From: Antedon mediterranea
Lineage: Eukaryota > Echinodermata > Crinoidea > Comatulida > Antedonidae
Reading direction: 5' to 3'
NCBI RefSeq assembly: GCF_964355755.1
Contig: NC_092678.1
Span: 5,428,922 to 5,492,921 of the forward strand
DNA length: 64,000 nt
Below the pieces are notes generated by a model. It made no database searches, was not told the origin of the DNA, and was given only the letters and a program-made list of their open reading frames with translations. Positions 1-64,000 of this stretch are shown in pieces; positions within the stretch are counted from its first letter, which is position 1; the number at the start of each line of letters is the position of its first letter. The position numbers and the translations under genes were made by a program.

Positions 1-320
1 AACCTGAAAAGAATTTTACTCAGTAAACTGGAACACAAAAAGATGAGAAAAATAGTAGTGTGTGAATCATGACATCATTTTACACACAATAGGACATAGT
101 TTGTACTGAGCATGCTCAAAAGTGAAAAGACCTCCATACCTGTATGCCATTTGTTGACTGAGATCATTCGTTTCTTTTAGTGTTTAGGTTGTGGTGGCGT
201 GACTGTCGTGTAAGACGCTACTCCATTATTTGACGTTTTTCAAATGCAAAACGAGCACGTCCTGCTTTTTTAAAACGAAGTAGTTGATTCCTACATTTTA
301 AAAGAAAAACGTTTTTAAAC
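1..320 (-). pseudogene. Relic of gene X (two joined exon fragments)
   Basis: This stretch aligns by eye with 23395-24080, which holds two internal exons of gene X copy 1. The exon ending in the codons for MAYR (about 138-205) runs straight into the exon starting RNQLLRLKKAERAR (about 208-287). Roughly 345 bases of the intact copy, including an intron and most of one exon, are missing between them. The reading frame is not kept. It is a decayed copy of the minus-strand gene that separates members of the DED gene array. Confidence 0.6.
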
Positions 321-429
321 TTAGTTTACACAAGTACAATTAAACTCAACAATTGAAAAATACCTCAACGAAAAGGCGGCAAGAATATTTCTCGGTCAGC
401 AGTCAGGTCAGCAGTTTCCTCAGTGTCAA

Positions 430-2100
430 CAAATTTATAAAAGTAGTATCATTTTATGATTATATAATACACTGGCGGATCCTCCGTACCCTCCGTACGC
501 CCCCCTCCCCTCCCTTATAAATCTGGAGATTAAAAAATTATCCAACTATAAGGGAAAAAAATTGTGGAAAAAGCGTAAAAAAGAGTAAAGTACTTTCACT
601 TTTGATTCAGCGACGTGCTAATTTACTTTTATTAGAGGTCAACACTGCCGTTGCTGTCTGTAAATTTCTAAGAGTTGCGAAATGAATTGCCAATTCACCT
701 GAAACGCATTTTGGTCCCTGGATGCAGGGAGTTGTTAACTCCCTGCTGGATGTAACATGATATTGACGCGTGATATCGTACCCATACTCGGGGCGCACGA
801 ACGATTCGTACAAAGAACACCGCTATACAAACGCGTAGGCATACCTATTGTTTAGATCACTGGCAGGCAGAAGCTTAAATATAAGTGTATATACGTCAAA
901 AATGGAACGCCGTGGTTACCACCTACAGATCATCATCATAGAGGATATGTTAATAATAATATAGTACACTAACTGTGGTAACTGTGTACTATAGTATACA
1001 TTATATCAACCGATTTTTTTTCTAGGCCACCCACCCAACTGTATCAATACCTATTTATATATATAATATTTAATTTCTTCAACAAATTGATGTAGGCCTA
1101 CATCAATATTGAACTATAATAAGCATTACATTTTCGCTTTTTCGAGGCTTCCACTAGATGTACGCATTGAACTTTTGAACGCAATCAAAACTATATTATA
1201 ATACTGAGTGAATGAAATCGGCAACAAAATGTTATATCGTCCTGTAATTAGTCACGTGTGTTTATCGGAGGGAAAAAGTATGATCTTTTCCTGCAAATTA
1301 GAGGTGCCATTTATCATGAATTTAATTTTATGTGCGACAGTACCATTTCTTTCGGCCATCTCGCCACAGGTCCTGTGGACAAGCAGCTTTTTCCGCCATG
1401 TACGTGCAAACGCTGACTTGCTCGAAACGCCCTGTTGTGACGCTTTTACTAAAAAAAGGCCTATAGGGAAAATGTCACCCTTTAATAGGCTTGTACCTCA
1501 GTTTTCATACATAGGTGCGGATTGATATTGTTTTTCATAAACCATTTCTATACAACGTTCTAAAGTGTATAGTTGTATTTTAAATATAAATCTATACAAG
1601 GAAGCTTTGCCCCAACCCGGGTCATTTACCTCCGCCACTATACACATTGTATTTTGTGTTTATAATTGCATTATTCAACATAGCCCCGAGCTGAAATTTC
1701 ATCTATCGCAATCAAACGAACGCTATAATAATGGTTTCAATTGTTGTTATAATTTCTATTGATATGCATATCAATAATAAACGGTTAACCATATGAAGTA
1801 CTTCATGTAAATTCACTAATAACAGACTACGCAACTAATAAACTATGGAATCCTCTTTCAAGAAAATATTTTTAGAAAAACATTAAAAATAACGAAAATG
1901 CCTATTAAATGTATTAATGATTCGTTAATAATATAACACTAATAATCTACTTTTCTGAATTTTATTTTCCATTGTTAAGTCAACCAATACTAAACGTAAT
2001 CATACACCTATTCGTACATAACAATTGTTGTCGATTTTTATTAAATTGTGCATATCATTATTATCGTTCCTAAAAGATAAGACTGTTCTTTGATCTTCAA
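430..2100. other. No gene recognised
   Basis: AT-rich sequence with two open frames of 68 and 105 codons (607-813 minus, 1208-1525 plus). Neither has a recognisable domain or convincing splice context. Part may be old transposon sequence. No function is supported. Confidence 0.4.
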
Positions 2101-2101
2101 A

Positions 2102-2540
2102 ATGTCGGCACAACAAGGGAGTATATCTTCTACAGTAAGTATGAAGTTTTTAAGGCATACTGTGTATATATTATTATCAATAATAATAGCATATTTGTGT
2201 AAAAATCAACCTTGCTACCATTACTATGTATCAATTGTTAAGCCTGGGTAGGGAACATACATACATGTGTTTGTATTTAAGGGTTAGGTTGTTAAAGCCG
2301 GGAAATATTTAATTCAATATTCTCCTGTCATGTGGGCACAGCTTGTCAAAGACATTAAAACACAAGCAAAAGATATAGAACTGGAATATGAAGTACGTAT
2401 TAATGATACAGTATAAGCATTTTTTACCTTGAATGATTTGCTTTATGGTTTTAAGAACATGCAAGTAACCAAACATTCTCAGAATTACTTAAGGAAATAA
2501 GTGATTTATATAGATATAAATTAAACAAATACAGTTTTTG
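2102..2540 (+). pseudogene. Truncated 5' end of a gene A-like DED gene
   Basis: An ATG exon at 2102-2134 (MSAQQGSISST) ends at a GTAAGT donor and matches the first exon of gene A in length, phase and its last residues (ISST). A second possible exon, 2342-2392 (CAG acceptor, GTACGT donor), stays in phase and encodes a charged 17-residue peptide. At about 2464-2540 there is a start of a death effector-like domain (FSELLKEIS) that meets a stop codon after about 25 residues. No later exons follow. I read it as a broken duplicate of gene A. A short functional transcript is possible but unlikely. Confidence 0.5.
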
Positions 2541-3346
2541 AATCAAATTTAGTTGCATGTAGCGATGTGTCTAAAACGTCAACCAACGACATGAATGATG
2601 AATTATCCAATCCTTTAAACAGACTAAAATTATTACCATTCTTCAATTATCACTCTGCGTAAACTCGCATTCTTTCTCAAATATCTACAACATATAATCG
2701 TTCCCGTGCAAGTTGAGTGAACATTGGAATGACGCGATGTTGTGTATTAAAAATTATCACAAAAAAATGTTTTTGTTCTTGCACTTGCGAAATATGGAAT
2801 GGAATGACAAGAACTGCTGATCTAATCAAATTACTAAATATAAATCAATCAATCATTTGAGTGAGGTCCAATAGAAGAAAAACGCCTAAACTTTTTTATA
2901 AAAAATGGCCGTCATAAATCAGATATAACTTGTGACGTCGTACGTATCAAGAAGTATTTTATTATAATAGACTAAATAATGGCTTCAGTTATGCTTATAA
3001 TTTCCATTATACGCACAATATGTATAACAATAACTTAACAGTTCATGTTTCTTGAATGGTGGAAACACACAAGACGCACCTTTCTTCATCAAAGTGGTTT
3101 ACGAAAGTACTTTAGAAATGGTTTTTATTTAATAACATTATGCCTAGAATGCATTAACACGGTTTAAAATACACAAATATTAATGAATATTTTGTATAAT
3201 TTTTAATTTCAATGTTCATGCAAACAAATGGAATATCAAATATTTTAATAATACATAACATTGTCCATTCATCCATAACACTCGTATTTGTAAAGATTTT
3301 TACTCTTCAACTTATCGTTGACAATAAACTGCGCTTTGCCTTCAAA
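2541..3346. other. Spacer upstream of gene A
   Basis: AT-rich spacer with no recognised gene. It must hold the gene A promoter if the start at 3347 is right, but I see neither the TATA/kappaB module of genes B-E nor another clear core promoter. Confidence 0.4.
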
Positions 3347-6333
3347 ATGTTGGAAAACTTAGAAAATATATCCTCTACCGTAAGTATACAGTTGTTTACA
3401 TGTTCATAAACTTTTACATGTTTATAAATGTCAGTAGGCTGACTACATTAATCTACAACAAGCTTTGCTACCAACATTGCCCGATGTTATGTGGTGTGGC
3501 ACGCACTGGGGTTTTGTGTGTAAAGTTATCGAGCAATTTCTTTGGGCTATGATTAGGTTAGGGCGAAAAAATAAATTTATTCTAAATTGTTCTTCATAAG
3601 GGAAGCATTCATTATGATTTATGAATAGATAAAAAAAACGTAATAAATGAATAAAAATAAACATATTTATGTTTTAGGTTTATTATTTGGTCTGTTTTAA
3701 AAAATATTGTTTATTTTTTCTTATCCAGGAAGAACAATTTGATGAATTATTGGAGAAAGTAAGTAAAAAATTTAAAAGGAAGAAAGAATTACTCGAGCTA
3801 AAAATTCTGTTGATGGACCACTTTGGCGACATGGCATCACACGAAATAGAAAAAATCAAAGCACTGGATTTGTTTAAGAGACTCAAATCCAATCGTTACA
3901 TTTCTTATGAACCTACAGATGTAGAGATTTTGATTGTCATTGCCGAGGAAACCGAAGAGGAAGAGACACTTAAATTACTAAATGAATTTAAAAATACGTA
4001 TAAAAACAACAATCTCGCGTACAGATTTTCCAAGGGCCATCCAATAGGTAACACACCGAAAAGCATTCTAACAACAGCAACAGACGAAGAACAATCTGCG
4101 ATGGAACTAAAACGTACTTTACGAAGGTACACTAATATGCATGAGCATGTTTATGGTGATACACTCATGCCTGAGGAAGTACGTAGAATGGCGGATAGCA
4201 CCGTATCAAGGGTAAAGTTTGAAAATTTGCTATTTTTATTAATATTGCTTTAATATTGCTTTTGTATTTTCTACTACAACTATTGTATTGTGTAGTTTGC
4301 TATAGTGATCCTCTTAATGAGTTTAATATTCCAAATCTTGGCAAAACAAGTAATATATAAGTAAGTTATCCGATCGGGTACTTATTTTAAAGTTTATATG
4401 ATTGATGATTTATTTTATGATGATTAACTTTACCATTCCAACAATTAGGGTAGGGCAAGAACATGAGGACGAGTTTAAAGCATCAAGAAGAGAAATGATG
4501 AACAATCCATAATCAAAAGTAGAGTCCACTAATCCCAGAATAAAATTTGTTTAGGCCTATTTGTTTTACTATTCCAGAAAAAGAAATTTCGTGACATGCT
4601 TTTAGATCTAAGTATTGCATATGGAGGGGACGAGGAAAAATTCCTCCAGCTAAAATATCTGCTGAAAGACCACTGTGACGGAATGCCGCCTGACGAAGGA
4701 ATAATGGAAGCACCGGCTTTGTTTTATCAACTTGAAAAAAGAGGCTATATTTCTCATAACCCTACAGATGTAGAGATTTTGTTAGACATTGCTAAGGAAA
4801 CAAAAGAGAATAAGGCATTTAATCTAATTAATGCTTTTAAAGAAAAGTATCGAAACAACGTCGGAAACTACGTGCCTACGAAGAACAAACCAATAGAGAA
4901 AGCTCGTAAAGAAATTCTAAGACAAGCAAGAGACTATGATCTAGACTTATATAAGATATATCATACAGATCCAGTAATATCGATTGAGGATATGTATTGT
5001 AATATTCACACATCTTCTGAAGAACTCAAAGAACAACAAAGAGGGTAAAGACTTTTTTTTTAAGCGATACATTTTCATAATAAATATTAAACTTCAATTT
5101 CCAAGACATATTTGATTATTGATTGTAAAGTTTGATTGTTTGATTTTGTGTTTATTATATTTATTTATTTTCCTTCGATCAGGATAATGGAGAAGAGGTT
5201 TCATGAACTAGAACGAAAGGAGAAAGAAAAAGGTAATGATGTGATCATAATGTAGCCTACAAATAATGTAAATTTATACGAAAATGTAATATAAATACAC
5301 ATACAACTCCACTGCAATTATTCACTATAAAGAAATATAGAACATCAAGGCCATTCAGAGGAGGCATCTATAGTTATGCATTTCCACAGGCAACACCTAG
5401 TTAATTAGAAAGGAAAGTGTTACTCGTACCTATTCTTCTGTTGGTACTTTTTTTGATCGCTGCAGAAAAGAATCCTCTTTTTAATCATATATCCCACGTG
5501 TTACCCGAATTTGGAACAACTTACCCGGTGAACTTCGCAATTAAGATATTTCAATCCAAATTATTATCGCAATACTTATTTTTTAAATAATTTTAATGTT
5601 GAAAATGTGTGTAGTTGGTCGCTTTCTTGTAGGTGCTTTAATTGCAGAATGTAATTGTTTTTGTTTGTTTATTTCTGTGCTCTGTTCCGATACATTCAGC
5701 TTCCAGACAATTTCTATTGTTTTAGCTGTTCACGCCTCTCACAACAATGCTCTTCTAAAGCTAGTTTCAATCTCTCCCACTGCTATTGTTGTTGCTTTCA
5801 CACCAGTTGTTCCACCCAATTTCACTTATACAGTATATCCTAGTTTCTTGGACTTTCTGGATTCTCATTTCTGAGGACAATAAAACGTCGAGAAACTCAA
5901 CAATTCTTTTCAGAACTACACACGTGGTGTAGCGAAAACGTTATATCATAAATAAATGTTCTTGAAATGAAATTCTGTCATAATCTGTTTTCACTTAAGA
6001 CTCAATCTAGACATTATTGACTATACCATATATGAGAGATTAAAATGCTTACATTTGTTTATTTCAGAAAGAAAAAACATCTACAAACGATGTTGGTATG
6101 CTTCGTCTATTGTATTGGCGCTGTGTTTTTTGTTGGGAATTTTACTTTATTTTATCAATACAACAGGATATAGAGTTTGTCTTGTTATTTTTATGCTGAC
6201 CGTTTTTGTTTTTACTTGCTTGTCATTCGAACTTGGTAAAAAGTATTTAAAAATTGTCAATTTAGTTTCAGCATGCGTGACTATAATTTCAATTGGGGCA
6301 TTGTTGACATTATTTGAAAATAACGATAAATAG
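3347..6333 (+). CDS. Gene A: tandem DED-like protein with three-helix membrane tail
   Basis: Predicted exons: 3347-3379, 3729-4211, 4578-5044, 5183-5232 and 6068-6333, all with AG acceptors, GT donors and matching phases (0, 0, 2, 1), giving about 432 residues. Residues 12-105 have the DED pattern (FDELLEKVS, then LKILLMDHF, LFKRLKSNRYIS and a DVEIL helix). Residues from about 173 repeat it (FRDMLLDLS, LKYLLKDHC, LFYQLEKRGYIS, DVEILLDIA). The last exon encodes three hydrophobic helices (about 354-374, 378-398, 404-427), so the DEDs should be anchored to a membrane. Unlike genes B-E it lacks TIR, TRADD-N and NHL parts. DEDs usually recruit other DED proteins such as FADD or caspase-8. The partner here is unknown. 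Intron 4 holds a LINE fragment. The start is chosen from the short first exon, also seen in the 2102 copy. Confidence 0.7.
5440..5600 (+). mobile_element. Non-LTR retrotransposon fragment (RT C-terminal end)
   Basis: Within intron 4 of gene A one frame reads PRVTRIWNNLPGELRN before a stop. This is the typical C-terminal signature (R-x-WN-x-LP) of CR1/RTE-type reverse transcriptases. The open frame at 5596-5874 that follows is probably its 3' flank, not a gene. Confidence 0.5.
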
Positions 6334-6750
6334 CGAAAACAGATATCTAATCAAAATTATTCTATCTTCCCCTTTTAGTTGAGTAGTTAGTAACACACAT
6401 AATATTTTGTTGTAAAGAAAAAAGATCATTGAAAATCATCTTAAGAGCATCTCTTCTTGTAAGCTATGAGAATTAAAGTGAAATAACCGTTGGCACCATA
6501 CCATTCCAGTCTTCCCTGATAAATGGTGTAATATGAACCATATAGGAAAGCTACCTCAACGGAAAATTAAATAAAGGAAAACAGATAGAGAGACAGTCTC
6601 ATCCCTTATTTTGCTAGATTCATTAATGGAACATAGTAAGTAGGCCGACGTTCTAGTTCGGCTCTTAGACAACGACGTTGTTTTTTTTTTGATGATTATT
6701 CAAAATTTAGATGACAAATTTCGTTTTTGTAAAAGCACAAGTTAACGGAG
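6334..6750. other. Spacer after gene A
   Basis: A possible AATAAA signal lies near 6566 for gene A. No other feature was recognised before the Penelope-like fragment. Confidence 0.4.
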
Positions 6751-6756
6751 TACTTA

Positions 6757-6800
6757 CTCGAACGTTTCGATCTCTATCAGAGATCCTTCTCAACTGACTG
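6757..6800 (-). other. Degenerate hammerhead-ribozyme-like end of the Penelope-like element
   Basis: On the minus strand a stem of GATCTC pairs with GAGATC across a TGAT loop and is followed directly by GAAAC. The arrangement is that of hammerhead ribozymes in Penelope-like pseudo-LTRs (conserved CUGANGA, stem II, GAAA). The first core box reads TTGAGAA, so two key positions are changed and activity is unlikely. It sits just 3' of the endonuclease frame, as expected for the element terminus. Confidence 0.45.
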
Positions 6801-6807
6801 CGGAGTG

Positions 6808-7314
6808 TTAATGCAGCTTGGTCATTCTTGACGTCATCTGTTGATGACGTTGTACGCCTCTGGTTGTAGGTTGGAGGTTGTGCGGGGCTCGGCCAGGTGA
6901 TGTGTCTATCAAATCATTGTACAAATGCGAGAGTTCGTGGGCTCCAGTGTCCCGGTTCATGGTCTTCTCTTTATTTCTCCTTATATGTAATGATTCTCTA
7001 ATCTGTCTGTCTTTGCGTTTAGGCTCTTTGGTTAAGATGGTAGCCTCCCAGTTCGGTACATGATTGTGTTTTATGACATGTTCTGTAATGGCAGATTTGT
7101 GTATGATCGAAGATGTGGATGTTCTGGAGGCCCTAGTCATTACTCCCCCCGTGTTTGTTGTAACATCTTTTTTGTGATCATTAATTCGTGTTTGTAATGC
7201 CCTCCCTGTTTCCCCAATGTAAACTTGTGGACAGTTGCGGCAGGTGACTTCGTAGATTACTCCACATGTATCCATCTTCTCGATTTTATCTTTTGGGTGG
7301 ACGAGGCTATTCAA
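6808..7314 (-). mobile_element. Penelope-like retroelement fragment: GIY-YIG endonuclease domain
   Basis: The minus-strand frame of 168 residues shows the Penelope-type endonuclease: a CxxC pair (TCRNCPQ), then VYIGETGR, then QTRINDHKK and a later H-rich helix. GVIYEVTC supplies the first part of the GIY-YIG core and YIG the second. In the family this domain nicks target DNA and follows a reverse transcriptase. The RT part is missing, so the copy is 5'-truncated. The likely 3' end of the element lies at 6757-6800. Confidence 0.85.
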
Positions 7315-7330
7315 AATTTGTTAATATTAA

Positions 7331-7930
7331 ATTTTTTTTATTTTGTTTTTATATACACTTCTACTAAATGTACATAGTATTTTGTTTTAAACATTCACAT
7401 TAGTAGCAGGGTAACTTGGTGTTCTCTTTGTTTTGTATATATGTTTCACAGTCATTATTAATTAATTACTGTAGTATCACTAGTGTTAATTGTCGGAGAC
7501 CTTTATGGTAATTTTAACTTGTTTTTTAAAGTTGTTTTAATTCTTATAATGATTGTATACATGTGTGTACTGCGCTTATGAGCAATCATTGATTGGATAT
7601 ATGTCGCATTAGAAATGCTTTTATTATTATTATGCTAGTAGTAAATACTGTAATACAAAAATATAAAAATATTTTAAGAGCTTATATGGTATATCAGTTA
7701 ATAAAAAAGTTATTAGATTATCCTATCGTCTTGTTCCTTCATTCATTTGTCAGGTGAATAGTATTTAAACTAATTTTTCTAAGAGCAAACTTCCAACTCA
7801 TGTTAAAGAAGTCTTCAGAATACGGATTTCACACAAGTAGGCCTATACATTTCACTAAAAAACTTGTTATTGCACATTATAGAACAACATGCCATATACA
7901 TGGCTGCAGTCGCGTGCGCAAATTTGAGTT
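7331..7930. other. AT-rich spacer
   Basis: No gene, repeat or regulatory site recognised. Confidence 0.4.
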
Positions 7931-7933
7931 AGT

Positions 7934-8006
7934 GATTACCGACCGACTACCGACCGACCGACTACGGACCGACCGACTACGGACCGACCGACTACCGACC
8001 GACATA
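7934..8006. repeat. Short tandem repeat, ACCGACCGACT-type
   Basis: Repeated CCGACCGACTAC and CGGACCGACTAC blocks of about 15 bases. The 71-codon frame across it (7800-8015) ends in the repeat and is not a supported gene. Confidence 0.8.
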
Positions 8007-8252
8007 GGGAGTTAAAAGTCGCGTTTGCACGCAACTAAAAATATGATGGAATCTAGAAGTAGCTTTATTGGTGGAAAATAATGCGCAATGAAATGAATGT
8101 ATGTATATACAAACAAAACTTCTATGTGAAAATAAGCAATACATTTTGAAGTCATCATTGTTAACACAAAAAAAGAACATTTTTATGGTTCATGTTCATG
8201 GGATAAAATAAATACAAAAAATCATACAAATATAAAGAAACTTTACTTTTAA

Positions 8253-8311
8253 AAATAGGATAGATTAGACACCAAGAGGCTTGGTGTTGGAATAGTCCTT
8301 TCAAGCTAGGC
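8253..8311 (-). pseudogene. Relic of the last coding exon of gene X
   Basis: The bases around TTGGTGTTGGAATAGTCC and CTTTCAAGCT match the 3' coding exon of gene X at 22925-22975. The equivalent of an internal exon (14246-14392) lies on the far side of the LTR element. The two are therefore pieces of one decayed gene X copy split by the insertion. Confidence 0.55.
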
Positions 8312-8317
8312 TATTCT

Positions 8318-8460
8318 GTGAACCAGTTCACCAGGGTAACCCCCTACTCGTATGGATTGATGAACTGTATACTTGACCTACAGTTTATAGTCCTTAACCA
8401 AGAAGACTTGTACCACCACCAGAACTATGAGCTATCGGCCTTTAACCCATATGCCGATAT
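8318..8460 (-). mobile_element. SINE-like repeat, copy 1 (reverse)
   Basis: The sequence around GGGTAACCCCCTACTC and onward to CCACCACCAGAAC is the reverse complement of 31640-31770, where the other copy carries a tRNA-like head. The repeat lies directly beside the LTR element insertion point. Confidence 0.5.
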
Positions 8461-8479
8461 TGTTGGCCTTTTTGCTGTC

Positions 8480-8659
8480 CGCCAGTTTGGCTGTTATGTC
8501 ACGTACGGCGCTCCATATGAGCCCTCGTTGTTGTTGTTTTACATACGAATGTTTACTGTTTGCTTTGTTAATAAAGTTACATTATTGTTATACCTCAAGT
8601 ATCGGTTATTCAGTTGTATTATCTGTGTGAGTATTGTCTATATTATTACCAAGTTGGCG
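8480..8659 (+). repeat. Left LTR
   Basis: 180 bases, matching the right LTR without a difference that I can see. It starts CGCCAGTTTGG and ends CAAGTTGGCG, and contains AATAAA (AATAAAGTTAC). Confidence 0.9.
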
Positions 8660-8676
8660 TGGTGGCAGCGTCGGGA
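8660..8676 (+). other. Primer binding site (tRNA-Leu-like)
   Basis: TGGTGGCAGCG directly follows the LTR and is complementary to the 3' end of animal tRNA-Leu (CGCTGCCACCA). The match becomes imperfect after 11 bases. Confidence 0.6.
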
Positions 8677-8902
8677 GACGAAAATCCTACGCAACACATT
8701 TTACTGCCCACAAGAATATCGACTTACCGTCTACACAGGAGGCAGACCTAGGCCTAGCCCTATAACTATAGTACTTATACTGCCGTTATCGCACATCCAC
8801 AGGCGAGCAACTGACCGGCGCATACTGCAGTCGCTGTAATTCTCCGTTCGTCAATAGAGGAATAACGTTTCATTCAGTACACTTTGTATAAACACCACAA
8901 CA

Positions 8903-11900
8903 ATGGCTGCATCCAATCGTGCCCCCAAGCAATGGTGCTTAGGTAAAAACGAAACAATAAACACATTTGAGAATTGGCGTCAAAACCTCATGTACACGTT
9001 AACATTAGACACTAAATTCGCCAATTTCCTGGTGGAAGGTTTCTCGTGGGGAAAGAAAACCAGAGCTTCCCCACTCCGAGGGTTCACTGATGACAATGGT
9101 TTTGAAGACAACGTAGCTAATGCTTTATCTGCACAACAGAAAGTAACCATGTTGGAACTAATGTTAGGTCAAATTGCTAACTATTGCCCTGTAATCTCAA
9201 GAAACACTATCGTAAAATCATCCACATCACTACCTTGCATCTGGCAATGCATACGATTACATTACGGGTTCCAATCTAGTGGGGCTCATTTCTTAGAGTT
9301 TGCTAACATTAGTCTGGGCCCAGATGAACGCCCAGAGGATCTATACCAACGTTTGCTAGCTTTCATTGATGACAATCTTCTTCAAGCAGACAGTGTTATA
9401 ACTCACCACAATCAACCTATTACGGAAGACGAAGAACTCACCCCTTCACTTGAAAACCTACTCACACTGACATGGCTACGCTTAGTTCACCCTTCACTTC
9501 CCCAACTCGTCAAACAGAGGTATGGCACAGAGCTTCGCTCACGTACACTGGCGTCCATCAAGCCTGAAATTTCACAAGCTATGACTTCCCTATTAGAAGA
9601 AATCAAAACTTCCGATGACACAAGAGTCATGCGTTCAGCGATTTTACCGTTTCAAAGACCAGCTTCTCTTCCTTCTCAACCACCGCGTTCCCGCTACCCA
9701 CCTAAGACATTCAATACTCAGACATACAATAACAAACCAAATAAATGCTGCCCATTTTGTAAACAAGGTGGACGACCAGACCGCCACTTTCTCAGTGAGT
9801 GCAAGTTCCTTCCGGAACGCGACCGCCGCTACATGGCACGTGCCCGGGCCGCAAACATCTTCGACGATGACGACAGTTACTGCTATGAACAGGATTCCAC
9901 CCGTGTCGAGGATCCCAACGACCCACCATCTGGTTCATCCTCAGCTCTTCGAATACAGGTACGTCAGTCGCCATATCTCGAAGCCTTTCACGGCTATAAT
10001 ACCGTACATATTACTATAGACAGCGGTGCTACTGGCAACATGATCCGTGAATCAACTGCACGTTTACTTGGCGTTCAGATTAAGCCCAGTAGTCAATCAG
10101 CACACCAAGCCGATGGATCTTCGCAGTTACAGGTTATGGGCGAGACAAACGTCACCTTTACACGTGACAATAAAGACTTGACTTTCAATGGCCTCGTCGT
10201 TAAGGACCTCGACGTTGAGCTACTCGCTGGTACACCGTTTATGGAACAGAATGATATTTCTATCCGCCCCGCTAAGCGTCAAGTAGTTATGGCCGATGGT
10301 ACAACATACATCTATGGCTCCTTGCCTACCACTTTGTCCGAATGCCACTCGATCAGACGCGCTCATGTTCTCCGTGCTCCCTCAACACGCACTGTGATAT
10401 GGCCAGGTAGTTACATTGAACTTTCACTCCCAAATGACCTCACCGACATAGACACTGTTGCTATTGAACCTCGCGTTGATGCACCAATCTCGAAAACATC
10501 TTTGCCATCTCATGTTTGGCCTGAACCACGTATCATATCGTGCGTTGCCGGACGAATTCGCATTCCTAACCTGTCAGACGAACCCAAAGTGCTTTCACGC
10601 AATGAACAGTTTTGCCAAGCTAGCCCTGTGTTTACACCTAACCTACCTGACACTTCATCATCCCCGATTAAACCACCAAAGCTTAGCACTACAACAGTTC
10701 ACACTTGCTTCTCTGATAGCATTAAGCTGGATCCGGATAGCATTCTACCTCGCAACATACTCGAACAATTTACTAGCCTCCACAAGGAGTATGATGACAT
10801 TTTCAACCCTTCCTTTAAAGGTTATAATGGTGCTGTAGGCCCGTTTGTTGCCACCGTAAATATGGGACCAGTCCAACCCCCACAACGCAAAGGTCGCCTT
10901 CCTCAGTATGCAAGAGACAAGCTCCTCGAACTACAACACAAGTTCGACGAACTCGAAACACTTGGAGTTTTTGCCCGTCCAGAAGATGTTGGAGTTGCTG
11001 TAGAATATCTCAATCCGTCATTCCTCGTGAAGAAACCCAACGGCGGTTCCAGGTTAGTGACATCCTTTGCCGATGTCGGCAGGTACAGCAAACCACAACC
11101 GTCACTCATGCCTGACGTCGACTCCACTCTTCTTAAAATCGGACAGTGGAAATACATTATAACAACGGATCTTACCAACGCTTTCTACCAAATTCCACTT
11201 TCAAAACCGTCTATGAAATATTGCGGAATCGTCACTCCATTTCACGGTGTCAGGGTATATACCCGTTGCGCAATGGGCATGCCGGGGTCAGAAACCGCAT
11301 TGGAAGAACTTCTAAGCAGAGTAGTGGGTGATTTTTTAGAAGAAGGTTCAGCTACAAAACTCGCTGATGATCTTTACTGCGGCGGTAATACAGTTGAAGA
11401 GGTCTTGAACGTATGGAGAAGAATCCTTCATGCACTATCCAACTCAGGACTACATTTATCCGCTACCAAAACCGTTATCTGTCCTAAGACTACTAACATT
11501 CTTGGGTGGATATGGAGCCATGGGACACTCCGAGCTAGCTCTCATCGCATCTCAACATTATCTAGCTGCCCGAGACCAGTCACCGTGACCGGATTACGAT
11601 CGTTCATTGGCGCATTTAAGATGCTATCTCGCGTTCTCCCGCGATGTGCACCTATTTTGTCACCTCTTGAAGCTGCTGTCGCTGGACGACAATCCCAAGA
11701 GAAGATAGACTGGTCTGACGAATTGCTCGCTAGTTTCGCAAGTGCGCAATCTATCCTCAACTCACCACACACGATTGCCATCCCACGAGCAAGTGACCAA
11801 TTGTGGATTGTAACTGATGGCGCCGTCAAGAAATATGGCATAGCTTCCACCTTGTATGTCTCCCGTGACAGCAAACCATTACTCGCTGGTTTTTATAGCG

Positions 11901-13810
11901 CTAAACTACGCGGACGACAAATGACCTGGTTACCATGTGAAGTCGAAGCTCTTTCAATTGCCGCATCCACAAAACACTTTAGTCCATTTATCATACAATC
12001 CGCACATCAGGCACACATTTTGACAGACAGTAAGCCATGTGTCCAAGCCTACGAAAAGTTGTGCAGAGGTGAATTCTCTGTGAGTCCTCGGGTTTCAACC
12101 TTCTTATCCACTGTTAGCCGCTATCACGCATCTGTTCACCACCTCGCAGGTTCCGCAAATATGCCGTCCGACTTCGGGAGCAGGAACGCACAACCTTGTG
12201 ACGCTCCTTCTTGCCAAATCTGCTCTTTTGTCCAACAAACCGAAGACTCTGTTGTTTTCCAAGTGAACATTAAAGACGTTATATCTGGCTCCACAAAGCT
12301 ACCTTTCACTAGTCGTCCTGCCTGGCTGGCCATCCAGTCTGAATGTCCGGTCCTACGACGCACTCACGCTCACCTTTCTCAGGGTACTCGCCCCCACAAA
12401 AAAATCACAAACATTAAAGATGTCAAGCGCCTTCTACGATTTTCTACCATAGCCAAGGATGGTCTTTTGGTCGTTCGTAGGGATGAGCCACTCGCACCCG
12501 TACGCGAATGTATTGTTGTTCCTCGTGATGTCCTCGAGGGCCTTCTCACAGCACTTCATCTGCGTTTTGACCACCCTTCGTGCCATCAGCTTAAAACGAT
12601 CGTTCGTAGATATTTCTTCGCTCTCGACATGGATGCCTCTGTGGAGCGTATCTCAGCAAGATGTCACCACTGCGCTGCCCTTCGCTCTATTCCACATACC
12701 GTTATCCCGCAGTCCACCGGAGACCCACCCGATGCAGTTGGTACCACCTTCGCTGCTGATGTAATTAAGCGTGAACGACAACTTATTCTAGTGATGCGAG
12801 AGTGTGTAACATCATTTACAGTCGCGTGCATTATCGACAGCGAACGTCACGACAGTCTACGAGACGGTTTAATCCGCCTTTGTATTGAGCTCAGGCCTCT
12901 TGACGGCCCACACGCTGTAATTCGCACCGACCCTGCTCCTGGATTTGCTTCGTTGGTCAGCGATAAGTTGTTAGCGCACCACAGAATAATGATTGAGCTA
13001 GGAAGAACCAAAAACCCAAATAAGAATCCAATCGCCGAAAAGGCCGTACGTGAAGTAGAAAACGAACTTCTTACACAAGAACCCACTGGTGGATTAGTCA
13101 CCCCAACTATGCTCAAAATTACTATGGCTTGCTTAAACTCTCGACTACGCTCATGTGGTCTCTCTTCTAGGGAGATGTGGACACAACGCGACCAGTTTAC
13201 TAACGACCAAATTCCTCTGTCTGACAGTCAATTAATTATCTCACAGCACAAACGTCGTTTAGCCAATCATGCACATAGTGAAAGATCAAAGGCTCCAACG
13301 GGCCGTTTTCCAGCAAGCTCCGATATTGATGTTGGTGATCTTGTGTACGTCTTAGCCGATCGCAACAAGTCAAAGGCCCGTCATCGCTATCTCGTAACGT
13401 CGGTTGATAACACTTGGTGCAATATCCGCAAATTTATCGGTTCTCAGTTACGTAGTACGGCGTACAAAGTCAAGCGTACGGAATGCTACAAGGTTCCCTC
13501 GTCACCATCTCCTCGATCGCAACATTATTACCAAGAGGACTCGAACAGCGATGATGATTATCAAATTCCTGAGCCACCGCGTACAGAAATACCTATTGAG
13601 CTGTCAACCCCAGCCGATCACGCTTACCAGGTTGATCCATTGCCTGCTGGTACCGACTCAGAGTTCTTAACTCCTGCTGCTTCTGATGATGTCCGCCCTC
13701 TCACCGACCTTCATAAAGTCGTTATTCCACCACCAGTGATAGAACCCAGACGATCTACTCGCAGTCATCGCTTACCCACTCATCTTAACGATTTTGTACT
13801 TGACAAGTGA
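8903..13810 (+). CDS. Gag-Pol polyprotein of the LTR retrotransposon
   Basis: A single 1635-residue frame. Order: gag-like N-terminus; zinc knuckle variant near 281-305 (CPFC, then H, then C); aspartic protease near 370 (TIDSGATGN); reverse transcriptase about 680-900; RNase H with TDGAVKKYGI near 968; integrase with H/H and CHHC zinc finger near 1218-1257 and catalytic D (FAADVI), D (IRTDPAPGF) and E (NPIAEKAVREVE). RT before RNase H before integrase is the Ty3/gypsy order, which excludes copia. The RT catalytic box reads LADDLYCGG, with ADD where most families have YxDD. No stop or frameshift and no envelope-like frame. It may still be mobile. Confidence 0.9.
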   Translation: MAASNRAPKQWCLGKNETINTFENWRQNLMYTLTLDTKFANFLVEGFSWGKKTRASPLRGFTDDNGFEDNVANALSAQQKVTMLELMLGQIANYCPVISRNTIVKSSTSLPCIWQCIRLHYGFQSSGAHFLEFANISLGPDERPEDLYQRLLAFIDDNLLQADSVITHHNQPITEDEELTPSLENLLTLTWLRLVHPSLPQLVKQRYGTELRSRTLASIKPEISQAMTSLLEEIKTSDDTRVMRSAILPFQRPASLPSQPPRSRYPPKTFNTQTYNNKPNKCCPFCKQGGRPDRHFLSECKFLPERDRRYMARARAANIFDDDDSYCYEQDSTRVEDPNDPPSGSSSALRIQVRQSPYLEAFHGYNTVHITIDSGATGNMIRESTARLLGVQIKPSSQSAHQADGSSQLQVMGETNVTFTRDNKDLTFNGLVVKDLDVELLAGTPFMEQNDISIRPAKRQVVMADGTTYIYGSLPTTLSECHSIRRAHVLRAPSTRTVIWPGSYIELSLPNDLTDIDTVAIEPRVDAPISKTSLPSHVWPEPRIISCVAGRIRIPNLSDEPKVLSRNEQFCQASPVFTPNLPDTSSSPIKPPKLSTTTVHTCFSDSIKLDPDSILPRNILEQFTSLHKEYDDIFNPSFKGYNGAVGPFVATVNMGPVQPPQRKGRLPQYARDKLLELQHKFDELETLGVFARPEDVGVAVEYLNPSFLVKKPNGGSRLVTSFADVGRYSKPQPSLMPDVDSTLLKIGQWKYIITTDLTNAFYQIPLSKPSMKYCGIVTPFHGVRVYTRCAMGMPGSETALEELLSRVVGDFLEEGSATKLADDLYCGGNTVEEVLNVWRRILHALSNSGLHLSATKTVICPKTTNILGWIWSHGTLRASSHRISTLSSCPRPVTVTGLRSFIGAFKMLSRVLPRCAPILSPLEAAVAGRQSQEKIDWSDELLASFASAQSILNSPHTIAIPRASDQLWIVTDGAVKKYGIASTLYVSRDSKPLLAGFYSAKLRGRQMTWLPCEVEALSIAASTKHFSPFIIQSAHQAHILTDSKPCVQAYEKLCRGEFSVSPRVSTFLSTVSRYHASVHHLAGSANMPSDFGSRNAQPCDAPSCQICSFVQQTEDSVVFQVNIKDVISGSTKLPFTSRPAWLAIQSECPVLRRTHAHLSQGTRPHKKITNIKDVKRLLRFSTIAKDGLLVVRRDEPLAPVRECIVVPRDVLEGLLTALHLRFDHPSCHQLKTIVRRYFFALDMDASVERISARCHHCAALRSIPHTVIPQSTGDPPDAVGTTFAADVIKRERQLILVMRECVTSFTVACIIDSERHDSLRDGLIRLCIELRPLDGPHAVIRTDPAPGFASLVSDKLLAHHRIMIELGRTKNPNKNPIAEKAVREVENELLTQEPTGGLVTPTMLKITMACLNSRLRSCGLSSREMWTQRDQFTNDQIPLSDSQLIISQHKRRLANHAHSERSKAPTGRFPASSDIDVGDLVYVLADRNKSKARHRYLVTSVDNTWCNIRKFIGSQLRSTAYKVKRTECYKVPSSPSPRSQHYYQEDSNSDDDYQIPEPPRTEIPIELSTPADHAYQVDPLPAGTDSEFLTPAASDDVRPLTDLHKVVIPPPVIEPRRSTRSHRLPTHLNDFVLDK

Positions 13811-13980
13811 TTCCTGATAAGTATTGTGGGGCAGAATAATCCCCAAGCTGGAGGGCAGTCTACCCGATGAAAGCTCGTTTTTCAATTTTTTATATATGAT
13901 TCACAGTTTGTCCCGATTTGCCGTTTTTGTTGTTGACTTTGTTTTTTTTGAGAAAAGAAAAAAAAAAAAAAAGGTAGTCA

Positions 13981-14160
13981 CGCCAGTTTGGCTGTTATGT
14001 CACGTACGGCGCTCCATATGAGCCCTCGTTGTTGTTGTTTTACATACGAATGTTTACTGTTTGCTTTGTTAATAAAGTTACATTATTGTTATACCTCAAG
14101 TATCGGTTATTCAGTTGTATTATCTGTGTGAGTATTGTCTATATTATTACCAAGTTGGCG
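13981..14160 (+). repeat. Right LTR
   Basis: Same 180 bases as the left LTR. It is followed by GTC, which also precedes the left LTR. Confidence 0.9.
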
Positions 14161-14245
14161 GTCGTTGTATTATTAATGTCATTTGTAGTAATCTGTTTCT
14201 GCAAGTACAGATATATATATCTAAAATAATATAAAAATGACATAC

Positions 14246-14392
14246 TTTATTTGGGTTAGTTGATTGTGAATGCTGTAGATCACCTGGCACTGTAGATACT
14301 ATCTGTTTGGATCTTGTTTTGTTCTTTGCTAGCGTCCTAGTCCCTTTTTGTGTCTTCTTCTAAATAACACGTTTGGAGGCTAAACTGAGTTT
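14246..14392 (-). pseudogene. Decayed exon of gene X
   Basis: 147 bases, the same length as the functional exons at 27651-27797 and 50281-50427. The acceptor and a GTATGTC donor are kept. The frame reads KLSLASKRVI and then a TAG stop where the intact copies have a leucine codon. It belongs with the relic at 8253. Confidence 0.75.
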
Positions 14393-14460
14393 CTGAAAGT
14401 GTACAGCACATTATAACAGAAATACAGGAAAAATGTAATATAATGTGTCAAGTCAATTGA

Positions 14461-14994
14461 AAGAAGAAGGGCAACTAAGAAGAGGCAACTAAGGAGGACC
14501 AACTAAGGAGGGGCAACTAAGAAGAGGCAACTAAGGAGGAGCAACTAAGGAGGGGCAACTAAGGAGGGGCAACTAAGAAGAGGCAACTAAGGAGGAGCAA
14601 CTAAGAAGGGCAACTAAGGAGGGGCAACTAAGAAGGGGCGACTAAGGAGGGGCAACTAAGAAGAGGCAACTAAGGAGGGGCAACTAAGGAGGGGCAACTA
14701 AGAAGAGGCAACTAAGGAGGGGCAACTAAGAAGAGGCAACTAAGGAGGGGCAACTAAGGAGGGGCAACTAAGGAGGGGCGACTAAGGAGGGGCAACTAAG
14801 AAGAGGCAACTAAGGAGGGGCAACTAAGGAGGGGCAACTAAGAAGAGGCAACTAAGGAGGGGCAACTAAGAAGAGGCAACTAAGGAGGAGCAACTAAGAA
14901 GGGCAACTAAGGAGGGGCAACTAAGGAGGGGGAAGGTAAGGAGGGGCAGCTAAGAAGGGGCAACTAAGGAGGGGCAACTAAGGAGGGGCAGCTA
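14461..14994. repeat. 14-base minisatellite, about 38 copies
   Basis: Head-to-tail copies of GGAGGGGCAACTAA and the variant GAAGAGGCAACTAA, alternating irregularly, with a few 13-base units. It lies between the relic exon of gene X and the gene B promoter. This array is absent from the corresponding place in the 28 kb and 50 kb units. Confidence 0.9.
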
Positions 14995-15000
14995 ATACTT

Positions 15001-15730
15001 GAGTAGAATATTATATGAATATAATAATAATTTTGGATGGTGTTTGTGTATATACAAAATAAGTCTTACTTCATTTATCTTGATTTCTGTATCACTTGAT
15101 AACAGCCTATGTAAACAAAACAAAAATAATAAAATGTCAAGGAGATTAATATATGATTACAGTATATCAGATTAGTACTAAAAGAGAGCTGCAAGTTGCA
15201 TCTTGCCAGACACATAACAAAACTCATGGAAATAGTAAGAAAAAATAAAACTTGGTTAAATTTATTAGCTTTACTAGTATATCATTTACATGTATTAAAA
15301 TAAAACACATAGTAAAATAAAACATATTTCACACAGTGAATATTTATCTTGAAATATTCTAATAATTTTTCTTCTAAGAAGTGTGACATGTATTGACAAA
15401 AGACAAACAAAATGGTGGGCATCTGTATATAAATTATCAAAGTTTATAGTCCCATTATATGGATGTTTGTTTTGATAAATACAATGTTGTACTCTGCACC
15501 TTGTTGAAATTTTACAATACGTCGTGAACTGTACTTATTGGTACATTACATTAAGTAAATTAAGTAAGCTGCTTTAAATAAAAATGTAGCATACAAAATG
15601 GTACTATGTAAATGGCATATTAAGTGTAAATATTCCAGACTAGAAATACTACAGTAGATATATCTTATCATTGTTCTGTAATACGATAATAAACACAAAG
15701 GTTTGGTACTGTACTGAATAATAATAATAG
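15001..15730. other. Spacer shared with the other DED units
   Basis: No exon recognised. Blocks of sequence (for example the segment around 15625-15650, TGTAAATATTCCAGACTAG) recur upstream of genes C and E, so it is part of the ancestral duplicated unit and may hold distal control sites. Confidence 0.5.
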
Positions 15731-15731
15731 C

Positions 15732-15744
15732 TGACCCTTGACAC
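15732..15744. promoter_or_regulatory. Degenerate DR1-like nuclear receptor motif, gene B
   Basis: TGACCCTTGACAC, 60 bases upstream of the TATA box. The counterparts at gene D (41198-41210) and gene E (54038-54050) are better direct repeats of TGACCY with one base spacing. Confidence 0.35.
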
Positions 15745-15791
15745 CAACTAGTTGGTATGATTCAATAATCAATAGCAATTATTATGCATAA

Positions 15792-15812
15792 TATAAATAG
15801 GAGGGAATTTCC
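15792..15812 (+). promoter_or_regulatory. Core promoter of gene B: TATA box plus NF-kappaB site
   Basis: TATAAATAG at 15792-15800, then GGGAATTTCC at 15803-15812, a perfect match to the kappaB consensus GGGRNNYYCC. A 5' UTR exon probably runs from about 15825 to 15968, where a GTAAGT donor precedes the first coding exon. The same two motifs with the same 11-base offset occur before genes C, D and E. Confidence 0.75.
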
Positions 15813-16595
15813 AGCTTGTAAAGGCTATGAAGGCGTACATTATCTTGAAAATGTAATTAGGCCTATTAAGGCCAAGAAAGGTACTGTAGATGTATTGCAA
15901 CCAATATTACTTCATCATAAAAAATAATAACAATACTCAATTTGGAAGATTCCAGAAGCTGACAAACCGTAAGTAATCATGAAATTCAATAACTAGTGTA
16001 GGAATTAATATAATCTCTACAGCATTCAATACTACATGACATTTGAAAATTCAGAGTAAAGGAAAGTAAAAATATACCAACATGGTATTATAATAAAAAA
16101 AAAATAACCTTAAAAAATAGACTAGTGTGGAATTAACCTAATCATTCACAAACTAGTATAGGCATTGGAGGAAGTGGGAAAGTAAATAAAGTAAATATTT
16201 TCAGTATAAATAACAAAAAATACTCTGTCATGTACCATACAGGTACATTACAAGGATCATCTTATTTAAAATAGTATGGAACATGATATTAAAATTGTGA
16301 ATTCAAAACCTATAAGAATTATTTTGCACTAATTTATTTGTGTTTATTTAACCTGCACAACATAGTTCTGTCACTTGAGAAATTTACAACTACTGTACCA
16401 TTAACATTCTTAAGTTCCTTTAGTCTTTTCATTTATTTTTTTTATGGATTGTACATTGTGTTATCATTTAAACTTCAAAGAGAATTTAGTCTCTAAAAGT
16501 ATGTTTGAATTTATATTTTACCATGTAGTTGTTATTATTATTCTATAATTGAATTATTTTAAATATTTTTAAGTCTTTTGTTATTCCTCTTCCAG

Positions 16596-17133
16596 AAAAT
16601 GTCACCAGACAACCTAACATTTGCAGACTTCCTTTCAGAATTAGGTAATGTGTATAAAGGTGACAGAATCTTTTGGCTGAAACTGTTGCTATTTAACCAC
16701 TGTTCAGGAGCATTGTTAGGCAAAGATGACATCCCGGCACTTGAGCTCTTTAATGAGCTTGAGGAAAGAGGTTACATTTCTTACAAACCATTGGATGTAG
16801 ACATTCTAGAGGACATTGCTAAAGTAACAAAGCAGAAAGAGGCTTTAGATGTATTAGAGAAGTTTAAAAATGATCAAGTCAACAAGAAAGTCGACAACTT
16901 CACCAAGGGCGAACCAATAACACCATTTCGCAAAAATCTTTATAATGCTTTAAGAAAAAATTCAAAGAAAGTAACAGACATTGCTCCTGCCTACAAACTG
17001 GGACATGAAGAATATAAGAATATTTGGGACTTTGTATTAAAGCTGGAAAAGAACAAACTTCTGGAGGATGTACAGGAATCAAAGGAAAGGTTTGCAAGAC
17101 AACTCAATAAAGATGCAGCAGATATCTTGCTTG
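16596..17133 (+). CDS. Gene B exon: death effector-like domain plus helical segment
   Basis: Starts MSPDNLTFADFLSEL. The DED pattern is F-x2-FLSELG, LKLLLFNHC, LFNELEERGYIS and a DVDILEDIA helix. The second half (FRKNLYNALRKN, IAPAYKLG, IWDFVLKLE, FARQLNKDAADILL) is all-helical and shared by genes B-E. It may be a degenerate second death-fold, but I cannot place it in a family. Confidence 0.75.
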
Positions 17134-20100
17134 GTAATTACACAAAAAATTAAAAATCAATAACGATAATGATATGATCAGATACTGCCGACAGCAGAAT
17201 ACATTCTTAGCCACTGTATAATTTTTAATATTAATACTTGGTAGTAATCATATATAAAAAATAAAAACAATAATATTGTGATAATAAGATAACCTGGTTT
17301 TCATTTTATTGAAGTATGACTAGCAATTGGAACAAAACTACTTTTTCACAGGTAAATCTTCAGGTGTTGATGAACAAGAACAGCCCAAGGCATCCACATC
17401 GCTGTCTGATGAAACAATGGAAAGAGGTATTTAATTTCTTTCAGAATGTAATAAGCCACAATTGCATATTATACTTGAATGAACTGAGGATAACACAAGA
17501 AAGAAAAACATTTGTGGCTGGCATCTCTCATAATATGTAGACAAGCTACAATAACAACAACAAAATGACTCTGTTTCACAGTTGCAACCCGTCATACACA
17601 ATGCATGGCAACCAACAACTATAACTTTATTATTACACATTAACAACTTTTATCCCATAATAATGGTGCTCTGCTCTTTATGCATTTTTTGTCATGCTAA
17701 AGGTTGCTAACAATATAATTTGCTCTGTTTTACAGTTGAGATCTCTCATACAGAAATACAAGACACATCCACATCACAGTCTAAAGGTCTCAACACAGAT
17801 GGTAATCTTTTACATTTTGATGTCAATTAGTATTCCACATCATACATTGCTTTTATTATGCTTTGTTTATATCTGTATAATATTGTTACATTTCTAGATC
17901 TACATGATTTCTTTGTTGTAAGTGATGATGTTGAATGGGAAAAAAGAGTAATAAAGGAGCTGAAAGAAAGAAAACAGGATATTCAATGCCTCAGTCAAGC
18001 AGACTGGAACCCTTCACTTAGTGAGGCAGAAAACATGTCAAAACTTTCTAAAATATGTAAAATGGTATTAGTGGGCTTTACATCAAACCCTATGACAAAT
18101 TTTTCAAAGTATACTGCTAGACTAATGGTTCAACGATGGACTAATTGTTCAAGTATCGAAAAACTAAAACTGATTATAGCAAAAATAAACAGGGATGCAT
18201 TCATACCAGAATTCCTGGAAGTAGTATCTGTTAGCAAAGGTTGGGAAAAGGATTTCTATAGAAAGATCCTCAACACATTACGTGAAGAAGGTAAAGTTAT
18301 TCCATATCTAATAACAATTCTTTTTAATTCGCCATAGTAGACTTCAAAGTCATATTTAATAATATACACATGTTCATCTTGTGGTTATGTTTAAACAAGA
18401 GTATGATTCTATCACAATTGATATTATGATGTTTTTCATATACATTGTGTGTTTAATAAAAAATATGTAATAACTTATTATTTGTATATTTATAGTTATT
18501 GGAGTGATAGTAAAACCCCAGAATTCAGAAAAAGAAAAACCTGTTTATAATTCAAGTGTCAAGAAATTTCCAAATATGAGCAAGTTCTTCGAAAGAAGAT
18601 TCAGAGTCATCTTAAGATGTATTGGAAAGGGATCTATAATCCTTCACCTTGCTGTAAATGATGCCAGCAGTTTGAATAGGTTATGGGAAAGTCATGTCCA
18701 GAAAAAATTAAAGAAATATCTGACGGTGATATTAGATTATTCTATGAATGAATTCGATACAGACATAGATGAGAATGAATACAAGATTGTGCTCAGAAAA
18801 CTAATGGCAAAAGGTATAGTTGATTTTATAGTACAAAGATTTATGTTTTCGATCATTAAAATGTTGTAGTTTGTCCATGTTATTGTTAGTTAGTATCAAA
18901 TTCTTTTATTTAATTTTTTTGTCAGTTTTAAAAGTAAATTAAAACAATTAGTTATATTAAAATTTGCGATTTTAACAATGCACAATCTTAATATTTAATA
19001 TTGATATTAATTAATAAATAATCTTTAATGCAACTTTTTAGATGCACAAAGCAGACAAACTGAAGGTGTCATTGCATTAACCAGTACTGTAAGGTTAGAT
19101 GAACGTGAAATGGCTGTTGCAGTAAGTTTCAAATTCTTCAAAACATTTATTACCTGTCCTCTGTAAAGTGCAACAACCGCCCCACACCTCATCACACCAA
19201 TTACGGTTGAGATTTTTTGGGGGAAGAGGGTTGTATCGTAATTCAATTTCTTCAAAATACAAAGAGTATATATTAACTACAATATTTGTCAGTTCATACA
19301 GTTGAGCATTATGTAAATCACTTTAAAAAACAAAACTGCATTATTATTTTTATATCTTTTATATCCAATGATGTATATCTTGTTCTTTCTTAAAGACATC
19401 TGGAACGTTGGAAAATGAAAAATTCATTGAAACACAAGAGAATAGGAATGAACACTACCAAGTGCAAATACTCTACATTCCAACTATCATTGGAAATACC
19501 ATGTATGCAGGATGTCACTTTAATCCTCAGAGTGGTTCACAAAACTTCATCACCAATATAATCCACAATATTGTAAAGAATAAAGAAGTCCTTCCACCAG
19601 TTATTGATAAACAGGGTCAATTATTACCGGTAAGGGCATCAGTTACAGGACCAGTAAGAACATCAGTTACAGAACCAGTAAAAACATCAGTTACAGAACG
19701 AGTAAGAACATCAGTTACAGAACCAGTAAGAACATCAGTTACAGAACCAGTAAGAACATCAGTTACAGAACGAGTAAGAACATCAGTTACAGAACCAGTA
19801 AGAACATCAGTTACAGAACCAGTAAGAACATCAGTTACAGAACCGGTAAAGGCATCAGCCACAGGACTGGTAAAGGCATCAGCTACAGAACCGGTAAAGA
19901 CATCCGCTACAGAACCGGTAAAGGAATCAGTTACAGAACCAGTAAATACAAAAACACAAGACTATTGCACATCAAATACCAATGAAAATAATCAAAAGGT
20001 TGAAAGATATCAATATAATCAACAGAATACTCAAATCAAGATAATAAAACAAGTAAGAAAGATCTTTAAAATTGTTGATGATAAATTTACCATTGATAGA

Positions 20101-21165
20101 AAAGATACATCTTTGACTGTTACAAAGGGACAGCCATTTACAGTAACGATAACAAATATGGATAAAAATGATGCACGTAAAGTAACAGCTACTCTGATAA
20201 AGCCATCTGGTGAAAAGATTGCCACTGAAGTAAAACACATGGGACGTGGAGAGTACAGAATAAAAGGAAGATGTGATAAGGAAGGTGATTGGAAGATGGA
20301 GATCACTTCTGAAAAAGGGAAAATCAAAGGAACACCTGTGAAAATCAAAGTGGAACCACTAGGACTTGTACATACGATTGACAGCATAAAAGAACACAAA
20401 GTTAATATGGAATACAAAGTATCAGATGTAGTATTACACTCAGACGGTTGCATATTAGTGTCTAGCTGTTGTAATGAGATTATGAAGTTTAATCATTCAG
20501 GTGAATTTGTTGAAAATATTCAATTGGCAAACAATGTTAACGTCAGTAAAATGCATGAAATGTGTAACAGTTATATCATGTATAGCGACACAGAAGGAAA
20601 GAGGGTTGTAATGTGCAATGACAAATTTAAGGAAATCACTCAATTTGGCAAAGAAATAATGGAATTTCCATGTGGTTTGGCAGTGAAAAATGAAGTTCTG
20701 TATGTTGCCGATATGTTTTCTCATTGTGTATTTAAGTTTGATGTTGATGATGGCCTGCCACTGGGTAAGATAGGTTCAAAGGGTACAGAAGAGGGTCAAC
20801 TGTGTTACCCGAGTGATGTCACTTTTACCAAGGAAGGCTATTTGATGGTTACGGACTGTGGTAATCATAGAATACAACTGTTTGACGCAAATGGCACTTC
20901 TGTTAAAATACTTGTGTGCAAAGGTGAAGAAGATGGGAAAGTTATGTACCCTTGTGCAATAGTAATGGACATGGATGAAAACATAATAATAACCAGTATG
21001 AATAAAGTACAATTATTTGATAAAAATGGTGTTTTCATAAAACGAATAGATGGCATAGATGATGGCATTAATAGTCCATGTGGAATCAGTGTAATATCCG
21101 ATAGACCAAGGAGAGTAGCCATTGCAAATGGTGGAAAGAATAATGTGAAAATATTTAATTACTAA
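16599..21165 (+). CDS. Gene B: DED - TIR-like - TRADD-N-like - filamin/NHL protein
   Basis: Predicted coding exons: 16599-17133, 17352-17426, 17736-17801, 17898-18290, 18496-18813, 19042-19121 and 19396-21165, about 1078 residues. All introns before the last are phase 1 and the last is phase 0. Domains: DED 1-90 plus a second helical segment to 178, Ser/Thr-rich linkers to 225, TIR-like 226-356, TRADD-N-like 357-462, an 8-residue repeat tract 569-672, filamin-type Ig about 716-809 and NHL propeller about 816-1078. The start ATG lies 3 bases inside the exon, after a 5' UTR exon. A possible AATAAA is at 21493. The domains suggest a cytoplasmic scaffold linking death-fold and TIR assemblies to ligand or RNA recognition by the NHL part. 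That role is inferred. Confidence 0.75.
17898..18290 (+). CDS. Gene B exon: TIR-like domain
   Basis: 131 residues. Opening strand DFFVVSDDVEWEKR resembles TIR box 1, CLSQADWNPS the box 2/BB-loop region, CKMVLVGFT the strand before the W-helix (ARLMVQRW), then LKLIIAKINRDAFIPEF. No glutamate matches the catalytic position of NAD-cleaving TIRs, so a scaffold role is more likely. Confidence 0.65.
18496..18813 (+). CDS. Gene B exon: TRADD N-terminal-like domain
   Basis: 106 residues with GSIILHLAVNDASSLNRLW, a KKLKKYL helix and an acidic DIDENEY strand. This resembles the TRADD-like N-terminal domain found in many invertebrate immune proteins (GS-hydrophobic strand, LW helix, acidic EY motif). 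The family call is from memory of the pattern. Confidence 0.6.
19396..21165 (+). CDS. Gene B last exon: repeat tract, filamin-type Ig and NHL repeats
   Basis: 589 residues in one exon. The filamin/ABP280 repeat shows VTKGQPFTVTI, ATLIKPSGEKI, GEYRIKGRCDKEGDW and a closing IKVEPLG strand. The propeller has NHL signatures such as YPSDVTFTKEGYLMVTD followed by GNHRIQLFD. It ends NNVKIFNY, almost the same as gene D. Filamin plus NHL is the C-terminal half of TRIM2/TRIM3/TRIM71-type proteins, but here without RING or B-box. Confidence 0.85.
   Translation, partial: TSGTLENEKFIETQENRNEHYQVQILYIPTIIGNTMYAGCHFNPQSGSQNFITNIIHNIVKNKEVLPPVIDKQGQLLPVRASVTGPVRTSVTEPVKTSVTERVRTSVTEPVRTSVTEPVRTSVTERVRTSVTEPVRTSVTEPVRTSVTEPVKASATGLVKASATEPVKTSATEPVKESVTEPVNTKTQDYCTSNTNENNQKVERYQYNQQNTQIKIIKQVRKIFKIVDDKFTIDRKDTSLTVTKGQPFTVTITNMDKNDARKVTATLIKPSGEKIATEVKHMGRGEYRIKGRCDKEGDWKMEITSEKGKIKGTPVKIKVEPLGLVHTIDSIKEHKVNMEYKVSDVVLHSDGCILVSSCCNEIMKFNHSGEFVENIQLANNVNVSKMHEMCNSYIMYSDTEGKRVVMCNDKFKEITQFGKEIMEFPCGLAVKNEVLYVADMFSHCVFKFDVDDGLPLGKIGSKGTEEGQLCYPSDVTFTKEGYLMVTDCGNHRIQLFDANGTSVKILVCKGEEDGKVMYPCAIVMDMDENIIITSMNKVQLFDKNGVFIKRIDGIDDGINSPCGISVISDRPRRVAIANGGKNNVKIFNY
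19633..19944 (+). repeat. Coding minisatellite: 13 units of 24 bases
   Basis: Encodes 13 copies of an 8-residue unit, mostly RTSVTEPV, with later units drifting to KASATEPV. Consecutive units are nearly identical at DNA level, so copy number probably varies. It is absent from genes C, D and E. Confidence 0.9.
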
Positions 21166-21730
21166 ACAACCAAACTATTTTAAAAAATCACTTCACCTTG
21201 AATCATATGTAAATATGAAACATTATTTATCCTGCTGCAATTGCTGTAATCTTAGAATAATATATAATATTTTAAACATTCACTGATAATAACCAAGAAA
21301 CTTTAATAATGCAATATGCAATATTTGTACTACTCTACATGTAATATAATGTATAATCAAATATTAAATTCATATTTTTCTGTTTTATCTAAAAATGACA
21401 CGACTATTTATATGTTATTTATATTTTAGTCATAGGGAATGTAGCGAAAAGTTTATAATGAAACCAGTAATTAGTTGGAAAAAGTAATATAAAATAAAGC
21501 CATAAGGTACAAAATATGCTTTGTGAACTGATATGTGATCTTTTAGTTGTGCGTCTTTAGTGAGCAATTAGTAAGGTCTACAGTAATAGATGAGCATACG
21601 AAACAGCATAAATACTACCTTGTGAACAGATAGGCACACTCCTATACATGTTAAGACAAACAAATAACTGACACCGCTACATACAGTTGTTGGATTACTT
21701 CACTCTACTTTAGTTAGTTAGTGTCCTTAC
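21166..21730. other. 3' flank of gene B
   Basis: Contains a candidate polyadenylation signal AATAAA at 21493-21498. From about 21280 it begins to match 44905 onward, the left end of the segmental duplication. Confidence 0.5.
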
Positions 21731-21900
21731 CTTCTTTTTGCTGGTAGGGTTGACAATGACAGACTGTTTCATCGGTGATTTCACTTCTATTTTAACATTA
21801 ACAAGACTGTAGCTTGCCAGTTGCTGCAGGACTGGTTCACCAGGTGCTGTTTCTACTGGTAACAATTTTAGTGGCTGAATATCAATCAATGACTTCACAT
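21731..21900 (-). CDS. Gene X, possible alternative 3' exon (copy 1)
   Basis: 170 bases with a CAG acceptor, entered in phase 1, encoding a proline/valine-rich segment (DVKSLIDIQ...PTSKKK). It lies beyond the main stop of gene X, so it could be joined from any phase-1 exon, such as 26535-26832. A GTAAGG donor-like sequence follows, but reading through gives VRTLTN and a stop. The exon is kept in four units of the window (also 38331, 45362, 63038), which argues for use. Confidence 0.5.
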
Positions 21901-22918
21901 CTGAAAGTAAATGGTCAATACATTTTCTGTCAGTAGATCAATCAATTATGATATTAATTTTTTAGGCTATACAATTTACTTGAATTACAAAATAATTGAT
22001 TGGTCGCGTAAAATAAATTCATCATTACTATTTCTGAAAAAAAGGCAAACATCTACTCACCATATAATTATTCTTTAAAGATGAGCTTGATCAACAATGT
22101 GCTGCAACAAGCATTAGGCTAATTAACTAAAATATACAATTACAATATGCAGTGTTCTCTTTATTGATCCAATTGTTCAATCACTCTTGGTCAATGTTTT
22201 AAACTCAAAGTGTTTATTTAATTCCTGTTATGAGTCAAGTTATTCCTGTAAATCTTGATGGCAAAAACTGCTTCAGAGAACACTGGTATCAGGTCACTTT
22301 ACACACAACAAAACTACAATTTTAGGTCCATTTTCCTTTATAATTATATACTTATTACAAATATTAATAAACAAAAACAGTATTAAGTGTATCATGAATT
22401 AATTGTTATGAATGCAAAATATGCATTTTATAATCAACTTAAGTAATAGCATACCAAGTGGTTGTGTGTAAATTGCTCATTTACACAATTCGGTATAAAG
22501 AAATACAGTATGTACAGTACACTATTGGAAAAGAGTAGGAATCATCTGGCGGTATGCTGATCATGGTCATGTGCACTGGGGTCTCTGGGAGGACAGTCTT
22601 TTACTGAAGATGTCCCCCAGTATAAAGAAACAAATAAAAACAATTACATAAAGTTAAATAGATTATACAACCTCAGAATATGGTATTTAGTATTCTGATT
22701 GTTATGAAAGCAGTAGTTATAATTTTCATTCAAAATAAAAAAGTTTGTCTTTTTATTGCACTGCACATGGAACATGGAAAATTATAAATATATGTACAAA
22801 TACACTAATTAATTCTTGACAAGAAAAACAATTCTTTTGTATGATATGGTTTTTTGGCAAACACACTTAAAAATTGCGGTGCATGTCATTCAGGAGAATT
22901 ATACAAAAATAAACATTT
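21901..22918. other. Non-coding stretch between two gene X 3' exons
   Basis: No exon recognised. TTTATT at 22752-22757 would be an AATAAA on the minus strand for the gene X transcript ending at 22919. The whole stretch is closely repeated at 45532-46550. Confidence 0.45.
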
Positions 22919-25900
22919 TTACAAGTAGGATACCAAAACGTTTGGTGTTGGAATATTCCTTTCAAGCTCATCATGATGGATGATTCTTCTTCTCATCTCT
23001 GGAAATCTTTCCATCAGTAAATGTTCTTCCAGTGGTGAAGGCGTCAGTCTGGCTGTTGGATGAAATGGCTTGAGCAAAACAAATCTAGAAGTGCATAAAA
23101 CAAACAAAAAGCAATGAAGTTTCACCACATAAATTCAGTTTTGTTGTGAGTGATGATGATAATATGTTGATGATGATGATGATAATGTTGATGGTAGCCA
23201 TAGTGATGATGATCCTTCTCATAAAGATAAAAATATGAATAGTAACTAATTGATACAAGTCATACTTGGCCTTGTTTGGGATGGATTGAGGTGTGTGAGG
23301 GCGCCGTACAAGCATTGGTCCTGATGTCCCATCAGCCTTCTCAAACATCTCTTTGTTTGAGCTTCTCAATATTTTTGGGTGTTTATTTAGACGAAACCTG
23401 AAAAACAATTTACAATTTTACTCAGTAAACTGGAACACAAACGAGGATGAAGAGATGAAATTTCAAAGCATATAGGATAAATGACATAAGACAGGAAATA
23501 CAGTATTGTGTGAATGATGACATCATATTACACACAGTAATAAATAGTTTGTACTGAGCATGCTCAAAAGTAGAAAACACATCCATACCTGTATGCCATT
23601 TCTTGACTCAGATCATTTGTTTCTTTATAGTGTTTAGGTTGTGGTGGTGTACCAGGACGTGCTTTCATTGCTGGTGACTGATATTTCTTAAATAGATCAA
23701 GTGAACTATCTGAACGTGTTAGGCAATCTGTAGAATAGTGTAAAAAACTTGTATTATTGCTTAGATTAATATGACATTGAAACAAAATACACTATTATAA
23801 AATTCCAAATAAATTTCAAATAAACTGTAAAATTCTAGAGTAAAAAAAAAACTCACACGTATTAGTTTGGTCAGGGATATCAGATGAGCCACTACGATGG
23901 CCCTTAAGTGCCTTCTGACGCTGTATTAGATGAGCCTCCTGCTCAGAGATGTCACCTGCGCAATTATGATGGCCCAGAAGTGACTTTCGTCGTTGCCTAA
24001 GATGCTCCTCCATTATTTGACGTTTTTCAAATGCAAAACGAGCACGTTCTGCTTTTTTTAAACGAAGTAGTTGATTCCTAAATTTTAAAAGAAAAACATT
24101 TTAAAACTTAGCTTACATAAGTAAAATTTAAATAAACTAACGCCGTATTCTTAAACCGGACTTTAGTCGTAGTTCGAGCTAAAACTATAAAAATGACATC
24201 ATTTTAATTCATAAACCGAACTTCAACTAAATCGCCGACTAGTTCACGCCAACCTCGACTAAATCGAGACGAATTTTGATTGATTTTTTTAGTCCTGGAG
24301 GGGGCAGGCTAAATGGTCGACTAAATAGTTATTAAACGATGTTTATGAAAACCGTAACAGTCATTGAGTTGTTATATTGGCCATATATTGAAAAATGAAA
24401 TATCTATTTTTATATTAGCTTAATTAAGTATACATTGGTATAAGTTGTAATAATGAAAATAATCTTTATTTACAACCGTATACAAATTACATTATTTTCT
24501 TCGCGCAAGTCCGACTTGAACTACGTCACGCCATAGCGACAATGGCAGATGCGGAAATTCACCACGCGATGGAATGTTTAAGGGGCCTAGCGTTTTCTTG
24601 TCACGCGATGAAGTGCGTGGTTCATCGCGATCATACTTTATTGGTGGCCTAGAAAATATAAAAGTTACCGTACCGCCATGGTTCCTGAATATATTTTGAA
24701 TATTTTGTTTGTTGTTAATCAAAAGTACTTCACTGTTAAATTGATACTGATCTTGTTCTAATAATTAATGATTAAAATTACTTTTCATGTATATAGTCCT
24801 GATGCGTAAAAAGTGTTGTAAGAAAATGGAAAGTGATATCAATGCGCAAAATTTCGTCTGCTCCTCAAATACTCTCTTGTCATTGGCCAATGAATAGCCT
24901 TTGTTACCCAGACGTGTGCAACTCGACTAAAAGCTCGACTTCATTAAGTCGAACTGCAAACTTCGACTACTTCGTTTTTTAATCGAATTTGAAGTAATAG
25001 CTCGAACTACGACTTTTTCAAGTCGAACTTCGAACTACGACTAAAGTCCGGTTTAAGAATACGGGCGTAAACGTTTTTATTAGAAAAAGTAAATGTACCT
25101 ACCTCTCTATCATCCTATCTTGCCAGTTGTCATCAAACCTTGTTCCATCGTTTCTTAATAAATCAACAGGACTTCTGTATAAATAACAAAAAGCTCATTT
25201 ATTTCATATTTTAATATCAATCCGTCTGGAAATCTTTTCATAGCATATGGGTACTATTTGTATTTATCCTCATTACTTTACAAAAAGTAAAACCAATATA
25301 GATTATGTTAACTGCATACTGCTTTTTTAGGAATTACATGTGTACAAAAAACCTTACTTTACTAGTGTCATCAACTCACCCTGGCAAACTGATATTTCGT
25401 TGTAAGTAATGCGAATCAAATGACATCTTGAAGACAAAAAAAGACAAAATCATATTTTTTTTTTTTTAAAGAAAAAACATATTTTATTTTATTATACATA
25501 TATATTTACTAATCTTGAATGTTTCTCTCAGGCAAATTAGTATTTCTCTCTGACTGTTTATTTAACCTTTTTGTTTTTCCCACAGCATAGTGTAATCCAG
25601 TAAATTATTATTAATTACTATTATTATTAACAGATATAAATCTTACATCATCCTGTAAGGCATAAAGATCTCCTGTCGCAACTGTATGAGGGCGCTCTAA
25701 AGAATATCGTCTTCCTTTAATAAAGAAAAATAATTTATGATGATTAATTAAAAACATACTTATAAGAATATTTTATAACTTGTTTCATGATTTTGTTAAC
25801 TACACAAAATGTTTCATATTATCTTTCATTTAAAAAATAAAGTATTTAAAGGGTTACTGTTTCCATATTCCGCTGTGTTTGGTCTCGCAATTGTCCCGTC

Positions 25901-28182
25901 ATCTACGGTAGATTTCAAACACATGTTCATGTCAGAGAACAATGGATGAATAAGACTTTCTTTTGACCTTCCTCTGACCCCACTTTCTTCTTCAAAATAC
26001 GATTGCTCATCTGTACTCTGTTGTTGCAATCTTATTAATGATTTTAAGCCTTTAGACTCCTTAAGTCTTCTAGAAGTGTTCTTTTTCTCATCCCTAGATT
26101 CTTCTATTAAATACTCTTCTTCATCTAAGTTTGGATCATCTGTATCTATACAGCTAGGCTTATACCCTGCAGGGGTTGCTCTACTCGAGATGGCAGAGCT
26201 TGTATGGTACTCAGTGCTTGTTGTGACAGAGGCTGAGCTAGGCCTGCTTTCTTCTTTACTAATTGACTTCCTTGATGCTTTATGAAGACTGTACTTCTCA
26301 GTGATGGAAAGTCTTGAGGCTGCTTTTAAAAATGACATACTTCCTACAATTGAAAGTATAAAATATAATATATTTATAGCTATATATACTGTATGCACGA
26401 TGAATATTTGTTAAAATGATCCACTGTCTCTTTTAGCTGTAAAACTTGTATATGTTCTCTAAACCTAAGCTAGTCAATTCACTGTCTTTATTTAAGGAGA
26501 TACACAGTGCATCTTCAAATTCCAAGTTCCATACCTGTATCTTTTGATTTCTTTGTGTCTGCTTCTTCTTTCTGCTTTCCTTCAAATCTTCCATCTTTCA
26601 GTAACTTATCTTTTGATTTTCTTTTATCATTTAAATTCCTCTTTTGTTTTAATCCTTTTCTCTCTGTTGAATCCTCCTGGTTTATTTGTTTCTCTGTCAT
26701 TTTTGATTTCTTCCCTTTCTCCATCTTCTCTCCATATGGTAACCTATCGTTACTCTTTGCACTTGAAGGATGTCCTACTTTTAATTTCCCATCAGGAATG
26801 CTTATCACTGAGATGACATCAGATTCCTTTCCCTTAAAAGGGAAATAAAAACAACATCAAGACTTTAACCTCTGTCTACACTATCAAAGTTTATGTGAAA
26901 AAAAATGTAATATCATATTTGGGCATATCAATACAATATTTGGGCACATCACACCTTTTTTGTCAAACTAGTTTGATAGTTGAGACAGAGCTTAAATCGC
27001 CACTAGACAGAAAATCAAATATTTACCTCAGTACCACTAGCAGATGAAGGTTTCAGTTTCCACACATCAGTAGTAGCATCACTCTCAGCTTCTCTGCTAC
27101 TGTCCAATACAAGCGCAGCCCCAACTCCCTCTGCCTCTGGTGAGGTCTGTGACTTAAGCTCAAGTGCCAGGCCAGCTTGGCTTCCTGATGCTGGCTGAGC
27201 TACATCTGATGACACATGGAGAGCAATATCTGATTCAACAATTGCTTCTTTAGCTTCACTTTCATCTGCCTTTGTATATGTGTCATTTTTAGTAATCTGT
27301 TTACAAAATACAAATATATACAAATAAAATGTGTATGGATTAATTATATAAAAACCTATTTAAACTATACTACTGTTTGTAATACAATAAAAAAAAAAGG
27401 TAATATTTATACATACTTATTTAAAAACCACATTCAAACAGAGTTGATCCATAGAGTCCCTTACATTTATTGGGACAGATGATTCACTATTCAATGTCAT
27501 CATCTTCCTTTACTGTTCAGAACTTGAGTATAATCCCAACAGGGAGATTTAAATCTTGCTGGTCACACACAGGTGGATATTAGGAACTTTTAGATGGAAT
27601 AAATTACAAAAAACCTCTTTCCTTTTCTAAAATATATACAAATGACATACCTTCCTTTGGTTAGTTGACTGTGAATTCTGTAGATCACCTGACACTGTAG
27701 ATACTGTCTGTTTGGATCTTGTTTTGTTCTTTGCTAGTGTCCTAGTACCTTTTTGTGTCTTCTTCAGAATAACTCGCTTAGAGGCTGAACTGGGTTTCTA
27801 CAATTAATTAATTATCTGTATATTATTCTTCGCAAGGTAAGGTGAATGCAACGCCTAACTAGGCAGGCTTATTACATAAAGGAGGCCTAGCTACCCGACC
27901 CAGCAGTAGATATTCTACTTGTTATTGGCTATATAATATAACAGATATCACCTTTTATATCGGTAAAATATAGGATTTGATATTCCCTCGGGAATGATAT
28001 TTTGTTCGAGAGAATATATATTTCCCTCTAACAAAATATCATTCCCTCAGGGATATCAAATCTTATATTTAACCTTTAACTGTATAATATAAGATGATAA
28101 TTTTGATTAGAGCTTGTGTATACAAAACAAGTCTTACTTCATTTATCTTGGTTTCTGTATCACTTGTCTGGTGACTAACAGC
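22919..28182 (-). CDS. Gene X copy 1: unrecognised Ser/Lys/Arg-rich protein, 12 exons
   Basis: Minus-strand exons in reading order: 28138-28182, 27651-27797, 27027-27296, 26535-26832, 25858-26343, 25647-25714, 25380-25426, 25103-25174, 23857-24077, 23589-23727, 23266-23397 and 22919-23084. Every junction has GT/AG and keeps frame, giving about 696 residues with the true start possibly further 5'. The protein is highly charged and mostly disordered-looking. It has a Lys/Glu-rich segment in exon 4, an Arg/Lys coiled-coil-like stretch (LLRLKKAERARFAFEKRQ) and a C-terminal helix (MERFPEMRRRIIHHDELER). I do not recognise the family and give no function. It is head to head with gene C, about 620 bases from the kappaB promoter. 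A Harbinger MITE sits in one intron. Confidence 0.65.
24141..25067. mobile_element. Harbinger-type MITE (927 bases)
   Basis: Terminal inverted repeats of about 37 bases begin CGCCGTATTCTTAAACCGG on the left and CGCCCGTATTCTTAAACCGG on the reversed right end. TAA lies on both sides (24138-24140 and 25068-25070). Copy 2 has the empty site with a single TAA near 47740. A 3-base TAA duplication fits PIF/Harbinger. The only internal frame (76 codons, minus) is not a transposase, so the element is non-autonomous. Confidence 0.85.
27966..28070. repeat. Imperfect palindrome (fold-back), copy 1
   Basis: Arms of about 45 bases: TTTGATATTCCCTCGGGAAT...TTTTGTT pairs with AACAAAATATCATTCCCTCA...ATCAAAT, around a 25-base spacer. 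It lies in the first recognised intron of gene X, and the same structure is at 50596-50702. Confidence 0.65.
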
Positions 28183-28798
28183 CTATTTAAAATTTAAAGA
28201 AAATTAAGATAATGTCATGTAGATTTAGTCATGTTCACAAATTATAATAATTAATATAATTATATTTGATTAGTACTAAGAATGAGAGTTGTTTCTGGCC
28301 ACACACATTAACAAAACTCATGGAACAGAAGTCTCCATTTTGGTGCTACCTGTGGAAAAAGTCACAGTTTTTAATTGTCATGAATTTAAATGCCTATTAA
28401 TTTTGTATGGTACATATATGTGAATGGACTAAGATAAAAATTCAAACATGAGATGTTTATCTTGAAATATTCTAATAATTAATAATAAATGTGAAATGTA
28501 TTGACAGAAAACAAACAAAAATGGTGGGTATACAAACATGCAGATATATATTCAGAATTAATATTGATGTTTGTTATATTGATGTTTTTTAAACACAATG
28601 TTGTACTCGGCACCTCATTGAAAATTTAGAATCCATTGTGAACTGTACCTATTTCATTAAGTAAATAAAGTATTTTGCATTAAATAAACATAAATTGGCA
28701 CAAAGTATACATAATACAATTTCAAAACGGTACTAAATGCCATAAAGTGTAAATATTCCAGACTAGAAGTACTGTATGAAATACATCATTTTCCATAA

Positions 28799-28819
28799 TA
28801 TAAATAGCAGGGAATTTCC
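28799..28819 (+). promoter_or_regulatory. Core promoter of gene C: TATA box plus NF-kappaB site
   Basis: TATAAATAG at 28799-28807 and GGGAATTTCC at 28810-28819. A predicted 5' UTR exon ends at a GTAAGT donor at 28953. Compared with gene E, about 90 bases just upstream (including the DR1-like motif) are deleted. Confidence 0.75.
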
Positions 28820-29699
28820 AGTTTGTAAAGCTTCTGCTATTTTGAGGCGTACCTTTACGGTCGGAAAGGTAGAATGTATTGTGGATAGATTAATACTCAA
28901 TGTACTGTATTCCTGGCAACGATTCTGAGCGGAAGTGAAATTGAAACCAGCGGTAAGTAATATGCAATTGGTGTAGAAATTAATGATCTCTGCAACATTC
29001 TCTAATAAAATATATATATATATATATATATAGAGGGTTTGACAATTCAGATCAAATGTAAAGTCAAAAAGAATACTAGTGTTTTGTAAGGAGCAATTAA
29101 TAAATGTATCACCACCTTATTTTAGGTGCAAAAACTGTTAAGTTTGTAAATATTTGGTGATCCACCACAGTCACACTATCTGTTTATTCTAATCTAAATT
29201 GGCAGCAATCAGGGCGTAATTGTAAATATATAAACTTAATTTGTTTACTATTATTTTGAATTACTGTTAAATAAAGTTAAATTTATTTTTTATGGGAAAG
29301 TGAACTTAGTAACCTTAACATTTCTCACTCTGTCAATTAATTTGCATAACAAAACATTACAGTTCTACCATACCTCCCTGGTTCTACTACCCATTTGACT
29401 TCTAGAAACCATAAATTATTTGTATTGTATATTAGATATTCTAATATCCATTTAAATTCAAGCAACCATAAATTCTTTGTATTGTATTTTAGATGATTAT
29501 ACAGACTTAGTTATTCACGCCTTAGTGGATACTACAGCAACATTTTTAAGCATACTTGCTTATAACACTATATTTGTAACTTGGGGAATTTACAACTATT
29601 GTCAATTTCTAGGTAGTGGCATTATGAAACTGTTTATCATTTCTATTCTATTCTATTCAGGTTTTTATATGGCGCCCTACAAAGAACAGAGCGCCTAAC

Positions 29700-29900
29700 A
29701 ATACTTAGTAATTAATTTAAAAGAAAAGTTTTATTAAGTTGACGTTTAAATACAGGAAGCACGTTCCAGATCCGCGGAGCAGTGGCAGAACAAGCATTGT
29801 CACCAGCTTTCCGATTAGGTCATGGAACGAAAAGTCGGGTAGGACCATTAGAGGAGCGAAGTCGACAACTGTAATTAAATGAAAGCTGATCACGGTTAAA
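29700..29900 (-). mobile_element. Non-LTR retrotransposon fragment, RT C-terminus (copy 1)
   Basis: On the minus strand one frame reads RLRSSNGPTRLFVP, a stop, then GDNACSATAPRIWNVLP, a CR1/RTE-type C-terminal signature with one nonsense codon. It lies in the first intron of gene C and is repeated at 56830-57020 because of the segmental duplication. Confidence 0.6.
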
Positions 29901-30132
29901 CTTAATTAAATCAAATTTGAGGTACAAAAGAAAAACAGAGTAAATACATTTATAAACAAAAACATTAATTTTATACAATATTTTTTTTATGGAGATCTTT
30001 CAATAAACCACCATCAGAGGACTGATCCCGTCCACACGCAAAGACCAGCCGCGCCGTCTAATCGTCGTCACTGTATTATTGACTTTATAATTGTCATACT
30101 ATTTTAATAATTCTTTATTTTTACTATTCCAG

Positions 30133-30655
30133 AAAATGTCAAAAGACGAATTTGCAGATTTACTTTCAGATATAAGTAAAGAATATGATGGTGATGAATA
30201 TTTTCAGTTAAGATTTCTGTTAAAGGACCACTGTTCTGGAGCATTATTAGGCAAAAAAAACAACACAGGGCAGACATTATTTAATGAACTCATTGACCGA
30301 CGTCACATTTCTTATCCCCCTACAAATGTGGAGATTCTGATTGAAATTGCTAAACTGACAGAAAAGCCTCAGGTTTTAACTTACCTTAATAATTTTAAAA
30401 AAGAACATGAAAATGCAAATGAAATCAAGGCCAAACCAATTACCGAATTTCGTAGAAATCTTTATAAAGCTGTAACAACAAATGCAGTTGAAGTATCAAG
30501 AATTGCTGCTGCGTACCAGCTGGATCATCATAATTATGGGAATATTTGGGATCTTGTATTCAAGCTTGAAAGAAGCCAACAGTTGGTGGATACAAAAGTG
30601 TCAAAGAAAAGGTTTGCAAAACAACTTGACAAAGAAGCAGGAGATATTTTACTCG
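30133..30655 (+). CDS. Gene C exon: death effector-like domain plus helical segment
   Basis: MSKDEFADLLSDISKEY opens a DED pattern with LRFLLKDHC, LFNELIDRRHIS and NVEILIEIA. The second half ends GDILLGW and then a TAA if the exon is not spliced. It is nearly identical to the gene E exon (57271-57793). Confidence 0.8.
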
Positions 30656-33600
30656 GTTGGTAACTTTTTTATATAAAACTATTAAAATAAAATATTAAAC
30701 AATGAAGGTGCAGGCAAAGTAATATTCCTACTGTCCATTTAATGACAAGGATATATAGGGCTTAATGCAAACATATCTATCCTTACATTTTACAGGTAAA
30801 TCCTCTGGTATAGATGAACAAGGCAGTTCTGTGTCATCCACACTGCAGTCTGGTGACCACATGGAAAGAGGCAATATTATTTATTTATCAAAATGATTTA
30901 AGTCAACACTGGTTCTTATAATAATATACAGTAAACATTTTCCAGTTTTCATTTTATTGAAGGACGTTTAGAATTAGGCCTTATCAAAAGATTGGTATAA
31001 AACTACTATGTTCACAGGTGAATCTTCTGGTGTAGATCAACAAGAACATTCCAAAGCATTTGCATCCCAAAATGTTGATCCCATGGAAGAAGGTAAAATA
31101 ATTATTATCATTATCATTCCTATCATTAAAATACAGGCCTTAACTATAACTTATATATGGACACATGAAATCCAATGATTTCATCAATTACTCTGCATTT
31201 GTGGTTTGGTATCTAAATAAACATTTTTAAAATCTTATCAAGCCATGCAACAATAAAATTGGTTTGTTTCACAGGTGGGTCTTAAGTATTAAGACAGTAC
31301 TATTTTTTTTACTTCAATCCATGTCAAGTTCCAAGATAATTCTTGTTCATCATCATTTCTATCATTTTTATCAAAATGTTTTTAAAAAGAATAAATAATT
31401 TCTTTTTACATTTCCAGAACTACATGTTGAGTCCCATCATACAGACGTACAAGATGCATTCAAATCACAGTCAAAAGAATCTATTAAAGACGGTAAAATT
31501 GTACTCTACAAGAGTCACATTATTAATATCATCATCATTATCATTTTAAGTCACGTCAAGTGACCAAGCAGTTAAGGCAGGGGCGCCACAAACCATAGCT
31601 ACAGTATACAATCAGCACAGGTTCAAGGCCCTCCTCGACCATTGTTCTGGTGGTTGAACAAGTCTACTTGGATAAGGACTTAAAACAGAAGGTCCAGTGT
31701 ACACATCTTTTGGAAGAGTAGGGGGTTACCCCGGTGTACTGGTCCATCTTAGCCCTGTTGATGAATGAGCGCTGTTTGGTGGCAGCACTTGACACAAAGA
31801 GAATCTTCGGGGAGAATAAAGTTGTATGTGTTGTATGGTTATTCCCCCACATTTACATTTAAAAGCACAGGTTGATGTTTAAACTGTTTTAATGTTACAT
31901 TTTTAGAACTACATGATTTATATGTTGTCAGTGATGATGATAAATGGGTAAAAAAGACTATAGGCGATCTGAAAAGAAGAAAACCAGATATTCAATGCCT
32001 GAGTCAAAAAGACTGGAACCTTTCATTTAGTGCAGTTGGAAACATGTCAAATCTTACAAAGCAATGTAAGATGGTATTAGTAGGTTTCACATCACGACTA
32101 AAAACTAATGTTTCAAATTATGTTGCTGAACTTATGTTTGAACGATGGCTATATGGGAATAAAAAACTACAACTTATTATAGCAAGAGTAAACAAGGATG
32201 ATGTCATACCAGACTCCTTCAAAGCAGTACCTGCTAACGACAGTTGGGAAAGTGGTTTCTATGATATGATCCTGAACACATTAAATGCAGAAGGTAAAGT
32301 TTCTAAATCTCTTTTTAATAATGTTAACTGTCCCATCCCATACTGTAGAAGTCAAAATAATATTATTAAAAGTTATGCACATGTAAATATTTGCATGTGT
32401 TTTGTATCTTGACTTGGGTACTTGGATTATCAAATTAAAAATATCAATTCTCCTTTTTGTAAAGTATCAAATCAGATTATGATTCAACCAGTTATAATGA
32501 TTTTCATTACACTTTGTGTTTGATAAACAAAACAAACAATTAAATAATTCAATATCTGTATCATTTTAGTTATGAAAGTGAAAGTAAAAAAACAGAATTC
32601 AGAACATGAAATACCTCTTACTTCAAATGTGGAGCAACGGCAAGGCCTGGGAGCATATTTCAAACAAAAATTTGGAGCCTTTTTTGGAGGTCATGGAAGG
32701 GGGTCTATAATCTTCTACCTTTTTGTAAATGATGCCAGCAGTTTGAATAAGTTATGGGAAAGTCATGTCAAGAAAGAGTTAAAGAAAGATCTAGCAGAGA
32801 TATTAGGATATCCTGCAAGTGAATTGGAAACAGAAATAGATGAGCATGAATACCAGGATGTTCTCATAAAACTAAGAGGAAAGGGTAAGTTGAATTTTGA
32901 AGCAAAACTAGAATTACACTTAAAAAACTCTTTTTTAGGCATTTACTGCCAGGAAAAGTAATTTCAGCGTAATAAAAAAATGGCAATTTTAAATGTACAT
33001 ACCGCAGAACAATAATACATGTCGTTTACAGGAACAAATAAATAAACAGGGTGATTTATGTACTAAACTAAAATTAGCACCCTGGGAATTACTTCTGAAA
33101 GAGAAACTTGTCACAAAATGAGACCAATTGTTTGAGTCAAACTAATTTGTGGATGGGAAAGAGGATGGGTGCAAAGAGGAAAAATTTTTTAATATATTCT
33201 TTATCCTTATTAATTGTTTTCATGTTTTACAAATAATATACCTGTACCACTCACAGTAAAGCACTGCGATTTAATACTTTGTTGAAACTATCACCGTCAT
33301 AGTCGATTGAAATAGTAAAGTACATGTAAACGATACACCACTACGACGTTTATATTTTTTTGCAATTACAGTATTAATTAATACAAACATTGAGAAGCAA
33401 CTGTGAAAAACCTCTATTCGGGCCAAATTATAAATTCTCTTTAATCGTCAATAAATAATTATTTAACTCAACTGAATTAGTAGGCCTAATGGTTTTCAAT
33501 TGTTTCTTAGAGCCAATTTATACTTAAGTTGGTTCCTTAACCCACCACCTTCGTCGTACTGTAGGCCTCTCCTATACTGGCTTTACAACGCTACTCATGC

Positions 33601-36600
33601 CATTGAAGGTGGTGTGGGTGGTGGTTTAACTGCAATAATAAAGTTGATTGTACATTCAAAACGTTACAGTAGCTCATTATCCGTTTAAAAAATACCCAAC
33701 CTCTGCAGCACAGATTGAAAGAAATTAATCGAATTGTGTACTTGCTTTTGTGTTATTACGACGTCTGAGGGAATAGACGCTTGTGGAAGAGAGATTGGAA
33801 TTGGGATTCCATTTATAGCTAAGCAATACGTTTATACAAATATATATATTAAATCTATCAAAATACTATTTTTTAAAGAAAATCAGCTTGTCTTCAACAT
33901 AAATGATGCTGTACTAGACAGTGTATACCTCGATCGAAAAACACCCCTATTTGGGGCAAATCGTTGAATCTAAATTCGTTTTAGTTGTCAATAACTAATT
34001 ATCTAACTCAACTTAATAGTAAACAGGATTACATTAGGTGGTTAAAATCAGTGGCGAACGTATGAACCAATTTTATATACCATCGAGTAAAAATTCTAGA
34101 AGTAACGCGCGATTTACTGAATTTTGCCGTAACGCAAATTTATATTTATAGATGCTTATATTTGAAAAGTGGAAATTATTGCATTTTGATACAAGACTGT
34201 TTAACTTTAGTGGAATGTTATGTGAGGCGTGTGGCGCAGTGTGTTGAACGTTTGACTACTGATCGTGAGATTGAGGTTTGAATACAACTCTCGCCGCATT
34301 GCTTGTATCCTGTGTCAAATCTTTTTCTCTCCGCAAATTGTTTTCACAGAACTCGCGAAGGGAGCCCATGTGTGTATACTTCCACTGTTTTAAAATGTTC
34401 CGATAAAAACATTAAAGAACTAAAAAGCAAGTGATGAAAATAGGGTGCATAGCATAAACAAACAATAAAAAAGATAAAAATTCGTCGCCATAATCGCTAG
34501 TGGACAGTTTTATTGGCCGGACATACCTTGACCCTTTCTTACTGGAAGTCAGTATACTGGTTATATTTCTGGATAGTTTTATCGGTAATGATGCAGGCAC
34601 GATGCAGTTATCTATACTGGTATCAGCCGGCACTGCACTATACAATGCACCTTACTAGAATATCGATAATTATAACAAAACAACCTTTACTGCAAATCTT
34701 GTTTAGGTGCAATGAGCCAACAAGTAACTGAAGTTGTAATCCCAACAGCAAGTACTATAAGACATAAGCCTACACAGAGTCTTGCTTCAGTAAGTTTTTA
34801 AATGTATTCACTACTACCATTATTTACAGGTAGACTTACTGTATATGATGCAAAAAATCACCTCTTCACACAGAGCAGCCTGCCAGGCAGGAATAGATAA
34901 CAGTGTAATTGATGTACAAGCTATTGAATTTTAACAAAATACATATGCAGAAGCGTTATATAAATGCACAGTATAAGTCAATCAGCAAACTATTTACGAA
35001 ATTGTCAGTGACATATAAACAAAAACTCATAATACTTGCATGCACACTAGAAATTTTCATCCCCGAGTCCTAAATCAAAATACTGAATTCTTAATCGTTT
35101 ATTATTTTACAGATGTCAAGTCAAGAAGTGCAAGGTACCTGTTGCCAAGACCATCCAGACCACACAGTAGAAAGATTTTGTACAACTTGTAACAAAAGAG
35201 TATGTAGGAGATGTGTTAAGGGTTGTTATAATGATCATCATGGTATCGTTAAAATCAGTAATGCTATAGAAGCATTTAACAAACGAGTAACTGAAGTGAT
35301 CAGGTCAGCTGAAGATGTCAAGCAAGAATTAGAAACTACATTTCATTCTATAATGGACGACAAAGCAGACTTTGAATCACATGTAAAGATGATCAGAGAT
35401 GTTATTAACATGCATAAAGAAACTATTGTTTCTAAAGTTGAAGAAGAAACAAAAAAACTATTGTTGGATCTTGAAGATGTATGTAAGCAAAGGAATGATG
35501 CCATCGAAGGTCAAGTGAAAGAGCTAGAATCACATCAAATGGAAGTGCAAAGTCTGAAGAGGTCAAGTTTAGAAACAATGAACAAACCAGAAAAGACAAA
35601 AACACTTGATGATATCAATACAAATATCCATGCAGTCAACCAAAACATAAAGGAAATGAATTCCAGATACTCATCTTGTGGAAATAATCTCAAACCAAAC
35701 TTCACATTTAATACCGAACTGGATGATGCTCTTGCAAAAGGCCTTGGTGACATCACAAGTATTGATAGTAGGTTCATCATTAACAAAGATGATAGATCCA
35801 TTACAGTATCAAAGGGACAAACATTTGAAGTGAAAGCAGAAAGTCTGGATAAAAGTGATAGATGTAAAGTAGCGGCTACTCTGATAACTCCATCAGGTGA
35901 AAAGATTGCTACGGAGGTAGAACACATGGGAAATGGAGAGTGTAGAATAAAAGCAAGATGTGATAAGGAAGGTGATTGGAAGATGGATGTCATTGCTGGA
36001 GTAGCACACTTTAAAGGATCACCAATGAAGATCAAAGTGGAACCACTAGGACTTGTACATATCATTAACAACATAGATACACACAAAGAAAATAATGACT
36101 ATAAAGTATCAAATATATTGTTAGACTCTAAATGTTGTATATTAGTATCAAGCAACTGTAATGAGTTATTGAAGTTTACAAAATCAGGTGAATTTGTTGC
36201 AAATATTCATCTGGCGCAACATGCTAACGTCAGTAGAATGCATAACATGAGTAACGGTCACATTGTGTACAGTGATGCAGGAAGACAGATCGTTGTGATG
36301 CTTAATGATAAATATGAAGAATCTACTCAATTCGGTGAAGGGGTATTGAAACATCCGAGGGGGTTGACGGTAAACGATGAAACACAAGTTCTGTATGTTG
36401 CAGACAGTGAGGCTAACTGTGTCTGCATGTTTACTATTAATGATGGCAACCTTCTGGGAAAGATAGATTTGGATCAATTGAAACGTCCATGTGATGTTAC
36501 TTTAACTAGGGAAAATCAGCTAATGATTACTGATATTTTAAATCATAGAATACAAATGTTTGATGCAAATGGTACCTTTATTAAAACACTTGTAAGTGAA

Positions 36601-36837
36601 GGTGAAGAAGATGGAAAGGTTATATCTCCCTGTTATATAGTAACAGACATGAATGAAAACATAATAATATCCAGTCAGAAAAAACTACAATTATTTGACA
36701 AAAATGGTGTTTTCCTAAAACGAATAGATACTCTCGATGATAAGCTGACATATCCGTTTGGAATCGTTGTACTTTCCAACAGACCACAAACAATAGCAGT
36801 AGCCGATTTAAACAGTGTTAAAATTTTGAATTACTAA
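30136..36837 (+). CDS. Gene C: DED - TIR-like - TRADD-N-like - B-box/coiled coil - filamin/NHL protein
   Basis: Predicted coding exons: 30136-30655, 30796-30870, 31018-31092, 31418-31492, 31907-32293, 32570-32884, 34707-34789 and 35113-36837, about 1084 residues. Domains: DED exon 1-173, three 25-residue linker exons 174-248, TIR-like 249-377, TRADD-N-like 378-482, B-box 519-562, coiled coil about 565-700, filamin-type Ig about 729-825, NHL about 830-1084. Two donors are weak: the first exon must splice at GTTGGT to stay open, and exon 30796-30870 ends at GC instead of GT. If these fail, products stop early. The last exon begins with ATG, so an independent B-box/NHL transcript is also possible. 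Candidate AATAAA at 36951. Confidence 0.65.
31560..31800 (+). mobile_element. tRNA-derived SINE, copy 2
   Basis: AGCAGTTAAGGCAGG resembles a pol III A box and GGTTCAAGGCC at 31620-31630 is a B box. The tail (GGGGGTTACCCC and onward) matches the reversed copy at 8318-8460. It lies in the intron before the TIR exon of gene C. Confidence 0.6.
31907..32293 (+). CDS. Gene C exon: TIR-like domain
   Basis: 129 residues. DLYVVSDDDKWVKK, CLSQKDWNLSF, CKMVLVGFT, AELMFERW and LQLIIARVNKDDVIP follow the order of TIR strands and helices. It is clearly diverged from the gene B and gene E first TIRs. Confidence 0.65.
32570..32884 (+). CDS. Gene C exon: TRADD N-terminal-like domain
   Basis: 105 residues with GSIIFYLFVNDASSLNKLW, KKELKKDLAEIL and ETEIDEHEY. 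The second half is almost identical to both gene E copies. Confidence 0.6.
33120..34152 (-). mobile_element. Helitron relative, reverse orientation, 3' end not found
   Basis: Read on the minus strand from 34152, it begins TCTATAAATATAAATTT directly after an A and follows the first part of the Helitron at 50883 (for example the shared GATTTGCCCCAAATAGGGGTG). Similarity continues to about 33120. I could not identify a CTAG end. It lies in the long intron between the TRADD-N-like and linker exons of gene C. Confidence 0.55.
34224..34310 (+). mobile_element. Possible tRNA-derived SINE fragment
   Basis: GTGTGGCGCAGTGTGTTGAA resembles a tRNA D-arm/A box and GGTTTGAATAC a degenerate B box at the expected distance. 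Single copy in the window and weak. Confidence 0.35.
35113..36837 (+). CDS. Gene C last exon: B-box zinc finger, coiled coil, filamin, NHL
   Basis: The first 50 residues hold a B-box type 2 zinc finger: CQDH, then CTTC, CRRC and DHH at the usual spacings. Coiled-coil helices follow (SAEDVKQELETTFHSIMDD and beyond), then a filamin-type Ig (SKGQTFEVKAESLDKSD, GECRIKARCDKEGDW) and NHL blades (ending NSVKILNY). This is a TRIM2/3/71-like C-terminal set without RING, so no E3 activity is evident. Genes B, D and E lack the B-box and coil. Confidence 0.85.
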   Translation: MSSQEVQGTCCQDHPDHTVERFCTTCNKRVCRRCVKGCYNDHHGIVKISNAIEAFNKRVTEVIRSAEDVKQELETTFHSIMDDKADFESHVKMIRDVINMHKETIVSKVEEETKKLLLDLEDVCKQRNDAIEGQVKELESHQMEVQSLKRSSLETMNKPEKTKTLDDINTNIHAVNQNIKEMNSRYSSCGNNLKPNFTFNTELDDALAKGLGDITSIDSRFIINKDDRSITVSKGQTFEVKAESLDKSDRCKVAATLITPSGEKIATEVEHMGNGECRIKARCDKEGDWKMDVIAGVAHFKGSPMKIKVEPLGLVHIINNIDTHKENNDYKVSNILLDSKCCILVSSNCNELLKFTKSGEFVANIHLAQHANVSRMHNMSNGHIVYSDAGRQIVVMLNDKYEESTQFGEGVLKHPRGLTVNDETQVLYVADSEANCVCMFTINDGNLLGKIDLDQLKRPCDVTLTRENQLMITDILNHRIQMFDANGTFIKTLVSEGEEDGKVISPCYIVTDMNENIIISSQKKLQLFDKNGVFLKRIDTLDDKLTYPFGIVVLSNRPQTIAVADLNSVKILNY

Positions 36838-37544
36838 ATAGTCTCTTAAAATCTACAGTATATAGATTTAAAAATTTGGCAAACTGCTCAAGAGGAATTG
36901 GTGGGTGAAAAGCAACATAAATTGGAAAAGTTTTCATTTTAGAACTATAGAATAAACATTATGCTACCTTTCATGAAAATAATATATTTAAAAACGTCCA
37001 ATCAAATGACTAGGAATAGTAAATATTAATTATGACAATTTGATAGCTAATACAAATAATGAATAATGTCATGAGTTGGATGGTGAGAATATTTCATTTG
37101 GAAAATTGACTGTTCTATTTTTAAAAGATTTATAGATAGCATGAACAGCAATTTGATCATTGAATACAGATCATTCAAAAACCTCGTGCGGCAAACATTC
37201 TCAAAATTCTCAAAAAAATTAATCAATTAAGTAATAAACTAATTGAAAAAATAGATGTACTGTTGGAACTATCTTTATTCTAAACGTAATGTGAATAATA
37301 ATGTAAGAATACTTTTACTGTACTTATACACCTAAGATCAATATCTAAATATATACATTTACATCTACATGTTTATCAGTGTGTGTATTAAACTCATAAA
37401 ATCAACAAAAAAGCTTGTTTGTATGTTACTTGTTGTCAAAAGTTAAAACTGTACATAAATCTTTTCTACACCCTTCATACTAAATTTGTTAAGACAAGAT
37501 GTTTTATGAGTTATAATATAAAGAAGATCATGATATAATAGAAT
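36838..37544. other. 3' flank of gene C
   Basis: AT-rich; candidate AATAAA at 36951-36956. No gene recognised. Confidence 0.4.
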
Positions 37545-37835
37545 GAGTGATGCTATAGAAGCATTCAACACACAAGTAAACTGAAGTGATCAGGTCAGCT
37601 GAAGATGTCAAGCAAGAAATGGAAACTATATTTCATTCTATAATGGATGAGAAAGCACATTTTCAATCACATGTAAGGATGATCAGAGTTATTGAAGTGC
37701 ACAAAGAAACTATTGTGTCTAACGTTGAAGAAGAAACAGAACAAATATTGTTGGATCTTGAAGATGTATGTAAGGAAAGAAATGAAGAATATTATCTGTA
37801 GCAAATTATGGACAAGGCAATGTGAAAATACTGAA
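37545..37835 (+). pseudogene. Collapsed B-box/NHL exon pseudogene
   Basis: Begins in sequence matching the start of the gene C coiled coil (SDAIEAFNTQV, then a frame break, then RSAEDVKQEMETIFHSIMDE). It runs to DLEDVCKERNEE and then jumps straight to the last codons of an NHL exon like that of gene E (GQGNVKILNY-type bases, out of frame). The filamin and most NHL coding sequence is missing. Its 3' flank matches that of gene E. Confidence 0.75.
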
Positions 37836-38559
37836 TTACTAAACTTGAAGTCAAAATAAGACACATCAAAATGGAAACAAGGGGTGTTAAAATATATAAA
37901 TGTGCAATCATACAATACAATTCTTAAAAGAATACAACTTAACTACTGTATATATATATACTTACAAATAAAAATTAAATATTGATTAATTTACTTAATT
38001 ATTAAGTATTGAAATCAAGAAGTCAATAATTTTTTAGTTTGTATATTGCTTTTATACAATGAGAATAGATTTTTCATGATTTATAATTATTTTGAATAAA
38101 ATCACTTAAAACTTTAATGCAACATTCATACTAAATACATTCTTTGTTACTTGTATGATCAGAATTAAAGTTTTCTGTTTAATCTGTACATTAAATTGTA
38201 AAACATTATTTATATACTACAGTATTTATAGTTTAGTCAAGGACCTGTGAAGTATTTAAAGAGTGAGAATTTAAAAAGTGTACAAAAAATTCATCTGGAA
38301 TTAAAAATGTTCAATGTCCAGTGTCCTTACCTTCTTTTTGTTAGTATAGTTAATCTGTTTCATCAATGATTTCACATCTATTTTAACATTGACAAGACTG
38401 TACCTTGACAGTTGCTGTGGGATTGGTTCATCAGGTGCTGTTTCTACTGTGGTAATGGTTTTGGTGGCTGAACAACAATCAATGACTTCTGAAAGTAAAT
38501 GGTTCAAACAGTAAAAAATCCATTCAGTTTGCATCTTTTACAAGCTATATTTTGTGGTG

Positions 38560-38670
38560 GTCTCTAATTTTAAGGGGGAGGGCATTTAGTGGAGATATAG
38601 CTTGATGTGCTTGGCTTCCAATCCTAGGGTTCAATCCTGACTTAGTGTAAGGGTTATAATTTACTACTCT
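38560..38670 (+). mobile_element. tRNA-derived SINE-like repeat
   Basis: TAGCTTGATGTGCTTGGC and GGTTCAATCCT resemble pol III A and B boxes. The same repeat occupies about 63290-63440, at the same place relative to the gene X 3' exon, so it was duplicated with the unit. Confidence 0.5.
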
Positions 38671-38671
38671 A

Positions 38672-38830
38672 CTCTCTAAGATAAGATAAGATAAGATAAC
38701 TTTTATTGATCCTCAAAAAGGAAATTCATTGCTCGTCATAATAACAAGAAAACACAATAAAAACAAATATAGCATAAAACCATTCATATAAAAACATCAA
38801 AAATACAAGATAAAATTATCTTCTTGACTT
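38672..38830 (-). mobile_element. Non-LTR retrotransposon 3' tail
   Basis: An AAGAT repeat next to TTTTATTGATCCTCAAAAAGG is a common LINE 3' end in reverse orientation. No coding part remains. Confidence 0.4.
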
Positions 38831-41197
38831 TCTGTTGTTAGTTTATAAACACAATATAGTTTATCCATCCTAGTAATTGACAAGTTACATTAACCCTGTC
38901 ACATCACCTAGCAAACTCAGTTACATTGCCCAGATATGTGTAAAGTCCGGCAATGTGAAAGGGATTGGACTGTATGAAATAAAAAGTGATTGGAAGCATT
39001 TCTACTAGAGGGCACCTTAATTAAAGAGTCTCAATTGGAAGGTGATTCCAATATTTGAAAAGATCTCCTATTTGAGTAAAAACCTTCCTTTGAATCCTCT
39101 TTTGATTTTAGTTTAATAAATATTTAAATGTAATCTAACCTAGAGGGTGTTCTGTGGTGCTTAGTGATTCATTGATGATTTCTTTTGTCTTCTTCATCTT
39201 ATATCTAAAAAAGAATGCAAGCATACAAATGAAATTAAAATTATGATATAAATCTTTGAGGCTATACAATTTACTTGAATTACAAAATAATTGATTGGTT
39301 ATTGTTAAAATTCATCATTACTATATCAGAAAAAAGGGCCAAAATCTACTCACCATAATATTTAAAAATTATGATGAATTTTATTCTCTAAAGACGAGCT
39401 TAATCAACAGTGTGCAGCAACAAGCATTATGTTAATTAACTAAATATACAAGTACTATATGCAGTGTTCTCTTTATTGATCCAATTAAAATCAATTGATC
39501 AATCACTTTTGGTCAATGTTCAAAACTAATAGAGTGTGTATTTAATTCCTGTTAGGAGTCAAGTTATTCCTGTAAATCTTGCTGGCAAAACCTGCTTCAG
39601 AGAACACTGGTATCAGGTCACTTTACATACAACAAAACTACAATTTTAGGTTCAATTTCTTTAAAAATGTTCCTATTCCTATTTAAGCACTACTGTTTGT
39701 AATACATAAAAAGAAAGGTAATTTTCATGAAACCTGCATGTAAATAACTTTAAGATAAATGCCATTTTGTAACTGTAGCGGCGCTATACAGTATTTGGTT
39801 TGGCGCGTCAGTAGCAGAAGAGGTACTAATGAGATGCATCCTTCGTCGCTGCTACTCAATCTTATGCATCAAAAAAGCTTGTTTTTGGTCAACTTGTAAC
39901 TTAACGATTACTGAATTGAAGGTTTGTAATTTATGAGTTTGCGCCATAATTCATTCACTGTAGAATATCTGGGCTTGATGTAGTTTACGAACAATGAGGG
40001 CACCAACACAACAACGCAAACTATGTAAAATTCAGTACTTTTATTCTCTGACTCTGAAAATAGTCTGGTGAATTCCATAGAGTTCCTTACTTTTTAATGG
40101 AACAAATGATTCAAAAATTCAATTTCATCATCTTCCTTTATTGTTCAGAACTTGATTTGAGTATATTCACACCAGGGAGACTTGCATCTCCCTGGTCACA
40201 CACAGGTGGATATTAATTGAAGTGTTTTGTGACAAAATACACAAATGACATACCTTATTTGGGTTAGGCAATTCTGAATGCTGTAGATCACCTGACACTG
40301 TAGATACTATCTGCTTGGATCTTGTTTTATTCTTTGCTAGCGTCCTAGTCCCTTTTTGTCTCTTCTTCTGAATAACACGTTTGGAGGCTGAACTGGGTTT
40401 CTACAAGTGGATTAAGTTAAATGTTGCGCCGTTTCATCATAAAAATACAGCAAATTATAACAAAAACACAGAAAAAACCATTACAGATCTGTCATATATA
40501 CATAGATACAGTAGTAGTAATAATATATGAAGTCAGTGGGCAACTATGGAAGACTAATAAGTAGAATATTACATACTTACTTCATTTATCTTGGTGGCTT
40601 CAGAAAACAGACTATGTAAAATATAAAAAAATAAATAAGATGTCATGGAATTCAGTCTGATTTTCACAAATTACTAATTTAATAATAAATTAATAATTAC
40701 TAATAGTAAAGTATAATCTAAAGATCGAGAGCTGAGAGTTGTGTTTTTGCTTAAAATTGTTGTTATTTTAAATTGTCTTTGAATTCTATGAAACACAGTT
40801 GTTCAATGTACATTTTGTTTGAATTGGATTAAGATGAAAATCTATTTAGCTTTAATTAATCAATTTAAATAAATGATGTTCTTTATGGTTTGGACTTGCA
40901 AGAGAAGTGTGAATGTAGGCTACTGACAGTAGAAAAACAAAATGGTGGCCTACATAAATATTCAGGGTAAGTTGTTGCTGATGTGTTATTGATGTTTGTT
41001 TTGGTAGTTGTAAAGTGTGCACCTAATGCTATAATGCCTTTACTTTAAATAAGGTAAACTAAATCAAACAAACTTTATTGTTACAAAGACAAATACATTT
41101 TGAATGGTAAATAATGCATTAGAGTTCATACTATGTATTCATACAATTGTTATTCATTACAATAATCACAAAGGTTTGGTACCGAACTGAATGTAAT

Positions 41198-41210
41198 TGA
41201 CCCTTGACCT
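41198..41210. promoter_or_regulatory. DR1-type nuclear receptor motif, gene D
   Basis: TGACCCTTGACCT, reverse AGGTCAAGGGTCA: two AGGTCA-type half sites with one base between, 56 bases upstream of the TATA box. Confidence 0.45.
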
Positions 41211-41265
41211 TCACTACGATTCAATAATCAATCCTTTGTATTACAATAATCAATCCTTTGTAAAT

Positions 41266-41286
41266 TATAAATAGAAGGGAAATTCC
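41266..41286 (+). promoter_or_regulatory. Core promoter of gene D: TATA box plus NF-kappaB site
   Basis: TATAAATAG at 41266-41274 and GGGAAATTCC at 41277-41286, a kappaB decamer that differs from the other three at one base but still fits the consensus. A GTAAGT donor at 41407 closes the predicted 5' UTR exon. Confidence 0.75.
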
Positions 41287-41589
41287 AGGTTTTAAAAGGC
41301 GTACATTTTTTTGGAAATATTATTCTTAGGAAAGAAAAGTAGAATGATATGTACTGTAGTTTACATTCTTTGGACTATTTAGACAAAAGTAAAACTGAAA
41401 GCAACTGTAAGTATAAAGGATCATAATTGTATTTTAACTACTGTTGAGTAGCTTTCCATCAGGGAGTTGAGAGTAATCAGATGTTTGCCCTACTCTGAAG
41501 TAATTTTTTCTTTATACTAAGTGTCATCCTGTTGGTGCAGTAACCACTTTTTACGTAAGCTCGAACCTAACCCTTAACTATCAGCGCAA

Positions 41590-41662
41590 GCTTGGTGGTC
41601 TAGAGGAAAGAAAGCCAGGCTAGTGATCTGAAGGTCATGGGTTCAAGTCCCACCAAAAATTA
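41590..41662 (+). mobile_element. tRNA-like SINE head
   Basis: TGGTCTAGAGG (A box) and GGTTCAAGTCC at 41640-41650 (B box) are well formed, with a tRNA-like arm between. The 5' side does not pair with the 3' side as an acceptor stem, so I call it SINE-derived and not a tRNA gene. Confidence 0.5.
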
Positions 41663-41892
41663 TTTTTAGTACATGTTCTCAATGTTCTTAGTGTTATATA
41701 ATATATATATAATAAAACTGGTGTAGAAGTTAATATAATCTTTACAGCATTCAATAATGTATGTATTATAAAATTCATTAGGGCCTATAAATTCCATTTT
41801 AAAATAAAATTTTACTGTGAGGTTATCATTGTTTTGTAAAATAATTACTATCATACTAAAAAATAAATATAAATTTTGTATTATTCCAGAAA

Positions 41893-44301
41893 ATGTCAAC
41901 AGCTGATTACAGATTTTCAAAATTCCTTTTAAGTATAAGTAATAAGTATAATTGTGAAAAGTATTTATGGCTGAAGCTTTTGCTATTTGACCACTGTTCA
42001 GGAGAATTGTTAGGCAGTGACAACGACTCAGGACTTTCGTTGTTTAATGAGCTTGAGGAACAAGGTTACATTTCTTACAAACCACTGGATGTTGAAATTC
42101 TAGAGGACATTGCTAAAGTAACGGAACAGAATGCGGCCTTAGAGCTAATAGAAAAGTTTAAAAATGAGCAAGCCAACAAGAAAGAAGACAACTTCACCAT
42201 GGGCAAACCGATCACAAAATTCCGCACAGACCTTTTTAAAGCTTTAAGAAAAAATACAAAAAAAGTACCAGACATTGCTGCTGTCTACAAGCTAAGACAT
42301 GAGAATATTTGGGATCTTGTATTTGAGCTGGAAAAGAGTGAATGTCTGGTGGACACGTGGGAATCAAAGGAATTGTTTGCTCAACAACTCACCAAGGATG
42401 CTGAAAATATTTTGCTTGGTATGTACTTTATCATAAATAATGGATTTCAATAATAATATGACACAGAGAATCAAATATTTCCTGCGCACTGTACACAAAA
42501 CCCACTGAACTTCTTCACATAGATAAACCTGAAGGGTATCATTTCACCCACAACTAAGTCTTGAAGTAATAAAACAATTAATCTATATAACAGAAAATGA
42601 AAACTCTTTTTTTTAAGGTGTCACATCAAGCACTAAGCCAGCATTATACAAGTCTGACATGCTTGATATCGTAAGTGTTCAATTTAGCCAACATGAGTTA
42701 CCTTTCATATTTCTGAATTTGAATATTTAAGAAATATAATCCTAACTCACCACCATGGTTAAGATTTTTGTTTGCATTTCCAAATTCAATTTCTTTATAA
42801 AATGGAATAAGTAAAACATTCCTTAAATCTATTTAGTTGCAGTAGTGTACTGAGCCACTCTGGGAGTTTTGTTGTAGAGATATTATACCCATTTGTTTAA
42901 ATGTATATATTGGTACCTTTTTTCTGTGATTGTTATTATGTTTATACAATAATACTACAATATATATTATCTTTTATTTTAAAGATAAATAAACAGTTGG
43001 CAAACAAGGAAATTGAAGCAGAAGTGGATAGATTTGAAAACACTCATCTGGATTCAATATATCCATCTTATCCTCAGGTTTCTCCAACTAACTTATTAAA
43101 GAGAGTGTACCAACGTGGGAAAGATTTCATGAAGAAGAACACCGATAATAAAGAAGACCAACTATCAGTAAAGAAATCAGATGAAACTCAAAACTTGTTA
43201 ATAAAAGAAATCATTCAACTGCCAACTATTGAAAAATTAACCCTTAATAGAGAAGATACATGCATAACAGTCACAAAGGGACAGCCGTTTGCAGTGAATG
43301 TAACAAATGTGGATAAGAGTGATGCACACAAAGTAACTGCTACTTTGATAAACCCATCATGCAAAAACATTCCCACTGATGAAGTAGAATACCTAGGAGA
43401 GTATACAATAACAGGTAGATGTAATGAGGAAGGCAATTGGAAGATGAAGATCACTGCTGGAGTAGCACACGTCAAAGGATCACCAGTGAATATCGAAGTG
43501 GTACCACTGGGACTTGTACGTACCATTGACGACCTAGAAGAACACAAAGTATCAGATGTAGTATTAAACTCCGATGGTTTTATATTAGTAGCAAGCTATT
43601 GTAATCAGATTCTGAAGTATAATCAATCAGGTGAAATTGCTGCCAATGATGAAGTGACACCGAACACTAAGTTGAATAAGATGCACAAAATGGGTAATGG
43701 TTACATTTTGTATAGTGACACAGAAGGGAAGAGAGTTGTAATGTATACTAACAAACTTAAAGAAATAAGACAATTTGGTAAAGGAATATTGGAATGTCCA
43801 ATGGGGTTGACAGTAAACAACAAAACAAATTCTATGTATGTTGCAGATGAAAAACTTAATTGTGTATTCAAATTTGATGTTGATGATGATACAAAACGGG
43901 ATGAGATAGGTTCTAAAAATAGAGAACAAGCTAAACTGAATTGTCCGTGCGATGTCACTTTAAACAAGGAAGGTCATTTAATGGTTACCGACTCTGGTAA
44001 TCATAGAATACTAGTGTTTGATGCAGATGGTACCTTTATTAAAAGACTTATAAGCAAAGGTGAGGAAGATGGGAAAGTTATCCATCCTAATGCTATAGTA
44101 ATGGACATGGATGAAAACATAATAGTAACGAGTGAAAATAAAGTACAATTATTTCATAAAAATGGTGATTTTATAAAACGAATAGATGGCATAAACGACA
44201 GTATTGATAAACCATGTGGAATCAGTGTGATCTCCAATAGACCAAGGAGAGTAGCCATTGCAAATGGTGGAAAGAACAATGTGAAAATATTTAATTACTA
44301 A
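41893..44301 (+). CDS. Gene D: short DED - filamin/NHL protein
   Basis: Predicted coding exons: 41893-42418, 42618-42670 and 42985-44301, about 631 residues. DED exon 1-175 (FSKFLLSIS, LKLLLFDHC, LFNELEEQGYIS, DVEILEDIA, then the shared helical half), an 18-residue linker, a Lys-rich stretch, filamin-type Ig about 275-370 and NHL about 375-631. The linker, TIR and TRADD-N exons of its relatives are absent, and only 200 bases separate the first two exons. It keeps the same promoter, so it may be a natural short form that could compete with full-length members. Candidate AATAAA at 44832. Confidence 0.75.
42985..44301 (+). CDS. Gene D last exon: filamin-type Ig and NHL repeats
   Basis: VTKGQPFAVNVTNVDKSD and GRCNEEGNW mark the filamin repeat. 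CPCDVTLNKEGHLMVTD with GNHRILVFD is a typical NHL blade. The closing residues RRVAIANGGKNNVKIFNY equal those of gene B. Confidence 0.85.
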   Translation: MNKQLANKEIEAEVDRFENTHLDSIYPSYPQVSPTNLLKRVYQRGKDFMKKNTDNKEDQLSVKKSDETQNLLIKEIIQLPTIEKLTLNREDTCITVTKGQPFAVNVTNVDKSDAHKVTATLINPSCKNIPTDEVEYLGEYTITGRCNEEGNWKMKITAGVAHVKGSPVNIEVVPLGLVRTIDDLEEHKVSDVVLNSDGFILVASYCNQILKYNQSGEIAANDEVTPNTKLNKMHKMGNGYILYSDTEGKRVVMYTNKLKEIRQFGKGILECPMGLTVNNKTNSMYVADEKLNCVFKFDVDDDTKRDEIGSKNREQAKLNCPCDVTLNKEGHLMVTDSGNHRILVFDADGTFIKRLISKGEEDGKVIHPNAIVMDMDENIIVTSENKVQLFHKNGDFIKRIDGINDSIDKPCGISVISNRPRRVAIANGGKNNVKIFNY

Positions 44302-45361
44302 ACAGCCAAATGTTTTTGAAAATCACATATCATTATAGTTTTTTAAACTTTTTAAACATTCTTTTAATTATAAAGGACCTAAATATTTTAACTCTTTAGA
44401 CGTTCAATTAGAAATTGCAATACTTTTTTAAATTTTAAAAGTAAATTAAAGAATTTTATGCTTAATAATGATACATTTTAAATGTTTATCTTCCTAACCT
44501 TTTTACATCTTTCCTTTTAATTTATATATATATATAATGATATATATATAATGATATAATGATATAATGATGAAGGGCTAGTGTTGCCCGAAAGCTCTGC
44601 TAACTTTTCTGGCTGTTTACTTTATCGTTTTGATTTAGCTTTTCGCTTTTTATTTTTGAATCTCCATTGAGATCCAGCCACTGATACCCACAGCATTGTC
44701 ATTTTTTTCAGTAATTTGCCTTTGGATTTATATATATATACTTTATTGAATTTTAACTATTGTAATATATTTTTTTACTTGTAATGTTGTAATGTAGCTT
44801 GTATTGTTGAGGGCCCCTTGAAATATTGTTGAATAAATAAATGAATTCATTATTTGAAAAAGTTGCTATTGCATAACAATTTCAAAAGCAACATTTTTTA
44901 AGCATATTACTGACAATTACCAAGCAACTTTAATAATGTACAATATTTGTACTGCATGTAATATAATGTATGATAATGAAATGTCATGATCTTTAAATAC
45001 AAAATTCATATTTTTAAGTTTTATCTGAAAATCACAGACAATTTATGTGTTATTTATATTTTATTCATAGGGTATGTAGAGAAAGGTTTATAATGAAATC
45101 AGTAATTAGTTGAAAAAAGTAATATAAAATAAAGCCATAAAGGTACAAAATATGCTTTGTGAACTGATATGTGATCTTTTAGTTGTGCGTCTTTAGTGAG
45201 CAATTAGTCTACAGTAATAGATAGGCATACGAAACAGCATAAATACTACCTTGTGAACAGATAGGCACACTCCTATACATGTTAAGACAAACAAATAACT
45301 GACACCACTACATACAGTTGTTGGATTACTTCACTCTACTTTAGTTAGTTAGTGTCCTTAC
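44302..45361. other. 3' flank of gene D with microsatellite
   Basis: A TATATA and AATGATATA microsatellite spans about 44521-44570. The segmental duplication copy 2 starts near 44905. No gene recognised. Confidence 0.5.
44567..44720 (+). mobile_element. Penelope-like 3' end fragment with hammerhead-like motif
   Basis: TGATGA is followed by a stem of GGGC and GCCC around a TAGTGTT loop and then GAAA (44568-44593). This is the hammerhead core order, except that the leading C of CUGAUGA is A. The following bases are repeat-like. No coding part is present. Confidence 0.4.
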
Positions 45362-45531
45362 CTTCTTTTTGCTGGTAGGGTTGACAATGACAGACTGTTT
45401 CATCGGGGATTTCACTTCTATTTTAACATTAACAAGACTGTAGCTTGCCAGTTGCTGCAGGACTGGTTCACCAGGTGCTGTTTCTACTGGTAACAATTTT
45501 AGTGGCTGAATATCAATCAATGACTTCACAT
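45362..45531 (-). CDS. Gene X, possible alternative 3' exon (copy 2)
   Basis: 170 bases, translating to the same 62-residue tail as the exon at 21731, with the same acceptor, donor-like end and following stop. Confidence 0.5.
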
Positions 45532-46550
45532 CTGAAAGTAAATGGTCAATACATTTTCTGTCAGTAGATCAATCAATTATGATATTAATATTTGAGGCTA
45601 TATACAATTTACTTGAATTACAAAATAATTGATTGGTCGCGTAAAATAAATTCATCATTACTATTTCAGAAAAAAAGGCAAACATCTACTCACCATATAA
45701 TTATTCTTAAAAGATGAGCTTAATCAACAATGTGCAGCAACAAGAATTATGCTAACTAACTAAAATATACAAGTATTGTATGCAGTGTTCTCTTTATTGA
45801 TCCAATTGATCAATCACTCTTGGTTAATGTTTTAAACTCAAAGACAAGTGTTTATTTAATTCCTGTTAGGAGTCAAGTTATTCCTGTAAATCTTGATGGC
45901 AAAATCTGCTTCAGAGAACACTGGTATCAGGTCACTTTACACACAACAAAACTACAATTTTAGGTCCATTTTCCTTTATAATTATATACTTCTTACAAAT
46001 ATTAATAAACAAAAACAGTATTAAGTGTATGAATTTATTGTTATGAATGCAAAATATGCATTTTATAATCAACTTAAGTAATAGCATACCAAGTGGTTGT
46101 GTGTAAATTGCTCATGTACACAATTCGGTATAAAGAAATACAGTATGTACAGTACACTATTGGAAAAGAGTAGGAATCATCTGGCGGTATGCTGATCATG
46201 GTCATGTGCACTGGGGTCTCTGGGAGGACAGTCTTTTACTGAAGATGTCCCCCAGTATAAAGAAACAAATAAAAACAATTACATAAAGTTAAATAGATTA
46301 TACAACCTCAGAATATAGTATTTAGTATTCTGATTGTTATGAAAGCAGTAGTTATAATTTTCAATCAAAATAAAAAAGTTTGTCTTTTTATTGCACTGCA
46401 CATGGAAGTATTAAAAAAATTATAAATAATGTACAAATACACTAATTAATTCTTGACAAGAAAAACAATTCTTGATATGGTTTTTTGACGAACACATTAA
46501 AAAATTGTGATGCAATGTCATTCTGGAGAATTATACAAAAATAAACATTT

Positions 46551-49500
46551 TTACAAGTAGGATACCAAAACGTTTGGTGTTGGAATATTCCTTTCAAGCT
46601 CATCATGATGGATGATTCTTCTTCTCATCTCTGGAAATCTTTCCATCAGTAAATGTTCTTCCAGTGGTGAAGGCGTCAGTCTGGCTGTTGGATGAAATGG
46701 CTTGAGCAAAACAAATCTAGAAGTGCATAAAACAAACAAAAAGCAATGAAGTTTCACCACATAAATTCAGCTTTGTTGTGAGTGATGATGATAATATGTT
46801 GATGATGATGATAATGTTGATGGTAGCCATAGTGATGATGATCCTTCTCATAAAGATAAAAATATGAATAGTAACTAATTGATACAAGTCATACTTGGCC
46901 TTGTTTGGGATGGATTGAGGTGTGTGAGGGCGCCGTACAAGCATTGGTCCTGATATCCCATCAGCCTTCTCAAACATCTCTTTGTTTGAGCTTCTCAATA
47001 TTTTTGGGTGTTTATTTAGACGAAACCTGAAAAACAATTTACAATTTTACTCAGTAAACTGGAACACAAACGAGGCTGAATAGATGAAAAAACAGGAAAT
47101 ATAGTATTGTGTGAATGATGACATAATATTACACACAGTAATAAATAGTCTGTACTGAGCATGCTCAAAAGTAGAAAACACATCAATACCTGTATGCCAT
47201 TTCTTGACTCAGATCATTTGTTTCTTTATAGTGTTTAGGTTGTGGTGGTGTACCAGGACGTGCTTTCATTGCTGGTGACTGATGCTTCTTAAGTAGATCA
47301 AGTGAACTATCTGAACGTGTTAGGCAATCTGTAGAATAGTGTTAAGAACTTGTATTATTGCTTAGATGGACATGACATTGCAACAAAATACACTATAAAA
47401 TTTCAAATAAATTTTAAATAAAATGCAAAATTTTAAAGTAAAAGGAGACTCACACGTATTAGTTTGGTCAGGGATATCAGTTGAGCCACTACGATGGCCC
47501 TTAAGTGCCTTCTGACGCTGTATTAGATGAGCCTCTTGCTCAGAAATGTCACCAGAGCAATTATGATGGCCAAGAAGTGACTTTCTTCGTTGCCTAAGAC
47601 GCTCCTCCATTATTTGACGTTTTTCAAATGCAAAACGAGCACGTTCTGCCTTTTTTAAACGAAGTAGTTGATTCCTAAATTTTAAAAGAAAAACATTTTA
47701 AAACTTAGCTTACATAAGTAAAATTTAAATAAACTAAACATTTTTATTAGAAAAAGTAAATGTACCTACCTCTCTATCATCCTATCTTGCCAGTTGTCAT
47801 CAAACCTTGTTCCATTGTTTTTTAATAAATCAACAGGACTTCTGTATAAATAACAAAAAGCTAATTTTTTATTTCATATTTTAATATCAATCCGTCTGGA
47901 AATCTTTTCATAGCATATGGGTACTATTTGTATTTATGTTCATTACTTTACAAAAAGTAAAACCAATATAGATTATGTTAACTGCATACTGCTTTTTTAG
48001 GAATTATATGTGTACCAAAAACCTTGCTTTACTAGTGTCATCAACTCACCCTGGCAAACTGATATTTCTTTGTAAGTAATGCGAATCAAATGACATCTTG
48101 AAGACAAAAAAAGACAAAATCATATTTTTTTTTTAAAACAAAGAAAAAACATATTTTATTTTATTATACATATATATTTACTAATCTTTAATGCCTCTCT
48201 CAGGCAACTTAGTATTTCTCTCAGGCTGTTCATTTAACTTTTTTGTTTTACCCACAGCAAGGTGTAATCCAGTAAATTATTATTAATTACTATTATTATT
48301 AACACATATAAATCTTACATCATCCTGTAAGGCATAAAGATCTCCTGTCGCAACTGTATGAGGGCGCTCTAAAGAATATCGTCTTCCTTTAATAAAGAAA
48401 AATAATTTATTATGATTAATTAAAACATACTTATAAGAATACTTTATAATTTGTTTCATGATTTTGTTAACAAAATGTTTCATATTATCTTTCATTTAAG
48501 TCTTACTGTTTCCATATTCCGCTGTGTTTGGTCTCGCAATTGTCCCGTCATCTACAGTAGATTTCAAACACATGTTCATGTCAGAGAACAATGGATGAAT
48601 AAGACTTTCTTTTGACCTTCCTCTGACCCCACTTTCTTCTTCAAAATACGATGGCTCATCTGTACTCTGTTGTTGCAATCTCATTAATGATTTTAAACCT
48701 TTAGACTCCTTAAGTCTTCTAGAAGTGTTCTTTTTCTCATCCCTAGATTCCTCTATTAAATACTCTTCTTCCTCTAAGTTTGGATCATCTGTATCTATAC
48801 AGCTAGGCTTGGTTGCTCTACTCGAGATGGCAGAGCTTGTATGGTACTTAGTGCTTGTTGTGACAGAGGCTGAGCTAGGCCTGCTTTCTTCTTTGCTAAT
48901 TGACTTCCTTGATGCTTTATGAAGACTGTACTTCTCAGTGATGGAAAGTCTTGAGGCTGCTTTTAAAAATGACATACTTCCTACAATACAAAGTATAAAA
49001 TATAAAGCTATATATACTGTATGCATGTAGTAAGTAGATGAATATTTGTTAAAATGATCCACTGTCTCTTTTAGCTGTAAAAGTTGTATATGTTCTCTAA
49101 ACCTAAGCTAGTCAATTCACAGCCTTTATTTAAGGAGATACACAGAGCATCTTCCTTTTCCATACCTGTATCTTTTGATTTCTTAGTGTCTGCTTCTTCT
49201 TTCTGCTTTCCTTCAAATCTTTTATCTTTCAGTAAGTTATCTTTTGATTTTCTTTTATCATTTAAATTCCTCTTTTGTTTTAATCCTTTTCTCTCTGTTG
49301 AATCCTCCTGGTTTATTTGTTTCTCTGTCATTTTTGATTTCTTCCCTTTCTCCATCTTCTCTCCATATGGTAACCTATCGTTACTCTTTGCACTTGAAGG
49401 ATGTCCTACTTTTAATTTCCCATCAGGAATGCTTATCACTGAGATGACATCAGATTCCTTTCCCTTAAAAGGGAAATAAAAACAACATCAAGACTTTAAC

Positions 49501-50823
49501 CTCTATCTACACTATCAAAGTTTATGTGAAAAAAAATGTAATATCATATTTGGGCATATCACTACAATATTTGGGCACATCACACCTTTTTTGTCAAACT
49601 AGTTTGATAGTTGAGACAGAGCTTAAATCGCCACTAGACAGAAAATCAAATATTTACCTCAGTACCACTAGCAGATGAAGGTTTCAGTTTCCACACATCA
49701 GTAGTAGCATCACTCTCAGCTTCTCTGCTACTGTCCAATACAAGCGCAGCCCCAACTCCCTCTGCCTCTGGTGAGGTCTGTGACTTAAGCTCAAGTGCCA
49801 GGCCAGCTTGGCTTCCTGATGCTGGCTGAGCTACATCTGATGACACATGGAGAGCAATATCTGATTCAACAATTGCTTCTTCAGCTTCACTTTCATCTGC
49901 CTTTGTATATGTGTCATTTTTAGTAATCTGTTTACAAAATACAAATATATACAAATAAAATGTGTATGGATTAATTATATAAAAACCTATTTAAACTATA
50001 CTACTGTTTGTAATACAATAAAAAAAAAGGTAATATGTATACATACTTATTTAACAACCACATTCAAACAGAGTTGATCCATAGAGTTCCTTACTTTTAT
50101 TGGGACAGATGATTCACTATTCAATGTCATCCTCTTCCTTTACTGTTCAGAACTTGAGTATAATCCCAACCGGGAGATTTAAATCTTGCTGGTCACACAC
50201 AGGTGGATATTAGGAACTTTTAGATGGAATAAATTACAAAAAACCTCTTTCCTTTTCTAAAATATATACAAATGACATACCTTCCTTTGGTTAGTTGACT
50301 GTGAATTCTGTAGATCACCTGACACTGTAGATACTGTCTGTTTGGATCTTGTTTTGTTCTTTGCTAGTGTCCTAGTACCTTTTTGTGTCTTCTTCAGAAT
50401 AACTCGCTTAGAGGCTGAACTGGGTTTCTACAATTAATTAATTATCTGTATATTATTCTTCGCAAGGTAAGGTGAATGCAACGCCTAACTAGGCAGGCTT
50501 ATTACATAAAGGAGGCCTAGCTACCCGACCCAGCAGTAGATATTCTACTTGTTATTGGCTATACAATATAATAGATATCAACTTTTATATCGGTAAAATA
50601 TAAGATTTGATATTCCCTCGGGAAGGATATTTTGTTCGAGGGAATATATATTTCCCTCTAACAAAATATCATTCCCTCAGGGATATCAAATCTTATATTT
50701 AACCTTTAAGCAGGCAATATCTGTATAATATAAGATGATAATTTTGATTACAGCTTGTGTATACAAAACAAGTCTTACTTCATTTATCTTGGTTTCTGTA
50801 TCACTTTTCTGGTGACTAACAGC
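46551..50823 (-). CDS. Gene X copy 2: unrecognised protein, 12 exons
   Basis: Exons in reading order: 50779-50823, 50281-50427, 49658-49927, 49166-49463, 48507-48980, 48319-48386, 48050-48096, 47770-47841, 47454-47674, 47190-47328, 46895-47026 and 46551-46716. All junctions keep GT/AG and frame, giving about 692 residues. It differs from copy 1 by a 4-residue deletion (PAGY in exon 5) and scattered substitutions. Two open, nearly identical copies suggest recent duplication, perhaps under constraint. The first intron now carries the palindrome, and the Helitron lies just upstream of the first recognised exon, between it and the gene E promoter. Function unknown. Confidence 0.65.
50596..50702. 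repeat. Imperfect palindrome (fold-back), copy 2
   Basis: Same structure as 27966-28070, with TTCCCTCGGGAA and TCCCTCAGGGATATC at the arm tips. The arms differ slightly between the copies. Confidence 0.6.
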
Positions 50824-50882
50824 CTATTTAAAATTTAAAGAAAATTAAGATAATGTCATGTAGATTTAGTCGTGTTCACAAA

Positions 50883-53430
50883 TCTATATATAAATTTACG
50901 TAAGGGCAAAATTCGGTAAATCGCGCCTTACTTCTAGAATTTTCACTCGATGGTATGTAAAGTTGGTTCGTACTTTCGGTACTGATTTTAACCGCCTGAT
51001 GTAACCCTGTTTACTAATTAAATTGAGTTAGATAATTAGTTATTGACGATTAAAACGAATTTAGGTTCAAAGATTTGCCCCAAATAGGGGTGTTTTCCGA
51101 TCGTGGTATACACTGTCTAATGGATGTCCATCTTGAAAAATACCTGCCAAAAAAATGCGAGGAGGCTTCGCATTTTTCTATCTCCTCCTACGATAATTGT
51201 TTTTAATAGCTGAAAACCGGTTGAACAGCTAGAGTACACCATCATAATGTTGAAGACAGGCCGATTTTCTTTAAAAAATACTATTTTGATAGATTTAATA
51301 TACGATTATACAAATGTATTGATTTGCGATGAATGGAACATCCCAATCTCTCAGTCTGCCAGAGTTTGGTTTAACACAAGTACTGTAGGTAAATTTATGA
51401 GCCCTTGGTTTAACACATACGGTAGGTAAATATATGGGCCCTTTGAGAATAAACTTGCAATACTTTGACAATACTGTAAATACCTATTAACTATTTTTCA
51501 TTTGAATCGAACATTTCTTACTGTGAATGTTCGTACTGTTAGATGTAATATAAAAATATATACAAATAAACTTTATTACTGAGACTGTGGATAGGCTCTA
51601 CTGTTAGATATACAAATAAACTTTATACTGACAGTTCCTTCTCAACGTTTGTATTAATTAATAATTACCAAAAATATAAACGTCGTAGTGGTGTATCGTG
51701 ACATGTACTTTAATATTTCAATCGATTATGACAGTGACAGTTTTAACAAAGTATTAAATCGCAAATGTTTTAGGCCTACTGTATTTAGAGGTATATTATT
51801 TATAGGCCTATAAAACATGAACAAAATATTTCGTTACTCAGTGGATAAAGAATATATTTAAAAATTGTTCCTCTTTGTACCTATCCGCTTTCCCATCCCT
51901 CAACCCTAATGTTACATAGCGAGGAGGCTTCGCATTTTCCTATCTCCTCCTACGATAATTGTTTTTAATAGCTGAAAACCGGTTGAACAGCTAGAGTACA
52001 CCATCATAATGTTGAAGACAGGCCGATTTTCTTTAAAAAATACTATTTTGATAGATTGCTAGAGTACACCATCATAATGTTGAAGACAGGCCGATTTTCT
52101 TTAAAAAATACTATTTTGATAGATTTAATATACGATTATACAAATGTATTGATTTGCGATGAATGGAACATCCAGTTTGGTTTAACACAAGTACTGTAGG
52201 TAAATTTATGAGCCCTTGGTTTAACACATACGGTAGGTAAATATATGGGCCCTTTGAGAATAAACTTGCAATAGGTTCGGAAAATGTTAAAAACCAATTT
52301 CTATTATTTGAATCGGTAAACAGTTTCCATTTATTATACATTGATAATGAAACATGAAATATTCCTATTTATGTCCCTCGAGGTTCATTACAATTTATAT
52401 TTAGTAGTCCCACGGACTTCATCTTAGCCACTCCCCCGAGTGCTAAGGCCAAATTTATGATACCCTACTTTCTATGTAAGTTTAGTTACAGTTAGTTCTT
52501 GACGATAATACAACGAATTTAGGTTACACCCTTCGGCCGCGAAACTGTTTCTGTACAAATATGATACCGATTGGCTTTATTTCATTCAACAGCGACCATA
52601 ATCTCGCCAATTACAGGATAGATAAACTATTTTATTATTGATGTGCTTATAAATTAAGACTCATGTAAACAGCTTGATTACATCATTTTACAGACAAACG
52701 AAACTTTTTTAAACCTACTGTTTCAATAACTGAGTATAATACTGTATACGTTTTCATAAGTAAGTGCATATACATTTTCGTGTTTTCATTGACGAGATTG
52801 TAATAGTAACTTCAGTAACTATTACAGATACTTATTTATTATACGACACAAGACAATTGTATCTGACAGGTACGTACATTATTCTAAAAAATAAGTCTAG
52901 ATAGATCCCTTAGGCGTCATAAATCACAGGCCAACAAATCAGTACTCATGACAGAAATTCGACCCAGTTTGGTTCACACAAATGTTTACAGGAAGTTCAA
53001 CACCACAACCGATGATTTGCCCTAAATATTTAGGTAGACTACAGTTTAATTTTTCACTGAATAGGAGCTTGAATTTCCAATTTCCATTTCGCAGAATGTC
53101 TAGGTCTATTTATTTAGTTTGGTTCTTATAATATATAAATACAATCAACTTTATTACTGCGGTTCCATCACCACCACCACGTGCCGCCGCCCAATTCCCG
53201 TACATACATTTCCATTTCTCCCTAATTTCTTTAATCCACATAAATTAATTGTCCTTTATGGAATCCAGTATTGGTTTTGTTGTCTCTATTTCTGAATACC
53301 CCAATTAGGGGGACACTTCCGTTTTTGTTTAGTGTCCCAAAAAAGTCCCCGTCCGTGGATTCTACTGTATTCGAGAACCATCTGTGAGCACCCCTAGATG
53401 GTACGCGAGCGAAGCGAGCGTGCCATCTAG
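50883..53430 (+). mobile_element. Non-autonomous Helitron (2548 bases)
   Basis: Starts TCTATATATAAATTTACG after CACAAA and ends with a hairpin (GATGGTACGC with GCGTGCCATC) directly before CTAG, followed by T. The paralogous site at 28240 reads CACAAA then TTATAATAATT with no insert, so the element entered exactly between A and T without a duplication, as Helitrons do. No Rep/helicase frame is present. A block at 51157-51452 is repeated in two pieces at 51919-52054 and 52057-52271. Confidence 0.85.
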
Positions 53431-54037
53431 TTATAATAATTAATATAATTATATTTGATTAGTACTAAGAATGAGAGTTGTTTCTTGCCACACACATTAA
53501 CAAAACTCATGGAACAGAAGTCTCCATTTTGGTGCTACCTGTGGAAAAAGTCGCAGTTTTTAATTGTCATGAATTTAAATGCCTCTTAATTTTGTATGGT
53601 ACATATATGTGAATGGACTAAGATAAAAATTCAAACATGAGATGTTTATCTTGAAATATTCTAATAATTAATAATCAATGTGAAATGTATTGACAGAAAA
53701 CAAACAAAAATGGTGGGTATACAAACATGTAAATATATATTCAGAATTAATATTGATGTTTGTTATATTGATGTTTTTTAAACACAATGTTGTACTCGGC
53801 ACTTCATTGAAAATTTATAATCCATTGTGAACTGTACCTATTGTTATATTTCATTAAGTAAATAAAGTATTTTGCATTAAATAAACATAAATTGGCACAA
53901 GGTATACATAATACAATTTCAAAACGGTACTAAATGCCATAAAGTGTAAATATTCCAGACTAGAAGTACTGTATGAAATACATTATTATCTTCTGATAAG
54001 ATAATAAACACAAAGCTTTGGTACTGCACTGAATAGC

Positions 54038-54050
54038 TGACCCTTGACCC
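54038..54050. promoter_or_regulatory. DR1-type nuclear receptor motif, gene E
   Basis: TGACCCTTGACCC, reverse GGGTCAAGGGTCA, 47 bases upstream of the TATA box. It lies in the block that gene C has lost. Confidence 0.45.
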
Positions 54051-54096
54051 TCACTAGCTACGATTTATTTTAATCAATAGTAATCATTTTCCATAA

Positions 54097-54117
54097 TATA
54101 AATAGCAGGGAATTTCC
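54097..54117 (+). promoter_or_regulatory. Core promoter of gene E: TATA box plus NF-kappaB site
   Basis: TATAAATAG at 54097-54105 and GGGAATTTCC at 54108-54117. The predicted 5' UTR exon ends at a GTAAGT donor at 54246. Confidence 0.75.
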
Positions 54118-54421
54118 AGTTTGTAAAGCTTCTGCTATTTTGAGGCTATTTTAAGGTCGGAAAGGTAGAATGTATTGTGGATAGATTAATACTCAATGTA
54201 CTGTATTGGCAACGATTCTGAGCGGAAGTGGAACTGAAACCAGCGGTAAGTAATATGCAATAATTGGTGTAGAAATTAATGATCTCGTCTGCAACATTCT
54301 CTAATAAAATATATATATATATACAGAGGGTTTGAGAATTCAGATCAAATGTAAAGTCAAAAAGAATACTAGTGTTTTGTAAGGAACCATTAATAAGAAT
54401 TACAATGTAATACCACCTTAT

Positions 54422-55600
54422 TTACATTTCATTTCATTTCATTTATTTCGTCTCACATAATTATACCAAAAACATAACAAACAATAGAGAGAGACATGAT
54501 TCCCAAAAGCGAACTAAATCAAACTATCCAGCAAAACAAAATCATCCAACAATAAAATACAAAATTACAACATTAAAAACAACGTGAAGATTAAAAAGTA
54601 CAAAATATCTATACAAAAGTTACCCAAGACATTATTTTTATTATTATTATTGTTATTATTACTGTTATAATTATCACAGATATCAAATGAAGTTTCAATT
54701 TTTCGTGGATTAATGGCCGATAGTTGTAAAAGAATAAAAGGAAATATTTTGCTTAAAATAACATTTTAATTTATTAATAAATAAGCCTAAGTTAATCGGG
54801 AGCGTATTTCTAAGATCCTGAGGCAACCTATCCCATGAGCGTTGAAACTGCTTAAATGTAGAAAATTTAGACTTTTCAGTCCTACCAAACTTGTGAACAA
54901 ATCTTAGATCATTGTCACGCCTGAGGTTAAACTGAACAAAATCAAAAATTTTAAAATTATATTTGTTATAGAGATATTTGGAAACAAAGGAAATCAACAG
55001 GTAATTTATACGACCATCAAAGGATGGAAGACCAAGAACTCCAAGTCTCTGCTCATAAGAGGATTTAGGTATACAAACCCTGGTCATGCGGCGTTTAACC
55101 CGCTCTAAAGATTCAATCTCTCTCTTGCAATACGGAAACAACGCCGGCATCCCATACTCCATAATAGGTCTAACAAGAGCATTAAAAAGCTTCGGGATAA
55201 CGATGTGGTTTCTAAAACGCACGACCCTCATGATAAACCCCAGAAGCCTGGACGCCTTAGCCTTAACATTTGCGACATGGGTACCCCATTCAAGCTTGTG
55301 TGTAAAGGTAATCCCAATATATTTAAAACACTCCACCCTCTCAATAACGTTCTCCCCAATTAGATAATTGATTGCACTGTTCTTAAGTTTGGCTGATCTA
55401 GTAAACCGTATGTGCTTACATTTAATAGGATTAAGCGGTAATTTATTAACAACACTCCAATTATAAATTTCGTTTATGTCGTTCTGCAATGCAGCACTTT
55501 CTTCGGTAGATCTTATTGCCCTGTAGACTGCTACATCGTCGGCATAAAGTAAAATATTCAATTCAATGAAGGAGGACAAGTCTAAAGTAAATAGGTATGT
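54422..55600 (-). mobile_element. 5'-truncated non-LTR retrotransposon (CR1/Jockey-type RT)
   Basis: The minus-strand frame 54710-55579 is the C-terminal half of a reverse transcriptase. It has LLYADDVAVY (catalytic YADD), LNPIKCKHIRF, YIGITFTHKLEWGTHV, RPIMEYGMPALFPY and WDRLPQDLRN. The 3' end is an ATTTC-type tail at 54424-54445 (TGAAA repeats on the sense strand). The front half, including the endonuclease, is missing. It lies in the first intron of gene E and is absent from gene C. Confidence 0.85.
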
Positions 55601-56233
55601 AATCTGTAGCGTGTGTTTGTTTGTTTGTTAGCAGGATTACTCAAAAAGTAATTACAAGATCTTTACCAAAATGAATAGACAGATAGATATGTGGTCAAGG
55701 ACCATTCCATTAAATTTTGGGACCATTTGGGATCACAGTCCCAATTCAGGACCACTTTTTAGTATACTTTTTCAGACCTGCTAGTTTTAAAAGATAGGAC
55801 AGAATTTTTCAAAAGCCGGCGAGCAGTCTTAAAGTAACAAGTAAACTGAAATTGCATTTACTTCTCCAAAAAACTTCATTTTTTAACAAGAGGCAAGAGT
55901 TATAATTTGTGATGTGTAATCTTAAAACATAATTTGATTTAATGTGCACGTTTTTTGATGCGAGTAGTTTAAAAAACCTATTTATTTTCAAATTCACTCG
56001 TTTGATTTTCGCGTTGCTGTTCTATTGTTAGTCAACTGAAGCTATTGTTAATTGAAAGGCTTGTTACATAACCATTACACGAAACTCGCATACACATGCT
56101 TGTAATGAAATTAGCCTAAATCACAAACAGCATTAAGACACACACAAATATATATATTTTTTTTTACCGGAGAAATCTTATGTAGGAGAATTTTACAGCA
56201 GGCGGAAGTATGCACTCTCGGAGTGGCTTTCTA
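55601..56233 (+). mobile_element. Helitron-like 3' end joined to the LINE fragment
   Basis: This part contains GTGTTTGTTTGTTTGTTAGC and ends with a small hairpin (GCACTC TCG GAGTGGC) then TTTCTAG before T, like a Helitron terminus. The paralogous site near 29115 lacks it. No matching TC start is visible on the left, where the LINE tail meets the host, so the insertion is composite or rearranged. Confidence 0.5.
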
Positions 56234-56829
56234 GTTTTAGGTGCAAAAACTGTTAAGTTTGTAAATATTTGGTGATCCACCACAGTCACACTATCAGTTT
56301 ATTCTAATCTAAATTGGCAGCAATCAGGGCGTAATTGTAAATATATAAACTTAATTATTTTAGTATTATTTTGAATTACTGTTATTGTTTTAATATACAT
56401 TTAAAGTTAAATTTATTTTTTATAGGAAAGTGAACTTAGTAACCTTAACATTTCTCACTCTGTCAATTAATTTGCATAACAAAACAGTACAGTTCTACCA
56501 TACCTCCCTGGTTCTACTACCCATTTGACTTCTAGAAACCATAAATTATTTGTATTGTATATTAGATATTCTAATATCCATTTAAATTCAAGCAACCATA
56601 AATTCTTTGTATTGTATTTTAGATGATTATACAGACTTAGTTATTCACGCCTTAGTGGATGCTACAGCAACATTTTTAAGCATACTTGCTTTAATAACGC
56701 TATATTTGTAACTTGGGGAATTTACAACTATTGTCAATTTCTAGGTAGTGGGTTTATGGAACTGTTTATCATTTCTATTCTATTAGTTTTTATATGACGC
56801 CCTACAAAGAACAGAGCGCTTAACAAATA

Positions 56830-57020
56830 CTTAGTAATTAATTAAAAAGAAAAGTTTTAAGTTGACGTTTAAATACAGGAAGCGCGTTCCAGATCCGCGG
56901 AGCAGTGGCAGAACAAGCATTGTCACCAGCTTTCAAATTAGGTCATGGAACGAAAAGTCGGGTAGGACCATTAGAGGAGCAAAGTCGACAACTGTAATTA
57001 AATGAAAGCTGATCACGTTT
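56830..57020 (-). mobile_element. Non-LTR retrotransposon fragment, RT C-terminus (copy 2)
   Basis: Duplicate of 29700-29900, with a few substitutions, in the first intron of gene E. Confidence 0.6.
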
Positions 57021-57270
57021 AAACTTAATTAAATCAAATTTGAGGTACAAAGGAAAAACAGAGTAAATACATTTATAAACAAAAAAAATAATTTTATACA
57101 ATATTTTTTTTATGGAACTCTTTCAATAAATCACCATCAGAAGACTGATCCCGTCCACACGCAAAGACCAGCAGCGCCGCCTAATCGTCGTCACAGTAAT
57201 TGTCGTTACTGTATTATTGACTTTATAATTGTCACACTATTTTAATAATTCTTTATTTTTACTATTCCAG

Positions 57271-57793
57271 AAAATGTCAAAAGACGAATTTGCAGATTTA
57301 CTTTCAGATATTAGTAAAGAATATGATGGTGATGAATATTTTCAGTTAAGATTTCTGTTAAAAGACCACTGTTCTGGAGCATTATTAGGCAAAAAAAACA
57401 ACACAGGGCAGACATTATTTAATGAACTCATTGACCGAGGTCACATTTCTCATCCCCCTACAAATGTGGAGATTCTGATTGAAATTGCTAAACTGACAGA
57501 AAAGACTCAGGCTTTAACTTACCTTAATGATTTTAAAAATGAACATGAAAATGGAAATGAAATCAAGGTGAAACCAATAACAGAATTTCGTAGAAATCTT
57601 TATAAAGCTATAACAACAAATACAGTTGAAGTATCAAGAATTGCTGCAGCCTACCAGCTAGGTCATCATAATTATGGGAATACTTGGGATCTTGTATTCA
57701 AGCTTGAAAGAAGCAAACGGTTGGTGGACACAAAAGTGTCAAAGAAAAGGTTTGCAAAACAACTTGACGAGGAAGCAGGAGACATTTTGCTCG
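57271..57793 (+). CDS. Gene E exon: death effector-like domain plus helical segment
   Basis: Almost the same protein as the gene C exon, with about a dozen substitutions (for example LIDRGHISHPP for LIDRRHISYPP). It lies at the right end of the segmental duplication. Confidence 0.8.
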
Positions 57794-60700
57794 GTTGGTA
57801 ACTTTTTTATATAAAACTACTAAAATCAAATATTGCAGACAAAGAAATATTCCTGCTGTCCATTTAATGACAATTACATCCAGGTCTTAATGCAATATAC
57901 CTTACATTTCACAGGTAAATCCTCTGGTATAGATGAGCAAGAAAGGTCTGTGTCATCCACACTGCAGTCTGGTGACCACATGGAAAGAGGTGATATTATT
58001 TGTTCTCAAAATGATTAAAGTTAATTGATTCAATACAGTAAACATTTTCCGGTTTCATGTTATTGAAGGATGCTAGAATCGGCCATATCAAACGATTTGT
58101 ATAAAACTACTTTTAACCTATTTCACAGGTGAATCTTCTGGTGTACATGGAAAAGAACGTCTAGAGGCACCCACTTCGCAGACTGTTGACTCCATGGAAG
58201 AAGGTAACACAATTTCACCATTAAAATGCATGCATCCAACAACTATAACTTTCTTACAAACTAATAATAACTTTTATCCCACACTAATGGTGCTCTGCAT
58301 TTATGGTGGATTTCTTGTCATGCTAAAGGTTGCCTACAATATAATTTTCTGTTTCACAGTTGAAACCTCTCAGACAGAAGTACAAGATGCATCCACATCA
58401 CAGTCTAAAGGTCTCAACAAAGATGGTAATTTTTATTTTAATATCAATTAGTATTATTTGTTGTTTAATTGTTATTTTCAGAACAACAGTGATGATGTTT
58501 AAAAGTTATTGATTTATGTTTACTATAATTATTACATTTCTAGATTTATATGATTTCTTTGTTGTAAGTGATGATGGTGGTGAATGGGAAAATAGAGTAA
58601 TAAAGGAGCTGCAAAAATTAAGATCAGATGTCACTTGCCTAAGTCAAACAGACTGGAACCCTTCACTTTTTTGGACAGCAAACTTGTCAAAACTTTCTAA
58701 AATATGTAAAATGGTATTAGTGGGCTTTACATCAAATCCTATGACAAAATATTCAGAGTATACTGCTCAAGTAATGCTTCAACGATGGAATAGTACAAGT
58801 ATGGAAAAACTAAAACTGATTATAGCAAAAATAAACAGGGATGCCATCATACCGGATCTCTTGGACGGAGTATCTGTTAGCAAAGGTTGGGAAAAGGATT
58901 TCTATAGAAAGATCCTCAACACATTACGTGAAGAAGGTAATGTTACTCCATATCTAATAACAATTCTTTATAGTTCTCCATAGCAGACTTCAAAACTATG
59001 TTGAATAATACACATGTTCTTCTTGTGGTTATGTTTAATGATTTTTATTAAATTGTTTATTTGATAAACAAACAAAAAATTGAATAACTTAATATTTGTA
59101 TATTTATAGTTATTGGAGTGATAGTAAAGACACAGAATTCGGAACAAGAAAAACCTGTTTATAATTCATGTGTCAACAAATTTTCAAGACTGAGAAAGTT
59201 TTTTGAAAGATTCAGAGTCATCTTAAGATGTATTGGAAAGAGATCTATAATCCTTCACCTTGCTGTAAATGATGCAAATAGTTTGATTATGTTATGGGAA
59301 AGTCATTTAAAGGAAGAGTTGAAGAAAGATCTGGCAGAGATATTAGAATATCCTGCAAGTGAATTGGAAACAGAAATAGATGAGTATGAATATCAGGTTG
59401 TTCTCAGCAAACTAATGGAAAATGGTAAGTTTATTTTTTAAACACTATTGAAATATCAAAAGATAACTAACCAATGATGTTTAATTTTGTTTAACTTTAC
59501 ATTTCTAGATGTATGTGATCTCTACATTGTCAGTGATGATGTTGCATGGGAAGAAAGGGTGATAAAGGAGCTGAAAGGAAGAAAACGAGGTATTCAATGC
59601 CTTAGTCATGAAGACCCTTCACTTAGTACTGGTGACTTGTCAACTCCTACAAAGAAGTGTAAAACGGTAGTAGTGGGCTTTACACAAGGGCATGCTGATG
59701 TTTCAAATCATGTTGCTAAATTCATGCTTGAAAAAATGAAAATAAATGAAAACATGAAAAAAGCACAACTGATCATAGCAAGAACAGATGAGAACGCTGT
59801 CATACCAGACTCTTCTAAGTTAGTATCGGTTATCAATAGTTGGGATAAAGATTTCTACAGTCAGATCCTGAACACACTAAATGAAGAAGGTAAAGTTACT
59901 GTATTCAATCTCTATCATTGATAATTATCATTAATAATTTGAGTTATTATCATTATTATGGTATGAACATTATTTATATATATATATTACTTTTTTTTTT
60001 TTTTATAAATTAATATTTTTACATTTTATAGGTATTCTATTAAAAATAAACATACAGAATTTGGAACATCAAAAACAAGTTTATAATTCATGTGTGGAGA
60101 AATTTCCAGAATTGGTAAAAGTTTTCCAAGAAATGATTCCTGCCACATTACGATACATTACCGAGGGATCAATACTCTTCCACCTTGCTGTAAATGATGC
60201 CAGCAGTTTAAATAAGTTATGGGAAAGTCATGTCAAGAAAGAGTTAAAGAAAGATTTGGCAGAGATATTACAATGTCCTGCAAGTGAGTTGGAAACAGAA
60301 ATAGATGAGCATAAATACCAGGATGTTCTTGGAAAACTAACGGAAAAGGGTAAGAATTACACTGTGTTTTGGAAATGTTCCACTTTACCATCTTTAAGTA
60401 GGAGATTCCCCTCATTTACCTCTTTAGAAAAGTAAAGAGAAAGTGTAGTTTTATTTTATTGCATTTTGACCGTACACTGATAATTATAACAATCTTATTT
60501 AGGTACAAGTAGCCAAGAAGGTGTCACCACACAAACCAGTACATCCTTAGATGAACCTGTCATAGATGTTGAAGTAAGTGTTCAACATAACATATAACAA
60601 AACACATCTCTATGATAAAAAGCATAATAAACATATTGAAATAAATTACTGCTAACATATGACATTAAGCGAAAAACCTGTCCCCTCCCATTCGAACGAC

Positions 60701-62305
60701 TTTTCTGTAGTAAGTTTAAAATGAAAATAGGATCATCTTACCTCAGCATGCATCGTGCATCCATTGCACAATTATTTCTTTTTTGCAGAAGATCCTAATT
60801 TAGTTTTTCCCTTCATATAATCATAAATTAAGATTTTGTCAAACTGTATTTGTACTACCTATAGATGCAGTTGAAATTTGATATCCCATTAATCAATATA
60901 AAAAATACTTTATTACTTTATTTATAATACTTGAATTAAAAAATGTGTTAATATTATATCATCTTTAATTTTTAAGAATTATAAACAGTTGCAAATGAAA
61001 AAACTCATTGAAACGCAAGAGAATAAGCTTGAATTCCACCAAGATTCAAAACCTGACCACCACAAGTCAAATATCAATGAAAGTGCACAACATGAAATAG
61101 AGAAAGCATCAGAAATGTATGCCAAACTAAAGTTTATGAACATTAAACAATTTCTAATCCACATTTTAAACATTTCTCCTGATAATATGACAAGAAAAAT
61201 TATCCCAGATTCTGTAAAGTACATCATTGGAGAAGATAAGCCTATTACTGTAACAAAGGGACAGCCATTTGTAGTGAAGGTACAAAGTGAGAATAAAAGT
61301 GTAGAATGCAATTTAGTTGCTACTCTGATAAAGCCATCAGGGGAAACAACTGCCACAGATGAAGTAAAATATGTAGGAAGTGGAAAGTACAGAATAAAAG
61401 GTAGATGTGACGAGGAAGGTGATTGGAAGATGAATATCATTTCTGCTAGAATAAAAATTAAAGGTTCGCCAGTGAATATCAAAGTTGAACCACTAGGCCT
61501 TGTGCATACCATTGAAAACATAGCAGCACACAAAGTGGATGAGGCATTCAACGTATCAGATGTAGTATTAGACTCAGTTGGTTGCATATTGGCATCAAGC
61601 TATTGTAACGAGTTATTGAAGTTTAAAAAGTCATTTAAATTTGAGGAAAATGTAAAGGTGGCTGAAAATGCTATGGTCAGAAGAATGCATAACATGGGTA
61701 ATGGTCACATTGTGTACAGTGATTTACACAAAAACATTGTTGTGATGCTTAATAACAAATTCAAAGAATCCACTCAATTTGGTAAAGAAAAATTGAAATG
61801 TCCATGGGGCTTGGCAGTAAACAATAAAACACGAGTTCTGTATGTTGCAGACAGTGAAGTTCATTGTGTTTGTAAGTTTAATCTTGATGATGGTACGGCA
61901 TTGGGTAAGATAGGTTTAGAGGGTAGAGGAGATGGTCAAATGAAGTTCCCAAGAGATCTCACTTTAACCAAAGAAGGTCATGTAATGGTTGTTGACTGTG
62001 GTAATCATAGAATACAGATGTTTGATGCAGATGGTACCTTTATCAAAACACTTGTAAGCAAAGGTGAGGAAGATGGGAAAGTGATGAACCCGCGTGCTAT
62101 AGTAACAGACATGGATGAAAACATAATAATAACCAGTGGGGATAAGCTACAATTATTTGACAAAAATGGTGTTTTCGTAAAACGAATAGATGGCAAAGAT
62201 GATGGGATTAAGGATCCATGTGGAATATGTGGAATCTCTAATAGACCAAGAAGATTAGCTGTAGCAAATTATGGACAAGGCAATGTGAAAATACTTAATT
62301 ACTAA
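57274..62305 (+). CDS. Gene E: DED - (TIR-like - TRADD-N-like) x2 - filamin/NHL protein
   Basis: Predicted coding exons: 57274-57793, 57915-57989, 58129-58203, 58360-58425, 58544-58936, 59110-59424, 59509-59889, 60032-60349, 60503-60573 and 60977-62305, about 1180 residues. Domains: DED exon 1-173, linkers 174-245, TIR-like 1 246-376, TRADD-N-like 1 377-481, TIR-like 2 482-608, TRADD-N-like 2 609-714, linker 715-738, filamin-type Ig about 819-915, NHL about 920-1180. Every intron before the last is phase 1, so the pair could be duplicated without harm to the frame. As in gene C, the first donor is GTTGGT. Reading past it, or using the adjacent GTAACT, gives a stop after GW. Candidate AATAAA at 62515. 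Confidence 0.75.
58544..58936 (+). CDS. Gene E exon: TIR-like domain 1
   Basis: DFFVVSDDGGEWENR, CLSQTDWNPS, CKMVLVGFTSNP and LKLIIAKINRDAIIP. It is closest to the gene B TIR, not to the gene C TIR. Confidence 0.65.
59110..59424 (+). CDS. Gene E exon: TRADD N-terminal-like domain 1
   Basis: The first half (FRVILRCIGKRSIILHLAVND) follows gene B. The second half (ELKKDLAEILEYPASELETE) follows gene C, which suggests recombination within the exon. Confidence 0.6.
59509..59889 (+). CDS. Gene E exon: TIR-like domain 2
   Basis: 127 residues: DLYIVSDDVAWEERVIKEL, CLSHEDPSLS, CKTVVVGFT, AKFMLEKM and LIIARTDENAVIP. The W after the box 2 region is lost and the domain is shorter than TIR 1. Confidence 0.6.
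60032..60349 (+). CDS. Gene E exon: TRADD N-terminal-like domain 2
   Basis: 106 residues: GSILFHLAVNDASSLNKLW, KKELKKDLAEIL and ETEIDEHKY. The second half is nearly the same as gene C. Confidence 0.6.
60977..62305 (+). CDS. Gene E last exon: filamin-type Ig and NHL repeats
   Basis: 442 residues. VTKGQPFVVKVQSENKS and GRCDEEGDW mark the filamin repeat. FPRDLTLTKEGHVMVVD with GNHRIQMFD is an NHL blade. There is no B-box, coil or 8-residue repeat. Confidence 0.85.
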   Translation, partial: NYKQLQMKKLIETQENKLEFHQDSKPDHHKSNINESAQHEIEKASEMYAKLKFMNIKQFLIHILNISPDNMTRKIIPDSVKYIIGEDKPITVTKGQPFVVKVQSENKSVECNLVATLIKPSGETTATDEVKYVGSGKYRIKGRCDEEGDWKMNIISARIKIKGSPVNIKVEPLGLVHTIENIAAHKVDEAFNVSDVVLDSVGCILASSYCNELLKFKKSFKFEENVKVAENAMVRRMHNMGNGHIVYSDLHKNIVVMLNNKFKESTQFGKEKLKCPWGLAVNNKTRVLYVADSEVHCVCKFNLDDGTALGKIGLEGRGDGQMKFPRDLTLTKEGHVMVVDCGNHRIQMFDADGTFIKTLVSKGEEDGKVMNPRAIVTDMDENIIITSGDKLQLFDKNGVFVKRIDGKDDGIKDPCGICGISNRPRRLAVANYGQGNVKILNY

Positions 62306-63037
62306 ACTTGAAGCCAAAATTACACACTAAATCAAGATGGAAACGGGTCAAAAAATCACTATATGCTGATTAACACCTTGTTTATGGGAAATGACTGTTT
62401 TATGTAAGTTATACTATATTGTTCATATGTAAAAGGGTCCTACAAAAAAACAAAGCTACAGCTTTTTTATGCAGGATCCTTGTTGTATTGCAATTATGAC
62501 GTGATTGATGACTAAATAAATGTGAAAGCAACGGGTGGAGTTCAAATATATAAATGTGCAATATATATCATACAGTATGATCGAATTCACTCTTTAACAG
62601 AATAAAACTTAACTATTGTAAAAACCTTGAAAACTAGCAATAGAAAATACAGTACTATAGGAAAAATCATATTCTAACAATTATTAATTATTGAAAATAA
62701 TTCTGAATTATGCATTTTTTAGTCTTTATATTGTCTTTACCATGCCATTGAATGTTTTTTTAAATTTTAAAAGGATTTATAAACATTTTAATTAAAATCG
62801 CTGAAAACTTTAATGCAACATTCATACTAAATACATTCCTTGTTACTTGTATGATCAGAATTAAAGTCAAAGTTTTCTGTTTTATTTGTACAGTAAATTG
62901 TAAAACATTATTTATATACTATTTATAATTTTTTAGTCAAAGAACTGTGAAGGGTGAGAGAAATAATTATTTGTAAAAAAGTGATACAAAAAATAAATCT
63001 GCAAAATGAAAAATATTTCAGTGTTTAGTGTCCTTAC
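62306..63037. other. 3' flank of gene E
   Basis: AATAAA at 62515-62520 is a likely polyadenylation signal. The stretch is similar to the flank of the collapsed pseudogene at 37836-38330. No gene recognised. Confidence 0.45.
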
Positions 63038-63201
63038 CTTCTTGTTGGTAGTATGGTTGATAGACTTTTTCATCAATAATTTCACATCTATTTTAACATT
63101 GGCAAGACTGTACCTTGACAGTTGCTGTGGGATTGGTTCATCAGGTGCTGTTTCAACTGGCAATGGTTTTGGTGGCTGAACATCAATCAATGACATCACA
63201 T
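63038..63201 (-). CDS. Gene X, possible 3' exon of a further copy (partial)
   Basis: 164 bases with CAG acceptor and GTAAGG donor-like end, encoding DVMSLIDVQPPKPLPVE... It is closer to the 38331 exon than to the 21731 exon. The rest of this gene copy would lie beyond the right edge. Confidence 0.5.
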
Positions 63202-63289
63202 CTGAAAGTAAATGGTTTAAACAGTTAAAAATCAATTCAGTTCGAGTCTCTGGAAGCTATATTTTGTGTCCAACCGGACCAAATAAAAG

Positions 63290-63440
63290 TGGTTTCTAAT
63301 TGGGAGAGCCATTGAAGTGGAGGTGTGGCTTGGTTCTTTAATGTGCTTGCCTTCCAATCCCAAGGTCCAGGGTTCAATCCCGACATAACGCAAGAGTTGT
63401 AACTAGACACTACTCTACCCTCTAAGCCTGAAGTATAAAT
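63290..63440 (+). mobile_element. tRNA-derived SINE-like repeat
   Basis: GTGGCTTGGTTCTTTAATGT and GGTTCAATCCC give A- and B-box-like sequences. It matches 38560-38670. Confidence 0.5.
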
Positions 63441-64000
63441 GTAGTTTATCCATCTGTAATTGGTGAGTTACATTAGCCTGTTCACGTCGCCTAGCAAACT
63501 CTGACATTAGGTGTACATCCCCATTAGAACTTTTTGGTCAAAATCCTTATCAGATATATCAACTAAGCAGGTGATTAATGACTTGAATCCTATTATACCC
63601 CTGTAATATTATTAGCTCTCTTGTAATTGATTGATTAGGAAAAGGTACATTCTTCAGTATGCAAGGTCAATGGTCAGGCAAAAACTAGCAGAAGTCAGCA
63701 ATGATCAAAAGGTTTAACGACCTGCCTATCAAAGTTGGACTTATATAAACACATGTCACAGTAGGAGGTTAAATGACATTTACCCAAAGTTTTGAAAAAC
63801 TTCAGGTAAAAATGAACACATTCTCTAATGGGGCTGTACACGTAATGGAAGTTTAACCCATTTTGTAAAAAATAATTTGGAAGCGTTTCTACTAGAGGGA
63901 GTCTTAAATCAAATGGTCTCAATTGGAAGGTGTTCCCTTATAACTTGAAAAGTCTTTAATTGGGGTGAAAGTGGTAATTTCAGTTTAATATATAAATGTA
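63441..64000. other. Intergenic or intronic end of the window
   Basis: Parts match about 38840-39100 (for example TAGTTTATCCATC and CCTAGCAAACTC). No exon recognised. Confidence 0.4.

Follow-up and report, generated by a model that had tools for sequence, protein, structure and literature searches.

Here, we describe a tandem array of genes in Antedon mediterranea in which several adaptor domains and a C-terminal propeller appear to be encoded in one chain. In genes B, C, and E of the window, which is the whole stretch of 64,000 nucleotides analysed (C9:5428922-5492921, from a genome of 354 Mb in 18 contigs), and in genes Y and Z upstream of it, the order read from the sequence is apparently DED, conserved segment, linkers, TIR, TRADD-N, bridging exon, filamin, and NHL. 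The TIR and/or TRADD-N part is repeated in E and Y, and gene D consists of DED and NHL only. We interpret the locus as multi-adaptor sensor genes arranged in tandem, a reading to which we assign a probability of roughly 0.6, including the origin and mechanism proposed below. It is built on the predicted exon order, the frames of B to E, the putative domain identities (transitive for TIR and TRADD-N), and symmetric phase-1 cassettes. Speaking against it are the dN/dS ratio of TIR and one frameshifted TIR exon, the ATG at the start of the last exon of C and its resemblance to solo genes, the weak donors of C and E and the GC donor of C, and the profile results for the array copies of TIR and TRADD-N given below.

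Should these fusions exist at the protein level, a single chain would tie DED, TIR, and TRADD-N adaptors under an NHL sensor. Vertebrate pathways mostly keep these adaptors on separate molecules. The array also suggests a building route, in which interchangeable phase-1 exons common to TIR-NACHT and DED-TRADD-N genes were followed by tandem duplication with mosaic recombination. Such a route makes it possible to test, exon by exon, how an invertebrate gene family of immune type grows.

Gene models and layout of the array

Genes B, C, D, and E lie in tandem on the plus strand. They were spliced by hand using open frames and splice signals, and each is open from ATG to stop once spliced. All introns are GT-AG except for one GC donor after exon 2 of C, and a weak donor (gttggt) is required by exon 1 of both C and E. 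Exon 1 of each gene ends in phase 1. The linker, TIR, and TRADD-N exons all have lengths that are multiples of three, so that phase 1 is maintained, and a short bridging exon then shifts phase 1 to 0 ahead of the filamin-NHL exon in all four genes and, by eye, in gene Z. Because TIR and TRADD-N are carried on symmetric phase-1 exons, a gene can gain, double, or lack them as cassettes.

Gene B (7 exons, 16599-21165, 1078 aa) begins with a DED and a conserved segment of no known family in exon 1 (16599-17133; profile and splicing). Two short phase 1-1 linkers (exons 2 and 3, 17352-17426 and 17736-17801; splicing) are followed by the TIR cassette in phase 1-1 (exon 4, 17898-18290; profiles of relatives and splicing), the TRADD-N cassette in phase 1-1 (exon 5, 18496-18813; Pfam, profiles, and splicing), and the bridging exon (exon 6, 19042-19121; splicing). 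Exon 7 (19396-21165; Pfam and splicing) holds a repeat linker, filamin, and the NHL propeller. A 24-bp tandem repeat of 13.3 copies (19626-19945) encodes an 8-aa unit in this exon, before the filamin repeat.

Gene C (8 exons, 30136-36837, 1084 aa) comprises the DED with the conserved segment (exon 1, 30136-30655; Pfam and splicing), three linkers (exons 2 to 4, 30796-30870, with the GC donor, 31018-31092, and 31418-31492; splicing), TIR (exon 5, 31907-32293; alignment with relatives and splicing), TRADD-N without a Pfam match on its own (exon 6, 32570-32884; profile and splicing), and the bridging exon (exon 7, 34707-34789; splicing). Its exon 8 (35113-36837) contains a weak B-box match, filamin, and NHL; it starts with ATG and could be a separate gene.

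Gene D (3 exons, 41893-44301, 631 aa) leads from the DED and conserved segment (exon 1, 41893-42418; Pfam and splicing) through the bridging exon (exon 2, 42618-42670; splicing) directly to filamin and NHL (exon 3, 42985-44301; Pfam and splicing), with no TIR or TRADD-N match. The full DED-TIR-TRADD-N-filamin-NHL set claimed previously thus stands for B, C, and E but not for D, and a full order in all four genes was rejected.

Gene E (10 exons, 57274-62305, 1180 aa) carries TIR-TRADD-N twice. The DED and conserved segment (exon 1, 57274-57793; Pfam and splicing) and three linkers (exons 2 to 4, 57915-57989, 58129-58203, and 58360-58425; splicing) precede the first TIR cassette (exon 5, 58544-58936; alignment with relatives and splicing) and the first TRADD-N cassette, which has no TRADD-N Pfam match alone (exon 6, 59110-59424). 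The second TIR cassette (exon 7, 59509-59889; alignment with relatives and splicing) and the second TRADD-N cassette, with the best TRADD-N Pfam match among the window exons (exon 8, 60032-60349), are followed by the bridging exon (exon 9, 60503-60573; splicing) and by filamin and NHL (exon 10, 60977-62305; Pfam and splicing).

The earlier note had counted four variants in about 46 kb. Four are indeed present in the window, but B to E were rejected as the complete array, since two further genes (Y and Z) lie upstream and extend it to six genes over about 82 kb. Gene Y reads DED, TIR, TIR, TRADD-N, NHL; judged by eye, its NHL exon is apparently shortened on the 5' side and has no visible bridging exon. 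Gene Z reads DED, TIR split over two frames by a frameshift in the exon, TRADD-N, B-box (by eye), and NHL.

Identity of the domains

NHL exceeded the Pfam cut-off in B, C, D, and E. The DED (E = 4.9e-7 in C, 1.7e-6 in E, 2.2e-5 in D, and 0.016 in B) and filamin (E = 2.2e-4 to 0.049 in B to E) remained below their cut-offs but were matched consistently, and a weak B-box match was obtained in the last exon of C. Scanning the window exons with Pfam gave no match to a RING family, NACHT, or NB-ARC. When residues 1-490 of spliced B were compared with about 5.8 billion proteins, none of the 7994 candidates scored reached E ≤ 0.001. The Pfam check suggested beforehand gave NHL above cut-off, DED and filamin below cut-off, TRADD-N matches in B and in the second copy of E, and no direct match for TIR.

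A conserved segment of ~87 aa follows the DED (30394-30654 in C, with equivalents in B, D, and E). It is also present in DED-TRADD-N genes elsewhere in the genome, and an alignment of 13 rows contained 15 invariant columns. No significant Pfam or PDB match was obtained for this segment, which is possibly an undescribed domain.

The TRADD-N family of Pfam matched the second copy of E (E = 1.9e-4, or 5.9e-5 for the trimmed exon) and B (E = 0.024), and did not match the copy of C or the first copy of E. In a PDB search with a profile of the window copies only, designed repeat proteins came out on top (E = 7.9e-6 and 6.1e-4), together with a flagellar protein. These designed-protein values were taken as chance matches on helical repeats, because they were summed over weak repeats with no single stretch significant. 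The best PDB match of a 24-member profile was a cytochrome bc1 subunit (E = 0.053), and TRADD was found in the PDB by neither profile. Over the whole genome, PF20694 matched two exons, none of them in the array; a DEDD2-like gene is present in the genome. We regard the array segments as putative TRADD-N domains, an identity supported transitively.

The label "TIR-like" of the earlier note could be upheld only by way of relatives. None of the array copies tested, those of the window included, matched a Pfam TIR family, and the best PDB match of a window-only TIR profile was a glycosyltransferase (E = 0.69). However, a wider profile from 16 places of the same genome found the TIR domain of TLR2 (E = 1.2e-4), and 2 of the 16 members, neither in the array, exceeded the Pfam TIR_2 cut-off. 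The array segment is thus probably a divergent TIR, identified through its relatives only. At four of the seven dispersed TIR loci, the TIR exon is followed on its strand by a NACHT exon (E = 2.2e-14 to 3.3e-19); at the other three, no NACHT-like frame was seen by eye within flanks of 1.5 kb (10 kb for the locus on C7). The TIR exons of the NACHT genes and the TRADD-N exons elsewhere have phase-1 boundaries where these are readable.

An NADase activity was considered for the array TIR. The column aligned with the Glu of TLR2 KY[E], which we take to be the column of the catalytic Glu of NADases such as SARM1, held Glu in 0 of the 16 TIR rows; one row had Glu one column earlier. The array TIR as a probable NADase was rejected on this basis, and the missing Glu at that column in all rows makes a scaffold role more likely. 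The links to the TNF-receptor, Toll, and TRIM pathways drawn in the earlier note are putative: no RING was matched in the exons, and none of the 16 TIR rows has this Glu.

Order of modules across the genome

The genomic lists comprised at least 150 DED-exon matches, at least 115 filamin-NHL matches, 16 TIR places, and 43 TRADD-N places (merged from lists of 24 and 35). For each DED, features on the same strand were recorded downstream for up to 12 kb or until the next DED. Among the 150 DED-exon matches listed, 126 were followed by nothing, 10 by NHL only, 9 by TRADD-N only, and 5 by TIR, then TRADD-N, then NHL; these five all belong to the array. The 10 listed cases of DED-NHL only were gene D and nine others. 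Three of these nine were read (on C4, C2, and C9); each showed a DED exon and a filamin-NHL exon, and the TIR and TRADD-N profiles matched nothing there. An upstream look in the same lists found a feature at 11 of the 150 DEDs, and in 4 of those it belonged to the preceding array unit.

Several other loci showed related arrangements. At C4:5.84-5.95 Mb there are six DED exons, and an NHL follows every one of them, whereas neither TIR nor TRADD-N is listed; one of the six was read. At C2:11.01 Mb, a TRADD-N exon lies 5.9 kb downstream of a DED and is flanked by two frames resembling the start of a TIR exon (510-917, by eye, and 2658-3041, E = 0.0044, in the coordinates of locus L031), in which Pfam sees nothing. 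This locus is possibly a distant second one of similar order, judging from these frames.

Two DED pairs on C2 lie upstream of caspase exons: the pair at 8901575 and 8902014 is 0.5 kb from the caspase exon at 8900438, and the pair at 9124736 and 9125305 is 5.7 kb from that at 9118468. These pairs make DED-caspase partners plausible.

Duplication and selection

A segmental duplication links 21267-31113 with 44893-58223 (90-96% identity in blocks), and open frames on the minus strand, at about 25.8-27.4 kb and 48.5-50.0 kb, fall within the duplicated blocks. Gene E is a mosaic, with a DED region 90% identical to that of C and a first TIR-TRADD-N region 81% identical to that of B.

The dN/dS ratios were obtained by the Nei-Gojobori method from summed pairwise values with 300 codon bootstraps. 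The ratio was 0.46 (0.33-0.64) for the DED exon (five sequences; Y was left out as cut), 0.49 (0.31-0.71) for TRADD-N (six sequences), and 0.43 (0.36-0.52) for filamin-NHL (six sequences). For TIR, it was 0.83 (0.60-1.14; six sequences, with the broken copy of Z excluded), which cannot be told apart from an absence of constraint, and the three recent TIR pairs (dS < 0.3) gave 1.05-1.39. The TIR ratio fits either diversification or relaxed constraint.

Alternative explanations

The fusion could have been created artificially when exons were joined by eye, with each unit in fact holding two genes, namely, a DED-TIR-TRADD-N adaptor and a separate TRIM-like filamin-NHL gene, interleaved by tandem duplication. 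Solo filamin-NHL frames with an ATG near the frame start do exist in this genome. Among those read outside the array, the nearest NHL relatives (L054, L055, and L057) each consist of one frame in which a coiled-coil-like N-terminus precedes filamin and NHL; a B-box was matched by Pfam at 0.001 in L054 and not in L057. The last exon of C resembles L057 from the first residues on, and 1.8 kb separate the TRADD-N exon of C from its bridging exon. However, the codon of Z equivalent to the initial ATG of that exon is GTG (by eye), and the NHL exons of B, D, and E have neither a B-box match nor an ATG at the start. The recurrence of the phase-shifting bridging exon and of DED followed by NHL at nine other places among the matches listed, three of them read, also speaks for joined genes. 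We consider two genes per unit rather unlikely.

It is hardly probable that the array is largely decaying, that is, a set of recent duplicates under relaxed constraint whose leftover open frames yield few or no proteins. The TIR ratios would be in keeping with such decay, as would the frameshift in Z and the shortened NHL exon of Y with its bridging exon not seen, but every spliced exon of B to E is open, and the other three regions show ratios of 0.43-0.49 with upper bounds of 0.52-0.71. A very improbable alternative is that the "TIR" segment is another Rossmann-like domain merely resembling TIR. This would account for the window copies lacking a Pfam TIR match and for the resolvases and designed folds that the 16-place profile matched further down its PDB list (from E = 0.052 on). 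Nevertheless, all six PDB matches at E ≤ 0.03 were to TLR2 or TLR3, with alignments that cover the TIR domain; the two relatives above the TIR_2 cut-off and the position upstream of NACHT at four of seven dispersed loci also argue for a TIR.

Proposed origin and mechanism

Under the preferred reading, the ancestor of these multi-adaptor sensor genes would have been a DED-NHL gene, a form seen at other loci too, which gained TIR and TRADD-N cassettes. This gain may have occurred by phase-compatible exon shuffling from pools common to TIR-NACHT and DED-TRADD-N genes, with later duplication and recombination in tandem. The protein would be intracellular and its NHL propeller would bind a ligand. 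TRADD-N, placed between the constant and variable parts, could act as a switch. The DED and the probably non-enzymatic TIR would then assemble with DED- and TIR-bearing partners, for example, from the DED-caspase loci, and this assembly would start death or inflammatory signalling. The immune function and the lineage-specific expansion suggested in the earlier note are putative.

A more specific scheme, which we think decidedly unlikely, is that a single ligand event at the NHL end clusters both DED and TIR, which share one chain, and fires caspase-8-type and Toll-type branches together. The number of TIR/TRADD-N cassettes (none, one, or two) would set the valency of the assembly, tuned by phase-1 exon duplication while the TIR surface diversifies.

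Relation to known systems

As described in the text of Kaur et al. (2021, eLife 10:e70394, PMC8195603), marine invertebrates have expansions of genes whose DED+TRADD-N part is constant and whose C-terminus varies. The C-termini mentioned there include WD40 propellers for Branchiostoma and C. gigas, B-box as well as beta-propellers for C. virginica, and fusions with TRIM ligases. The same text links retroelements or retrotransposons to TRADD-N gene diversity, proposes TRADD-N as a switch and attached propellers as possible recognition parts for invaders, and reports bacterial TRADD-N proteins that carry TIR. The word "NHL" is absent from the main text of that paper; all architectures are listed in its figures and source data, where an unlabelled NHL case is possible. 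Its sections 10-13 do not attribute a TIR domain to metazoan TRADD-N proteins and mention TIR only as a filament-forming example. For amphioxus, TIR-NACHT and other hybrids have been reported in the part of Zhang et al. (2008, PMC2575513) consulted.

The earlier note knew of no described protein with this full order. None with DED-TIR-TRADD-N-NHL was found in literature titles and abstract openings, but the kind of gene had already been described, as far as the text of Kaur et al. (2021, PMC8195603) goes. Since those expansions include propellers and B-box, the general gene kind is known and the DED-TIR-TRADD-N-NHL combination appears to be a new variant. The array genes share with the DED+TRADD-N proteins an N-terminal DED, a TRADD-N between constant and variable parts, a variable C-terminus, and retroelements nearby. 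Profiles and spliced frames placed the N-terminal death-fold DED and then TRADD-N in one frame in B, C, and E. The array differs in the TIR between DED and TRADD-N, in the doubling of TIR-TRADD-N, and in the C-terminus, which is filamin and NHL in B, C, and E. At the nine DED-TRADD-N places of this genome, no listed NHL followed.

With TRIM-NHL (class VII TRIM) proteins, the array has in common the C-terminal filamin (below cut-off) and NHL, and solo relatives, one with a B-box match, exist in the genome. In contrast to these proteins, no RING was found, a B-box occurs only in C (weak) and Z (by eye), and the N-terminus consists of DED, TIR, and TRADD-N. The TIR-NACHT genes of the same genome have TIR relatives on phase-1 exons, but the array has no NACHT match. 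As in TRADD and DEDD2, TRADD-N is coupled to a death-fold domain; unlike them, the array genes end in NHL with no C-terminal death domain and have the extra TIR and NHL.

Further frames were observed around the array genes. Gene A, at 3729-5045, consists of two further tandem relatives of the DED exon and is followed by a hydrophobic open frame at 5971-6330; none of the TIR, TRADD-N, and NHL profiles matched before gene B. Retroelement-type frames lie between the genes at 6808-7320, 8858-13810, and 54710-55627; their matches were GIY-YIG; protease, RT, RNase H, and integrase in an LTR-type frame; and an RT fragment.
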